Assembly: GCA_032358255.1 (NCBI GenBank) | Contig: JAULBX010008773.1 | Coordinates: 49,847-113,846, forward strand | Source of the DNA: Heterotrichella gracilis | Lineage: Eukaryota; Sar; Xanthophyceae; Tribonematales; Xanthonemataceae | Direction: 5' to 3' | DNA: 64,000 nucleotides | Shown here: piece by piece, positions 1 to 64,000 of the stretch | Layout of the letters: every line of letters starts with the position of its first letter | Position numbering within the stretch: position 1 is the first letter of the stretch | Program-made: the position numbers and the translations under genes | The notes under the pieces: generated by a model | Database searches by the model: none | Seen by the model: the letters and a program-made list of their open reading frames with translations, nothing else | Told to the model about the DNA's origin: nothing

Positions 1-247
1 TGGTGGGTGCGCCGGGATTGCTAGGGTTTCGGGTAGGGTTTTGGGGCATCCAGGAATGGGGGTGTCTGCTGATCCTCCTCCTTTTGTCACTGTCGTTCTG
101 TTGGTATGTATCACTGCACCTGTACAGATTGCACTGTCTCAGCTGACACACATATCCGGATATTGGTGATCCTTGGCCTTGAAGCGGGGGCGGTGACTTT
201 TCAGCCCTTGGATACTTACTTCTGCGAGACCATTTCTGGCAGTTGGT

Positions 248-292
248 GCTGCAAGGAACGATGTATTTTGTGATCAGCTGCGCAAGGAGGGT
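248..292 (+). repeat. Echo of rhodanese exon 459-549
   Basis: A diverged copy of the exon segment reading GATCAGCTGCGCAAGGAGG lies about 220 bp upstream of the intact exon. It preserves the DQLRKEGF part but degenerates after it. Confidence 0.7.
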
Positions 293-458
293 TTCACTGT
301 CTGTCTATCGTCCGCGTGGGACCTGTTCAGGTTGCCCTTTCTCATAGTGCTGTGCAGCACCATATATGGCAGCTTATAGTCACATGCATGCGCACAAATT
401 CCAGCCATTCAGCCACATCGGCAATTTTAACACCTCTCCCCTGCATGTTTCCTTGCAG

Positions 459-3232
459 CACTGTTGGGCGCCGCAGCGGTGTGTTTGCTGACCAGCTGCG
501 CAAGGAGGGGTTCAAGGTGTATAACCTCAAGGGGAGCATAGTAGCATGGGTAGGGAGGAACGCACGCAACATGGGTATCAATCATCTACTGATGGTATAT
601 GTGCTAAAGCTGCATGCCCATCATCCGGCTTGAAGTGTGTGTGTAATGATCATGCTTATGATCAGGAATGGTTATAATAATAATATATGATTATAATTAC
701 GATCATGGCCATCGATCAATTGTGTAGGGTACATGTGCTGGACCTGCATGGCCATCCTCCGGCTTGAAGTGCTTTGATCATGATTATGGTTACATTTATG
801 ATTATGGTAATGATCATGATTTATGGCGATCGTCAGGCATGAAGCATCTTTATAGGTCGCGGTACTGTTTCCAAATCTGGAGCCATAATCTGCAGCTTGT
901 AGATCGCCACTGCTGCTGCCCCGCAAGAAAAGCGAACTACTGACAGCAGTGGGGGTTTACTGGCTCCAAATTTGGCTGTGGCATTGGAAACAGACCTGTA
1001 ACTTATTTAAGAGATGTCGTAATCCTTGGTGGGGTCTGGTGAGCTGGTGTTGGAGGGGCTGGAAGAAGGGGAGGCATATGTTCCATGGTATTCATTCACC
1101 GCACAGCACTCACGTTTGTGCCTTTTGTTACAACATTGCCCAACCCCTTCTCCAACAAACCGGTTCTCGTCTGAAGTCAGAACTCCGCCCTGAACACGCA
1201 CACCGTGCGCCAACTTCTGGTTCCTCCCCTGTGCCGCAGACGCAGGAGGGTTTCCCCCTTGTGGTCGGGCCAGGCCCCTCTCCCCAGGAGACTAAGCGGG
1301 TGCATGTGTTTGGGTCCACATGGGCGCTGCAGGGGGATGGGTACGAGGCAGTCACCTTCTCAGTGCCGCTGGTCAGGTAGGGGACAGGTCATCATGCTCA
1401 TAATTGTAATCATAAATTTAATGTAATTATAAATATTGTCACGGGTATGAGGCAGTCACCTTCTCAGTGCCGCTGGTCAGGTGGGGGTCAGCTGATCACA
1501 ATCATAGTCATTATCATAATGCATAACCAAAGTCACAGTCATGCTTCACACACTGATTGAACGGCATAGGTACGAGCCAGTCACCTTCTCAGTGCTGCAT
1601 GGTGGCCCTGTAATTTATCAACCTTATTGCACCAAAAGGGGCTAGTACCCAAATCACGCTGCGCGGTGTCACCGGGTGAACGTTGGAGCCATTGTTTTCA
1701 CATGCGTGATACTAGCCCCTTTTGGTCCCGGTAAAATTGGGAATAAGTTGTCAACCTTATTGCACCAAAAGGGGCTAGTACCCAAATTACGCTGCGCAGC
1801 AACACCAGGTGAACGTTGAAGCCATTGTTTTCACATGCGTGATACTAGCCCCTTTTGGTCCCGGTAAAATTGGGGATCAGTTGTCAACCTTATTGTACCA
1901 AAAGGGGCTAGTACCCAAATGATGCTGCGCGGTGTCACCGGGTGAACATTGGAGCCATGGTTTTCACATGCGTGATACTGGCCCCTTTTGGTCCCAGTAA
2001 AATCGGGGATCAGTTGTCAACCTTATTGCACCAAAAGGGGCTAGTACCCAAATTACGCTGCGCGGTGTCACCGGGTGCATGTTGGAGCCATGGTTTTCAC
2101 TAGCTTCTTTTGGTCCCGGTGAAATTGGGGATTAGTTGTCAACCTTATTGCACCAAAAGGGGCTAGTACCCAAATTACGCTGCGCGGTGTCACGGGGTGC
2201 ATGGTGGAGCCATTGTTTTCACATGCGTGATACTAGTTCCTTTTGGTCCTAGTAAAATTGGGGATCAGTTGTCAACCTTATTGAACCAAAAGGGGCTAGT
2301 ACCCAATTTGGAATTACACTGCGCGGCGTCACCGGGTAAATGTTGGAGCCATGGTTTTGACATGCATGATACTAGCCCCTTTTGGTCCCGGTAACTTGGG
2401 GATTAGTTGTCAACCTTATTGTACCAAAAAGGGCTAGTACCCAAATTACGCTGCGCGGTGTCTCCATTGCATGTTGGAGCCATGGTTTTCACATGCGTGA
2501 TACTAGCCCCTTTTGGTCCCGGTAACTTGGGGATTAGTTGTCAACCTTATTGCACCAAAAGGGGTTAGCACCCAAATTACGCTGCGCGGTGTCACCGGGT
2601 GCATGTTGGAGCCATGGTTTTCACATGCGTGATACTAGCCCCTTTTGGTCCCGGTAAAATTGGGGATCAGTTGTCAACCTTATTGCACCAAAAGGGGCTA
2701 GTACCCAAATTACGCTGCGCGGTGTCACCGGGTGCATGTTGGAGCCATTGTTTTCACATGCGTGATGCTAGCCCTTTTTGGTCCCGGTAAAATTTGGAGT
2801 TAGTTGCCAACCTTATTGCACCAAAAGGGGCTGCTACCCAAAGTACGCTACGCAGCATCACCGGGGGAATGCCACCAGGCTTGTATTGCTTTCAACTGCT
2901 TTCAACTGCGAGACACTGACCCCTTCTTGCACAAAGCTGCACATACTTCCTTGCAATAGGGTTCATGTTGTCATGATGCGCATTGTTGATGCGGTATGGA
3001 CGTCAACGGCAGCGGGTTAGAGGCGTGGCTTGAATTTATAGGACCTGTTTTTTGCGTACAGATATGCTCTGCGGCTGTATCATGCCTGCCTCTCGATTGA
3101 GGCATGCTTCCACCCTTGCACTCCTGACTTGTGCACGCCGATTCATCCATGCACTGATGTGTGTTGGTGGTGTGGTGCAGGGCTGTGGGGGAGGCTGTGA
3201 AGGAAAAGCTGTTCCTGTGGAAGAGCAAGTAG
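459..3232 (+). CDS. Rhodanese-like (sulfurtransferase) domain protein, 5' part not resolved
   Basis: Three exons join in phase: 459-549, 1240-1376 and 3181-3232 (stop TAG 3230-3232). The first opens inside the active-site loop, reading TVGRRSG after a codon split by the upstream intron. In rhodaneses this loop is C-[ST]-V-G-x-R-S-G, so the catalytic Cys codon is inferred to be split as TG|C. It continues FADQLRKEGF, YNLKGSIVAW, then THEGL-like TQEGFPLV and KRVHVFGSTWAL, the usual C-terminal part of plant and algal rhodanese proteins. The last exon encodes AVGEAVKEKLFLWKSK, and codon AG|G joins exactly across the intron. That final intron is about 1.8 kb and is largely filled by a satellite array. 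Upstream exons could not be placed. Family members transfer sulfane sulfur, but no substrate can be inferred. Confidence 0.82.
1441..1600 (+). repeat. Two echoes of the 3' end of rhodanese exon 1240-1376
   Basis: The exon end, with its donor, recurs at 1441-1488 and in shorter form at 1569-1600. Both share the segment CAGTCACCTTCTCAGTGC. The first keeps a CAG|GTGGGG donor and the second has lost it. They lie between the real exon and the satellite array. Confidence 0.8.
1619..2870. repeat. Intronic ~133-bp tandem satellite, ten copies, with internal inverted repeat
   Basis: Units begin at about 1619, 1751, 1884, 2017, 2139, 2272, 2410, 2541, 2674 and 2807, with spacing of 122-138 bp. Each unit carries ACCAAAAGGGGCTAGTA near its start. 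The reverse complement TACTAGCCCCTTTTGGT lies about 85 bp later, so every monomer can form a long-loop hairpin. The array sits wholly inside the last intron of the rhodanese gene. Short open frames across it are by-products of the repeat. Confidence 0.93.
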
Positions 3233-4379
3233 CACTGCCCTATCGCCCGGTGTGGTGCTTTGCCTGAGAGCGGCTCCAAGGCAAATGTGGCACGTGTGTA
3301 AAGTAACATATGCAGCAGTGATTGAAATGCTCTGGTACATGGTATATTCATATGACCAGTACAGGTGTTCTGTTTGCTGATGCCACGGTGGAGGCTATGT
3401 ACAGTAGTTTATGCAAAAAGTATGAAGGTTCATGCGTTGGTGGGACTCCATGGGTACAACTGATGAGAATATTGCACTTCCCTTGGCAAATGCTGTCTTG
3501 TAGAATATGCCAGTTCAATCTTCAGGACCTGTGGGTGCCATTTTTCCCCAAGATTATTTTCAATGATTAATATCACTGTCGCATGAATGGTTGATGGCAG
3601 GTACCATTGTATCTCTTATACTATATAGCTCATCAGGAAAAGGCCATATCACCAATGATGTTCTGGCACTCTTGTGCACTTGGTACGTTTGCAACGCAAT
3701 TTGGCGTGTATTAAACGATTTGCAGCCTAGAACCTATGAAGTTGCCATTGGTGTGTTCAAATTCCAGCATTGGTCTGCATTGTAATGCATTGTGTGTGTA
3801 AACTTGCAAGGCAAAGACATGACAGATTGTGGCCGTTTGGGGTGCTAGAATGACTTCGCACTGTCAAACCTATCATGCCCAGACGTTTACAAGCTACTAG
3901 CACTGAGTGTATGTGCGGAAGCGGCTGCTGAAGTGGCAGGATTGCGTGCACGGCATATTGCACCTCCTAGAGGATGTACCCCTGTGGCACACATAGTTTT
4001 TCCATATATGCTTGCCATCCACCAGCTTAATATAGGGGCGGCGCCATGTTAAGAGTAGAAAATATGGGAACACCAACTCAGTCTGCGGTTGAAATGGCCT
4101 TGCAGGCCACCTTGGCAACAGTCGCAAGCACATAGTTGCAGTTACACTGAACAGAATGAGCTTAATTCTACTACGAGTTCAAAGTTCATGTTACCCCAGG
4201 ATGGGCTGCCATCGCTCTCAAGTCAACAACTATTCTGTTCAAGAGCTAAACAGCTGCCAAACCTGCCTGATAAAGTATACATTCTGTTACCCTTGAGAGG
4301 CAAAACTACAAGCAGCAGGCCCCTCGCCTATTGGAGCCAACGGTTGTGAATGGAAGGTTGGCAGTGAAGACGCAAAAAC
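3233..4379. other. Intergenic stretch, no supported gene
   Basis: Only short, low-quality open frames on both strands and no recognisable domain. It lies between the rhodanese stop and the palindrome at 4380. Confidence 0.5.
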
Positions 4380-4432
4380 GCGCAGCAACAGCAGCATAAC
4401 CCTGACTCAGGGCTATGCTGCTGTTGCTGCGC
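4380..4432. repeat. 53-bp near-perfect palindrome
   Basis: Two 26-base arms pair around C4406 with a single mismatch (A4399/C4413). The outer 18 bp arms are GCGCAGCAACAGCAGCAT and its exact complement. It sits about 160 bp beyond the stop of the minus-strand ORF ending at 4591. It could be a transposon end, a 3'-UTR hairpin or a small-RNA precursor; the sequence alone does not decide. Confidence 0.9.
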
Positions 4433-4590
4433 ATCTTGGTGTGATCACTGTCAGCATTACGTGCACATCCCCCATGGTCTGCAGGCCACTTCCCCGCCAG
4501 TCGCTATCACCTACCCATACACAAGCAGCTCAGCAGCCCCCACCAAAGTCCAAAGAGCTGCACCGCTCCACAATACCAAGGCACATCCCA

Positions 4591-5410
4591 TCATGGACGC
4601 TCCCTAAACTGCGCCGGGAGCACAGCCTTGATGGCCTCGTAGCCGAGGATGACTCTTGCTTCAAACGGGTACGCCTGCCTCGCAGCAGGCGTCAACAGGG
4701 TGCGTACTCTTGCCACCTTCCTGTCCAGCCGCTGGATGGTCCTGATGTGTGCCAGGGAATTTCCGTCTGTCACGATGCAGTCCAGCTCTGGCATCAGCTG
4801 CTCCACCCTGTAGTCCCGGGCCTGGGAAAAACGGGCGATGCTGGGATGGCCTTGGTTTTGCAGCTGCCTGAATCTTGAGCTGTTTGGGGCCCAGAACGTT
4901 TCTGTCCCACAGGCCACACTGAGGACTGCTGAGGCTGCCAAGTACAAAGGTTCCTCTGCCAAAATTGTGTTTAGCTCTGCTTGAATCGTGTTTGAGCTGG
5001 GTCACCTGTGAACCCAAGTCCCTGACCAAGTCCAGAAGAGGTGTTGGGCTCACGGGCGCCACCTCCAGCGCGTCTTCACCCACCATAACCTGGGTGAAGG
5101 CCTTGCCCAGAGACCTTGAGCTGCCCGCAACAGGCCATTCAGCAAAAACCACAGAGTGTACACTCAGGCTGCCTGGAGTGCTGGCATTATTGCTCTTGAG
5201 AGCTCCTGTCGTTGCTGCCTCCACTGTTGGTTGTGTTACTACAACCGGATAGGCTGCGTGCACTCCCCGCCCACAACCCCTGTGAACAGCTGCGCACCTC
5301 CGCCGTTGGGTGAATAACGTTTGCTCGCTGATAGAGTAAGTGCTCGTCCGCCACCCCACTCTTCCCAAAGCAGCCAGTGAAGTTGACCCACGTAGCCCGT
5401 TGATGCTCAA
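4591..5410 (-). pseudogene. Intronless ORF broken by one frameshift, unknown family
   Basis: Two overlapping minus-strand frames look like one protein. The upstream frame (from 5410) runs through a coiled-coil-like stretch DLVRDLGSQVTQLKHD. At about 4980 the natural continuation, IQAELNTILAEEPLYLAA, is in another frame and runs to a stop at 4591, including LDCIVTDGNSLAHIRTIQRL. A one-base shift would explain the break. There are no introns and no echoes, unlike the neighbours, which fits a retroposed or mobile-element-derived gene. It could also be live with a sequencing error or a very small intron. I do not recognise the family. Confidence 0.4.
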
Positions 5411-6936
5411 CCGTAACGCAAGGCCTCGGCGCCCTGGCCAATACCAAAATGAAAGGAGGTATATTACTTGCTACTTGACGGAAGCCGAGATATGGGCAAT
5501 TCAACAAAACCGGTTTATTTCCAGCCTACAGTCTAAGATCCAACGCGGAAGCATGGCATATGCATGCATGCATTGTTTACAAAACCCACCTGACCAATAA
5601 AACTGCAAGGGACACCAAACGGAGAGGCAAGACGGCCAGCAAAGTTTGTCCATATGCAAGGACAAGAAGGACCTTGTCTCAAAGGCATGGCAGGGGGTCT
5701 GTAATATATTAATAAGGATAAAAACGACACCACATGCATGCCACATCTGCATTGCAGGACAAAAGGAGACGACTGCTGCCTCGTTCCACTCTAAAGCCCG
5801 TTTCTCGCTCTTTCATTATTATTCCAGCTTGCGCACGGTAAGCAACGTGAAAGAACGCTCTTTCGGTGTTTTGTCCACCCAAGGCATATTTTTGACTTTA
5901 TGCAAGCACCGCAGCCGTTTGAAATCGACCTGCTACATACGCCTTCTTGAGTGGCATGGACTGTGCTATACTCAGTATGCAATATTGCCTTTGATGAACC
6001 GACTGGCGCCGTCGTGCACCTAGGTCTGCACCCTTGCAGAGGGTAGCGTTTGAGAAGCTGCATTTGCGATGGCCAGGAGCACGCTGGACAGGGCAAGGAA
6101 GCAGCTGAAGCTGCAAGTACCTCCTGGTTTCCGATGCTTGGGGACCAACTGCTTGTCATACGAGGTGGGGTGCAGCAGAAAGCCTGCGACATGTCAAAGC
6201 ATGGGCCACATTGGCATGTAGGCCACCCCCGCCCAATGTTGTCAACGTCTAGCTCTCCGTTCCGCATGGCTCTATAGCCTATAGTATAGGAGTGATGCAC
6301 TTGCCTGTTAGCGCAATTTGTTTGGCAGGCTAGTAGACTTAAAAGGTATAACACGTGTTCCTGGTTGCGTGGCCGGTGAAATGGCATGCAAAACATACGA
6401 AACAGTCTTCCCCTTCGAGCGCAGGCAGGCAGCAATAGCATGCTTCGGTTTCAAATTCCACATTTCAAACCGTGCAATAGCCCATTTCTCTTTGTGTGGA
6501 TGGTGTATTTCTCGGATCTGGCATCATTGGCATTGCTGGCTTCAGTGGTGGCTGCTGGCAGTCAAGCATGGCATGCTCAGGCCTTGGCCCTGTTTCCAAA
6601 TTCCAGTGGTGCCCATTTATCTGTATTGAAGATATTCACAACCATAAAGCTGCACACACCGCGATCCCTTGCTCAATTTAATGTCAACCCATTGGGCACT
6701 CTTTTCATGAGAACAGTGCGCATGTCCCACCCTATTTGGTTGAAACGGTTTATCTGCTTTTAAGTCAAGTGATACTCACTTGCTTCCATGCTGTCAAATC
6801 GACGGCCACCAGCACCAAGTGTAGGGCCACCAATGCCTACACACCACATTCGTTAGAAAACCCCCGCATCTTACTAGTTTTAATTTTGTTGAGCCACAAC
6901 GACGGAGAATCGACGTTGTTGATTCCATCCCTGCAG
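5411..6936. other. Region upstream of the SLC37 gene; first coding exon not located
   Basis: The SLC37 gene needs a short ATG-bearing exon somewhere here, but none can be supported. The in-frame extension upstream of 6937 has no ATG. Near 6823 a fragment GGGCCACCAATG resembles the start of the first recognised exon and may be a small echo. A long minus-strand open frame (5791-6441) has no domain-like features. Confidence 0.4.
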
Positions 6937-9900
6937 GGCCACCAATGGCTTGTGCTGTGGCTCACCTTCTGGTGCTATACAGCATACCATGCGTCCAGAA
7001 AGCCACTCAGCATCGTCAAAAGCGTCCTCCACGGGGCCGGCAATGCCACTTTGACTGGCGGGATGTGGACACCGCAGAATGCAGCACAGGGGCTATTTGA
7101 CAGAGACAGCCACCTGGCAGCAGCGATGGGTAAGGCAGTAACAATTGAGTTCAATGCATACATGCAGGACAGCTAGATTAGCAGTGTGTGGCAAATTAGC
7201 CTGGGCAGTTTTGCGAAGGGAGATACCAGGACAATGGTCTATTTACTGTGGGATCAGGGAGCATCATGTGGGTGTGTACTTGTAGCAGCAAAGCTTGGGC
7301 CTTGCAGTACATTGGGGCAATGGTACGAAGGATGAGATCCACGTAACCAGGAGTACCCCACATGCAAGCAGTCTCGAAATGTCCAGGTCAAGAGTAATAA
7401 CGATAAAGAGATACACCACATCCATCACATGGAACTTGGTTCCCATACACCGCCCATTCCCGCACCCACACCGGTCCATCCAACCAATCCCACCGCTCCT
7501 GATCTGCCCCTCCAGGTGTCAACACCACGCTGCACGCCACTGCCCCGGGCTGGTACCCCTTCAACACGCCACGTGGCCAGGGCCTGTTGGGAGACCTCGA
7601 CGTGGCCTTCCTGGGGGCCTATGCCCTTGGAATGTTCTGTGCGGGCCACCTGGGCGACCGCCTCAATCTGCGCCTGTTCCTGACCTTTGGGATGGTGATG
7701 AGCGGCGTGTTTGTGGCGCTGTTTGGCATGGGCTTCTTCTGGAACGTCCACGTGGTGTGGTACTTTGTGGCGGTGCAGGTCGCGGGAGGTGCGTGGGGGT
7801 GGGGGTGGGAAGGGAATGGCGGTGGGGGTGGGGGTGGCGGTGGCTGGGAAAGGTTGTGCATGCATCTGAGAGCGTGATGCATGGACATTGGTGGAAGTAC
7901 TTGTGTCTTCAGACATGCAACCACAACCGGAGGGTAATCCCCCAAATTGTAAACCACACATGCATGCCTCACCTGCATCGAGGCTCCGGGAACTCCACCC
8001 CAGGAATTGCCTATGGTTTGTGAGGACTGTGGCAGACAGTTCATGATTCATTAATATGATTCGTTATCTTCTGTCGCAGGTGTGTTCCAGGCCACCGGCT
8101 GGCCCAGCGTGGTATCGGTGATGGCGGAGTGGTACGGCAAGGGCAAGCGGGGGCTGGTCATGGGCCTCTGGAACTCCCATACCTCCGTGGGGAACATCCT
8201 GGGATCCCTGTTCGCGGCGCGCATGCTCTCCCTGGGATGGGGCTGGTCCTTTGTGGTCCCCGCAGCGGTCATGATCACCATGGGGCTGATCATGTTCCTG
8301 TTCCTGGTGGTGGAGCCAAAGCATGTGGGTATATTAGAAAGTATTGCATATGCTTAAATTCATTTGTCCGGGGATGCAATGCCTTGCCTGCTAATTTACT
8401 TGAAAGCTGGCACGCGTATCTGGCTCCAAAGCTGGAATGCACTTACTTCTGCAGATGTTTTGCCCCGGGAGTTGTCCTTCTGGGTTTTTAGCCCCTTGGA
8501 CCAGAAATGCGTTTAATATATGGTATATTGATCTGTGTTGTGTGCCGTCATTCCTGTCTTGCTGTGTGGACCTCGTAAACTGACTGGGAAGTTCACCCCT
8601 TCCCCTAGGTGGGGCTGAAGCCGCCAGACCAGCGAGCAAAGATGTCTGGGGCCAACTAGGGCGCCACCCTAAACCCTTAACACCCTAAACCCTAAACCCT
8701 AAACAGGAATTGACCACTTTCTGTAGGTGGGGCTGAAGCCGCCAGACCAGCGTGTGAAGGCGTCTGGGACCAACTCAGGTGCCACCAGCGGCTACTCCAC
8801 ACCCCAGACAGGGGTGTCGGGGGTCAGCCAGGCCTCCCTGGATGAAGCCATGCGGGTGAGGCACGGGGTCTTGAGGTTGCAGGACTACTCGGGGGGCTAG
8901 CATGCAGAACGATACTCACTGCAACATTGTGCAATGGTTTTGTTGCGTGACAATGCTCCCCCTCCCTTGCAGCTATTCTCAGCTAATATGCAGCAAGAAT
9001 TCTCAGACGTCACTGATGCATGCTCATGGCGCTGCTCTTGCTGCAAACATTGCACAAAACTCCGTTTTTTGCTGATGCGTGCCAATGCTCCTCCTCCCTT
9101 GCAGCTATACGTATTCAATGTGCAGGAAAAATGCTCGGATGCCACTGACGCATGCTCATGGCGCTGCTCTCGCTGCAACATCACACTGCACTTTTCTTTC
9201 TGCTGATGCGTGCCATTCTTCCCCCCCTCGCCTGCAGCTATACGTTGCCCGCCACACGCGGCACCCCCCCGGCCACCCGCACCACCACAAGTCAGCTCAT
9301 GATGCATTCCAATGGCGCCACTCTCACTGCAACAACACGCTGCATTTGTCTGTTTTTGACGCGTGACAATGCTCCCCTCCCCTGCAGCTATATGTAGCCC
9401 GCCACACGCGGCACCCCCCCGGCCACCCGCACCACCACAACATTGTGGGCCTCTCCAGCGCGCTGTTCCTGCAAGACCTGGTCAACCTGGAGCCAACCCG
9501 GGAGACGCTGGACCACGAGCCACACAGGGTACGCCACATGTCACAGCGTTGTGGACGTTGGTCAATTAGGCTAGGGTGTGTAGGGTTTAGGGAACGAAAT
9601 AGGTCTATGGTGTTGAGGGTTTGAGGGAGGAAATGGGGTTCATTACAGCCATGCCTTCATCCACAGCCACGATTCTGCAGGCCACTCGTGGATATTTGGG
9701 GTGGACCAACTATTTGTACTGGTGGCAATCACATATCTCAGAGCTTCTGGTGATTGCCGCCATGACACCAATTGGGGTGGCATATGGTATCTGTGCTTCA
9801 AAGGGGGTGATCATTTGCACCGCAAGGGCCATGCTGGTGTAGCTGGTATTTCATGATGGCAATTGCTGGCGCTCTTACAGATAGGTAGTGAGATAGATAG

Positions 9901-12189
9901 GTATCGTCATGAGGGCATCGCTCTTGTATCATGCGCCCATCTGCAATGCTATTGGGGTTGTGATCTTGCATGCCGCCGCTGTTATCTGACAGTTTCCGGT
10001 GCTGTGCAGGGCGTGTCCTTTGCCGCCGCGTGGGCCATCCCCGGGGTTGCAGTGTTCAGCTTCACGCTGTTCTTCTCCAAGCTGGTGGCATACACCTTCC
10101 TGTACTGGCTGCCATACTACATTCACACCGTCACCATCGGAGGCAGGACGCTCACGCCAGAGGTGGGTCATATGAAAACGCAACATGATTTTGAGCTGTT
10201 CTATATGCGTGGACTTGAACCCACAAGAAGCACAATTCTGTTGCACCATGATTACAGCTGCACACGTGTTCTGGCAGCCCTACTGCATACACACTGTCAC
10301 CAGGGGGGTAGGACACTCACACCAGAGGTGGGTGCAAATGTGTGCAACATTTTGGGTTGTCCTACATGGCAAGGCATGCTGTGACCTGTTTGTGTCATTT
10401 GCCACCCTCACCATGCCGTCCCTCAGCTGGAGGGTTTAGGGTTTTGCAGTCCAATTGCAACCAGCGTGTGCATGTAGCCTCTCGGCATGGCGCAGTGCTA
10501 CCGTATGTACTGCCAGGTGGCGGTAGCTAACATGCATGTATGCAACTTCTGTACAGGAATCCGGCAACCTGTCGTAATACCATGGTGCAGCCCAGCGCAA
10601 CGCACACAAGATGCACCCAATGCAAGCAATCAAGCTGGTGGCATGTGTAGTAACATGCATGTCTGTGTCCTTGCCGCAGGAATCCGGCAACCTGTCCATC
10701 CTCTTTGACCTGGGCGGCGTGCTGGGTGGCGCCCTGGCGGGGCGCCTCTCAGACATCAGCGGGGCCAACGCCATCGTGTCATGCAGCTTTGTGGCGGCCG
10801 CCATCCCCGCGCTGTTCCTGTACCGCACCTACGGACACGTGTCCATGGCGCTCAACGTCGGGCTCATGATGGTCAGCGGATTCTTTGTCAACGGGCCATA
10901 TGCGCTCATCACCACGGCGGTGTCGGCGGACCTGGGCACGCACTCGAGCCTGGCAGGTGGGTGCACATTAGCACTTGAAAGACGGAAAGTTGGATGTTTG
11001 GGTGAGGGTGTAGTGGGAAGAGGGGATATGTGCAAACCACTGCAGTGGTGTTGGCGAATCTTGGCAGGCAAGACAGCCTTGCACTTGGGTGGCGCTGGAT
11101 GGGGAGGGGAGTGCCCTTCTCCTGGGAGTGGTATTGGGGAGAACACTTTCCACATGCAGGCTACAAACACAGCCCTGAACACTCCCGCCACCACCTTGTG
11201 CCGCATAGGTATCGTATGCGCAATCCTTGTCTACCCGCACCAAGGGGTGTACAAGCCGTCAACTCCACACCCATGCCACTGTGCAGGGTTTTAGTCACAG
11301 CAGCCAGAGTAGCCGTCAGTTTTGCAAGTATATATGTAGTATCAAATAATCCTTATTCAATATAAGTAAATAAGGAATTAAATAAAAAAAAACAAAAGAA
11401 TAAGACAGTTGTCCTTATGTTTAAATGATCATTTACTTACTTGATCAAACAAATAAAATGACTTATCACCGCAGGGAACGAGAAGGCGCTGGCCACAGTG
11501 ACTGCCATCATCGATGGCATGGGCTCCCTGGGGGCTGCGCTGGGGCCGCTGCTCACGGGGTACATATCGGTGCTGCCGGGGGGCTTTGACAATGTTTTTG
11601 CAATGCTGTACATCTCGGCTCTGTCGGGGGCGATGCTGCTCAGTGGGCTGGTGGTCAAGGAGGTGCGCTGGGGGACCGATAGCACATGGCTGAAACCCTA
11701 AAGCCTGGACCCTAACCTTAACGCACCCTGCGCTCAATTGCTACAACTGCCGATGTTCCTTGGTATCCCATGTGCTGTCCTTGCCTTGGCTGGTCCGCCA
11801 ACGCACACAGTTGTGCCTGACTTGACATTAGTTGATCTGCCGTGAGACATGCACTGACATGGTATAATGTGGCATGACCCAACCTAATGGCTTGATGTTG
11901 CTGTGTGGGCCAAGGCAATACCATGGCCATGCGTGGTTCGCAATAGCAGTGCCATGCCCATGTGCGCTTCTTGTCTGCGCTGCTCTGGAGAATATACTAT
12001 TATTGATTAGTCCGTCGTATAGGTTCGATTAAATTCATCCACTTTCCCCCCTAATCCTTTGCTCACGTGCAGGCCCGGGAGCTTCTGGCCAAGCGGTCTG
12101 CCCCACCACAAGGGGAGGCAGACGCAACAAGCCCGCTGCTGGCCATTGGCACCGGCAGCGGAAGTAACATCCCCGTGCCGAGGGTATGA
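6937..12189 (+). CDS. SLC37-family sugar-phosphate/phosphate exchanger (MFS)
   Basis: Nine exons join in phase: 6937-7129, 7516-7788, 8080-8324, 8727-8855, 9388-9528, 10010-10162, 10680-10956, 11475-11662 and 12073-12189 (stop TGA). They encode about 571 residues, and a short N-terminal exon is missing from the model. The order of motifs is that of SLC37/glycerol-3-phosphate-permease proteins: YHASRKPLSIVK after TM1, GLFQ-type GVFQATGWPSVV, GLWNSHTSVGNILGSL, then PKHVGL before a Ser/His-rich central loop (PPGHPHHH). Next come YTFLYWLPYYI, FDLGGVLGG, NGPYALITTAVSADLGTH and TAIIDGMGSLGAALGPLL. Such proteins exchange glycerol- or glucose-phosphate for phosphate across endomembranes. The C-terminus has a SPLL motif of the acidic-cluster/dileucine kind. 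Substrate and compartment are not visible in the sequence. Confidence 0.92.
8609..8660 (+). repeat. Echo of SLC37 exon 8727-8855 with in-frame stop
   Basis: This copies the exon's acceptor and first ~30 bases (GTGGGGCTGAAGCCGCC) 118 bp upstream of the real exon. Read in the exon's phase it reaches TAG at 8657-8659. If spliced in, it would truncate the transporter. Confidence 0.88.
8668..8705. repeat. Interstitial telomere-like tract (CCCTAAA)n
   Basis: Several imperfect CCCTAAA units lie exactly between the echo at 8609 and the true exon at 8727. They are plant-type telomere units on the plus strand. Confidence 0.85.
8930..9387 (+). repeat. Tandem intron/exon echo units before SLC37 exon 9388-9528
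   Basis: An intron tail plus exon head (TGACAATGCTCCC... TTGCAGCTAT) recurs from about 8941, 9069 and 9205, before the real acceptor at 9387. The third copy preserves about 50 bases of exon (CCACACGCGGCACCCCCC) and then diverges. Each copy retains a usable AG acceptor. Confidence 0.85.
10270..10332 (+). repeat. Echo of the 3' end of SLC37 exon 10010-10162
   Basis: Repeats the segment encoding YYIHTVTIGGRTLTPE with its GAG|GTGGGT donor, about 160 bp downstream of the original, with substitutions and a small insertion. Confidence 0.85.
10546..10581 (+). repeat. Echo of the 5' end of SLC37 exon 10680-10956
   Basis: Copies the acceptor and start of the exon (CAGGAATCCGGCAACCTGTC) about 130 bp upstream of the real site, then diverges. 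Confidence 0.8.
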
Positions 12190-14052
12190 CATGCTCAGTG
12201 TGCGGGAGCAGCATGACAGGGGGAGGGGGGTATGAGCAGGAAAGGGGGGGGAGGGGAGGGGAGGGGAGGGAGAAAGTGAAATCGACCTAACAGCGAGCTG
12301 ACAACAAGCTCTCGCATTGTCTGAAATGATGCTGGCAGAAATGACTGAACATTCATTATGATCATAGGTCCTGTGACCCACTTTTGATGCGTAGGTAGAA
12401 TTATGCATTGAGATCACTGAGCATGTTGACCTCCTCTCACTCACATTGTGATGTTTTGTTTGCTGATGAATGCATGTAGGTATCTGGTAATCAATCCATC
12501 CTCCTAGGCTGGGTGTGCCAATTTGCAGCTCTTACACTGTCTTGGTAATATGTTATTATTCTGCCTTGAAGTTCACCAATGGTCAACACTTTGAGATCTG
12601 TCATGCTTCTAGGAATTGTTCTCGCACATCAACTCCATTTTGTCACCGAGTACTGAGTCATTGAGTCACTCAGAGTCTGTCGGCTGCAGCATACACCGCA
12701 CCAGCCATTTTGCAACATCGCAGCATGGTTGTATCGTTACATGACGTGTGATTTATGCCATAGATTTATGCCATATGCATCGGATACATTCCATGCAGTG
12801 TGCAAACGTGCAGCAGGCAACTTGATTCAAACAAGGTAAATACCAAAATGGCAGTAATATGTTGTTATTCTGCCTGCAACAGCGGTTTGCACTCTGAGAT
12901 CTGCCACACTCCTAGTAAGCATTTGATTATCTCACAACAACTTTGTGACAGTCACTGAATCACTGTCAGCTGCAGGCTGCACCGCACATGTGTACAAGCA
13001 GATAGCGCAAGCCCATTTTTTAATCAACGCATTGTAACGCATGCTTCCTACAAAGTCTTACAGATGTGTGAGTGCATCTATACGTTGTCAGACGTGTGGT
13101 GTGCAACTTAATTCAAACAAGGTAAACACCAAAGGCATCGAATACATTCCATGCAGTGTGCAAACGTGCAGCCAGGTGCAGCGGGCAACTTGATTTAAAC
13201 AAGGTAAATATCAAAATGGCAGGCCTGGGGACATCTGGTTCAGAAAGTGTTGCACAGCTTTCAGCCTGAGGGATCAACTTGAGCACTGCAATACCAGCTG
13301 GTACTCGGTAAATATGGAATATGAGATAAATATTCATTTATGCGCAGTTACGCATTTCAAGTTGAGTTTCTGCTAGATGTGAGGCCTTTAGGGCACAGCT
13401 ATGGCATGCCAATCTAGCCAATCACCCACACATGATTCTCAATCTGCTGTACTCTGCACATGTACCACGCTGAGCGTAGGCTCAGGCGCCAGTTGGTGCA
13501 ACTCCATGTAAGGTACTGTGCACTTTATTGAGCAACGGGCGACATATTCATACATGGTACGTTTTGCCAACTGGCATTAATTGCTGCAGCTAAAAGCTAA
13601 TAAACTGTTGTGCAACTGCACAGCTAAATAAAAGGGGTGATCGTGATCGTCAGAAACGCCAGGGGCCGCGGCCCCAAAATTGCCAATGCGGCATACATTA
13701 ACAGCACATGTATGCTGCTAATCATCCTGCTGTAGCAATATACAAACATCATGGGTGATACCGTATGGAATCATTTGAAGGGAGGATTTATTCCACGTCG
13801 CCATCCATGCTGTAATATAGCGGCTCAGGCCTTCCACAGTCGGGTGGGTCCAGGAATTCTTCCCCTGGAGGCAAATGTGTGCCAGTGGGCCACTTAGACC
13901 ACTGGTGGCAATGGCTGCTTTCGCGTTCTGCGCACCAGCCCATACAATCCCCATGCGCAGGGCCTTGGGCTCACAACCCTGCAGGCGCTTGGGCTGACAT
14001 CACGGCAGGTACCCAACATGCGCCTCCTGCTGCTCCTTTCTCCACTGGGGCA
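12190..14052. repeat. Gene-free region with diverged ~350-bp tandem duplication
   Basis: No coding exon is supported. A G-rich run lies near 12246-12271. Around 12530-12850 and 12850-13210 the same series of blocks appears twice: the GTAATATGTT(A/G)TTATTCTGCC block, TTTGAGATCTG/CTCTGAGATCTG, and GCAAACGTGCAGC with CAACTTGATT(C/T)AAACAAGG. This indicates an old tandem duplication. The remainder is AT-richer than the genes. Confidence 0.6.
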
Positions 14053-17000
14053 TCACCACAAGTACCGCACGCTCATTTCCTGGACGGTCCCGTCGTCCCG
14101 GATCAACAAAAGGCGCACCCTGGGCACTCGGGGCTCGGCCTTGGCCCAGCGCCAGCCGAAAAGGTCGCCAAAGCGCACGGGCTTGGGCGCGGGCTTGGGC
14201 TTGCGGGCGAAGATGCTGACCGCGGTGGTGGGGGGAGTGCTTGGGAAGCTTGCATCCATTTGGTCATAGTAGTCCATGTAGTCCATGTAATCGATGCAGC
14301 TGTCGGCGGGGGCTTGGCGCTTGGGGGGCAGGGGGCTGGCGGGGGTGATCTCTCCAATGTAGGGAGTGGCGGTCTGCAAGGGCATTTCAGAAGGTATGTT
14401 AGAAGAAAATTAAGAACTTGGAACTCGGAATAGCAATAAAATAAGGAAATGGTATACATGAGAAATATATTAGTATATAACTTTAATTTGAATTCATAGA
14501 ATATTATAGCGCTCCACATCACGTCTGGCGGAAAGGCACCATCCCTATCAAACTTGCCATGTACAAAATTCACAGCATTTGCAGGTACCTTGACTGGCGC
14601 GAGGGCGACCTTTGTCAACTCAGCACCATCCATCTCCGGCTGCCCTGCGCTGGATGCTGCGGCAGCAGCGGTGGGGCTGGAGGGTGCAGACGACGCCACC
14701 AGGTTCACAAAGGTGGGGGTCCTGGGGGCGGCCTTGGATGGGGAGCTGGCGGGGGTGGCTTGGCGCTTGGGTGAGTCGGGGCCGGAGGGTTGGCAGGTGA
14801 TGGGCAGGAGCTGGTTTGGCTGGGGTTGTGCCTGTGAGGTGGGGGGGGTGGGGGTTCAGTGGTGCAGTGGGATTGGATGGTGGCAGCAAGCAGGAACATG
14901 CATGCGTTGCAGAGCATTGGATGGGAAGACTGGCGTCAGGCAACTTGAGCAGCAACCGCATGCATGCAGTTGGTGCATGTATTGAGTTTGTACAAAACTC
15001 TTCCGGAAGACAATGCAATCAGACAGTTCACACTATCAACCCTAAACCTAAACCCCAAATACACCTGTCTGACAGCCAGCATCAGACACAGATGTAAACC
15101 CTACCTCAAACCCTAAACCCTAAACACACCTTTCCGACAACCAGCACGATCGCCAGCACCAGACACAGCACACAGCACACGCTGCCGACGACAACCCCGG
15201 CGATCTGGAGGCCGCTCAGCCCCGCTGGGTGGGGCGCAGGGGCAGCCTGGGGGACGCCACCTGGCAGCAGCAATGCAGCGCCTGCCCTGGTGGTGTTGGC
15301 GCTTGTGGTGGGTGCAGCGGTGTCCCCAACCGCCTGGGTCGCTTGGTGGCGCGTCACGTCGAAGGCCTGCACCACACCGAACGCAAAACCCATGAGTTGC
15401 CTGTGACAGTGCATCACAGCCTGCGCAAAGCACTCAGAACAGCCTAACACAAGTGCACCTCACTAACCACACCCAGCACAAATTTCACAGGGTTTCAACA
15501 TGTATAAGTGATTTAAAAACGACACGATTGAAGCAACTGGCGCACTGAGCCCACATGCAATTTGCCACATCCTAGTGCTCCTTAATGCCTAAACCCTAAA
15601 TCCTTACCTTTCCATTGATGACAAATCCCCAGGGCGCCGCCTCCAGCCCCAGGCCGGCCAGGTCATCCCCAATGGTGGAGTCGGCCGCAGCCGCCGCCAG
15701 CCGCGCCGCCACCTGGGCCCCATCGGTGGTCAAGATGAGGGCGACAAAGGTGGCGTGGGGGGCGGGGGTGGGGGCTGGGGTAGGGGTGGGTGCTTGGAAG
15801 GGGTGGGCAGTGGAGTCCATTGTGGACCGCAGGATGCGGCGGGGCAGGTAGGGGAGGGCGGGCTCCTGCTGGTGCGCCGCCATTGGTGCAGGTGCGGGGG
15901 CGGGCAGGGGAGTGAAGAAGTAGGGATGGGGGTTGGCGCCTAGGAGGCCGTCTTGGGGTGTGGTGAGGATGATGAGGCCGGAGTCCACCCCTGATGCAGA
16001 GGCCAGCAGGGCCTTGACTTGGGCAGAGGCGGCGTGGGCAAGGGGGGCGCTAGGGCCGCCGCCTGGAGGGGAGGGGAGCGGGGGTGGTCAGGTATGGGAA
16101 TGGACAATTGCATAAATTTGAGTGGAAGGGGACGGGGCGATCAGGGAGAGAGGGGGGCATGCACATGGTTTTGGATGCAGCAGGCTACATCCTGCTGCAC
16201 GTGTGCGTGCTTGAATCAGGTTCAGGTCTCAGGCCTGGGATATCACCTGTGCTTGTTAAGGGTTTAGGGTTTTTATGTGCAAACAGGGGGTAAAAAAATG
16301 CTGTGCGCGTGACAATGAATACCGTGGGGGATGCGGTTGCCACCTACCCGTATTTGATGTGTTGCAGCCATATGCACAGTTCAAATGATGAAAAGTTATA
16401 CAACCTTTTTTAACCCTTATAGAGAAAAGGTTACATGACCCCGCTCACCTATTGCCTCCAGAGCCATCTTCACCACTACCAGCTCCCTGGGACTCCGAGC
16501 ATCCCCAGCTTGATCCCTGGCCATGGAGGGGGCAGGGCCAGCGGCAGGAGCGAGGCTAGGGTATCCAGACACCCCCTCCCTGCTGTAGGCGCTGTAGCCA
16601 CGTAGAAGCTGCTGGGGGTAGGCACTGGAGGGGACAGGGGCGGAGGGTGCTGGAGAGGGGGCGGCAGCCTCAGTGGCTTGAGTAGTTTGAGCCTCGGGGG
16701 CGGGTGCAGGGGCGGGGTAGGGTGTGTCTTCCATTGCATCGTAGCCCTCATCATTGCTTGGATCCTCAGATGATGGGGCCGGGGTTGGGGTAGGGGCCGG
16801 GGCAGGGGTGGGGGGGCACAGCACGGCATCTCCATCGCTGGATGCGCAGTGCACCGCCTTGTTGTATATGTGGTGCGCGTGTGGCCGCATGTCGCACACC
16901 GACACGCCCCATGCTGCGGTTGTCAGGGTGAGGAAGGAGCCCACGCCTTTGCAGGGGATGAAACCACGCACCCCGGCACCCATGGTCATGTCCTGTGAAT

Positions 17001-18768
17001 GTAAAGGGGACAGTAAGATAGGGGGCATTATGATGCATGTAGTGCGCATGGGTGGTTTTAGAGTGGGCAAGATGCATCCAGGTATATATGTCCTGTGCAC
17101 GCTCATCAATATTGGCTGCATTGGCACGTATTTGAAAACAAATGAATCCAGTCTCATAGATGGTGAAGTGCCTTTGCAGGTTGCGCCAGGCTATTGTGCA
17201 GTGCTGCAAGTGCCGGCGGCTGCCGCTTGGAGTGTGAGTCCCTACCTTTGCACAGATGGGGTTGTCCACTCCCCCGTGGCTGCTGTGGTTGCCCAGGTGT
17301 ACGGTTGCGTGGACCAGGCCGCCGCTGAGGAGGGTCACGCCAGAGACAAGGGATGGACCCTGCACAAGGGATTTTCCAATGTGATTGAGGCCGACGGCAC
17401 AAGGGATTTTCCAATGTGAAAATGAGATGAGGGTTTAGGGTTTAGGGTTTTGAATTTGAAAGGTGGGGGTTAAGTGTTTAGGGTCAAGTGCTAGGCTGCT
17501 GCTGACGAGGGTCACGCCAGACACAAGGGAGGGGCCCTGCGCAAGAGTTATTTGAATTTTAAGGTGAGGGTTTAGAGTTTAGGGTTTGACACAAGGGATG
17601 CGGCCTGCACACCGCAGCACACGCCACTCAACACAAGGGTTCATTTTTTAGGTTTTTGCGTATGCCCTGCACACAGCAACGCACAACACTCAACAGTGCC
17701 CTTACAAGCTGGGACAAGGGAAAACCAGGTCCAGCTCGTTCAGGTTGTTTATTTATTGTTATTACTATTTCCAGCTAGTTCAGCCCCATGCGTTGCAGGT
17801 ACACGCTGTGTTGCACTGGTGGAGCTGTGACAGGGGGGGCGCAGGGAAGAAGAGCAGGGGAGGAATGAGGCAGGGGGGGCAATTAAGGAAAGGGAGGGGA
17901 GGAGAAGGGAGGGCAGGCCAGGGGGGAGGAGGGGTCGGAGGCCAGGGGGGGAAGGTAGAAGAACAGGACAGGGAAGGAGCGAAAGAGAGCACAGGACAGT
18001 TGCAGTAACGGGAAGAGGCGAACTGAGGATCCTCCGGAGGACTGGGATGGAAATGCGGGGAGCGAGCAGCATGCACAGGGATCCCGGAGGGAAGACACCT
18101 ACTACCACAGGGGAAGGGGAAGGGGACCACACTGGCAGCAGGTGTAGTCCGTCCCCACTCACCCCCAGGTACAGCGTGATGTACTGTCTCCCCTTGGTGC
18201 CAGTGGCGGAGCAGGTGTCGCAGGAGGGGTCGAGGGCAGCGGCGGCGGTGGCTTGGCCTGCGGTGCTGGACTGCCACGCGGCCAGGTGGGGGAGGGAGGG
18301 GGTGTAGGAGGTGCCTGGAGGAGGAAGGGGATGTGTGGGGGTGAGCGCGCTGTCTACACTGTCACTTTTCAAAGGCATCGTGAGGGCGGGTGATGCGCAA
18401 AGCGCTATGCTAGCAGGGTAATGCGCACAGCAGTGCGGTGCGCAACGCAGGGTGGAATAGGTGGAACAAGTAACTGCCTGTGGCGCAAGGTCAAGTGGTT
18501 TTGGATATTTTGAAACAAGGCTATCTTGCCAGCATATCCAGCACTCACAGCACTGCACTGCGCAACACTGTTCACACACATATTCCAACCAACATTGGGC
18601 CACCCCATTGGCCCACGCACACCCACCACAGAAGGAGTTGTATTTCTGGTCCAGCCCAGGGATGGACCCGCCCGCCTGGGCGTGCACCAGCAGCAGCGCC
18701 GCACACACAGCCAGCAGGGCGGGGCGGGTGGTGGTGGGGTGGCGGGTGGTGGGTGTTGCCCGGCCCAT
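14053..18768 (-). CDS. Type I membrane protein with F-type lectin/discoidin-like ectodomain and Tyr-rich tail
   Basis: Eight exons join in phase on the minus strand: 18768-18627, 18314-18163, 17359-17246, 16992-16449, 16062-15608, 15366-15130, 14831-14589 and 14373-14053, giving 735 residues. A signal peptide (ALLAVCAALLLVHAQA) starts the protein. Residues ~48-175 match the outline of fucolectin/F5-8C modules: AAWQSSTAG, then ITLYLG, HATVHLGN, NPICAKV, FIPCKGVGSFLTL and VCDMRPH. A Pro/Ala-rich spacer follows (~196-290), as in algal wall proteins. An Ala-rich globular part comes next, then one TM helix (524-547) and a ~190-residue cytosolic tail. The tail contains IDYMDYMDYYDQMD at 656-669 and ends with a compact region rich in basic and aromatic residues. 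The likely role is sugar binding at the cell surface; ligand and signalling partner are unknown. The lectin call rests on pattern, not on a search. Confidence 0.72.
17431..17450. repeat. Interstitial telomere-like tract (TTTAGGG)n
   Basis: Two to three TTTAGGG units lie in the intron upstream of lectin exon 3. They fall between that exon (and a 20-bp direct repeat ACAAGGGATTTTCCAATGTG at about 17366 and 17399) and the exon echo at 17487. Confidence 0.8.
17487..17545 (-). repeat. Echo of lectin exon 17246-17359
   Basis: Repeats the 5' part of the exon and its acceptor, sharing GAGGGTCACGCCAGA with the original, about 180 bp further upstream in transcription direction. Confidence 0.75.
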
Positions 18769-20016
18769 GGTGGTACCGGTGTGGTGGGGACTGCCCGGGT
18801 ACTCTGAGGGGTGTCGAGGGATGTGGGTGATGGCTCTACACGAGGAGCTGCGTTTGCAAGAAAGTGCGTTAGTGGGGTTGTAGGTTGTGGCAGGTGCTCA
18901 GAATACTCAGAAGGCAGGCTTGCACTGTAGTGTGATAGAGATGAGCAGTGCTTGCGAGGCACTGTCGCCGGTGGAGGTCTCGGAAGGTCCAAACAGTGTG
19001 ATGATGCCACGAAAAAGGACAATCAGCTGCTCCGATGGGCGCCAGTTCACGGTCTGCTCGCGAGCCGCCTATGACTAAACGACAAAACTGCCGGTGCCCA
19101 ATGCGTGGCGCTGGCTCGGGGGTATGTTGTACACCCAAAGGCGCGTCATCAGCACCCACACAGACAAGCGATCCACCAACACCGCGGTGCGCCATCGTGC
19201 GTGCATCCCCTACCTTTGGTGTAGAAACTTCAAAAGAAAGCTTCAGTTGCGAGGGTGAGGGGCAAGGGACGCCCAGGTGAGGTAGGCGAGGTTGGGGGGT
19301 GCGCGTCAGTGCCTGGTAGTCGATGGGGTTGGGTGATCCCACGTCTGCCAGCAATGCAGGCTCTGGCAGAGACGGAATAGGGGTGTGGTAGAGGAGTCCG
19401 GGCTTCAGCGTTACGTAGTTGGTGGTTGGAACGAGGAAGGGAGCCGCGCCTGGGGTTTCACAGGTGCGATAATGCTTCCGTAGTTTGGCAGTGGCTGGCC
19501 TGAACCAGTCTGAGAGTGTGTATACAATTTGCTGTGCGGCGTGCAGAGAAGCAGCGGAGGAGTAGGGGGTAGCGTCGGGTTGCGAGTTGCGATTGGAATG
19601 AGAGAAGGAAACACACTGGCAAAGACGCTTATATACACCTCGCCGAAACGTGCGAGGCGCTCGAGTCGGGGTGCAGCGGCGGACGCCCGCCTGCGCAGGC
19701 GGCATTCGGTGGCGTTTCGCGCCATTTTTGGGTTAAGAGACCCTCGTTTAGGGTATACTCTGGAGTTTTGGTTTCAGAGCCGATTTTCAGCGTCCAACTC
19801 GCTTTACACAAGGGTACATGCATAAGTACGGTTTAGCCACATCAGTTGTGCTCCCACCACCACCGTAGCCGGTCAATAATACGTAGGAGCAGTTTAGTTA
19901 GCACCCACAACCGGGGTGATATACCCCCCCGCACCGCCGCCATCACCACACCTCACCTCCGAAACCACCACCCGTCGCAACCGGGCTGCGCGCCTCACCA
20001 CCACCAGTGCCCACCC
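18769..20016. promoter_or_regulatory. Divergent intergenic region between lectin (-) and Pro-rich membrane protein (+)
   Basis: The start codons at 18768 (-) and 20017 (+) are head to head, so the promoters of both genes should lie in this 1.25 kb unless the ORF at 18869-19705 is genuine. No clear TATA box or motif could be assigned. Confidence 0.45.
18869..19705 (-). CDS. Possible uncharacterised ORF upstream of the lectin gene
   Basis: An uninterrupted 278-codon minus-strand frame starts with ATG at 19705 and ends about 100 bp upstream of the lectin start codon. Its first two-thirds (for example IVYTLSDWFRPATAKLRKHY) look more protein-like than the rest. A donor-like GTAGGGG follows EVSTPK near 19215. 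It may be a short gene, a 5' exon of an isoform, or chance. No domain is recognised. Confidence 0.28.
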   Translation of the reverse strand: MPPAQAGVRRCTPTRAPRTFRRGVYKRLCQCVSFSHSNRNSQPDATPYSSAASLHAAQQIVYTLSDWFRPATAKLRKHYRTCETPGAAPFLVPTTNYVTLKPGLLYHTPIPSLPEPALLADVGSPNPIDYQALTRTPQPRLPHLGVPCPSPSQLKLSFEVSTPKVGDARTMAHRGVGGSLVCVGADDAPLGVQHTPEPAPRIGHRQFCRLVIGGSRADRELAPIGAADCPFSWHHHTVWTFRDLHRRQCLASTAHLYHTTVQACLLSILSTCHNLQPH

Positions 20017-23000
20017 ATGGCGAGCCTGTGCAGCTGCAGTGGGAGGGGGGTGGTCAGTGCCGCCAGTCCCGCAGCCACACCGGCACCATCTCGGAGCTTG
20101 AGGGGCGGGTTGGCCTATGCCACCCCTCGCAGGGCGCTGCTACTGACTAGGTACGGCAACAGTTGGCGCCGTCAAACCCACGACCCACCCATAGAAGAGC
20201 GCTGAACAGGGGCGTTATACTGCAAGGTGGTTTTCCTTTTGCTTGTGGGCTTTCAAGTTGATTAGGCTGTGAGTGTCGGAGCATGTGTAGCCGTGAATCG
20301 GCACTATAGCGTTGCCAGAATAGTCTGTAGTTGCGTGGACGGTTGAGTCCTTTTGACGTAAGCACTCGATCGGGGAGGGGGATGTGGAAGGATGGAGCCG
20401 AAGCCAGGCCCAACCCCATATTGCATATGCATGCAGTACACACGCATATGCACTGCTTTGCAATTGACAGTTACACGCGGGCCCTCAGGTGGGATGCAAA
20501 CACCGACACGCTATGCACTTCCTGGTAGCGAGTCGTTGTCACGACATACCAATATTTTTTAATATCGTCTAATCCCCACTTGTGGTTGCATCCACAGGTC
20601 TGCCTACAAAAGGGACACCGACACTGACTGGAAGCCGCAGGCACCACCCCGCGCACCACCACCGGGCATGCCACCACCACCACCGCCACCGCCGCCACCG
20701 GAGGTAAGCCATAAAACCCTAAACCCTACCACCACCCTAGTGCACCTACCCCATCCCCCTCCAAACCACACCACCCCAAAGCTGCAACTCCACCCCTTGC
20801 GTGCATGTGTGAAGCCCTGTCTTCAAGAGCCAGGCAAGGGCGATACATGCCCTCATAGATGACAGAGTAGTGATGCACAATGGCCTAATAGATGAGAGAG
20901 TAGTGATGCACAATGGCCCTAGGCAGCCGTGGCCAACACCCTGGTGGGGCGGCTCCAAGTCCCCGGGAGGCATGCAACGAGCAACTCGCGCTACGAATGC
21001 AACAGCAGAAAATACACATATAAACATATTGCCTCGTCGTGGTACCATTGTTTCCCTCCCCTGTGCTGTAGGTTGGCAGCGGTTTCCCCCCCTTGTCACG
21101 CCGCGCCCTGCTGGCAACCCTGCTGGGAGGGGGGGCGCTGTGGTGGTGGGCGCTGCGAGGTAAGGCTGTAAAAGCCCTAAGCATTTCTTAGCAAACCCTA
21201 AACTTTAATATATGCTGCTGGGAGGAGTACCGGTGTGGTGGTGGGCGCTGCGAGGTAAGGCTGCAAAAGCCCTAAGCATCTCTTAGCAAACCCTAAACCA
21301 TAATACAGTTAATGAAGGGAGGGGTGCTGTGGTGCTTGGCGCTGCGAGGTGCAACCACAGAAACCCTAAGCGTGTCTTAGCACACCCTAAACCTTAAACA
21401 GATGATGTACATAACAGGAAACGCCAGGCTTTTGGTAGAACCATAAGCAACCCATATGGTCCATCCACGAGCTACGCATGTCCCCTGCTACAATGACAAC
21501 GACCCAGCATGTACCCACGCATGTGCCCTGGTGCGAGCCAGTGGCCCCTAAACTACGCCTTTGTGCGTCCCCTTTCTTTCTTTCTTCTTCTACCCTGCTA
21601 CCACAAGGAACGAGTAAAGCCCTGGCGCACCCCTTTCCATGTATCCCCCTGCTCTTCTCATGATCCAAGGATGGGTCACAGAATCCTGCCTTATTCCCTT
21701 TCTTGTGGTCTGTTTTGCTCCATCTTTCTCCCTCGCCTCCCTCGCCACCTGTTTCCTCGGCTGCATGCGTCCCCCCACCACCCACCTCCCCTCACACACT
21801 CTCGCCCGCCCATCATCTGCAACAAAAACTGCACTGTATACATGCAGTCCCCAACCCTGCACCCCCCCCTCCCCCTCCTCCCCCCCACCCCTTCCCCACT
21901 CTTCGCACACACAGTCTGTGTCTGAGCACCACCACCTCCCTAAACCCTAAACGCTAACCCTGAGTCCTCCCCCCCTCCTTTTCGCAGACTCTCGCCCCCC
22001 CATCATTCGCGACAAAGACGGCAATGTGTTTCTGCGCACCAAGGGGGGGAATGTGGTGGGCGTGACACAGGATGAGGCGGGCAGGATACTGCTGGTGGCG
22101 CCAAATGGGGACCTGTATTACGACACTGGGGATGTGCGCACGGGGGTGTACATCGTAAGTTATGCATTATTTGCTGTACATATTGACTCGAGAAAAAACC
22201 ATGTAAATTGGGATGTAAAACCAAATGCAAACCCTAGCCCAAACCCTAGCATGACCCACCATCCCCCGCTGCAGATGGACTCCCAGGGGGAGCTGTACAA
22301 CGCATTCATCGACGGGGATGGCGAGCCAAAAAAGGTGTATGTGGGCAACGTGCGGGACCTGAAGGAGGTCGAAATCGACGCATTTGGTGGGGTCCCCGTG
22401 GACGAGCTGCGCAGCCGGCTGGGCCCCGTGGGGGGTCGCAAATTGACGGTATTTGAGGAGCCCAGCGATGTGCCCCTGCCGCCCAACGCGCTGCCAAACA
22501 TCACAAAGGTAACCCTAGTTCCTCCAAAAGCCTTAAATATAGGAGTCTCATCAGTGTCGTGCCAAGGTAATGTCAAACATTACCAAGGTGGGTGGTTGTC
22601 TTTGGCTTATAAATAGGGAAGTGCCTGTTTCATGTGCTCACAAGGCTGGATACATGCACTTCATGTGGCCTATTAAATTATTAAATGTAACGGAATTGAT
22701 GGTATTTGAGGAGCCCAGCGATGTGCCCCTGCCGCCCAACGCGCTGCCAAACATTACCAAGGTGGGTAGGGGTTAGGGTTTACATTAGATCTAGGGTCCC
22801 GTACTAAGGGGTGGGGGTGGGGTGGGTGTGTAGAAGGGGATGGAAGTGTCTGTTCCATATGCTACAATGGCTGATGTATGCACTCAATGTAGCTTATTAG
22901 AACTGTCCATCATGCATTACTTGTATGACCCATTTATTGGGAATATAATTAAGTGAAAAACGGTCATTTACAGTCATTCACCAATATTTAAATATATTTA

Positions 23001-23138
23001 CCCCACGTGCAGGATGGCAAGATCCTCCCCCCCGCTGTGTTGGAGGAGGGTGAGCTTAGGGTGGAGGAGAAGGCCAGGTGGTGGCCCTTTGGGAAGAGGG
23101 ACGAGGGGCCCGATCCTTTCAAGCGGGGGATCGAGTGA
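20017..23138 (+). CDS. Pro-rich single-TM protein, probably plastid-targeted, function unknown
   Basis: Six exons join exactly: 20017-20150, 20598-20703, 21072-21159, 21988-22154, 22275-22508 and 23013-23138 (stop TGA), giving 284 residues. The N-terminus (MASLCSCSGRGVVSAAS..., Ser/Ala/Arg-rich, few acids) resembles a chloroplast transit peptide. A short KRDTDTDWKPQ segment precedes a ten-Pro run (about 70-80). A hydrophobic helix RALLATLLGGGALWWWAL (about 91-108) follows. The soluble C-terminal part has β-rich repeats such as DKDGNVFLRTKGGN and PNGDLYYDTGDV, then a charged end (EEKARWWPFGKR). I do not recognise the family. The layout suggests a membrane-anchored plastid protein facing stroma or lumen. 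Confidence 0.72.
21213..21405 (+). repeat. Two echoes of Pro-rich-protein exon 3 end and its intron start
   Basis: Segments beginning near 21213 and 21316 repeat the exon end GGTGGTGGGCGCTGCGAGG, with its GTAAGG or GTGCAA donor, and the following ~60 bp of intron (CCCTAAGC..CTTAGCA..CCCTAAAC). This makes a three-unit ~100-bp tandem with the real exon. Confidence 0.88.
21803..21842 (+). repeat. Echo of the 5' end of exon 21988-22154
   Basis: CTCGCCCGCCCATCATCTGC resembles the exon start CTCGCCCCCCCATCATTCGC and continues recognisably for about 20 more bases, about 185 bp upstream. Confidence 0.7.
22693..22770 (+). repeat. Near-identical echo of the 3' end of exon 22275-22508
   Basis: About 65 bases from AATTGA(C/T)GGTATTTGAGG to the exon end are repeated with few changes, including an AAGG|TGGG-type donor. 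The copy is one of the youngest in the window. Confidence 0.93.
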
Positions 23139-24053
23139 TGGGGAGGATAATAGTGGGGTGCCAACAAGGAGCGCTGGAGATCATTGGCAAGGGGGGCTGG
23201 CCTTGGGGGAAATGGTGGATCCATTTGAGTGGGGATTTGTGGTGATGTATGGAGGGCGAGTGGTGGGGAGTATGGGGTGCATGCTGGGTTGTTGTTGAGC
23301 CCAGTTTGGACGGACCTTGAAGCTGGGCGTCGGGGTTGGTAGGGGGTTGTGCGGGAAGGAAAGAGGGGTTCCCAATGATGTGATGGTGTGTGTGAAGCTT
23401 TTCACCCCAAGAAGCGGGGTGGTGGATCATAGGGATGGGGTATGAGGTCTCAGGGATGCCGGTCTGTCCAATGTACTAACGCGACGGTAGCCCTCTTTGC
23501 TGACGTCCCTTTTGACAAGTCTTATATGCGAGCGGTAGTCCATTTTGGTGACGCACCTTTTGAGAAGGATTGTATGCAAGTTGAGCTGCGATACCCTGTG
23601 TTCTGAAAACGTGCATTCCGTGCGGCAATCAAAAGTGGCATGACCATCCCTCGTTGCAAGGTGATCAATCTGATTAATCTGATTAACAAATTCATTCTAA
23701 GGGACTTTCTATTATGGGCTTGAGCGGCTGTGTCAAAGCTTGCATGGGCCTGGATGTTGCGCCAGCACCTTGTGTATGATCAGCACCCCTGTAACCCTAG
23801 CTAAGGGTTTCGAGTTCCCTGCCACATTGAAGTTCAGCGCCTGCTGAGGAATCCCACACCCTAAACCCCGCCCTAAACCCTCGTAAAAAGCCCTGGCACA
23901 AAAACTGAAGGTGGCACATAAAGCCACTGGTTCGAGCTTTTATAAGTCAAACTCCCGAACGAATTATAGCAATATAACACACAGTATACGGCAGTGTGTA
24001 TCGATTATCAAGCATCCGCGCCAACCGCCTACCTCCGTGATACCGCCGCCAAG
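23139..24053. other. Intergenic, with a short degenerate tandem near 23480-23580
   Basis: No exon is supported. Around 23485-23580 a ~54-bp unit (GCGGTAG(C/T)CC.. TTTTGA.AAG..T.TATGC) occurs twice in diverged form. Telomere-like CCCTAAACCC fragments lie near 23860. Confidence 0.45.
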
Positions 24054-27000
24054 ATGGCGCTGCTCGACGCCGCCTGCGTGCGCCGCCTGGCGCCGGGGCA
24101 GGAGCTGGGGGAGGTGGTGAAACTAGAGGCGGCGGGGAAGGGGCTGGAAGGGGTGGGTACTGGGGGTACTGTGCATCGCAGCCATGGGTAGCTAGGCAAA
24201 TATGCATGCATATGCATGCATGTGCTTTGCAAGTATATATGTGGACGGTTTAGGCTTGTGTGTGTTAGCAATGGTGCCTGCTGATTGTAGCAGCCAGCCG
24301 ACAGTGGTTGTGGTTTACAAATCCAGCTACATTGAGGCATTTGTTACCATATCAGACTTATGAAGCTGTCTATTTGGTGATGCATGCATGCAGCTTTGCT
24401 GGCCCAACTTTGGTATATCAGCACAGTGCAGCAATGTGGTGCAGCTCAACATATAGTATAGGCTGGTACCCGCCTCCACTGCTGGCCGAGTATCCACCGT
24501 GGTACTCTGTGCACCCCAAGGTAGGGTTTTAGGGTCTGGGTTGTACCCCGGAACCCTAAGCCTACCCCTTGCAGGTGGGCGACCTTCCCTCCTCACTCAC
24601 CCGCCTTACCCGCCTGGACCTCAGCCAGAACCCTAAACCCTACAAACTAACTCTGCACCCTACCGTTTACCTTTGCAGGTGGGCGACCTCCCCTCCTCAC
24701 TGACCCGCCTCACCCGCCTGGACCTCAGCCAGAACCAGCTGACTACCCTAGAGGGTTTGGCAGGTTTTCCGGCTGTCAAATGGCTCTCGGTGGCAAACAA
24801 CCAAGTCACCGGGCTGGGACCCCTGGAGGGCATGAAAACCCTAGAAGTGAGTGAGAAACCCTAGGCCCTAGGGTATTAGTTCATCTAGTGACTGAGATGC
24901 TGTGTTTGTATGCCGGCCAGCATTCCTGCTGCCAGCCTTGTGGCATTGATGTCGACCCACATGTGGCATCAGCTTATTGCTATCACATATTGTCTCTGTC
25001 CCTATGTGGCAGAGATAGGCTGGCTGGAATGGCAGCAGTTGTTTCATGAACCCTACCCAAGGGTTTACCCATTCCATGTCCACCCTGCAGGTGCTCAACC
25101 TTGGCCATAATGAGGTTGAGGGCAGTGCTGACGTGGCACCACTCACGGCACTCAAGGCGCTCATACTCAACGACAACCAGCTGGAGGGGGTGGAAGGTGC
25201 GCACATGTCTTCGCTCCCAATCATCGGGATGATCATATTTTTTGTTTGGTGGGCGAAACTGAAGTTTTTTGTGATCACGATGATGGTGCCCGTGTAGTAG
25301 TGGGCGGAAATGGATTTTGATCTTGATATGGCGCCCGTGTGGGGGCGATCATGATGTTGGGAAGTTGTCCAGAAATGGAATCTTTACATTGAATTAGGCC
25401 TGCATGAGGGCCTTGGAACCTGCTGGAACTCATGTCATAAAAAAATATATATATATGATAAATATACAGTGGTCCCGTCCCACAACACGGTCTGCCTCCC
25501 TTTTCCAGTTGATCTCATCGCCCTCCCATTTGCTCCAAAACTTGCGCCCCCTACCATTCCTAGGTTCACACCTCCCTTGTCCAACATTACCATTTACTCT
25601 CCTGTCTACAGGTTAATCGCACCTCCCATTGCTCAACACCCTGCTGCCCTCCTGCATACGACTGAACCACCTTCTATCCCACTCCCCCTTGCTCTACACC
25701 TTGGCCCCCAACCATTCCCAGCTTTACACACCTCCCTTCCCCAACAGTTCCCTTCACTCTCCCCTGTCCACAGGTTTATCGCACCTCTCCCTGCTCAACA
25801 CCCTGGTGCTCTCCCACAACTGGATCGACACCCTGAGCATGATGAAGGGGGCGGGGGGGGCGCTGCACAAGCTATCTCTGAGTCACAATAACCTGCGGGA
25901 GGTGGGGGGGGCGCTGGTGGGGTGCGAGGAGCTGCTGGAGCTGCGACTGAACCACAACAAGTGAGTAAAACCCTAATTAATCCTAGGAAAGAGTGGGGTA
26001 TTCACTGAAGGAGCTGTGCTTTCATTGGGGGGAGAACCTGCATGTTTGGAATTGTTTATGAGCATTTTAAAGAAAGTTCCAAGCGCCTGCCCCCAGCCCT
26101 TCCCATTGTGCACTTAACCTGCCAATGCAGAGTGTGCGCAAGCCCATAGGGCTGGCGCAAGCGCATCTGGCTGCATAGCTGGAACGCATCCTATCAGAAC
26201 TACGGTACCGGGTACCCATTTCCTGATTGTGAATTTCTTGGGCTTTGGTTTTCTGTAAATGCTTACTTCTGTTTCCCTGTCCTCAGGCTCTCAGCGCTCC
26301 CCAAGGAGCTTCGGCACAACGACAAGTTGCGGCTGCTGGACGTAGGGGGGAACAGGATTGTGAAATGGGCAGGAATCAAGGCAAGTGCATCTGAGTGCTC
26401 AGGTCTAGATACCTGTATCTCGCTGAGGAACCGAAACCCTCCACATGGCAATACATGGGCACCAGTGTTGGACCGCGTATCCGTCCTTGTCATCAAAGTT
26501 GAAAATAAGGGAGAAAAGGTGCCCTGTGCGCGCAGTGCGATGGGTTTTCAGCACATGAAACCCTCCTACCTAAACCCTAAACAGTGTGCGACAGTAATCA
26601 TTCCCTCGCAGCATGATGCGATTGGTGCCAGCGCCAGGTGTGGGCTCTCAAGCTGCCATCCCAGCAAAACACGAATTTCATGTGTGATTGAATTGAGATT
26701 TGAATCTAAAATAAATTATTTCGATGGTGACCAACTGTCCCATGCAGGTGCTTTCTCAACTGCCATCCCTTCGAAATTTGAATTTGAAGGGCAACCCTCT
26801 GTGCGACTCAGAAGGGTATGTGGACCAGGTGCTGGAAATGTGCCCCCAGCTGGACATTTTGGATGGGCGCAAAATTTCCAATGCAAGGGGGGCCGGAGCT
26901 GGCAAGAAGGTGCCAAGGTGCGTGGGTGTCGCTGTTGGATCTGGGATACAATTATAGGGGTTGGGGGTACATGATCATGATGGATGGTTCATCTGGGAGA

Positions 27001-28226
27001 AAATGGGTGCCATTAATTATGGTGGATTTACAAATATCCAAAATGCAAGTTTAGTTTGACGCACGCATGCAACAGCACGTACACATGGTCGGGCAAATGA
27101 CACCTCGTGTTGCTGATGCAGTGGCAAGGGAGTAGAGAAACAACCCGGCAAGGGAAAGTTGCCACACCAACTGGCGGTCACAGAAGAGCCCGTCAAGGTT
27201 GAGAAAACAAAGAAACGGAAACATGGGGACGGAGGTGTGCCTGACGATGATGATGCACCGCTCTCACCCCAAACCCTCACCAAGGGTTTGCTGCCTGGTG
27301 CTAAGGGGAAAAAGGGGGAGCGGAAGGAGCTGGTGGAAAAGCAGGGGAAGAAACATGGTGTCAAAGAGGAGGGGAGGGAGCAGGCGGTGGTCCGGAAAGG
27401 CAATGTTGGTGGGCCGGTGGCGGAGGGGAAGGGGGTTGAAACAGCAATTGCTGGGGAGGGAAAAAAGAACAAGGTGAGAGGATGTGACTGTTCTTTGTTG
27501 GGGTACATGTGAATGTGCATGTGTGTCTTTGGGTGTGTCTTCATCTCTGGTGCCGCAAAGTGATCATCGCCATTGCCATTGTGCCATCACCATCAGCGTC
27601 GGCATCACACTGTTACAACACTGCCCTAGGGGAATCCTCCCTGCCCTGTTCACACTATCATGCGGGCAAAGTGTCGTTACCCTAGCAAAACCCTTAACCA
27701 CTCGCGACATCCCCCGGTGCAGAAGCACAAGAAAGCCAAAGCAGACCCGGAGCGCAGCTTTCTGGAGGAAATCCTCTCCGATGGGGCACAAGATATGGTC
27801 CCAGCGGACCAATCACAGCCCCCCAAGGGGGGCAAACCCGACACACATGGCGCCAAAAACGAGGGGGCAAAACCTGGCCAGACCCCCCCCGCCCAGGCCA
27901 CCACCGGGGTTCTCAAGGTGATTGATCACAGGGGTGGCAAGGAAAAGCGGGTCAAGGGGAAGAAAGAGGGCAAGGGAGTAATTGCTGCGGGGGCGTCTGC
28001 GGCACGGCTGCTCGCGGGGAGGGATGCGCTTTCCCCCTTGGACATTGGGACCGGAGGGGGGAGTGGGGGGTGGGCGTGGGATGACGGTGATGTGGGTGTG
28101 GTGGGGTCCGCCGCTGCAGCGGTGGGGACTGGGAAGCTTGGAGGTTGGGACACTGGTTTGGGGGCTGGGGATCAGAAAGTTGCAAAGCAGAAGAGGGAGA
28201 AGAAGAAGAAAAAAGCAGCGTCTTGA
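24054..28226 (+). CDS. Leucine-rich-repeat protein with LRR-cap and Lys-rich nuclear-type tail
   Basis: Eight exons in phase: 24054-24152, 24679-24846, 25091-25196, 25774-25960, 26287-26380, 26748-26917, 27122-27473 and 27723-28226, giving 559 residues. SDS22-like repeats occupy about 34-240 (RLTRLDLSQNQLTTLEGL, VLNLGHNEVEG, KLSLSHNNLREVGGAL). A cap follows (LPSLRNLNLKGNPLCDSEGY..QLDILDGRKI) as in U2A'/PP1-regulator-type LRRs. The remaining ~280 residues are low-complexity and Lys/Gly-rich, with clusters such as KTKKRKH and KREKKKKKAAS that could act as nuclear or nucleolar signals. Intron 5 (26381-26747) uses a GC donor (AAG|GCAAGT). LRR proteins of this class are binding scaffolds; the partner is unknown. 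Confidence 0.85.
24575..24634 (+). repeat. Echo of LRR exon 24679-24846, ending in a telomere-like tract
   Basis: About 60 bases of acceptor and exon head (GTGGGCGACCTTCCCTCCTC) are copied 104 bp upstream. The copy stops at CAGAACC, and the sequence passes straight into CCCTAAACCCTAC, so the junction itself is the telomere-like motif. Confidence 0.93.
25500..25770 (+). repeat. Echo of LRR exon 25774-25960 with its polypyrimidine intron
   Basis: The intron tail and exon head (CTGTCTACAG|GTTAATCGCACCTCCC, then TGCTCAACACCCTG) at about 25612-25670 mirror the real CTGTCCACAG|GTTTATCGCACC at 25764 onward. The preceding intron (TTGCTC.A.ACCTTG.CCCC) is duplicated too, so the unit is about 160 bp. 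Confidence 0.85.
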
Positions 28227-28845
28227 TAGTGATATAGTTATATTGTAACTAAATATTCTCTTATTTATAAGCATAGCTACGTAAGCTGCCTTAGGCAAGG
28301 GCCTTTGCCGTTGTTTTCTTCTTAACCAGTAGAGAAGGCTATCTGATGTGGCCATGTGCAGGAGATGGTGAGGCAGCAATGCTAGTAGGGCAAGCGAAGG
28401 ATCTGGTGCATGACAACCTTGTATACCCTGTAGGATACGGCACACGGCAAAACGGAAAATTAAGCAGATTAATAGGTGTCCCATTCCATTCTAGATTAAC
28501 TCGTGCAAGCTTAGCATACAAGCCTTTGCCAAAGGCTTTCGAGTAGAGCAATAATCGTCATGATTTCCATTCCCTGTAAACCCTCATAATATACCAAATA
28601 TATTTTCACTTACGAATCTGAAGACATGTACTTCGACCTATAGTTTCTAAGTTCCTGAGCAATACTCAGTTTTTCGTGATTGTTGTGCTGCACGAAGTAT
28701 TGACAAACGGTTAGTGGCACACGACGGGCTGCCATCGCCAATGTGCATGCAATGGCATGCAAGTATGCATGCATAAAGGTTGTTACCATGTGCATGGAGT
28801 CATCCTGCGTCTGTAAACTACCTTAGAAAAGTTGCCAGTGACAGA
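28227..28845. other. Intergenic between LRR and BTB genes
   Basis: No exon is supported. It would contain the LRR 3' UTR and the BTB promoter. AT-rich patches at 28240-28270 and 28590-28620. Confidence 0.45.
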
Positions 28846-28866
28846 ATGGAGGACTTAAGCCAGTGA
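28846..28866 (+). promoter_or_regulatory. Six-codon uORF made by duplication of the BTB start region
   Basis: A 25-bp segment (GTGACAGAATGGAGGACTTAAGCC with flank) is present twice in tandem. The upstream copy's ATG at 28846 opens MEDLSQ then TGA at 28864-28866. The downstream copy's ATG at 28871 is the real BTB start. The uORF stop lies four bases before the main ATG. Confidence 0.75.
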
Positions 28867-28870
28867 CAGA

Positions 28871-31587
28871 ATGGAGGACTTAAGCCACTTTTTGGACAAC
28901 GCACGGTACGCAGATGTGACACTGGTGTTGGTGCAAGACAATGGTGCCAGCAACTCAACGACAAGAAAACGCAAAGCAAACCTGGCAGCCAACAGCGAGG
29001 CTCGGCCCAAGCTATCCATCCCAGCCTCTAAAGTTGTTCTGGGCTCCCGGTCTCCCTACTTCAGGTACGCCCCAGTTTCAGTCACTGTCCCCTGTGGGAT
29101 TGCAACCCGCATTGCTTCATGTTCAGGGCTGATCTGGAAGGTTTCACGCCACTGGTGGTGTCTACTTGCAATGGGAATGACAAAAGGTGCCCCCTGTAAC
29201 TCAGAACCAGGATAGACAGCTGGTTGGCTGAGGGAGTGGAAGGCAAGGACTTGCAGATTACAGTGGCAGATGAGGAAGAGGCACAAGTTCTCAAAACTGT
29301 CATTTTTGGTCTGTACAAGGGAGCGCTGGTGGAGGCAGACTGCCAAAGTGAGATACCTGGATGTTTTAAACAGCTTTTCCACCCTGGCAAAAACGGCATG
29401 CGGCATTGATGCCCTCGCTGTCTTGACTGCCAATTGGCGGTGTGTGGAGTGATACCCGCCGCTGCCTTTTGCAGGTGCGCACAAGATAGTGGCCATTGCA
29501 GAGTGTGCTGACAAGTATGAGGTGGACGTCTGTGTCAAGGCAGCTCTGAAGGCGATGCTCAACCTGGTAGGGGGTGATGTCACATTTTTTGTGACACGTG
29601 CTTGCTACTGGCCTGGTCTAAGGTCACATTGTGAAGCGCTGGGTAGGAGTTCTTTATGGTATAATGTGCTCCCAATGGGCTTGCTCTTAACGAACCATGC
29701 ACCTCCGGGTTGGCACCTGTGGTGCTCCTAAAACAATTAGTGACGTTTTAAATGCTTTACGAAACGAAAAATGAGATACAAAACGTTTTTGTCATCATGG
29801 CACCAGACGCATGGCACCGCTTCACCACCTGGTTCAATGCAACCCTTCACCACCTGGTTGAATGCAACCCTGACCTGTTTCCTCATTTTTGGCTGTGCAG
29901 GAGCTGTCAGTAGAGACGTGCATCACTGTGCTGGCCACTGCTGAGAAGCTGGTGCACTATGAGGCAACTGGACAGGTGGTGAAGCGGTGCAACGAGTTCC
30001 TCCTGGGACATTTCAAGGAGCTGGATGCGGTGCTGGAGGATGAGGCACTGTCTCGGGATCTAAACACACTGCCTCTGCAGGCAATCAAGATGTGGTATAC
30101 GCACAACGTTACTTTGCAATTGCAGATATTGGTGAGAAAGGCCCCCTGCCCTAAGTAGTGAATCATTACTAGTGATGCAATGCAACTGCTTGGCACAATT
30201 GCATAAATTGCTCAGTATTCTTCAGTCCATCCATAGCCTCAACTGTGTTCTGATGGCATCCAGTCTCCGCCTCATAGATGTGCATTCCCTTGGCCATTCC
30301 CAGTTCCACAGCTGATCCATTGCCTTTGCTTGCAGTTTTTAGTGGAAAGCTCTGAGCTAATCATGAGCGGGGAAGAGTCAGGTGAGTAAATTTGGCAACA
30401 CAGTTGAGTAAACATGATGGACACTCTTTGCATGGCCTAATCTGTGCCATTTTTGCAGTGGTGGTTGCGCTGAGCATGTGGATGGACAACCAGCAGTGCT
30501 CGGACTCTCAGTGCAGAACCATGGCAGAGGAGTTGCAGTCTGTGGTGCGATGGAAGCAGGTGCACCCAGCCTTCATGTACACCTATGTGGCGGACCTGCC
30601 AGGCTGGAAACTGCTGCCAAACATCGCTGAATTTGTCTCAGCTGCTCTGTACGCGCATTGTGCATCAGTCACTGCAGGAAAGGGCTGGGAAGAAAACATG
30701 TGGGAGCACCACACAGCCAGGCTATTTACCTCGGAGCAAAGACCAGTAAAGTTGCCATCAAAGGAATACCTGTGGAAGGTAGGACAGACTCTTGAGGGAT
30801 GGGAGGCAGCCGTGCGTGCACTGCGTACTGCACCCTGTGAAAACCTGTGTCTGAACAGCAGATGATAGTTAGTTAGTTAGTTAGTTACATACATTCCAGC
30901 AAAAGAGCCAGATTAGCAGTCAGTCTTGCACATGCGGCGCCACGCAGCTCTTTCCTGGCACTGTTTGAACCATCTATTGATCCCACGCGACTTGAGGTCC
31001 TGCTGGAGTAGGTCAGCCCACCGCAGATGATAGATGGCGTATAATTGTGGTTGGTAATGCTTGTGTAGGTGGGCCTAGACACCTTGAAGCAGGCATCGGA
31101 AGATGGCGATTCAGAACCGCTTGCCAGCAGTTTGTTCTTCTACCGGGGTCTCTGGTGGCGGCTGACTGTGGAATTTACAGAGTCAGACACCATTTTTGCT
31201 GAGCAGCAAAACAGCTGGTCAGGAGGCGAAGTGCAGCCATCAGCACCCACTCCAGTAAATGCGCGGCATTTAGGCGTGTACTTGGGGCTGCATTACGTGA
31301 AGATCAAGGGCAGCACCATATCGGGCAGAGGTGGCCAGGACATGGGCGGCATGCCAGTACATTCCTCATTGTTGGTCTCTTGCAAGAAAGGAAACACCTG
31401 GGAATGGATAGCTGGTTGGGAGAGAGATTCTGACCAATTCTCAGATGACGTTAACACATGGGGATACGCATCATTTTCTCCATACAGGGACTCCAATGGC
31501 CAGCCCTACCCCATGGATGCCAACCATCCTGGGGTGTGTGATGGCTGCCTGCAGGTGAAATGCACCATAACTTATGAATCATACTGA
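28871..31587 (+). CDS. BTB/BACK-domain protein with C-terminal MATH-like domain
   Basis: Seven exons: 28871-29064, 29211-29347, 29475-29566, 29901-30131 (3' end uncertain), 30336-30381, 30459-30778 and 31069-31587, giving about 512 residues. Residues 1-~120 are a BTB/POZ fold (NARYADVTLVLV, then LSIPASKVVLGSRSPYFR, then DLQITVADEEEAQVLKTVIF). IAECADKYEVDVCVKAAL, then LPLQAI and SSELIMSGEESVVVALSMWM, match the post-BTB and BACK helices. The last exon (341-512) resembles a MATH/TRAF β-sandwich: GLWWRLTVEF, GVYLGLHYVK, WEWIAGWERD and WGYASFSPY. Such proteins are usually CUL3 substrate adaptors. The order BTB then MATH is the reverse of most BTB-MATH proteins. The exon 4 end follows phase only and adds about 12 residues that look unusual. 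Confidence 0.8.
30866..30886. repeat. (TTAG)n microsatellite
   Basis: Five TTAG units in intron 6 of the BTB gene, directly before a dispersed-repeat copy. Confidence 0.85.
30890..30988 (+). mobile_element. Dispersed repeat, copy A (in BTB intron)
   Basis: A ~100-bp block with core TTGCACATGCGGCGCC, then TTTCCTGGCACTGTTTGAACC and TTGATCCCA. It recurs in inverted orientation at 53644-53745 and directly at 62770-62846. One frame reads LAHAAPRSSFLALFEPSIDPT, and a similar peptide is readable in copy B, so it may descend from a coding element. The family is not recognised. Confidence 0.75.
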
Positions 31588-33042
31588 TCCATGTCAGCTC
31601 ATTGAGCTTTGGATTTGCAGCAATCCCAAAGCTCGCCGTGCAGCTGTGTGCCTTCCATGGTGGTGCAACCGCAAGAATATGGGCAGTCACTGGTTTGCAA
31701 CAACCACGCTGCTGCGCACTGCTGTCCAGGGCGTTGGGGCGTTGTGATTTTGCAGTCCCTTAGAGTAGGCTCCAAGTACTTCCACTTGGATTTGCGGTTG
31801 CAGTTTCAAAATGGGTGTTTTCGTGCTCAGCAGCCCAGTTCGCACCATCTGCATGAATACAGTTTCTGTAGCTGTTAGGGCTACAAGGTTTAGCCTATGC
31901 TTAGCCTATGCCTATGATTATCAAGGGTAGCCTATGCTTACGTGCTATGCCCTTGGTTTCACGCCATGTCCACTGCTTGCTGCCCGGCCTATCTGTGTAT
32001 TTCTCTGCAGTTCATTATTGCTGGCTTCTGGTGTGCCACCGTGTGTGGGGGCGTGTTGTCATTTGCTTTCTTTCTGTGCAATGCATGTTGTTCGTTGCGA
32101 CATGACAGAGTATGCAGCATAATCATTACCTGCATGGCATACAAATTACTAGTTGGTGTCAGCTGCTCAGTGTCACCGACATGCCACGATAACCCTTAAT
32201 TAGGTTAATGCATCATGCCGGGCACAGTGACTGCCAGTTCGGTTCACCATTTTGGCGACGAAATTTTGTCGCGAGCGGGGATGCCATAACATGTCACGCA
32301 CAGTATCATACTGGCAATAATTGAAGTATTCTCAGAATTTGCTTGAACACTTACGTGTCCACTAGCAGAGCACTCTGATCTTGGAATTTTTACACAAATG
32401 TACAAGCTCTCACTGACTAGAGCTCTGACATGTACAGAGGCCCAAACTCTTGGGTAACCCAAGAGTCTTTATGCATTCAATGCCGAAAATTGAATGACGT
32501 CCACACAGTCTTGACTCCGCAAGTTCGGTTGAAATTGGTGGTTGTGGTTTGCCGCCGTGTGTGGGGGCGTTCTGTTTCTTTCTTTCTTTCTTTCTCACTG
32601 AGAGCTGCTGAAATCTCGCTGACAGCTGCTGATGCTGCATACTGCAAGTGAATCAGACACTGACTCTAAATTTATATTACCACCTTGGCATAATTATTTG
32701 CGATTGCGCCATCAGCACTCCGTCAATCAGTGACCACTATTTGCATGGCTTGTACAACCTTACGGCACTTGCAAGCGCTTTGCCCAGCTGCTGCATGGCA
32801 CGTGATATGATGTCCAAAAGCCATCCAGTGGCCACATGCCTGCAATTTGTCTCCTGCCACCCCTCGTGATTGACACACATATTATCTGGTCACGCCTGCT
32901 GTATGGTATGCCCCCCCCCCCTCGTGGCGTTTGAACTCTCAACCCCTGCAGAAAGCCCCAGGTTCCTTGTCTGAATCCCCACTCAGGAGCCCACCCGCCA
33001 GGGCTCCCCCCCCCCTTTGCTGATGACCATCCCCCCCCCTCT
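31588..33042. other. Intergenic between converging BTB (+) and MRT4 (-) genes
   Basis: No exon is supported. It contains a (TTTC)n microsatellite at about 32575-32597 and two copies of the phrase GTGTGTGGGGGCGT (about 32041 and 32559). The short frames in it show no domain. Confidence 0.5.
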
Positions 33043-36000
33043 TCAGTCCATGTCAGCAAACTCCCCATCCCCCCCATCCCCCTCCTCTTCCTCCTCCTCC
33101 TCCTCCTCCACAAGCTCGGTGAACTCGTCACCTACAGGTGGGGGGTGGGGTAGGGTGGGGATGGAGAGCGGATGAAAGTTGTCTCCAACAGGGTTGTGAA
33201 ATTGGGAATGAGGGGGTTGAAAACCATATAATAGGGATTAAAGGTTGCAATGCCATGTCCCACTCTGGCACTTCACAATGCACCACAGTGGGGTCGGATA
33301 AGAACATGGCTGGCTGAAAATACGTAAAATGCTTGAATTTGAAAACTGCCATTTTTTATGTCAAAGATGCGCAGCAGGGCAGTCTGGTGGGGGTTCAAGC
33401 GCTCTCGCACGGCAAAATGGTGTTGGGTCTAGGGTTTAAGGTGATGGTTTAGGGTTTTAAGTCAGGGTTCAGGGGTTTGGGTTGCAAGACCAGGTTCCTG
33501 CAGCCCCACGCACCTTCCGCCCGCCAGCAGGCAATTGGCGTAAATTTGAACACCGCCATCTTCACGTCAAAGATGCGCAGCAGCGCCGCCTGGTGGGGAT
33601 TGAGGCGCTCCCCAGCGCGGCAGATGGTGTAGTCTGAAACCAGCTCCACCACACCCCTGGGTGGAGGAAACGGGGAGGACGTGAGGGGTGCATTTTTCTT
33701 TACTTACTATATGCCAAATTTCTATGCCGATTTCAAATCCAGAGAACAAAAGTTAAGTCCTATCAAAAGCCGTATCAGTGCGCATAAAAGGAAAGTATCA
33801 GATATATATCACCACACCTGTTTAGTTTGACAGGCATGTTGTGCTGGCGGATGGTGGGCTCCAGGGTGTGTGCCAGGGGCCCATAGGGACCTTCCAGGGG
33901 CCCCTCCTCATACGAAACCTCCTCGGTGGCCCTCGCACCCGCACGCGCATAGTCCACCTCCCCGTAATCCTCAAATATTTGCACCACCTGGGGGAGGAAG
34001 GGGGGGGTTGTAATGGTTTGTGGTAGGAGAGGGGAGGCGTGCTGCTGCTGCTGCACAGGGTTTGCGGGTTTCAGAAGGGTTTTCATAGTTTTTTGGTAGG
34101 GTTTAGGGTTTCCTAAGCAGGTAGGCCACCCTCATAGAAAACCTCCTTGGTGGCCCTGGCACCCGCACGCGCATTGTCGACCTCACTGTGATCCTCAAAT
34201 ATCTGCACCACCTGGGGGAGGAAGGGCCGAGGGGGTGATTTGTGGTAGGGGAGGGGAGGAGTGCATCGGGTTTCCTAGGCGGGAAGTCATTGCCCCGCAA
34301 CCTATAAAAAAAACCTTTACCAGCCTGGGAGGGAAGGAGTTTATGGGGGCAATTGCGAGAAGTGGGCGTGAGTGCTGCTACACAAGGCACAGATCCAAAG
34401 TCTGGGTAGGGTTCATGGTGGTTGCGGCGCCGCAACTTCCCACCGCCTCCTGCGACAGCAACGTAAGGTATAGCCCCATTGGCCCCCGGATGCTGTTGGC
34501 AAGGCGGCGGGCGGGCATTTAACGGCGTTGTATGGGCACTTTGGGGTTAAAATTTGCGGCCAAAGGTCCCCACTTGATCTTATTACCGGGTTTTAGCTAA
34601 GGTTTAGTTCTCCTACCTCCTCGTGTGGCAGCTGTGTGAAAAACAGCCCCATGGCCCCCCGGATGCGGTTGGCAAGGTGGTGTATGTTAGCCTTGGCCTC
34701 GTCCGCCTCTGTCCTGCCCAGCGCAACCTGCAGCACCTTGTTGGAGCCCATGCAAAACCTGGGGGAGTTGGGTAAAGGATGTTAATAATCGTCCACACAA
34801 CAGGTGCTTGATAAGTCATTTCTCATTTTTTTGTAATTGTTCTAGTGGCCTTGGCCTCGCCACTAGTGGCCGTAGCCTTGCCAGCCTCCGTCTCTGGCCA
34901 GCGCAACAGTGAATCCCTCGATCTAAGCAGTGATACCTAGTCATTACATTAGCCTCAGAGCTTGCTGCTGGTGCAGAAATAACTGATGCTTCAATTCTTG
35001 ATGAGTAAACGAGGCTTAGGCTCCCATGTCACCCGCCCAGCCGCTACCTGCATGAGACCCTCCCATGGCTCCTGTCCAGTTCCCCTAGGGTTTACTTGTC
35101 CCCACACACATGAAACCCTGAACCCTAGAATAACGCGCTACCTGCTAGTACCCTGTGCTCCTTTCCTCACATCCTCCACAAAACCCACACAGCCACCCCA
35201 GTAAAGCCTGCAACGCTCCGCCAGTAGAGCCTGCATCCTTGCGCCAGTACAATCTCCCAAGCCTAAGACCTAAGCCTAAACCCTAAACCCTGAACCTAGC
35301 CCTCACCTGCTTGTTTCCCTGTGCTCCTCCCTCAGCTCCTTGAATTTGTCGTTGCGCATGTTTTCATAGCGGACGAGGTACACAGCGGGGTAGCTGCACA
35401 GAGTAAGGCGAGGATTAGGGTTTGGTTAGGATATCCTACGACCTGCATGCAAGTGGCACGTATACCCCTACATTGGTAGGAGGGTGAAAAACACAGGTTA
35501 GGGTTCAGGGTTGGACAAAGGTTGCCCCATGTGCCAAGCCACAGCCAGCATCAACCTCAAGGCTGGTCATGTTGGTCATTAGAATATCCTTTGCACATTT
35601 GGTTTTAGGGTTTTCCATTAAGATTCCTAGGTAGTCCCGCACGGTGGCCCCCGGTGATGAGCCCCTTATGTCGTTTAGGGTCTAGGGTTTAGGGTTCACC
35701 GTTGGGGTTGCCTTACGTGTCTAGGTAGTTCCGCACGGTTGTGATGAGCCCCTCCTTCCATTCCTTGGTCTTCTTCTTGGTCTTGGAGAGGGTAACTGCA
35801 GGGAGGGATTAGGGTTTTAGGGTGTGGGATCTAGCGTGCTGCATGCAGGGTAACTGCAAAGTCCAGAGGTAACAAACGTGGCGCACAGCAGGGTTGCAGG
35901 TTTTGTAATATACAAGACATTTAGATACTCACTGAGACCTAATGCAAGGCTGGCAATGAAAACGCGCGGCGAAAGGCTGTGCATGGGTAATTGTGCACAA

Positions 36001-36136
36001 GCTTGATTGCCGCAGACCGAGAAGGTCCATACATTTCAACAGTGGTATCAACGCTTGCAATGCATGGGTAGGGTTGGGGTATAGGGTTTAGAGTACGTAT
36101 GTGCGCACCAAGCTTGTTGCGCTTGCTCTTGGGCAT
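33043..36136 (-). CDS. MRTO4: Ribosome assembly factor MRT4 (mRNA turnover protein 4)
   Basis: Seven exons in phase: 36136-36109, 35795-35717, 35393-35307, 34758-34620, 33987-33818, 33656-33514 and 33131-33043, giving 244 residues, close to the ~240 of the family. The N-terminus [18 protein letters not shown] is diagnostic. Then come [73 protein letters not shown] and [14 protein letters not shown]. The protein ends in a long Glu run and GEFADMD. MRT4 is the nucleolar paralogue of ribosomal P0; it binds pre-60S rRNA and is later replaced by P0. Acidic tails are usual in the family. Exons 2, 4 and 5 have echoes in the flanking introns. Confidence 0.95.
34117..34215 (-). repeat. Echo of MRT4 exon 33818-33987
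   Basis: About 95 bases encoding [21 protein letters not shown] with the acceptor (CCACCTGGGGGAGG) are repeated about 225 bp upstream in transcription direction. A GGGTTTAGGGTTT tract (34099-34111) lies between the copies. Confidence 0.93.
34452..34512 (-). repeat. Echo of MRT4 exon 34620-34758 (and a second at about 34848-34910)
   Basis: Copies of the RIRGAMGL coding stretch (GCCCCATTGGCCCCCGGATG) and of its GRTEADEAK stretch (GGCCTTGGCCTCGCC, GGCCAGCGCAAC) flank the real exon on both sides, in degenerate form. Confidence 0.8.
35627..35670 (-). repeat. Echo of MRT4 exon 35717-35795
   Basis: CTAGGTAGTCCCGCACGGT.. GATGAGCCCC repeats the exon end with substitutions, about 95 bp further into the intron. 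A GGTCTAGGGTTTAGGG tract (35678-35693) separates them. Confidence 0.85.
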
Positions 36137-37535
36137 GGTTGCTTCCTAGTGACAGCCCCGGTATCAACTCCCCCCTGATGGTACCTGCCCAGCCGCCCTA
36201 AGGCGAAGGGTTTAGGGTTTACGGTGTCGCTGAGGTGCGCTAGCGGGACCTCCTATGCCAGCTGTTGTTGGCAGTGCTACCCTTAATCACCGTCCTGCAG
36301 GGGCAGAGGGAATAGGGTTTCAAATCGTGCTCAGCAGGTGCGTAGGGTTTTGGTGGGCAAGGGGGATACGCTTAGGGTTATTTTGGCTTGCTAGAATTGG
36401 AGGGTGGTTGGGCTCGGCAGGTCGGCTGCTGGCTCTTGGGCGTTGGGTTGCAAACACTGCCACGTGTGCACAGGAACAACCCCCTGGGACAAACGTGCGC
36501 GGTTGGAATATGTGTCGCATGGTGGCTGGCCAGGCGAGTCCCCACCAACCCCGAACCTGTGCCTGTTGCGTAGCGTCTAACAGTACAAGTTGCCCTCCGG
36601 ATATAACACAAGCAACCGTTGTGTGCACCCCAAAGGGGCTGACATCCGTCCACATCGTGTCTGGGTGCGGCTGGCTGGCTGTTTGCACACCAAATTGTGT
36701 GCGTACACATACCTTCAGTACCGCGCAAACAGTGCCACTTAGACGAGGAACGAGCAGCTACTTGAGTGGGCTTTTGGCTCTTCGAGCTTGGGCTGCTTTT
36801 AGACCCTAACCGCGGCGGCAGGTTGGCCTGTGTATGCCGGCCTGTTTATGCATGCATATGCAGCCAAGAAAGTGTACGGAATACTATGGCACCCGACAGG
36901 TACCGGACGTTGCAAGGTGCGGGTGGGTGGAGCGAGTCACAGGTTAGGCTACGTTATTGTTGGTGCATGGAGCACGCTTCTGGTGAAGGGAAACTGCGAT
37001 TGGATTATTTCCGGGCAAGTGTCGGCCTAGTCTGGCGGCCGGAAGGGGTCCCCATATATGACCACAATCCTGCGGCAATGAGGGGGGCGGAAGCAAATTA
37101 AAGCACACAAACTATTACGCCTCTCAAAATATCCGTCGAGATTGTATACGGGGTATAATATCGGGTCTCACATGCCCTCTCCCACTGGCCAACCAGAGCC
37201 CACGACCCTGCAAGCCACACTTTTGAGCTCCAACGCAGCGCTGCTATCTGCCAATGCCCACACGGTCATGCTCCCACACATCCCCCAATCACCACGTCTT
37301 GCTGCCTAGAGTGCATAACATTGTGCAGTGCAGCAAACTTGCCCTGTACGCCTGGCCACCTAGCCACACCAAGTGCTACTTCGTATGTTCATAGCTTGCT
37401 AACCTCCATAAGAGGGACCAGCGCAGGTTAATTGACCACAGCAGGGTTGACTACGCAAAAGGAAAGTGTTTTTAACAACAGGGAAGTCCGCTCTAAGTAA
37501 ATACTCGGACAAGTAAAGGGAGGGTGTATACAGCC
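36137..37535. promoter_or_regulatory. Divergent intergenic region between MRT4 (-) and RF1 (+)
   Basis: Start codons at 36136 (-) and 37536 (+) are 1.4 kb apart and head to head. Telomere-like fragments lie close to the MRT4 start (about 36205-36225). A 184-codon plus-strand frame (36255-36809) is open but has no protein-like features. Confidence 0.45.
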
Positions 37536-40500
37536 ATGGCGTCAGGGGCGCAGTGCTGGGTGCAACCCAGGCCCCGCCTCCAGTCCCTACAAGTACCCTC
37601 CGCCGCTGGTCCCAGGCTGGTGGCGGGAGCCTTCCAGCCGCAGCTCACCAGGCGGCAGGGGCGGCGGAGCTTGGTGTGCATGGCTACGGTGGGTAGACAC
37701 ACAACACACATATGCATGCACTGCCATTAGTGCAATTGGTGCAGCTAACTGCACGGATGCGGACGTTGCCCCTACCTAGGGGGTATTCAGGAACCCTATT
37801 TTGTAGGAGTAGGTAGGTGTAGAGTATGTGAATCTTGTAGCGTGGGATGAAGAGGGGGGACGGACGGGTGGTTGGGGCTGGGGTGGGTGGTGGTGCGGTG
37901 TGGGGTGTGGTTGGGGTTGGAAGGAGGGTGAGGTGAGGTGGAGGTGCAGGAGGGTGGATGGATGGGTATCTGGGCTTGATACGCTCTTTGTCAGAAGTTT
38001 TGTGTGCAGCTGCAAAGCGCACCCTTTTTTTTTCAATTTAGCGCTGCAGCCCTGGGATGATCCGGGTGGCCCCCGTGTGGCTACATACTGGCGAAACAGG
38101 CGGGTGAATACCTAGTCTGAATACCCTAACTAGGTACCACTCATGTGCAGAGGTTTACAGGAAAGTTCTCTCTTCTGCGCATAAGAAACCCCGTGCACAA
38201 ACCCTTGCGCGGGGCCGGAAACCCTAACTAGGTTTTCCCCCTTGTGCAGGACCAGTATGTGATCGACAAGCTTGAGCACACGGAGCGAACCTACAGGGAG
38301 CTGACGGTGGGGCGAGGGTTTAGCTAGGGTTTTGTAGGGTTTAGATAGGGTTTTGATGGGGTGGCATAAACCCTAGACCAGCTGGAGCACTGCGGATGGA
38401 TGTACAGGAAGCTGGCGGTGGGTGCTAGGGTTTGGTAGGGTTTCCGTAGGATGGGGTAAGTGCGTTACCCTAGACCAGCCGGAGCCAAGGCGCGGGATTG
38501 AGAGATTTTGCATTGGCGGCGTGTAATATTTGCATTTCAAGTTTTGCATTTTGCATTTAATCGGCATTTCAATATGTAATATCTTGCGTTGGCGGCATAT
38601 TGAAAGTGCAGGGTGTAGGCATAGGCTGCACATGGCCCCTCCCCCCAGGCAGATGTGCATGGCGGACCTCGGGATCTCTGTTTACCCAAACCATTTGGTC
38701 CCCTGCCCCTTTCCCATTTCGCCCCCAATGCCCCACGTGCCAAGCTGTGCACACCCTAAGCCCTCGCCCTTGTCATATCTGGCCTGATGCGCAAGCCTGA
38801 GAGGGTCATTTGCAGAATACCCTGGGGTTGGCTGGGACTCCAGTGCCCGCCATGCGCCTTGCCCCTAACCCTCGGCCCTGACCCCTTGACCCACCATCCC
38901 CAGATGCGCACGGCTGACCCCGACATCTCAGCCAACCCCAACAAGTTTTTAACAACAACAAACCCCAAATCCCTTCCGTCATACCATCACACCACAATAC
39001 GCAACCCCTGAACCCTAGACCCTTTTGCCCAGATGCGCATGGCTGACTCCGAGATCTCAGCCAATCCCAAGGAGTTTATAACCCCAAACCCTAAATTCCT
39101 CCCGTCTTTGCGCAAACCCTAAAACCCTGAAAACCCATTGCCCAGATGCGCATGGCTGACCCGGAGATTTCAGCCAACCCCAACGAGTTCCAGAAGGTGG
39201 CGCGCGCGGCTGCCGAGCTGGAGGATACTGTGAATGCATTTCGGGAGTACAAGGCAACGCAGGAGGGACTGCTGGAGGCTAAGGAGATGCTCAAGGAGTC
39301 GGAAGGTGGGAGACCCTGCAACGTCACCCTCCTTTGAACTTGAACACCTCTGGCAAGGGGAGGGCAGGGGGGGGCATGGAGGGGGATTTGCGTGTGCAAC
39401 GGCGGGGTGTTGGTGTAGCTAAGGGGTGCACAATGTTGTTGAAATGGGGATGTTACCCCAGTACACCTCGCTCAAACCCTATCAAGCCCTGCCAAACCCC
39501 GCCCTTTGTCTGTACGAACCCTACCAAAACCCTACCAAAACCCTCCCGCAGGTGACCCCGAGATGGTTGAGCTGTCCCGCGAGGAGATCAGCATCTTGAC
39601 GCAAACCCTAGGGTTGCTGGAGGAGAAGCTCAAGGTGCTCCTCCTTCCCCGGGACCCGCTGGATGACAAGAACATCATGCTGGAGGTGCGCTTGGGATCC
39701 CAGGGTTTGCTAGGGTTTCTAGGGTTTTAGGATGTACGAAGGTGGTGCTCCTGCCCACGGGACCCGCTGGAGGACAAGAACACCATGCTGGAGGTGCGCT
39801 AGGGTTTCTAGGGGTTTGCTAGGGTTCTAGGGTTTTTTGAGGTGCTGCTGCTTCGTGGGGACCCGCTGGATGACAAGAACATCATGCTGGATGTACGTTG
39901 AGGCTGATAGGTTTAGGAGTTTCTAGGGTTTTTCAGGTGCTGCTGCTGTCAAGAGACTCTTTGGATGACAAGATGATCATTCTAGAGCTGGGATTACCAT
40001 CGATATAGATAATACAAGTAAGACTGCAAAGAGGAGATGGGTAACAGTAAATATACATGTAATTGTACATTGAAAACAAGAAATTGAAACCCTGACAAGC
40101 CCCCAACATTGTTCTGGCTTGCAGGTTCGTGCTGGTACCGGTGGTGAGGAGGCTGCCCTGTAGGCCGCTGACCTCATCCGCATGTACAACCCTAATAAAA
40201 CCCTTACCTACCCTTGACGTAACCCTAAGGAGGCCAGAAGAGGGCCCAGCAGGACATAGTGAAACACCACAAAGACCCTAACAATGTCCTGGCTTGCAGG
40301 TGCGTGCTGGTACCGGAGGTGAGGAGGCTGCTCTGTGGGCCGCTGACTTGATTCGCATGTACAACCGCTACGCCAGCGACCAGGGGTGGAAGGTGGAGCG
40401 CGTGAGTGAGAGCGAGGCGGAGAGTGGGGGCTACAAGGAGTGCATCATACAGGTGAGGGTGGCGGTGGGGGTCTTGCTAGGGTTTGGTTAGGGTTGGAAG

Positions 40501-42399
40501 GTGGAGCGCGTGAGTGAGAGTGAAGCTGAAAAGGGGGGTGCAAGGAGTGCATCATACAGGTGAGAGGAGCAAGCTAGGGGTTAGTTAGATTTCTGCTAGG
40601 GTGGCATCAGGGGGGTGAGAGCGAGGCTGAGAGCGGGGGGTACAAAGAGTGCATCATACAGGTGGGCGGGGGTTGTCGGGGTGGTGGTGAGGGTTATGGG
40701 GCTCAAGAAGTGTATCTGAGAGCATACTTCGATGCTTTTTGGTTCTGCTGGGGCATGTGCTAGGGTTCTGCTAGAGTGAATGAGTGAGGCGGTGTGGCGG
40801 GTGCATGGAGTGCATCATGCAGGTGGGGGGAGGAGTTTCAGCGAGTGCATCGTAATGGGAATCTGGAGTGCTTTACAGTATATACTGGCTCATGTTTTTC
40901 CGAATGCTGTATATTAATTCCCCCTCCCCTTCCTTTCAGATCGCCGGCGACCGCGTGTATTCCAAGCTCAAGTGGGAATCGGGGGTGCACCGCGTGCAGC
41001 GGGTACCCGCCACTGAGAGTGCGGGGCGTGTGCACACCTCCACCGCCACAGTGGCTGTCATGCCAGAGGTGGATGATGTGGAGGTCAAACTGGACATGAA
41101 GGTGGGGTGTGGGGTGTAGGGTTAAAGGGTGGGATAACCTGAAACCCTAACATCCTTCCAGTATGTACCCTAAACCCATTGCCGGACACGCCTTTGTTCC
41201 CTGTCACATGTCCTGCACCTCTTTGAAGCTTCTTTTTACCCCATTTCAAAACCCTCCCCCCGCAGGACGTGGACATGCAGACCGCGCGCGCCTCGGGCGC
41301 TGGCGGGCAGAACGTGAACAAGGTCGAGACGGCTGTCCATGTGCACCACAAACCCTCGGGGATACGGATTTTCTGCCAGGAGGGCCGAAGCCAGCTGGCC
41401 AACAAGGAGCGGGCGCTGGCGCTGCTGAGGGCCCGGCTGTTTGAAATGGAGCTTGAGCGGCAGCAGTCTGCGATTTCGGAGCAGCGCAAAGTGCAGGTGA
41501 GCGGGGGAGTATGATGTGGTGTGGTTGCTGTTGCAAGAGTAGTTTTGATGGGGATTTGATAGGTGCATATTGAGTTTTTTTGGAGTGGAATGAGCGGTTG
41601 TAGTTCTGCCTGGCGCTGCTCAGGGCCCGGCTGTATGAAATGGAGCTTGAGTAGCAGTCAGCGATCTCGGAGCAGCGCAAAGTGCAGGTGAGCTGTAGCT
41701 ACAGGTACAAGGCGGGCTTCAAAGTGGCTTTGGCTGGTGTATTCTGAAGCAATTTTGGGTAAATCGGTGGCCTCAACGCGCGCTGGCCAGGCTGTGCCTC
41801 AACGCGCGCTGGCCAGGCTGTTTGAGCATGCGCGCTAGCAGATAAAATCATAATTTTGGTTTTATATTCTTTTCATAGTTACAAAGGGAAATTTGATCCA
41901 AGATCATACCACAGTCAGGTGCTATGATAGCCTCACAACACCATCTCCCCCAGGTCGGCACTGGCGCACGCAGCGAGAAGATCAAAACCTATAACTACAA
42001 GGACAGCTACAATTTGTAGTTACATAATCGCAGGGGAATAAGCCGATGACGGCTTGGAACGCCCTTTCTTTGTTTGTTACATAATCGCTATTCCACCTAT
42101 CAAATGCCTTTTCCTGTGAAGCAACAGCAGGCACAAAATTTCCGCCATAACTAACAACGACAATCAGACTGTCCAACTCAACCATCTAATTGTACTACCC
42201 CTTCCCCCAGGTTGGCACCGGTGCGCGCAGCGAGAAAATCAAGACCTACAACTACAAAGACAGCCGTGTGTCGGACCACCGAACCAAGCAGAACTACGAC
42301 CTTGACAGCCTCATGGAGGGTGACCTGGAGCAGGCAATTGGGGACATGGTGCTGTTGGATCAGCAGGACAAGCTCAAGGAGCTGGCCAACCAAAACTAA
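37536..42399 (+). CDS. prfA: Organellar (probably plastid) peptide chain release factor RF1
   Basis: Eight exons in phase: 37536-37688, 38250-38306, 39146-39305, 39552-39685, 40300-40452, 40940-41101, 41266-41496 and 42211-42399, giving 412 residues. The first exon is a transit-type leader (Ser/Arg/Gln-rich, ending RRSLVCMAT). The rest is collinear with bacterial RF1: [62 protein letters not shown]. The stop-decoding tripeptide is PAT at 242-244 (the RF1 type, for UAA/UAG), and the catalytic GGQ is at 286-288. [16 protein letters not shown] follows near the end. RF1 releases finished peptides from organellar ribosomes. Plastid rather than mitochondrial location is inferred from the leader alone. 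At least six of its eight exons have echoes. Confidence 0.95.
38377..38417 (+). repeat. Echo of RF1 exon 38250-38306
   Basis: GACCAGCTGGAGCACTGCGGATG.. CTACAGG-like end and a GCG|GTGGGT donor copy the exon about 115 bp downstream. A TTTAGATAGGGTTTT tract lies between. Confidence 0.78.
38649..39080 (+). repeat. Three echoes of the 5' end of RF1 exon 39146-39305
   Basis: Copies at 38649-38695, 38900-38950 and 39027-39080 repeat CAGATGCGCATGGCTGAC.. GATCTCAGCCAA..CCCAA, each with its AG acceptor. The nearest copies are best conserved and the farthest worst. CCCTAAA-type fragments separate them. Confidence 0.93.
39737..39990 (+). repeat. Three echoes of the 3' end of RF1 exon 39552-39685
   Basis: Units at 39737-39800, 39838-39897 and 39935-39990 repeat GTGCTCCT..GGGACCCGCTGGA(T/G)GACAAGAACA, with donors GTGCGC and GTACGT. 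The third copy is most diverged. TAGGGTTT fragments separate them. Confidence 0.95.
40124..40190 (+). repeat. Echo of the 5' end of RF1 exon 40300-40452, with a stop codon
   Basis: Repeats acceptor and about 65 exon bases (GGTACCGGTGGTGAGGAGGC) 176 bp upstream. The Trp codon TGG of the real exon is TAG here (40161-40163). The copy ends at ACAACCCTAATAAAACCC, a telomere-like junction. Confidence 0.95.
40493..40824 (+). repeat. Three echoes of the 3' end of RF1 exon 40300-40452
   Basis: Units at 40493-40562, 40613-40664 and 40776-40824 repeat GAGAGCGAGGC..AAGGAGTGCATCATACAG|GTG with increasing decay, all retaining a donor-like CAG|GTG. Confidence 0.95.
41608..41690 (+). repeat. Echo of the 3' end of RF1 exon 41266-41496, with a stop codon
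   Basis: About 80 bases (GGGCCCGGCTGTATGAAATG.. GAGCAGCGCAAAGTGCAG|GTGAGC) are copied about 190 bp downstream. The Arg codon position has become TAG (41652-41654) and some bases are lost. Confidence 0.94.
41952..42020 (+). repeat. Echo of the 5' end of RF1 final exon
   Basis: GTCGGCACTGGCGCACGCAG.. AAGGACAGC repeats the exon start with its AG acceptor, about 255 bp upstream, and then runs into TAG in frame. Confidence 0.93.
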
Positions 42400-42477
42400 G
42401 CGGGAGATTGGCGTTTCTGGGGGCTTTTTCTGGGGTTGTTTCTTCCCCACTGGGTGCGCATCCGACCATTCCACCTA

Positions 42478-42586
42478 GCAGAAGTAGACCTTGGCAGCAT
42501 TTTGGAGAGTGAACTGGAGCAGACAATAGGCGATATGGTTGCAGTTCAATCTGGACAAGCTAAAGGAGCTGGCTAACCAAAACTGA
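42478..42586 (+). repeat. Echo of the RF1 C-terminus in the 3' flank
   Basis: The last ~100 coding bases (GACCTTGGCAGCATTTTGGA.. GGAGCTGGCTAACCAAAACTGA) recur after the stop codon with indels. This shows that echoes also occur outside introns. Confidence 0.93.
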
Positions 42587-45115
42587 AAGCGGCATGTGTT
42601 TTGGGTTTGTTTGGGGCTTTCGTTTGGGGTGGGGGATGTATAAATTTGTGATTTTGAGCTGGTGAACCCCAAGGGTTTGCGATGGCGGAGTGTAGGGTTT
42701 CATTGGGAATGTTTTTTTTTCAGCAACGGACACGCGTGCTCAGCGCGTTTGGATGGGGAGTGGGGCAGCCCTGGGAAGGGTTTTATTGCTGGCATGGCCA
42801 CTGGAGCTTCCCTTTTTTGGGGGTTTGTAACTGGGGTTATAACCCCAAAGCGCGACAAGGGGAAGGGTCTTGGAAGAGGGTTTTAAACTGTATAAATTAT
42901 TAGCTTACCAATTGTTGCCAACGAAGTTCTAATGGACCAACCAGGTGCCCTTGTTCATCAGGCTGCGTTGGCTTGCTGACAGCAAATTAAGTTTATCACA
43001 ACTTGAACAGGGTCAACTCATATATTACGGTAGCTGAACAATTGTGTCAGTTAGAAGCCTGTTCAGTATTCTCTTGACAATGTAATGCACAACTATTTAT
43101 GATGAATAGTCCAAATGGTAATATAATACAATAATTATGCTATACTCTCAATTCCGAATCAGCGCCTGGTCCAGGCCCAGGCCTGGAGCCTCCGCAATAA
43201 TTTATGGCATGCTGGCACTACCAGTGCCACTCTCAGAGACAATTGCAATGTGCACACACTCATGCTCAGCCAGGCTGGCAGCAAATGACCGTGACGCAGC
43301 GACCCTGTGGGCAGGCACTGTCGCAATGCATGCATAGCATTGACAATGTACCAGACTGCAGCAGTGTGACACCTTGCGGCTGCCGCAGCTTATTAAGCTC
43401 AATTGCAAGGGGCTGGTCAGGGGGCTGGCAATTACTGTACCACACTGCCGCATGGCATGCAGCTGATGACAAGTTTACGATTACAGCACTTGTCATTTTG
43501 CAGAATTAAGCAAATTCAAACTGCGCCAAACTGCAACTGGCAGCGCCTTTCCAGGATTGGAATAGTAACTGGCTAGCATGCATCACGTTGGACTTCCAAA
43601 GATGCATGCATGGAGAAATTGTTTGCATAATGATATTTCCCAAGTACTTTGTGCAAACACAATTGCATGATGCGCAGCTAAGGAAAAGGAAGGCCCTTCG
43701 AAACTGCTTGCCCATTTCAAATGGGAAATGGAGCTAATAGTATTGCTGTGCAGTGCTTTTGCCAAACCCAGGAAGAATCGAATGGTTGGTCATCACCTAA
43801 CCCACTGAGAGTGTCTGTGATCTGCACAGGATATCCGTGGACCAAAACAAGGTCCGGGCGCATCTGCTTGTTTGCCTAAATGTGCAACAGTGCTGTCAGT
43901 CTCCGTGGGATCACAATGAAATGCCCCAGCTATTTCCATCGTCATGTATTTGGTGAGATGCATGCAACGACCTAGCCTGGCAATGCTGGGTATCAGCATT
44001 GGCAGGCAGCCTTGCATGCGGTCTCCCTCTAACTACCACCCAGTCACTACAACAACAGAAGCCAAACTTGCGCAATGCTAGTAAGCTTGCACGTGCCACC
44101 CTAAAACCCTAGAAAAAGGGTAATCCTAGAAAAGGGGTTTTGGAGGCCTAGCCTTGAAGGGCAGTCATACTAAGGCTTCAAAAGAATCTACGCAGCGTAA
44201 GATTGTTTAACAAAAAACACCCCATGTGGAAGACGTACATGTATGCTATTCCAATGTAAAACACATTGCACATCAGAGAGTTGATGAGCAGCGATGCACC
44301 CTGCAAGACCCTGTCATTAACCTACACTCTCTAACAGTGCTCAATGCTAGCTAAGCTGGGCTAACTCCACAATGGTACTAGCATGGGAAAGCATTAATGT
44401 GGCGTTGACACCAAATCAAATTTAGAGAAAAGCAAAAGGCAGTTGTGTGACTGCGCCTTAGATCTACGGAGCATGCATTAATTGCCAAATGAAATGGCAT
44501 GAAATGCCTGTCTCAAAAGTCTGCACCATACACGCAATCTCCTAGTACTAATGCCCTTGTCCCTGTCCCAAACACCCGTACTTTTGCATTTTTCAGGTAT
44601 CTCTGCTCCCAGAGGACTGAGTCATTGCTGCAGTGTAATCATTGTTGTGCCCCAGGCAGTGCTGACTTGCTAAGCCCTGCAGGGCGTCACCCCACCGCTC
44701 CTCCTTTGCTGGGAACACTGACCGGTCAAATGGCGCAACCACCATGAGGGCACGTGAAGCTGCAAAGGTGAATGGCTTGTTCCTGTCCCCACAATATATT
44801 CACTGGCCTGTTCCCCTGCCATCCAGACCACATCCCGCCCAGTGCTCACATGAAGCCCCCGATCTGGTTGTCTGGCAGCGAGTTGCGCCACCTCCTCCAT
44901 CCTTCGTAATCCCCACTGGCGTAGTCCCCACTGGAGCAGGTCACCTGGGGTCACAAATCAATAATATAATAAACTCCAAAACTAACTAGTTTTCAAGGAA
45001 GAAAGAAATACAACAAATAGTTAAACAAACAGTTGAGCCGCCTGTCCACCCTAGGCCACATTGCATACAACTCTCAAGTCTTAAATGGGTAGGCAAAGCA
45101 TGTCACCTGTTGGTT
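42587..45115. other. Intergenic between converging RF1 (+) and GT31 (-)
   Basis: About 2.5 kb with no supported exon. ATGCATGC-type palindromes occur at about 43327 and 43602. A 95-codon minus frame at 44670-44954 has no recognisable domain. Confidence 0.5.
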
Positions 45116-48100
45116 TCAATTGCACTGCAATGTTAGGTTGCCCACCTCAGTGCACTTTACCCAACGTGGTAGCCCATAAGGGGGACAGCCGATAAATGCT
45201 GCATCAATTTCATCACGACTTCTAATTTTTTCTAGCGCCCACAGACCAGAGGCTTCCCGCACCCACAATCCCTAAAAAATCTGTTGTATCTTAAATCTTT
45301 TTGTGTTCTATTACTATCCTTACCTGGCGCCGCGCCCACAGTCCAGATTGTTCCTGCACGTACAGCCCCTCCACCAGCCCGGGCGCATCGTTGTCTAGAT
45401 GTTTAACCTACAAAAGGAAGGGCGAGGGGTCGGGGAACGGTCAATGAAAGGGTTTTTAAGTACATTTTGAGTAAGGGAACGGGTCAACCTGCAATTGCAG
45501 CTCTGATTAAGAGTACGGTACAATGGTCATATCATATTTTAAAATGAGACAGCGCGGTGCGCAGTTGTCCCACGCAAACCATTGCCTTGTCTGCACATAC
45601 CACCTTGATTCCCTAACCCTAAACCTAAACCCTCACGTGCCACTCACCACTGTGTTGTTGTGGCAGTCATCCCAGGCCGCCTTGAACCCGTCATGGTGGT
45701 GCACTGTGGCGTGGTTAGACAGCATCACACCGACCATGATATCTTCCCAGGGCATGCGGCCCCACCAGATGGGCTTCCTGCAGAAAAGAGGGAGGGAAAC
45801 GTGCGTTAGCAAGTTCTTCCTATATCATGTGTAGATGGGGGAGGTTTGCAGGAGCGGCGTGCAGGTGGCAAATGCTGTAGGAGGTTTTGCATGCACGTGG
45901 GCTTGAGGCTCTGCAGCATAAACCCCCACCATATGTCTGCCCCTTTGTGCATGTCTGTGAATGTGACGCGAGAAAAGCAAGGATCTCAAAAGTAGGGAAA
46001 AGTAGGTGATGTTATGCTTATTCTACACATACAACATATTTCCCCCCCTTACTTACATTTGCGGGTGCTGCACATAGCTCTGCGCCGTATTGTACACAAG
46101 CTGCGCCAGGTCCCGGGACAGGATGTATCCCCAGCCAGCAGCCCAGCGCACTCCCATGGGGGCAAGCTCATCGGGGAGCTCCTCGTAGGACAGGTACCAC
46201 CTGGAGGCGCAGGGAAATGACAGACATAAATTGCGTGAATCTCAAATCTGCAGCTTTTGCAATGTACACAAGGGCATGAGGCAGAGCCATTAACCATGAT
46301 TGCTAAATCACGGATTTGGGGTAAAGAAATCAGATTGTGCAGCATATTGTTAGAGGCAGGCTCCGCTTGGAGCTCCTCGTACGAGCATCCTGCCGTGCAT
46401 TGTGCTGTACATTACTCACTTTGATCTGGGGTCCCTGATGGGCTCAAACCCTGGGAACTTGCCCTTCTCTAGGGTTTTGTTGCCATCAATTTTGCCCAGG
46501 TACATGCCGCGCAGCCAGGGGAGCGAGGCAGGTCGAGGGGAGGGGTGGCCAATCTTGTCTGCAGGAAACGACGGGTTCATATGTCAGGTAGGGAATTAAG
46601 CAGATATATACTCCTTGATTTCATTGCTGTCTGCCTGATTTGCAACAGGGGACGTAGGAACATAAAATCTGGAACTGCCCTGTTCACAATGCCCTCAACC
46701 ATTGTTTGCCAGGGAGTATATTCCATTGAACTTGTCATGACCCAGCTTCAAAACTACATGTCATCAACCTCCAGGTGCATAATGCTGGATGCAGCAATTG
46801 GCCCACACCTGGTTGGTCCAGAGCACAGCGTCACGTTGCCGATAATCATATGTCTCCCAACGTGCATGCATGCATCACACTGGCATGGCAATCCTATCCA
46901 CTCAGAGCAGAATGCACATCCACCCACCGTTGTCGTTGTACATGATGTCAAACTCCAGGTGCGCCCTGCCGGTGTTGATGATGTCAAGCAGGCGCGGCAC
47001 CCGCACATACACATCATCATCTGTCTTCATAATGTGGGTGTAGTTGCAGGCCCCACTCAGCCCATACTGCAGCAGCTTGAGGGTCTTGTTGGGCAGGTCC
47101 CGGTAGGTCTCCACACCTGGCAATGAACAGGAGATGTCAGGTCGGTGCGCATGCAAAATTGCGCCGGGATGCGCCACCTAAGCTACTTTCATGTGCACAT
47201 TCAAAATGTGCAGTGTCTGTCCACAGAACAACTGATGATATTATCAACACATCCACACCCTTTACCAGTTTGCGGGTGGTTTGAGCCAACTACAATCTTG
47301 CAATCTTGTAAAGAAAACAAGGCGCCCTGCCAGCACCCACCTGGCACGATCACAATGTCCGCAAACCGCTGGATCTCTGCACCCAGCAGCTCCATGGCGG
47401 GGCCCATCTGGGCCTCAGTGGGTTGGCTGACCACAAAGCGGATGACCACATTGGGGTGCTGCTCACGCGCCTCACGAATCCATGTGCGGCGCTGGATGTC
47501 ACGCTTGGCCTGGGCCTGTGCGGGAAGGGGTTTTAAAAATTTAGGGCTTGGGGTCCAAGGGGTTGGGCGGGTTTCTTGCGCAAATTGTGAATCCAGGGGT
47601 GCAGATGAGGAGTTTGGCATTGGCCTGTGCAGGAGTAGGTTATAGGTATATAAGTTAGGGTGTAGGTTTTCAGGTTGGGTTGCTGCTCGCGCGCCTCGCG
47701 GATCCAGGTGCGGCGCTGGATGTCGCGCTTGGCCTGGGTCTGTGCGCAGCGAGGTTGTTCTTGGTTTAGGATTCAGGGTTTAAGGTTCATACTGATGCGC
47801 TAAGCCTGCGCTTGGGCAAGAAAGGGTTGTTTTTGTTATGGTTAATGCTGTTTTGGGTGCTGCTCGTGCGCCTCGCGGTTCCATGTGCGGTGCTGGATGT
47901 CTCGCTTGGCCTGGGCCTGAGCGGGAAGGGGGTTTAGGGCTTGGGATCCAAGGGGTTGGGCGGGTTTCTTGCGCAACTTGTGAATCCAGGGGTGCAGATG
48001 TGAAGTTTGGCATTGGCCTGTGCAGGAGTAGGATATAGGTATATAAGTTAGGGTGTAGGTTTTCAGGTTGGGTTGCTGCTCGCGCGCCTCGCGGATCCAG

Positions 48101-49754
48101 GTGCGGTGCTGGATGTCGCACTTGGCATGGGCCTGTGTGCAGCACATTGAGGTGGATGATTGGGTGAGGGTGTGGGGTTTAAGGTTTATGATGGCGCGCT
48201 AGGTGTGGGTTTGTGCGTGCACAGGGCTGTGTCCGGTGTAGGTTTAACAATGTTTTGGGTGCTGCTTTTGCGCCCTGCACATCCAGGTGCGGCATTAAAT
48301 GCCACGCTATGCATGTGCGGCAGAGGTTGGTCCTGATTAGGATTTTGGATTTGCAGGCGACTACTTCTGATGTAGTGTACATTCTGTAAATTGCAGGATT
48401 TGGAATGCCACTTGCGCGCTTTGCGGATCCAGGTGCGGCGCTGGATGCCGCGCTTGGCCCGGGCCTGTGCATGTGTGCCAAAGGTTGGTCCTGGTTAGGG
48501 TTGAAGATTTTGGGTTTGTAGTGTTGCATGTGGCGTGGGTATGCAGGCGGGAGGGTTACTCCTGTTGTAGGGTATATCCCTTATCTATTACGGTTTTGAT
48601 TGCGCACAGTGCTGCTATCGCGCCTCGCGGATACATCAGCGGCGCTTTACAGTACTGAATCCACTGCGCTGCACTACATTTTAAAATTTAATCCACTGCA
48701 TTTCCAGCCAGCCTCACCTCAGGTGTGCAGCAGCGCGATGTGATCCCGATGAACAGCCTGACCTCCTCCTGCGGACACCAGGGCTTGAAGGCGCCCGAGT
48801 CCTGGCTCTGAGGTGGCTGGAAGGCAGCCGGTGTGCGGCCATCCAGTCCCGTGCGCTCATTCACTGCCGCGGTGGTCTGCAAAGGAACACCTGCACGAAG
48901 CACATGGGTTTTCAGTGCGTTGTGGAAAAGTATGGCATTGTGTACAGGGCCCGTGCCTTCAAGACCTTGCAAGAGTGCTGACAATTTGACATGGCAAGGG
49001 ATAGGCAAAGCAGAATCTTCTTGACTAGCCAATTTGGATCTGATGGAGATCATTGAATTGAATTCAAGTGCAAAGAGATTTAAAATATCGATTAGTTGGT
49101 GTACATGACAGGTTCCAGCGCACCTGGCGTGTAAAGGTGGGGCTCAGCGGTCCATTGCGAGGCATTGAGGGCATCTGGCAGAGAGATGATGTAGCCTGCG
49201 TTGCGGAACTCCACCCGGGGCATGGCAGTGGTAGCTGGTGCACGCACCCCAGGAGCGTTGCCAGCCACGTACTCCAAAGTAGGCTGCCGCATGGTGAGGC
49301 CCACGTCTGCACGCTGTGAGGGTCTGTGTGTGTACTTCATCTCCCGTGGTACCTCATCTGCTAAGCTCCTTCTGAGGGTCAGCCCATGGTGCTTCGAGCC
49401 CCAATCTGCAGTTGCATGGTGTTGCAGAGTGGACAGATCCAGTGCAGGGGCTGAGCCACTGGGGCTGACTTTCCTGGCTGTGGCAAGGGCCCATGTGGAG
49501 AAAGCCCATGTTGCCCCAAAAATGGTTGCTCCATACAGGAGGGCGATGATCAGCACTGCACAGGTGCGCCCCAGGATGCTCTCACACACTGAGAAGGACT
49601 CTGAGATGGGGTTGGTTACCCAGCTTCTGGCCCTGGACCTTCGGGAGAAAGGGGTTGGGCGCCTGTGGGGGTGGGTGGGGCTGGTTTGCTGGCCTAGACT
49701 TGACAGGGCTGGGGAGGAAGAGCTGGAGGGGAGGTGTGGGTGGCGGTTTTCCAT
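45116..49754 (-). CDS. Golgi-type GT31 (β-1,3-galactosyltransferase family) glycosyltransferase
   Basis: Nine exons in phase: 49754-49124, 48890-48718, 47515-47341, 47116-46928, 46558-46420, 46200-46057, 45777-45648, 45407-45324 and 45271-45116, giving 606 residues. A cytosolic Ser/Pro/Arg-rich head precedes one signal-anchor helix (about 64-88), so it should be a type II Golgi protein. Then comes a long stem. Catalytic hallmarks are LFIGITSRC, RRTWIREAREQHP, FVVSQ, HIMKTDDDVYVR (metal-binding DDD at 359-361), WYLSYEELPDE, YILSRDLA and MPWEDIMVGVML (the E-D-V-type motif at 495-500). It should transfer a hexose to a glycan; donor and acceptor are not predictable. Two consecutive C-terminal segments, GLYVQEQSGLWA and GLWVREASGLWA, on separate exons resemble each other and may reflect an exonised duplicate. 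Confidence 0.92.
47680..48650 (-). repeat. Six echoes of the 5' end of GT31 exon 47341-47515
   Basis: Copies at about 47680-47746, 47853-47920, 48071-48137, 48252-48320, 48405-48472 and 48609-48650 repeat the stretch coding AQAKRDIQRRTWIREAREQ (for example GATCCAGGTGCGGCGCTGGA on the plus strand), mostly with the acceptor. A larger unit including intron sequence (GGTTGGGCGGGTTTCTTGCG.. CAGGTTGGGTTGCTGCTCGC) is duplicated at about 47521-47700 and 47930-48090. The spacing is about 150-220 bp and the copies fill a ~1.2-kb intron. Confidence 0.95.
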
Positions 49755-51159
49755 GTGGGGTCACTGGCTGCCCACTGGGGAGATACGTTGACTGCTGGCA
49801 AACTGGGCAGCCCTGCACAGCGCTGATTCCTGTGCAGATCAAGTGATGCCTGACGTCTATGCCCAGCTCTGCCTGGAGCTCCTGCAGTGACAGCGCACGT
49901 TGAAATAAAGACTCAGTGACCGTTGACTGACAAAAGCACCGACTCGCAGCTGGTCCATGGAGTACCCGTTACTGAGTATGACTAACATTGTTGCCAAGTA
50001 GCCTAGTGTCTCATGCAACAACACCACGAGCTCAGGTTTCACACTCTCAAAGGGCCGTACGGCCGAGCACAAGCGACATCGTCCTGGGTTTTGAACTAGC
50101 AACACGGATGGTGGATTTCACTGTGATCACAGCATGATACGATATCTACGGTCTTGGACAACGGCTCACGCTCAGTGCCTACACAACACGCTGTAATGGT
50201 TGTGTTCGATCATGTTGAGGTGCTGCCTTGCCTGAGAACAGCCTTTTTCTCTGCCTCGAGTTGGGCCTGGAGTTTCAATACGTCTCCCTGCAGGTGCTTA
50301 CTGAGCACAGTGCATGGAGCTTTGATGAGCCCGCTGCTCAACGTAATGGATAGCAGGTTGACAAGAGAAGGCCTCTACAGACGGAAAGCAGCCTGCTTTT
50401 ACCCGTCTTGCAAGCTGTTGACTGCTTTAGACCCAAGTTGGCTCACCCAGACCGCAACGGTCGGGATTCAGTTGGACTACAAGAGCAGTTTCAGGCTCGC
50501 TACTGCCTTATAGACAACTGGCCACCCCCCAGTTGTTGCTGGCGGCAGGTTCCTGATCCGTCCCACGGATGGGGGCTGCCAACTCACGGTCAGGAGCGGG
50601 GCGGCGGTGAAGATACGGTGGGTGTTGCCCGCACATGGGTCCATGTGGGGTGTCCTCTTCACCGGATGTGCGCCATGTGTGATCGGCATGGGCGTGGGAA
50701 TTACACCATGTGACGTCCGTGCACCCTTGGCCGGCACGTCGTAGCGATCACGTGCAATCGTTGCAACCAAGACTGGATGCGTCACACAACAACTTTTCAA
50801 ATTTCGCTGCAGCTGTTCATGCACCCACTGGAAAATTGATGGCCCAATGCCTGTTCAGCACAGCATGTCACACATGAGAGAATGTATTTTAAAGGAAGGC
50901 GCCCAGTGACAGTCCATGCCAATCCCACACTACCAGATGCAACATGTGGACAAGCTAAGTAATTCTGAGCTCAATGCAATGGTAAATGGTCATGGAAATG
51001 TCTCGCGAAATCTCGCGCAATATTGTCACAACTCGATGCAATTTAAATCGGTAACGGGAATGAGGCTGTTCATCACTACCCATTGCATTGCACCTCTCAC
51101 CCATCCCCATGGTCCTCTCCTTGCTGCCTTGCACATACACCTCCCCCCATGGGATCCAA
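49755..51159. other. Intergenic between GT31 start and TAP46 stop
   Basis: Both genes are on the minus strand, so GT31's promoter and TAP46's 3' UTR should lie here. Open frames at 50154-50713 (+) and 50477-50824 (-) overlap and have no domain-like features. Confidence 0.45.
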
Positions 51160-54100
51160 TCATGCAGTGGGCCGCAGCTTGCTGTTGCCCCAACCCCGAG
51201 GGTTGTCGTCCTTCCAGTCATCCCAAGCACGCGCTTTGTGCACCTTCCCCTCGTCATCATCGTCGGATGATCCCCCCTTGCCCGCCTGGGCAGCTGCCGC
51301 TGCAGCCTCCTCCTGCTGCCGCCGCTGCATATCTGCAACTTCCTGATCAGCCTGCAGGGTGGGAACATTTATGGAGCAGGACTGTTTGTATTCATGGACT
51401 TTGCCGTGTAAATAGTGTGGGATCAATGTGGGATCAATACTCATGTGAATGTGATTGGCAGGCATCCCATGTGCATGTCTGCAGCCTCCTGCTCGGCTTG
51501 CATGTTGGCTTCAAGGTGGTTGCGCAATATTCAATGGCATCAAAGTAGCTACTCTCCATTAGAGTGGTGAAGTAATCCTATATTTTATAATCTGAATGCG
51601 TTTAATTACAGTTCCAGGAAACCTGATTGCAGCCTCATGGTGAGCCTGTGTGGCACTGTGACCACGTGGATGAGCTCATAGGCATTCATGCAGATCAACG
51701 TGCATGGAAAGTGCACGCTGCCCTGCCGGTGCAGTGCAGATGCTGTCGTTGATGCGCAGGCACCAAAGCAGTATGGGCATAGGGTGAAAACACGTACTGG
51801 AACAAATTCCCGAAAAAAACAGTATGATGCAGGCATCATGATTATACACATGCGCATACTCACAAATTCAGCCAGGGACACCATCGGCAGGTTGTGCGAG
51901 GGCCGGAAAACACCATCCGCAGCATGCTGCCGCTGGGATTGAAGCTGCCCCCCAGGTAGTGCGCAGGCCGGAAAACGCAAACTTACCCATCACAACCGGC
52001 ACTATGGCACAGGCACATTCCCAAACCTACGGCCTACCCTACCCTACCCTCCACTCCCACCCACCCCAGCCAACCCATACACATGCGCCTGCAATAATCA
52101 TGACCATGCACATGCGCATGCGCATACTCACAAACTCCGCCAGGGAAACGGTCGGCAGGTTGTGCGAGGGCCGGAAAACACCATCCGCAGCTCGCTGTCG
52201 CTGGGACTGCAGCTGCCCGGCAGCAGCCAGTAGCTTGGGCATGAGCTCCGGTTGGGCGGGGCCCGCAGGTCTCCCCCGCTGGTGCTCGGGCAGCGCGGCA
52301 ATGTGGCGCAGCATGGCCACCTCTTGCTGCAGCATGTGGCGCTGGTCCACGGCCTGGGATGTGGGGGTGACAGTGTGAGAATGGTAAAATGACGACAAAA
52401 GCTCGTTAAATCCGGACGGGCAGTTCTCAAACCCGGGGGTAACGCACGGCCAGTATGCTATGTGGTGCAGCATGGTGCATCCTCACACAGCACGTTGCAC
52501 TGCATGTACACGCAAGCAAGCACATGCATTGACCGCCCACAATGTTGATGCATGCAAGCGCAGGCACGCTATCTCACGGACACACTACCCTATGGCAAAC
52601 CTCAAAACCCTCAAGACCCTAGACCCTACACCGCTACCTTGAATGCTGCCAGGTCAACGCTGAGCAGCAGCACCTCGACGCAAACCCTACATGCTCAAAC
52701 CTAAAACCCTAAACGCCGAACCCTCCATCCTACCTTAAAAGCCACCAGTCAATGCTGAGCAGCAGCACCTGAGCGCCAACCCTAGATGCTCAACCCTAAA
52801 TCCCTAAACGCTGAAGCCTAAACCCTACCTTGATTGCGGCCAGGTCAATGCTGAGCAGCAGCACCTCCCGTTCCTGCTCCTCATCTCCCCCCCCTTGCTC
52901 CTCATCTTCCTCGCCAGGGGGCGCCCTGCGGTGCTGCTCCATGATCTGCTGCAACCGCTGCTTGATCGCACGCTCCCTGCAGCAGCCGATTAGTTCATTA
53001 CCCTTCGTTAATTATAGACTGCATGAATTCATGTGCTGCAGGTGCTGCTTGATCGCATACTCCATGCACCTATTTGATTAGCTGTATGATTACTGTAGGC
53101 GATTACAGAACAGCTCTGCATAATCGCATGTTCCATGCAATCACCGATAACTCAGTGCGCCGCAGACTACAGCATACCACAGGAATCAGTAACCACTACA
53201 TGGTGATGCTGACGAAACGACAGTGGTCACCATCGTAATACGTGCAGACAAGAATGGGTTAACAACACACTCAAAGGAAAGAAATGATGAATGATGATGT
53301 CCCGAATGATTAGGATAATGCCACACAGCCCTTCTCTATTCATTTTAATCAACACGGTTTAATAAACGGGCATGATGGCAAACCTGATGAGTATAACAAC
53401 GCCACACAGCATTTCACCATTACCTCTTGAACCGAGCAATCTTTTGGTCCCTGGTGGCTGTCGCGTCCAGCTTTGCCCCTTGCTCCTGACCCTCAAGCGC
53501 AGCCTTGGCCTCACCCCTGAGCAACCCGTGGCACTCACAGGTGTTCAAGAACTGGGAATAGTGCTGCAGCGCCTGTGGCAAGGTGGAACAAATTTATAAC
53601 AGGTGTAATGTTTAATAACGATTCGATAACATATTTACATTTATTGTGGGATCGATAAGTGGTTCAAACAGTGCCAGGAAAGCGCTGCTTGGCGCCGCAT
53701 GTGCAAGATTGACTGCTAATCTGGCTGTATTGCTGGGATGCATGTAACTAAGCAACATATTTATGAATGAATGAATAACAATCGAGATATAAATGCTGCC
53801 ACAAGGCGGTGCGGACTGGGAATAGTGCTGCAGCGCCCGCAACGGAACACCACGACGGGGTTTATTAGACACTTCTAGATACATGCACTCCAGTTGCTGT
53901 TACATAGGCAGATGACTGCATTCCAGAAAGGGTAAGTTACAAACAAAGGGCCTTCACATATCCCAGCCACAAAAGACCATCTTGGTCAAGGTGGCCAAAT
54001 TTAGTCTATAGAGTCGGCACATGGGCTCCATTCCCATGCTGATCATAGACATTTACCTAGAATATGAAAAGGTCCAGTTTTTAGTGATTAAACAGGTTGA

Positions 54101-55072
54101 AAGCTTGGCTCCACCCACACGCCGTGGCGGCATGTATGTAAGTCGAGGCAGGTTGTGCACATCGAAAAGGCACCTGGTGCACACAAAAAAAAATTACTGT
54201 CGGAGTGCCTTCAACTATTCATGCTACCTAAAACCCTAAACCCTACACTGCTTTATCGTGTCGAGCTTTTGTGCGCGTCGTGATGGCTCTTTCATGCTGG
54301 TCCTGGCCTCCAGGTTGGCAGCTGTAGTAGGGTGTGAGCAGGTACTCGAGGCTGCTGGTGACAATATCCTCTCCTTCTGGATATGCATGTCACTCACCAA
54401 CTACCCTGTCGGGATGCTTCCCATAACCCTAAACCCTACACTGGGGTTTACCTTGTCGAGCTTTTGTGCGCGCTGCGAGGGCTCCTTGAGGCTAGTCCTA
54501 GCTTCTAGGTTGGCTTTATAGTAGGGTATGAGCAGGTACTTGAGGCTGCTGGTGGCGATATCCTCCGCCTCTTCATTGGAGCTGAAGAGGCCAAGGCTGT
54601 CAACCAGAGTGGCCGCCCGACTGAGGTATGCGATGGCCTGGTCACATTGCACCTGGACCCAACATAAGGGTTTATTACATATGCGGTGGCTGTAGAGGTG
54701 TGTGGCTCGGGTACCTTTTGTGAAACCCTCCCCCCAGAGCCATAACGACTTGGGCCCATGCTTGCATATGCATGCATATAGGCGCCACCCGTGCACACAG
54801 AAGGTTTCACATACCTGGAACGCTGAGGAAGAGGAAGGAGACGCTTCAGCCTGTTCATGCACCGCACTGGCTCGGTCAAAGAGCACACCCAGGGGCAGGT
54901 CCTGCGGCAAGAATAGGGTAGGGAAGGTGTAGGTGGTGGGGGGCCAAGAATGTGCAGCCCTGCTTTGCAATAGCTGTCTCCTTCTCGTCACCATACTCTT
55001 TGACATAATACGGATATAGGAGTAATAAAGCAAACTCACTAGAAACTCCGGTTGGTCTTCTCCCTCAGCCAT
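51160..55072 (-). CDS. TAP46: PP2A regulatory subunit TAP46/TAP42 (alpha4)
   Basis: Seven exons in phase: 55072-55040, 54901-54815, 54652-54452, 53572-53424, 52976-52829, 52353-52132 and 51351-51160, giving 343 residues. The N-terminus MAEGEDQPEFL is followed by LPLGVLFDRASAVHEQA. The helical repeat part continues with SSLKYLLIPYYKANLEART and FLNTCECHGLL, then DQKIARFKR, EVLLLSIDLAAIK and VAMLRHI. The conserved C-terminus is DQEVADMQRRQ, an acidic SSDDDDEG, then RAWDDWKDDNPRGWGN (321-336), a signature of the family. TAP46 binds PP2A-type catalytic subunits downstream of TOR and protects them from degradation. Exon echoes occur in four introns. Confidence 0.95.
51840..51990 (-). repeat. Echo of TAP46 exon 52132-52353
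   Basis: The part encoding FRPSHNLP.VSLAEF with its donor (CATACTCACAAA(T/C)TC on the plus strand) is repeated about 285 bp downstream in transcription direction. The flanking ACATGCGCATACTCAC context is copied too. A second fragment of the same exon (GGCCGGAAAACG) follows at about 51965. Confidence 0.92.
52634..52790 (-). repeat. Two echoes of the 3' end of TAP46 exon 52829-52976
   Basis: Copies at 52634-52690 and 52735-52790 repeat CAATGCTGAGCAGCAGCACC and the donor context ACCTTGAATG/ACCTTAAAAG. Each is followed by AAACCCTA..CCCTAAACGC, giving a ~100-bp unit in which exon piece and telomere-like tract alternate. Confidence 0.95.
53644..53745 (-). mobile_element. Dispersed repeat, copy B (in TAP46 intron, inverted)
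   Basis: Reverse complement of the element at 30890-30988, sharing CCAGATTAGCAGTCA, CTTGCACATGCGGCGCC and CCTGGCACTGTTTGAACC. It lies between TAP46 exons 3 and 4. Confidence 0.85.
53812..53850 (-). repeat. Echo of the 5' end of TAP46 exon 53424-53572
   Basis: ACTGGGAATAGTGCTGCAGC is identical to the exon start on the plus strand (53551 onward), about 265 bp upstream in transcription direction. It lies next to the dispersed repeat. Confidence 0.85.
54247..54400 (-). repeat. Echo of the 3' end of TAP46 exon 54452-54652
   Basis: About 130 bases (GTCGAGCTTTTGTGCGCG.. GAGCAGGTACT(C/T)GAGGCTGC) are repeated with about 15-20% change and a decayed donor. Both copies are bordered by CCCTAAACCCTACACTG, so the junction is shared. 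Confidence 0.95.
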
Positions 55073-55623
55073 CGTGCTTGGCTGTGCTTGCTGTGTGAGC
55101 CTTGCTGTGTGAGCCTGCTATTGTGGGCTCTCCTTTTTGTTGCGCTTTTATTAGCAGCCCTTCTACAGGGTTACACGGAAGAACGAAAGGGAGAAGATCC
55201 TACCACAACCGGCAGTAGCCCAGCGCTGGTGCCATCGCTGTATCAAAGTGCGGCATCAGACATGGCATGCAGGGAGATTAGGAGCTGTAACACACTTTAT
55301 GGCTCGTTGCAGGCAAACCGTATGCTGCTTTCTGTCGTGGGCGTGGATAGTGGTGCAGACGTCTAAACAGTGTGCAATGGTGCACCTTGTATTCACCCGC
55401 AGGCACTGCAAATATATCTATCCACCGAACTGTGCTCACAAGTAGAAATCAGTACGAGCCCACCAACTACGTTAACCACTGTATAGGTTCAGGCCAGTAT
55501 TTGCCGTTTGCGTTGCTGCCTCTATTCGTTTGTGGCTGCGTGCGATTGCCCTGCAATGTCGCCACGCTGCGCAAGGCTCTTCTCGATAGCTGGAGCAGAC
55601 CACTGATAGCTTGCCTGTGAAGC
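55073..55623. promoter_or_regulatory. Compact divergent promoter between TAP46 (-) and P-loop NTPase (+)
   Basis: Only 551 bp separate the two start codons (55072 and 55624). A 14-bp direct repeat, TGCTGTGTGAGCCT, lies at 55089-55102 and again at 55104-55117. No TATA element is clear. Confidence 0.5.
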
Positions 55624-58600
55624 ATGGGGTCCAACCAGGGAACCACGGGGCTCCTCAAGCAGTTTGGGCTGTCGAGAAACCCCTTCACGGTGTGGCGATG
55701 TGCAACCTGCCAACTTGCTATCGCCACTTCTATATGCATGCATTGGGAAGCATTGCATGCATATGCGCTCTGCACAGACACGTGGCTGCCCTTGGCACAC
55801 CAGCTGGCACTCTGAATCGTTTAACAACCCTTGAATATTTGGTTCTGTAGGATCGTACGGCCGAGAAGGCCACTTTGGACGCCACCTCGCTCTATGTGCA
55901 CTCGGATCTGCAGGGCTTCAGCCCGTCAGGTACGCACAGACAGCACTTTGAACAGCACACCAGCTGGAACATAAGTTGCCCTATGTTGGTTTAGAGCTAA
56001 CCAGTACTCGTGGTGCAGAAACGACGTATGTGTTCTTTGGGCGACGTGGGTCTGGCAAGACAACGATACGCATGCAGGTACGCAGCAGCGTCCACCCCCG
56101 TCTGGAAAGGCAAAAAATAGACAAGGAACGCAGCTTACATTACATCAATTTTGCAGATGCACTTTCAACAGTTTCGGGACCCCATCAGACGACAGGCAAA
56201 CGACATCACCCATATGCATGCATTGTCATTTTTGCCAATTGGAGCCATTTGCGCCACCCCCCTGCAGATGCAGAAGGCGTACCAGGACTACAACGATGCA
56301 GCCAGGAGCTCGGGCAAGTCCAAGGGCCACTTCATGATCGACCTGTCGCGCCCCTCTCACCTCACAGCCTGCCTAAAAAACTTCCAAGACGCCATCCAGT
56401 GCTCGAAGGACAACTGGGACGCAGCCTTCAGTACGTGCTGATTGTATTGTTTTAAGACAGTTGCATCCCGCCACCCACCACGTGCACTGCATATTGCTGC
56501 CCGCTCGCAGTCCTGGGGTTTCCGCCTGAACCCTTGCCTAGGGTTTGCCTCGTTCGTTCCCAGCTTTTACAACCCGCCAGGCTGTACGATGTAGGGAATA
56601 GGGTTTGGAAGTGCCACACTACAGAAATGCATCCATTCGTTGCTAGCTTGCCTAAACCCTTGGTCAGGGCTTCGCGAGTTGCACAAACCCAGCACTTGGG
56701 TTTTCACTCGTCTGACCAAAACCCTTGTTCCCTGCAGCTGAGTCCTGGACCAGCGCTGACCTCGTGGACTGCATCCTGTCATATGCTGCCACCAAGCTAC
56801 TGGACGAGGTGCGCCCTAGGGTTTAGGGTTTAGGGTTTGCAACCACACCTTGGCCTGGCACTTGAAAATCCCTCAGCTGCATTTCCAGCTCTGCTCGCTC
56901 ACTCAACACAACCGAGGCTGACCTTAAATGCACTCAAAACTCTTAATCGCATTGAAACCCTTGAACCGTGCACCCACAACCCCAGGTCACCGACCAGTCG
57001 CTCCCGTCCTCCAAGCAAACCCTGGACCGCCTGCGGGCCGACCCCCGCATGGCCAAGCAGATGCTGCTCCTGGCGCACCTGTACGCAAAAACAGACACTG
57101 CGTCGCTGGTGGCGCTGCGGCGCGCGCTGCTGCCCCCCGCATACTCGCCGGCGCAGGTGGCGGTGGGGGTGGCGCTGGTGGGGTCGGGGGTGGCAGGTGG
57201 GTGGTGGGTGATGGGGTGGTGGGGGTTGTACGAATTTGCATGTGCATGTGCATGTGCGCTGATGGGTGATGGGGGGATGTGCATTGTGCACGTGCACCTT
57301 CATATGCACGTGCCCTTGGGGTTTGATATGTTAAGGCAGACACTGCATCGCTGGTTTGCACGCTGCAGCCCCCAGCATACATGCCGATGCAGGTGGCGGT
57401 GGGGTGTATGTGGTGGGTGGTAGGGTGTGGAGTCATAGTGGGGCATATGTATGTGCATGTGGGTGGGTGGGTATTGCCCAGCACCTCATCCACTCCCCAT
57501 CACCGCCACTCCCCGTCTTAATGCCTGCTCCTTCGCCCCGCACAACACCAGCACACATCCATACCCACATGCACCCACGTGCACCCTTGCACCACCCATG
57601 CCATGCATTCTCCCCTCCACCCCCACGCACCCCATCACCACCCATTCGCCACCCCTCAGGTGCCCTGGGTGCCTCCAAGGACCCTGCTGTTGCCTCCGCC
57701 CTCGCCCGTCCCTTTGAGAGGGCGTGGGACCAGGTGGATGGGATTGCACCCGCCCTCACCTCCCACCCGCGCATCACAGCCACAGCCGCCGCCGCAGCAG
57801 CAGCAGGTGCGTGCGTGGGGTGTGTGGGTGGCACGGGTGGGATGCCTTGTGAGATGCTGGTGGTTATTCAGGATGGAGAATGCAATGTTGCGAGTTTCCC
57901 AATGTGGGCGGCATTGTACGTCGTCTGCACCGATTGTTTGACCGGACATTGGCGGGGGGTGCTACTGTAGCTGAGCATGGGTTAACTCCATGTAAGTGTG
58001 TCTACTGCGTGGGGAACAAGCACGTATGCATAGTGGCTAAGGTCAGGCCATTGCTAGTAGCACACCCCCATTTCATACATGTCAATTTGACGTCTGCAGG
58101 GGGGGTGTATTACTACATGAGCAGGCGGCGGCGGCGGGGTCTGGAGCGCGCTGTTGCGCTGACACGTGGCATCCGTGTGGTGAAGCAGCTGCCTGCGGGG
58201 GACATCGCTGACCTGCTGGGGAGCCTGTTCAGTGCAAAGGTGGGGGTGACGTTTTGGGCTGTTGTCAAAATGAATTCCAGGAAATTGCAAGGATGACTGT
58301 CGTGCAGTGCACAGGTTGGTTGGTTGAGGGTGCTGGTGTAGGCTGCTTGAGAATTTGAAAGGATGATAAGAACCGTTCACAAAAAACGATGGCAGACCAA
58401 TGAATGACCTCCCATGTGCACGCCCTCGCACCCACCCAACCCCGCAGGAGGCGGTAACACCATCCCCCTCCCTTGACACACCAATACCCCCTTGCACACC
58501 CACCACCCACACCACCCCCGCAGGACGGCGTGGACACCATCCGCAGCATGGCAGTGGGTGTGAGTGCGCACCAGAAGCTGGAGCTACTGGCACAGCTGGT

Positions 58601-59785
58601 GCACTACCTGGGCTATGAGTCGGTGGCCATCTTCGGGGACTGCTTCGATGAGGTGGGGACTTTTTCTCTGAAATATATGTGTTTTCTAAAGCTATGTGGT
58701 GGCAATCTTTGTGGACTGCTTCGATGTGGGGAGTGAGCTAGCTTGGGATGCTTGCCTATGAAACTGCTCCCTAAACATTTCACTATGAGCAGGGCTCACA
58801 GGGGTTTGAATACGAGGTGAAATGGCATGGGGGTCCCATTGGAAGAACTAGGGTTTGTCAGGGTTTCCTCCCCTTTCCTGCAGGTTGGCTTGTTGGACCC
58901 CGTGCAGTACCCTGGCGCCATCAAGACCTTTGCAAAAGAGACCTGCCGAAACGACCTGCTTAACTTTGGGCGCCTGCACTTTTTCTTCCCAGACTCTAGG
59001 CTGGCGCTGGACCTCAACACAGACAAAACCCTGAAGGTGCGGGAGAAATCTAGGCTAGGGTTACGTGTGGGCCACTGCCACGTATTCTGGGCATCAGCTG
59101 GAGGCGCTGGCGGGGAGAAAACGACAAGGAGAAAGGAAACCCTAAATATTAGCTGCACCTTCCTCCAAATCCCAATGTACAACATAATTGAAGAGGAGTC
59201 TTATTTATCTCACCATCACTCGCAGGAGGCCCGCTTCGACCGCCACTTTGTGCGCGACCTCACCTGGTCCCGGCACCAGCTGGAGGCACTGGCTGAGAGG
59301 CGGTTCCGGGCCGCCCAACAGCAGGCGCTGCAGCGGCTGGCGCCCGACAGCCCCGCCAGCGCAGCGGTGGCGCACTACAACTTCTCAGACCTCTTCAACA
59401 TGGTAAACCCTTGACCCTAAACCTTAAGCGTGGTGCACGTGATGCTTGGCATTCAGGGTGCAGGGTTTGTCATACCTCTGCAGGGTAGTACGGGGGTAGG
59501 GTTTTGGGTTTAGGGAATAGGGTTTATGGTTCAGCGGCTTGCACCCTACATTTGCCAATTACTGATGAAACTGAGCAGAAGTCACCCACTCAACCCCCCT
59601 TCCATTTCGCCCCCCAGGTCAAGGTTGAGGACTTCAGCAGCTACCTGAGCAAGGTGTCCACCCCGCGCGAGCTGATGATGATGATGACGGAGATGATGGC
59701 GCGCATAGAGGCGCACCCCGACGGGGCGCTGACCGCCCAGGACATGGAGATTGCGGTGACCAAGGCGCTGGAGCAGGCGGTGTAG
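55624..59785 (+). CDS. P-loop NTPase, AAA/STAND-like, function unknown
   Basis: Twelve exons in phase: 55624-55689, 55851-55929, 56019-56077, 56268-56430, 56738-56808, 56986-57196, 57660-57806, 58100-58239, 58524-58652, 58884-59036, 59226-59402 and 59618-59785, giving 520 residues. FGRRGSGKTT (55-64) is a Walker A motif on its own short exon. SVAIFGDCFDEV (345-356) has the shape of a Walker B (hydrophobic strand, then D..DE). FGRLHFFFPDSRLALD, then DLTWSRHQLEALAERRF, recalls the sensor and winged-helix entry of ORC/CDC6- and STAND-type ATPases. A segment with VALVGSGVAG is followed by Ala runs. The C-terminal MMMMTEMMARIEA segment is Met-rich. I do not recognise a named orthologue; ATP-dependent switch or scaffold work is an inference. 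Confidence 0.8.
56815..56838. repeat. Interstitial telomere-like tract (TTTAGGG)n
   Basis: Three TTTAGGG units begin seven bases after the exon boundary at 56808, immediately inside the intron. Confidence 0.88.
57335..57410 (+). repeat. Echo of P-loop exon 56986-57196
   Basis: AAGGCAGACACTGCATCGCTGG.. GATGCAGGTGGCGGTGG repeats the middle of the exon (AAAACAGACACTGCGTCGC.. GCGCAGGTGGCGGTGG) with an internal deletion, about 245 bp downstream. Confidence 0.85.
58694..58735 (+). repeat. Echo of the Walker B end of exon 58524-58652
   Basis: GTGGCAATCTTTGTGGACTG.. TTCGATGTGGGGA mirrors GTGGCCATCTTCGGGGACTG.. TTCGATGAGGTGGGGA, about 70 bp after the exon. It is a partial copy of the motif-bearing segment. 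Confidence 0.85.
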
Positions 59786-60847
59786 GGGCAACCCAGGGTT
59801 TGCGGCACTATCAAGGGAATTTTATGTGTGCGAGCGCGGCGTTTAGTGGGTTGTTTTGGCGCGCATCGGGGCGCTCTGGGATGGGGGGATTGTCTCAGGG
59901 ACCTTGGAGATATTGATCATTACGGCGCTGGTGCTGGGGGTTGCAGCAGTGACATGGGACCTTTTTTTGCGCGCCAATGCGGTGCTTTGATGTTGTTTTC
60001 GGTTGCTTGGTGATGACGTTGTGTGTCTGTAGCAGCAGTTGAAGCAAGCAGGAGTTTGTGGGCACCATAATATGTACCTAGTTGCATTGGCCTGGCAGCG
60101 GTCAGCCAGGTTATATACAACGGTTGGAGCAGATGTTTAAAAAGGAGGAAATCAAGTATCCATCCCTACACACATCCGCACACCACGGTGTGTTTAGAGT
60201 CTAACCCTAGTGCAGGGTTTGTGGTTCCCTGCCAGCGATGGACTGATTCAGAATAGTATTCAGAATACTATTGTGACTGATTACCACAGGCTGGAACGTC
60301 ACGTAGGATGAGGTTGTGTGACCTCAGCAGCAATGCGGTGGGAGTTACTGTAAGCGTTCCGGAAATCATACCATGGATTTATACTTCCATAGGAGCTCCT
60401 ATGGGTAGCCCAGGGTGTGATCAGCATGGCTTGGCGGCAGGCACTGTGACAATCATAAAACCTGCGTAAATGTTTAGGGTTTAGGGTTTTGTGGTGCAGG
60501 CCACTGCTCAAAAGCCTGCGTGGTAGCCAACAAGACAGCGCCACATGCGGGCAAGCATTGTGCAACAACCCACACCCGATGCTGCTGTGAGAATAAGACA
60601 CGAAGTGCAGGCGCTGTGTGCTACTGGTGCGGCTCAGTGAAGGCAAAAATTACAGGTCAAGCAGATAAGTGGGGCATGCGCCAACTGGCAATTGGCCTAG
60701 GGATCTACAGTTTACAACAGGTCTAGTAATGTCAACTGGTTGGCAAACGCAAACTGCGTCGGTATGGACTGGACTGTAAGGGGTGCAGGGCAAGCACTGT
60801 CAAATCATAGTGCAAGTCCAACTAGCTAGTTTATATAATTGGGGCGC
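59786..60847. other. Intergenic between converging P-loop (+) and FkbM (-)
   Basis: No supported exon. The first ~200 bp are likely 3' UTR of the NTPase gene. A TTTAGGGTTTAGGG tract lies at about 60473-60487. Confidence 0.5.
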
Positions 60848-61744
60848 TTAGGCCCCAATCGCCTGCTCAGCATTGCGGAAAAAGCAGTTGTACTCCTTAA
60901 TGTTCCCATTATTCACCTGGCACTCTTCAAACTCAAACTTCCTCGTTGAAAACCAGGTCTTTATCTGGGCGCAGGTGAAAGCACCCGTGTATAAAAGCTC
61001 CCCAGGGCTATCAAGGTCCTGACACTCTACTTGTATCCTACGCACCCTATCTATATAGTGCTCCATACTCTCCACGACATGCAGGTCAAACCCCTGGGCG
61101 TCTATCTTGACAAACTCGACAGGGATGCGAAACCTCATCAGCACAGCGGCAAGTGGAAACGTAAAGACTTTGGCCGCGTGCTCTTGGCCCTGTATGCATA
61201 GAACCTCTATGGAGTCATTACCAAAGCTCTTCCTCCACTTGGCTTCCAGCCCTACCTGGTTCCGTTTCAAAAAGGAGTCGCAACCGGGGGCTGACGCAAA
61301 GTTGAAGTCTGAAAAGCCAAGCTGGGGTGCCACAGCGGCATTTAGCACGACGTAGTTCGGTCGAAACCGCTTAGCCAGCTCGGCGTGCAGCACTGGGTTT
61401 GGCTCAAAACCCAGTACAAAGACGCCGGGCTCGTCCAGTAGCTTCTCAAACTCGCTCTCTATGTTCACCCCGACATCCATCAGCACTCGCTTGGTCCCAG
61501 GTGGCAGGATGAACATCTGCTCCTCGTCCAGCTTGAGCCCAGAAGCAGCGAAATACGCGCTCGCCCAATGGTGGGCAGCCACCGCATGGTGTTGGATAGC
61601 AGCCTCGCTCTCACTGTCGGCATTGCAGCTGTTGCATACTTGGACGAATACCCAGACCAGCACCACTGACCTCAACCATGCTAGCCACGCCAATCCTGGC
61701 AATCGATGACAACGACACCGTTGTGAGGTAGTAGTAGCATCCAT
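60848..61744 (-). CDS. FkbM-family methyltransferase, single exon, membrane-anchored or secreted
   Basis: An uninterrupted 298-codon ORF with ATG at 61744 and TAA at 60850-60848. An N-terminal hydrophobic helix (RSVVLVWVFVQVC, about 25-38) is a signal peptide or anchor, pointing to the secretory pathway. The SAM-dependent fold is visible in VLMDVGVNIESEF (about 87-99, motif I region), VFVLGFEPNP (acidic residue after strand 2, 108-117), VVLNAAVAP and VEFVKIDAQGFDLHVVE (209-225, FkbM hallmark K-x-D-x-Q/E-G). FkbM enzymes O-methylate sugars and other small molecules; the acceptor is not predictable. It is the only intact gene here without introns, echoes or telomere-like tracts. Confidence 0.88.
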   Translation of the reverse strand: MDATTTSQRCRCHRLPGLAWLAWLRSVVLVWVFVQVCNSCNADSESEAAIQHHAVAAHHWASAYFAASGLKLDEEQMFILPPGTKRVLMDVGVNIESEFEKLLDEPGVFVLGFEPNPVLHAELAKRFRPNYVVLNAAVAPQLGFSDFNFASAPGCDSFLKRNQVGLEAKWRKSFGNDSIEVLCIQGQEHAAKVFTFPLAAVLMRFRIPVEFVKIDAQGFDLHVVESMEHYIDRVRRIQVECQDLDSPGELLYTGAFTCAQIKTWFSTRKFEFEECQVNNGNIKEYNCFFRNAEQAIGA

Positions 61745-63372
61745 CGTGTGGTACTTGACACTTCAACGACAGCAATCCGTTCAAGCTGAGGAAAGAAGTA
61801 GAAAGGGAAGCGTATGTGTGATACTGCCTGGCGATTCAACTTGCGGAACGATATGGTGCGGACCACGTGCACGGGGGAATTGTCTGGCAAGGGAAGGGGG
61901 TAGACCTTCGACCTTGAAGGGAGGTGACAGGCAGGCAAAAGAGAAGCTCTTTTCTAGGTGACTTTGCTTAAAAGGACGCGGAATCGGGTTAGGTTGAAGA
62001 TCTATGGATGCATGCATGCACTAAGCATACAGAGCTTTTATGCGTACCTGGAAACTCCCCGCAATTCTACACAGATGTGACTCCGGCTGTGCCGACGCGT
62101 CCAAACACATTGTATCTAGTGAAATAAAAACAGTGTTGTATCACCTTGGCTCGGCATTGGTGGCGCTGGCTAGGACCCATGTACTTACCGATGTAGGTAG
62201 TGCACGGCATTGCACCAGTCTGGGGCGGCATTTCACTCTTGATTGTAAAATACACACCGCTTGGTGCTTGGATAAAGATACTAGAACAGATAGCTAACGG
62301 TTCGAACCTAGAGGCGTTTAGCGACGATGGTACTCCAGAGTTGACAGTTGGGCACAGCGGGTGGTGGGCAGCTAGATGTCGTTCGTGGCAGCTGCTGGAT
62401 CGCTCTTCAGGAGGCAACTACAGTACGTACACGGTCATGCAACCTAAATTGCCGCCACAGCGCTCCTATGCATGCATGTCCTCTTCATATGCAAGCATGT
62501 GTCTTTGCATATGCATGCATTGCCTCTTCTGTATGCATGCATGTTCACGTGCACCTCCACGACCACCTGACAGTGCCTGTGGTCATGCTGAACGTATGGT
62601 GTGTGTTTCAGGCGGCGGTGCGCGGGTGAACAAGTCATGGTGAGTACAGCACTGTTGACCGAGGCGCAACATCATGACGCATCACCCCAGGCGCACACCT
62701 TGTAGAGTCATATTGATGTTAGTTATTTAATCAATTTGTATGTGCATTTCAACAATACATGCAATTCAATAGTCAGTCTTGCATATGCGGCGCAAAGCAG
62801 TGCTGTCCTGGCACTGTTTTTATACCACCTATTGATCCCATGCGACTACATGTCCTGCATGGATCCAGTCAGACAGCCACATCCGTGGCACGCTTGCACG
62901 TTGCGCCAACCCTCCTCTGCCTTGGCACGCCTCGGCACGAAGCGCATTTATTATATTTTCTATATCAAAATTTTTCGTTGAACTATGTGGAATCTGTGAT
63001 GCAATCGTCCATTGTACATTTGCACGCCATGCATGCGATCCCGTCTCATTCGCCGACTCAGGTTTGCGTGTGATGTGGCACATGTATCACAATGAATTTA
63101 CATCACAGTAATCACAGTGGTGTGATATTGGTCAAAACCCTTGGGATTACCCACAATCTGTTGTTTGCGTCACCACAGTTTGTTTTTGTTCCTGATTTAA
63201 GCCTGGTCGGCACAGGGTTTGCAGCCACATTTCATAAAACAGCGCACACTGGCAGTCCCAAAGGTTTATGAGTCAGCATGGTCACCCCAATACATGCGCC
63301 ACCCAGAGTAATTAATATGAACAATAGACTTGTCTTCCTTTTTTGTCCACCCCACCTAATTACGCCCCACAG
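61745..63372. other. Region upstream of FkbM and OXA1-like genes; contains unplaced 5' exons
   Basis: The FkbM promoter and the N-terminal exon(s) of the insertase should lie here. A possible small exon at about 62611-62639 (CAG before, GTGAGT after) cannot be joined with confidence. Four ATGCATGC-type palindromes cluster at 62465-62545. Confidence 0.4.
62770..62846 (+). mobile_element. Dispersed repeat, copy C
   Basis: Shares AGTCAGTCTTGCA(T/C)ATGCGGCGC, CCTGGCACTGTTT and TATTGATCCCA(T/C)GCGACT with copy A; shorter and more diverged. Confidence 0.8.
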
Positions 63373-63685
63373 GCCGCCCGCCACTTTTCCCTCTTTGGTA
63401 ACACCCCACCTCCGCCATCGGCCCCAGACCCCACCACAACCACCAGCGCCACCCACCCACCCACCCCCTGGGACACCCCCCCACTCCCCACCACCACCAC
63501 AGACACAGCCACAGATGCAGCACCCTTCTTTGATGCCGCAGCCACATCCACATCCACATCCACAGCCACAGCCACAGCTGAGGAGGGGGGATTTGGTCCC
63601 GTAGGGCTTGCCATGCAGCTCGTAGATGGATTCCATGGCGCTACTGGCATGCCGTGGTGGGCTACCTTATCGCTCTTCAGCATAG
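63373..63685 (+). CDS. OXA1/YidC/ALB3-type membrane insertase, one exon, partial
   Basis: Acceptor CAG at 63370-63372 and donor GTGAGG at 63686 bound an exon with one clear frame. It encodes AARHFSLFGNTPPPPSA, a long Thr/Pro/Ala low-complexity linker (STSTSTATATA, from CCACAT/CCACAG repeats), then GFGPVGLAMQLVDGFH and TGMPWWATLSLFSIG. The HxxTGxPWW segment at the start of the first conserved helix is typical of the family (OXA1, COX18, ALB3). Such proteins insert hydrophobic proteins into mitochondrial inner or thylakoid membranes. The N-terminus is unplaced and the rest lies beyond the window. COX18/OXA1 versus ALB3 cannot be settled from this exon. Confidence 0.72.
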
Positions 63686-63811
63686 GTGAGGCAGTAAAAC
63701 CCTTTGCCAAACCCTGGCACGCATGTAGAAACCCTTGCCGGACCCTAGGAGTCCACATAATCTCCTTAAAAACCCTAGCATTTATGTGGAAACCTTTCGA
63801 TTACACCCTAG

Positions 63812-63885
63812 CATGCATCTGGTAGATGGCTTGCATGGTGCCACTGGCCTGCCGTGGTGGGCAACATTATCGCTCCTCAGCGTAG
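63812..63885 (+). repeat. Echo of the 3' end of the insertase exon, same length and frame
   Basis: Seventy-three bases copy 63613-63685 at an offset of exactly 200 bp, keeping frame and a TAG|GTGGGG donor. A CCCTAG precedes it and could serve as an acceptor. The copy reads LVDGLHGATGLPWWATLSLLSVG, with only conservative changes, so an alternative exon is possible. Confidence 0.92.
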
Positions 63886-63923
63886 GTGGGGCAGAAATCT
63901 GTGGTTGTGTGTGTCATTATGAC

Positions 63924-63951
63924 AGTAAGTAAGTAAGTAAGTAAGTAAGTA
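63924..63951. repeat. (GTAA)n microsatellite
   Basis: Six to seven GTAA units near the right edge of the window. Confidence 0.9.
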
Positions 63952-64000
63952 TTTGCTTTCCAGCTTTGAAGCCAGGTTAGCATGTCTGGGTATGCCTCAC

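Follow-up and report, generated by a model that had tools for sequence, protein, structure and literature searches.

Decayed copies of exon ends in the introns of a 64-kb window of Heterotrichella gracilis look like scars of imprecise DNA repair

It has long been asked how introns grow, and the answer is often transposons or scars too short to be read. A stretch of 64,000 nucleotides from the xanthophyte Heterotrichella gracilis (hereafter the window) raises the question again, as about one quarter of the exon ends in it have a decayed copy of themselves, usually including the splice site, shortly into the adjoining intron. These copies, called echoes here and often separated from the original by telomere-like DNA, look like scars of many imprecise DNA repairs that lengthened the introns; in our reading, staggered breaks were mended by end-joining, with filler of telomere type and duplicated flanks, after which arrays expanded and copies decayed neutrally. 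The scars are long, their age can be gauged against the exon as a constrained partner, and their frequency suffices for measuring where breaks fell, what filler and joints they left and how copies decay, all within one genome. The telomere filler, if real, would link telomere repair to intron growth.

Using gene models built without reference to repeats, the own flanking intron carries a significant copy for 41 of 144 splice edges (the weak gene model 4591-5086 was excluded, and edges 16800 and 44846, both without an echo, are not true splice sites). Strong echoes (score of at least 36) were found at 30 of the 144 edges, 25 of these 30 reaching to within 3 nt of the edge. When the same exon ends were compared with distant introns, 0, 0 and 1 of 144 matched, and exon-interior queries matched in 4 of 48 cases, 3 of them strong. 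Hence the proposal in the preliminary description that copies sit on exon ends with their splice site holds, as does its count of more than 35 copies, since 41 exon-echo pairs could be aligned, including one at a stop codon. For the 28 nearest pairs that were tested, the spacing between original and echo ranges over 76-268 bp, with a median of 174, close to the 70-250 bp first given; the weak pair at 15130 (65 bp) lies outside this test. The idea that nearly every multi-exon gene is affected stands for 10 of 11 multi-exon models and a partial OXA1-like gene, but not for the BTB-domain gene at 28871-31217, none of whose splice edges, with 6 introns, has an echo; the gene previously called a lectin was not located. 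The intron half of the duplicated unit is alignable in 14 of the 28 nearest pairs, which are therefore segmental duplications, and the exon part of the echo exceeds the intron part (median 54 vs 11). Analyses by locus used 31 loci, a set that omits the stop-codon copy and the edge matches 459, 10956, 26748, 35307, 34758, 38306, 46200, 52353, 57660, 59226 and 59402 (of which 459 and 59226 reach score 36), and includes 15130, absent from the matches of the 144-edge search; the 28 pairs are these loci minus 10680, 15130 and 35717.

The echoes are distributed along the window as follows, on the plus strand unless marked (-). In a rhodanese-like gene, donor edge 1376 (original 1339-1415) has an echo at 1443..1519, 97% identical over 38 exon nt, and a second one at 1563-1603. 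An MFS/SLC37-like gene has echoes of its acceptor edge 8727 (8587..8668; original 8706-8786), of donor edge 10162 (10267..10368; original 10101-10207) and of acceptor edge 10680 (10523..10573; original 10647-10696), the last with an exon share of only 17 nt and a score of 34. The gene for a Pro-rich membrane protein (-) presents a weak echo of donor edge 15130 (15044..15081; original 15109-15146) and one of acceptor edge 17359 (17493..17545; original 17316-17368). Donor edge 21159 of an unknown gene (original 21120-21209) is followed by two tandem echoes with a 95-bp period (21215..21407), acceptor edge 21988 (original 21982-22027) has one at 21792..21837 in which the acceptor AG is not retained, and donor edge 22508 (original 22441-22510) has one at 22694..22763, 96% identical and partly called an exon by the gene finder. 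Both copies of acceptor edge 24679 in an LRR gene are 89 bp long (echo 24544..24632; original 24648-24736), the exon part being 95% identical with three changes, all silent; the same gene has an echo of acceptor edge 25774 (25517..25652; original 25676-25814).

In MRT4 (-), the echo near donor edge 33514 (33336..33423; original 33543-33630) is gapped and its alignment ends 29 nt before the edge, while those of acceptor edge 33987 (34130..34264; original 33906-34042) and donor edges 34617 (34438..34507; original 34611-34680) and 35717 (35627..35666; original 35721-35753) include two cases of telomere-like DNA between copies, at 34043-34129 for edge 33987 and again for edge 35717. RF1 has two echoes of acceptor edge 39146 in 38876..39076 (original to 39189; a third, weak, at 38648-38707), three tandem echoes of donor edge 39685 with telomere-like linkers (39739..39990; original from 39632), one of acceptor edge 40300 in which a Trp codon has become a stop (40097..40191; original 40272-40366), three of donor edge 40452 (40490..40832; original from 40382), and one each of donor edge 41496 (41610..41693; original 41416-41502) and acceptor edge 42211 (41946..42007; original 42203-42264); in addition, the end of its last exon with the stop codon, which is not a splice edge, is copied at 42473..42630 (original 42283-42436). 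GT31 (-) shows a weak echo of donor edge 45324 (45235..45273; original 45332-45370; score 33) and an array of six echoes of acceptor edge 47515 (47675..48646; original 47451-47522), expanded in part as a 393-401-bp unit. In the TAP42-like gene (-), donor edge 52136 is echoed at 51849..51950 (original 52117-52218), donor edge 52829 by two tandem copies with telomere-like linkers (52596..52771; original 52829-52867), acceptor edge 52976 at 53031..53068 (original 52944-52981), acceptor edge 53572 by an identical 23-nt copy lacking the acceptor AG (53815..53837; original 53551-53573), and donor edge 54452 by a copy with its donor GT changed to AT (54221..54371; original 54414-54565). Finally, a P-loop gene has echoes of donor edges 57156 (57337..57430; original 57092-57193) and 58652 (58698..58729; original 58622-58653), and the OXA1-like gene one of donor edge 63685 (63812..63897; original 63612-63697), beyond the range of the tile search described below.

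As first described, the copies are direct and local: at E<=1e-3 the window holds 66 direct and 3 inverted repeat pairs, 63 of the 66 direct ones having no more than 1 kb between them. A tile search of higher sensitivity (positions 1-63000 only) recovered 77 direct and 63 inverted pairs, the latter comprising 35 in one minisatellite, 12 palindromes and 16 weak matches (E>=1.8e-4), with one match in each of two Markov-shuffled controls. The echoes thus present the direct, adjacent duplication of local sequence that marks staggered-break (NHEJ) repeats. Similar copies at unrelated loci, the mark of transposons or introner elements, are not what the window shows: at E<=1e-3, pairs separated by more than 2 kb number just 1 direct and 2 inverted. 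Neither whole-exon nor inverted nor dispersed copies were prominent in the repeat searches of the window, and Rfam (gathering scores) and ARAGORN gave no matches in it. No related algal locus was recovered: an MRT4 search of genome contigs retrieved five archaeal relatives, which were not used, and an RF1 search of viral contigs no relative.

Local repeats also occur off exons, at 7 loci by hand count from the tile search. Border loci make up 28 of the 35 border and non-exonic loci, vs 31% predicted by uniform placement (P ~3e-9), and 28 of 32 within genes (P 3e-5); these loci were counted by hand, mainly from the tile search, and splits of 26/8, 24/10 and 32/7 were also tested. The suggestion of a recurrent local duplication, with survivors that favour exon-intron borders, is therefore supported, and selection plays a part in this bias as well. 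A real, if rather unlikely, possibility is that ordinary short tandem duplication, by slippage or patch repair, strikes anywhere, and that the bias arises from purging in exons and from faster decay of copies without a constrained partner. Short tandem duplications are a common class of insertion in plants, which speaks for this explanation together with the alignable intron halves noted above and the 95-108 bp periods of the tandem echo arrays. However, uniform placement with simulated decay predicts fewer border loci than observed, and the telomere-like DNA between copies is left unexplained. It also predicts equal exon and intron shares per match, whereas intronic bases are 14% per match vs 52% under simulated uniform breakpoints (p 1.4e-6), a prediction that assumes equal mutation rates in intron and echo, perhaps wrongly. 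The same assumption underlies both simulations of detectability, in which non-exonic copies were 0.70-0.73 (one simulation) and 0.92 (the other) as detectable as border copies, too high for pure ascertainment to give 28 vs 7; in these models, ascertainment alone would leave the border bias standing. Introns may turn over faster than modelled, as only half of the intron halves are still alignable. At a relative detectability of 0.25 the bias is nearly gone (P 0.035), and the least favourable split tried (24 to 10) gives P 0.088 already at 0.33.

The echoes have diverged from their exons, with a mean identity of 86.5% over the 41 pairs and with gaps and stops. In seven multi-copy arrays, changes polarised by codon position were 16/16/27 in echo lineages vs 0/0/9 in exon lineages, after trimming of non-homologous tails and removal of the weakest GT31 copy (36/25/35 vs 3/3/9 untrimmed). 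Therefore, the echoes look dead and change near-neutrally while the exons stay constrained, although third positions take 27 of the 59 echo-lineage changes, a mild excess. Unpolarised exon-echo differences are 69/59/181 over 41 pairs and 55/45/138 over 30 edges with one pair per edge, the 138 at third positions exceeding the ~94 expected, by hand calculation, if the exon is constrained and its copy dead; part of this excess may be silent exon change between successive copy births. Constraint at the protein level is not what the echo-lineage changes, stops and gaps indicate, and the unpolarised excess remains beside them.

Tandem exon duplication and mutually exclusive exons likewise repeat exon sequence in a neighbouring intron, but the echoes are one-edged, partial copies that change near-neutrally. 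Functional alternative exons, suggested by the silent-rich differences and by the several echoes that the gene finder calls exons, were rejected as the main reading by the polarised test. In the wider form, where gene conversion or repeated re-copying keeps the exon parts of echoes exon-like or where echoes are alternative exons, we consider this explanation very unlikely. It would account for exon parts of 94-97% identity beside diverged intron parts (edges 22508, 1376, 24679 and 41496), for the echo of edge 42211, whose exon part differs at 8 sites, third positions only (0/0/8), and for the gene-finder exons; against it, polarised echo changes are spread over codon positions, echo spacing is a multiple of three in only 9 of the 28 nearest pairs and thus not in frame, and RF1 and MRT4 models without echo exons are gapless vs solved structures at those joints. 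The local and direct arrangement would also suit an assembly artefact, whether from haplotypes left unresolved or from gaps filled by repeating the ends of contigs. Nevertheless, the near-identical copies expected of it are not seen, given the mean identity, the gaps and the stops; with the minisatellite set aside, exact matches in pairs no more than 2 kb apart reach 73 nt (GT31 array), the next longest being 54 nt, arrays hold up to six mutually differing copies, and the window contains no N, so we regard an artefact as extremely improbable.

A feature absent from the preliminary description is the telomere-like DNA between copies. Rotations of the plant telomere account for 12 of the 13 intron heptamers with the strongest over-representation, counting those that occur 8 times or more; the heptamer is of the TTTAGGG plant type. 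Telomere-like sequence covers 331 of 2615 bases (12.7%) between copies vs 846 of 20863 (4.1%) in other intron DNA, and 1.2% outside genes. The segments between copies contain 5-241 intronic bases (median 59; 31 loci), which in tandem-type units are part of the repeat. A telomere heptamer is present in 18 of these 31 segments, vs a mean of 7.9 and a maximum of 14 in 500 matched draws, the exact heptamer being absent from the other 13; telomere repeats thus lie between flanking target sequences, as in interstitial insertions, at 18 of 31 loci. The telomere-like share is 18% between copies vs 6% beyond the echo (Wilcoxon p 0.0036), although a sign test of the same comparison falls short of significance (14 to 6, 11 ties, p 0.12). 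Exact runs of at least 7 nt lie within 14 nt of the inner echo boundary in 14 of 41 copies vs 4.3-4.8%, a count that includes several copies from one edge. Clear examples are 8587-8786, 33906-34264 and 63612-63897. In the first, a 37-nt array of the CCCTAAA type (8669..8705, plus strand) separates both copies of edge 8727, exact heptamers covering 32 of 37 bases vs 0 of 60 beyond the echo; in the last, a degenerate 114-nt segment (63698..63811, plus strand) separates the OXA1-like copies, with 28 of 114 bases covered vs 0 of 102. At edge 24679, the 15-nt segment CTAAACCCTACAAAC (24633..24647, plus strand) lies between the 89-bp copies in register with the exon bases AACC at the joint, although by blast boundaries telomere bases are more frequent beyond the echo (22 of 60) than between copies (10 of 37).

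The telomere strand tends to point outward, with p 1.2e-6 by occurrences but p 0.10 by clusters; edges with only an outward G tract number 24 vs 11 with only the opposite (binomial p 0.041). A G-outward tract occurs at 13 of 32 echo edges (38306 included) vs 16 of 112 others (p 0.002). This association, and the joints where ACC meets CTAAACCC at 8668, AACC meets CTAAACCC at 24632 and, by eye, AACC meets CTAA at 40191, would be explained if pre-existing intronic tracts were the substrate, their microhomology to exonic ACC/GGT allowing a polymerase to slip, or a broken end to re-anneal to the exon, and the edge to be re-copied, the tracts themselves deriving from branch-point and G-run splicing signals or from old insertions. 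In tandem-type units the telomere-like DNA lies within the duplicated unit and so may be substrate rather than product, and purely intronic slips would appear merely as longer tracts. Still, many echoes have no tract, and the in-register cases are few, the script having flagged two only (edges 8727 and 24679) and 40300 being added by eye. We hold this joint reading, tract origin included, to be quite unlikely.

Our preferred explanation, for which the evidence is this one 64-kb window and which we judge about evenly poised between right and wrong, is that error-prone mending of staggered breaks near exons lengthened introns again and again. Two nicks ~20-150 bp apart, one in the exon and the other usually just past the splice site, would give a staggered break, and fill-in of the overhangs would double the segment between the nicks, leaving each end with the exon edge and, in most cases, the splice site. 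One end would often gain telomere-type repeats before joining, with the TTTAGGG strand outward, supplied by telomerase or copied from existing telomere-like DNA and sometimes primed by in-register exon bases (ACC/AACC). Joining would then yield exon edge, filler and exon edge, with the splice site closest to the exon body remaining in use; the outer copy would decay neutrally while the exon retains its protein. Purging of copies within exons and faster fading of those within introns could add to the border bias. The nicks, the telomerase and the order of events are what we infer here, and random nick positions in simulation do not predict the excess of exon over intron parts, which counts against this explanation, as do the third-position excess, the 13 segments lacking an exact heptamer, the sign test, the telomere bases beyond the echo at edge 24679, the telomere-like DNA inside tandem-type units, the weak orientation by clusters and the scarcity of joints in register. 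A bolder version appears distinctly unlikely: exons would act as if they were healed ends of broken chromosomes, intron breaks near them would be capped with outward telomere repeats, the capped end would anneal to the sister copy's exon and re-copy its edge, introns would be largely telomere-healing scars and echoes, and telomerase-dependent repair would set intron length genome-wide.

The preliminary description could match these copies to no described process; this must be revised, as staggered-break repeats in introns and telomere insertions with flanking duplications have been described. In Daphnia pulex, new introns contain direct repeats, among them copies of the last bases of the neighbouring exon, which were interpreted as marks left by staggered breaks, a process that may make introns longer (PMC4202315; reviewed in PMC3443670). 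Both systems share direct repeats within introns that repeat adjoining exon ends, but the exon-end repeats of Daphnia measure 4-12 bp and occur for the most part in new introns, whereas here they are 23-152 bp, usually span the splice site and often have telomere-like DNA between them (PMC4202315). In mammals, break repair has at some loci inserted telomere repeats between direct target duplications, bases of the break site being in register (PMC2246262, PMC7215372); the echoes likewise have telomere repeats between duplications, and two or three of their joints may be in register as well. There, however, insertions with duplication are a minority (6 of 130 rodent and 4 of 25 primate loci) and intronic insertion is compatible with chance, while here it is the duplication of exon edges that stands out, and most of the motif lies in introns (PMC2246262, PMC7215372). 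Intron gain by tandem genomic duplication likewise duplicates a segment containing a splice site, but it creates a new intron within an exon instead of lengthening an existing one (PMC3443670). Its mark, an upstream exon-end copy abutting the next acceptor, is not what we see, since the aligned echoes are close to the exon they copy, with further intron sequence after them. Each proposed step has precedent, in Daphnia introns or mammalian interstitial telomeres. What is new here is the concentration of telomere-like DNA between copies and the dominance of telomere rotations among intron heptamers; in the open-licence literature searched, judged by titles and abstract openings, we found no description of exon-edge echoes or of telomere-filled introns, nor of 23-152 bp duplications hugging splice sites at such density. 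The genome report of Haematococcus, which gives AACCCT as the telomere motif, describes nothing comparable in the passages considered.

Under staggered-break repair, each new direct repeat would open the way to slippage or unequal exchange, by which arrays could grow to as many as seven. Copies nearest the intact exon had been thought the best conserved. Identities do not follow this order in four of the seven arrays, at edges 39146 (89, 89%), 21159 (88, 91), 40452 (89, 91, 85) and 52829 (84 near, 92 far); they do so in the other three, at 39685 (91, 89, 74%), at 1376 (97, 90) and, nearly, in GT31 (91, 88, 86, 81, 84, 82).

Exon ends in the window recur as echoes, that is, decayed copies of an exon end, usually with its splice site, in the neighbouring intron. 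Comparison of each exon end with the intron that flanks it gave matches at 41 of 144 edges (score of at least 36 in 30), and 25 of these 30 strong matches aligned to within 3 nt of the edge, against 0, 0 and 1 of 144 when the same exon ends were compared with introns of distant edges; exon-interior queries matched in 4 of 48. The local exon-edge copies reported in the preliminary description are a sound observation. Its statements that they are direct and widespread also hold, as whole-window self-comparison recovered 66 direct and 3 inverted pairs, and echoes occur in 10 of 11 multi-exon models and in the partial OXA1-like gene, the exception being the BTB gene (28871-31217), whose six introns contain no exon-edge echo and which has echo-rich genes on both sides. 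A more sensitive local search (1-63000) gave 77 direct and 63 inverted pairs, the latter comprising 35 in one minisatellite, 12 palindromes and 16 weak pairs, with one match in each of two shuffled controls. Introns with an echo are longer (median 517 bp, 23 introns) than those without (242 bp, 44 introns), as expected if echoes add length, although longer introns also give more room for matches.

These comparisons used 13 genes or gene parts, a weak 14th model being left out, predicted in this eukaryotic, intron-rich window by a small finder based on codons and splice sites and trained on the window itself, then trimmed by hand. Pfam and PDB identified an MFS transporter (presumably SLC37), LRR, BTB, MRT4 (ribosomal L10 family), RF1, Galactosyl_T (which we take to be GT31), TAP42-like and FkbM methyltransferase genes; the rhodanese-like gene matched Pfam under the cut-off, the Pro-rich membrane protein, P-loop gene and OXA1-like start were named by eye or in the preliminary description, and one gene has no assigned identity. 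GT or AG is present at 142 of the 144 edges treated as splice edges. With echoes excluded, RF1 aligns along its length with a solved peptide chain release factor 1, and MRT4 with a solved MRT4 homologue; contig searches with these two found no related algal locus. The gene content, together with telomere heptamers of the plant type, is suggestive of a green alga. The FkbM-type gene (60848-61762) is a single intronless open frame amid intron-rich genes.

Across 31 loci, the median length of the duplicated segment is 71 bp (medians of 54 exonic and 11 intronic bases), and the two copies are separated by a median of 59 intronic bases. Among 28 nearest pairs tested, spaced 76-268 bp, the intron half of the unit was also significantly alignable in 14, showing that these are segmental duplications, many of them tandem. 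At 22508, 41496 (RF1) and 24679 (LRR), the copy ends about 10 nt or less past the splice site and its exon part is 94-96% identical. At 22508, 17359 (Pro-rich membrane protein) and 57156 (P-loop), intron halves align only at an offset of about 30-75 nt, as though an insertion beside the exon had followed the duplication. Most copies retain GT or AG, lost at 54452 and 53572 (TAP42-like), 58652 (P-loop) and 21988. The 41 exon-echo pairs average 86.5% identity and contain 21 gap events as well as several stops. In seven multi-copy arrays, echo-only changes fall 16/16/27 by codon position and exon-only changes 0/0/9; therefore, the duplicated echoes change near neutrally while exons remain constrained. 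The unpolarised exon-echo comparison shows a third-position excess larger than we can account for.

The preliminary description also proposed a bias to exon-intron borders. Units of observed spacing placed at random fall on one splice edge in 26.5% of cases and outside exons in 58.7%, whereas the hand count gave 28 edge and 7 non-exonic loci (P about 3e-9; within genes 28 vs 4, P 3e-5). In simulated decay, non-exonic copies were 0.70-0.92 times as detectable as border copies, so ascertainment alone is insufficient unless they are about fourfold less detectable: at 0.25 the bias nearly vanishes (P 0.035), and with a less favourable count (24 vs 10) a threefold difference already suffices (P 0.088 at 0.33). 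Simulated random breakpoints gave matches that were half intron, against 14% observed. Purifying selection against exon-internal duplications likely also acts.

Telomere-like DNA often accompanies the echoes. Rotations of TTTAGGG/CCCTAAA make up 12 of the 13 most over-represented intron heptamers; their coverage is 12.7% in the DNA that separates echo from exon, 4.1% in intron away from the 31 loci and 1.2% outside annotated genes. An exact heptamer occurs in 18 of 31 between-segments (500 matched draws: mean 7.9, maximum 14). Within the same introns, coverage was 18% between the copies but 6% on the far side of the echo (Wilcoxon p 0.0036; sign test 14 vs 6, p 0.12), with the opposite at 24679. 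In 14 of 41 copies, an exact run begins no more than 14 nt from the echo's inner boundary (two nulls: 4.3-4.8%), and exon bases ACC or AACC run directly into the repeat at 8668 (MFS), 24632 (LRR) and 40191 (RF1; by eye). Across the introns of the window, the G strand tends to lie after donors and the C strand before acceptors, although the trend is weak by clusters; splicing signals could also account for it.

In mammals, telomere repeats have been found inserted at breaks with bases in register, and with direct target duplication at a minority of loci (PMC2246262, PMC7215372); in Daphnia, direct repeats in new introns have been interpreted as marks left by staggered breaks, with intron lengthening as a possible consequence (PMC4202315). 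Combining the two, a staggered break near an exon would be filled in, telomere-type filler added to the exon-bearing end and the ends joined, with later array growth and neutral decay of copies. The data show the duplication and the near-neutral change, whereas nicks, telomerase and the order of events are parts that we infer. The leading alternative is tandem duplication placed uniformly, combined with selection and ascertainment. The earlier interpretation was partly right: the echoes plausibly reflect repair-driven intron growth of a known type, in a new form, rather than an unmatched process, and the telomere link is its most testable addition.

Other repeats include a minisatellite in a rhodanese-like gene intron (1584-2871; a 133-bp unit repeated about 9.5 times), an imperfect 129-nt palindrome (4342-4470; self-complementarity 77.5%) and 132-bp tandem copies of uncertain exon content in an MFS gene intron (8941-9440). 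Two short perfect tandem repeats, apparently young, lie over the BTB start codon (28834-28887; 25-bp unit) and at 41770-41821 (two copies of a 26-bp unit).
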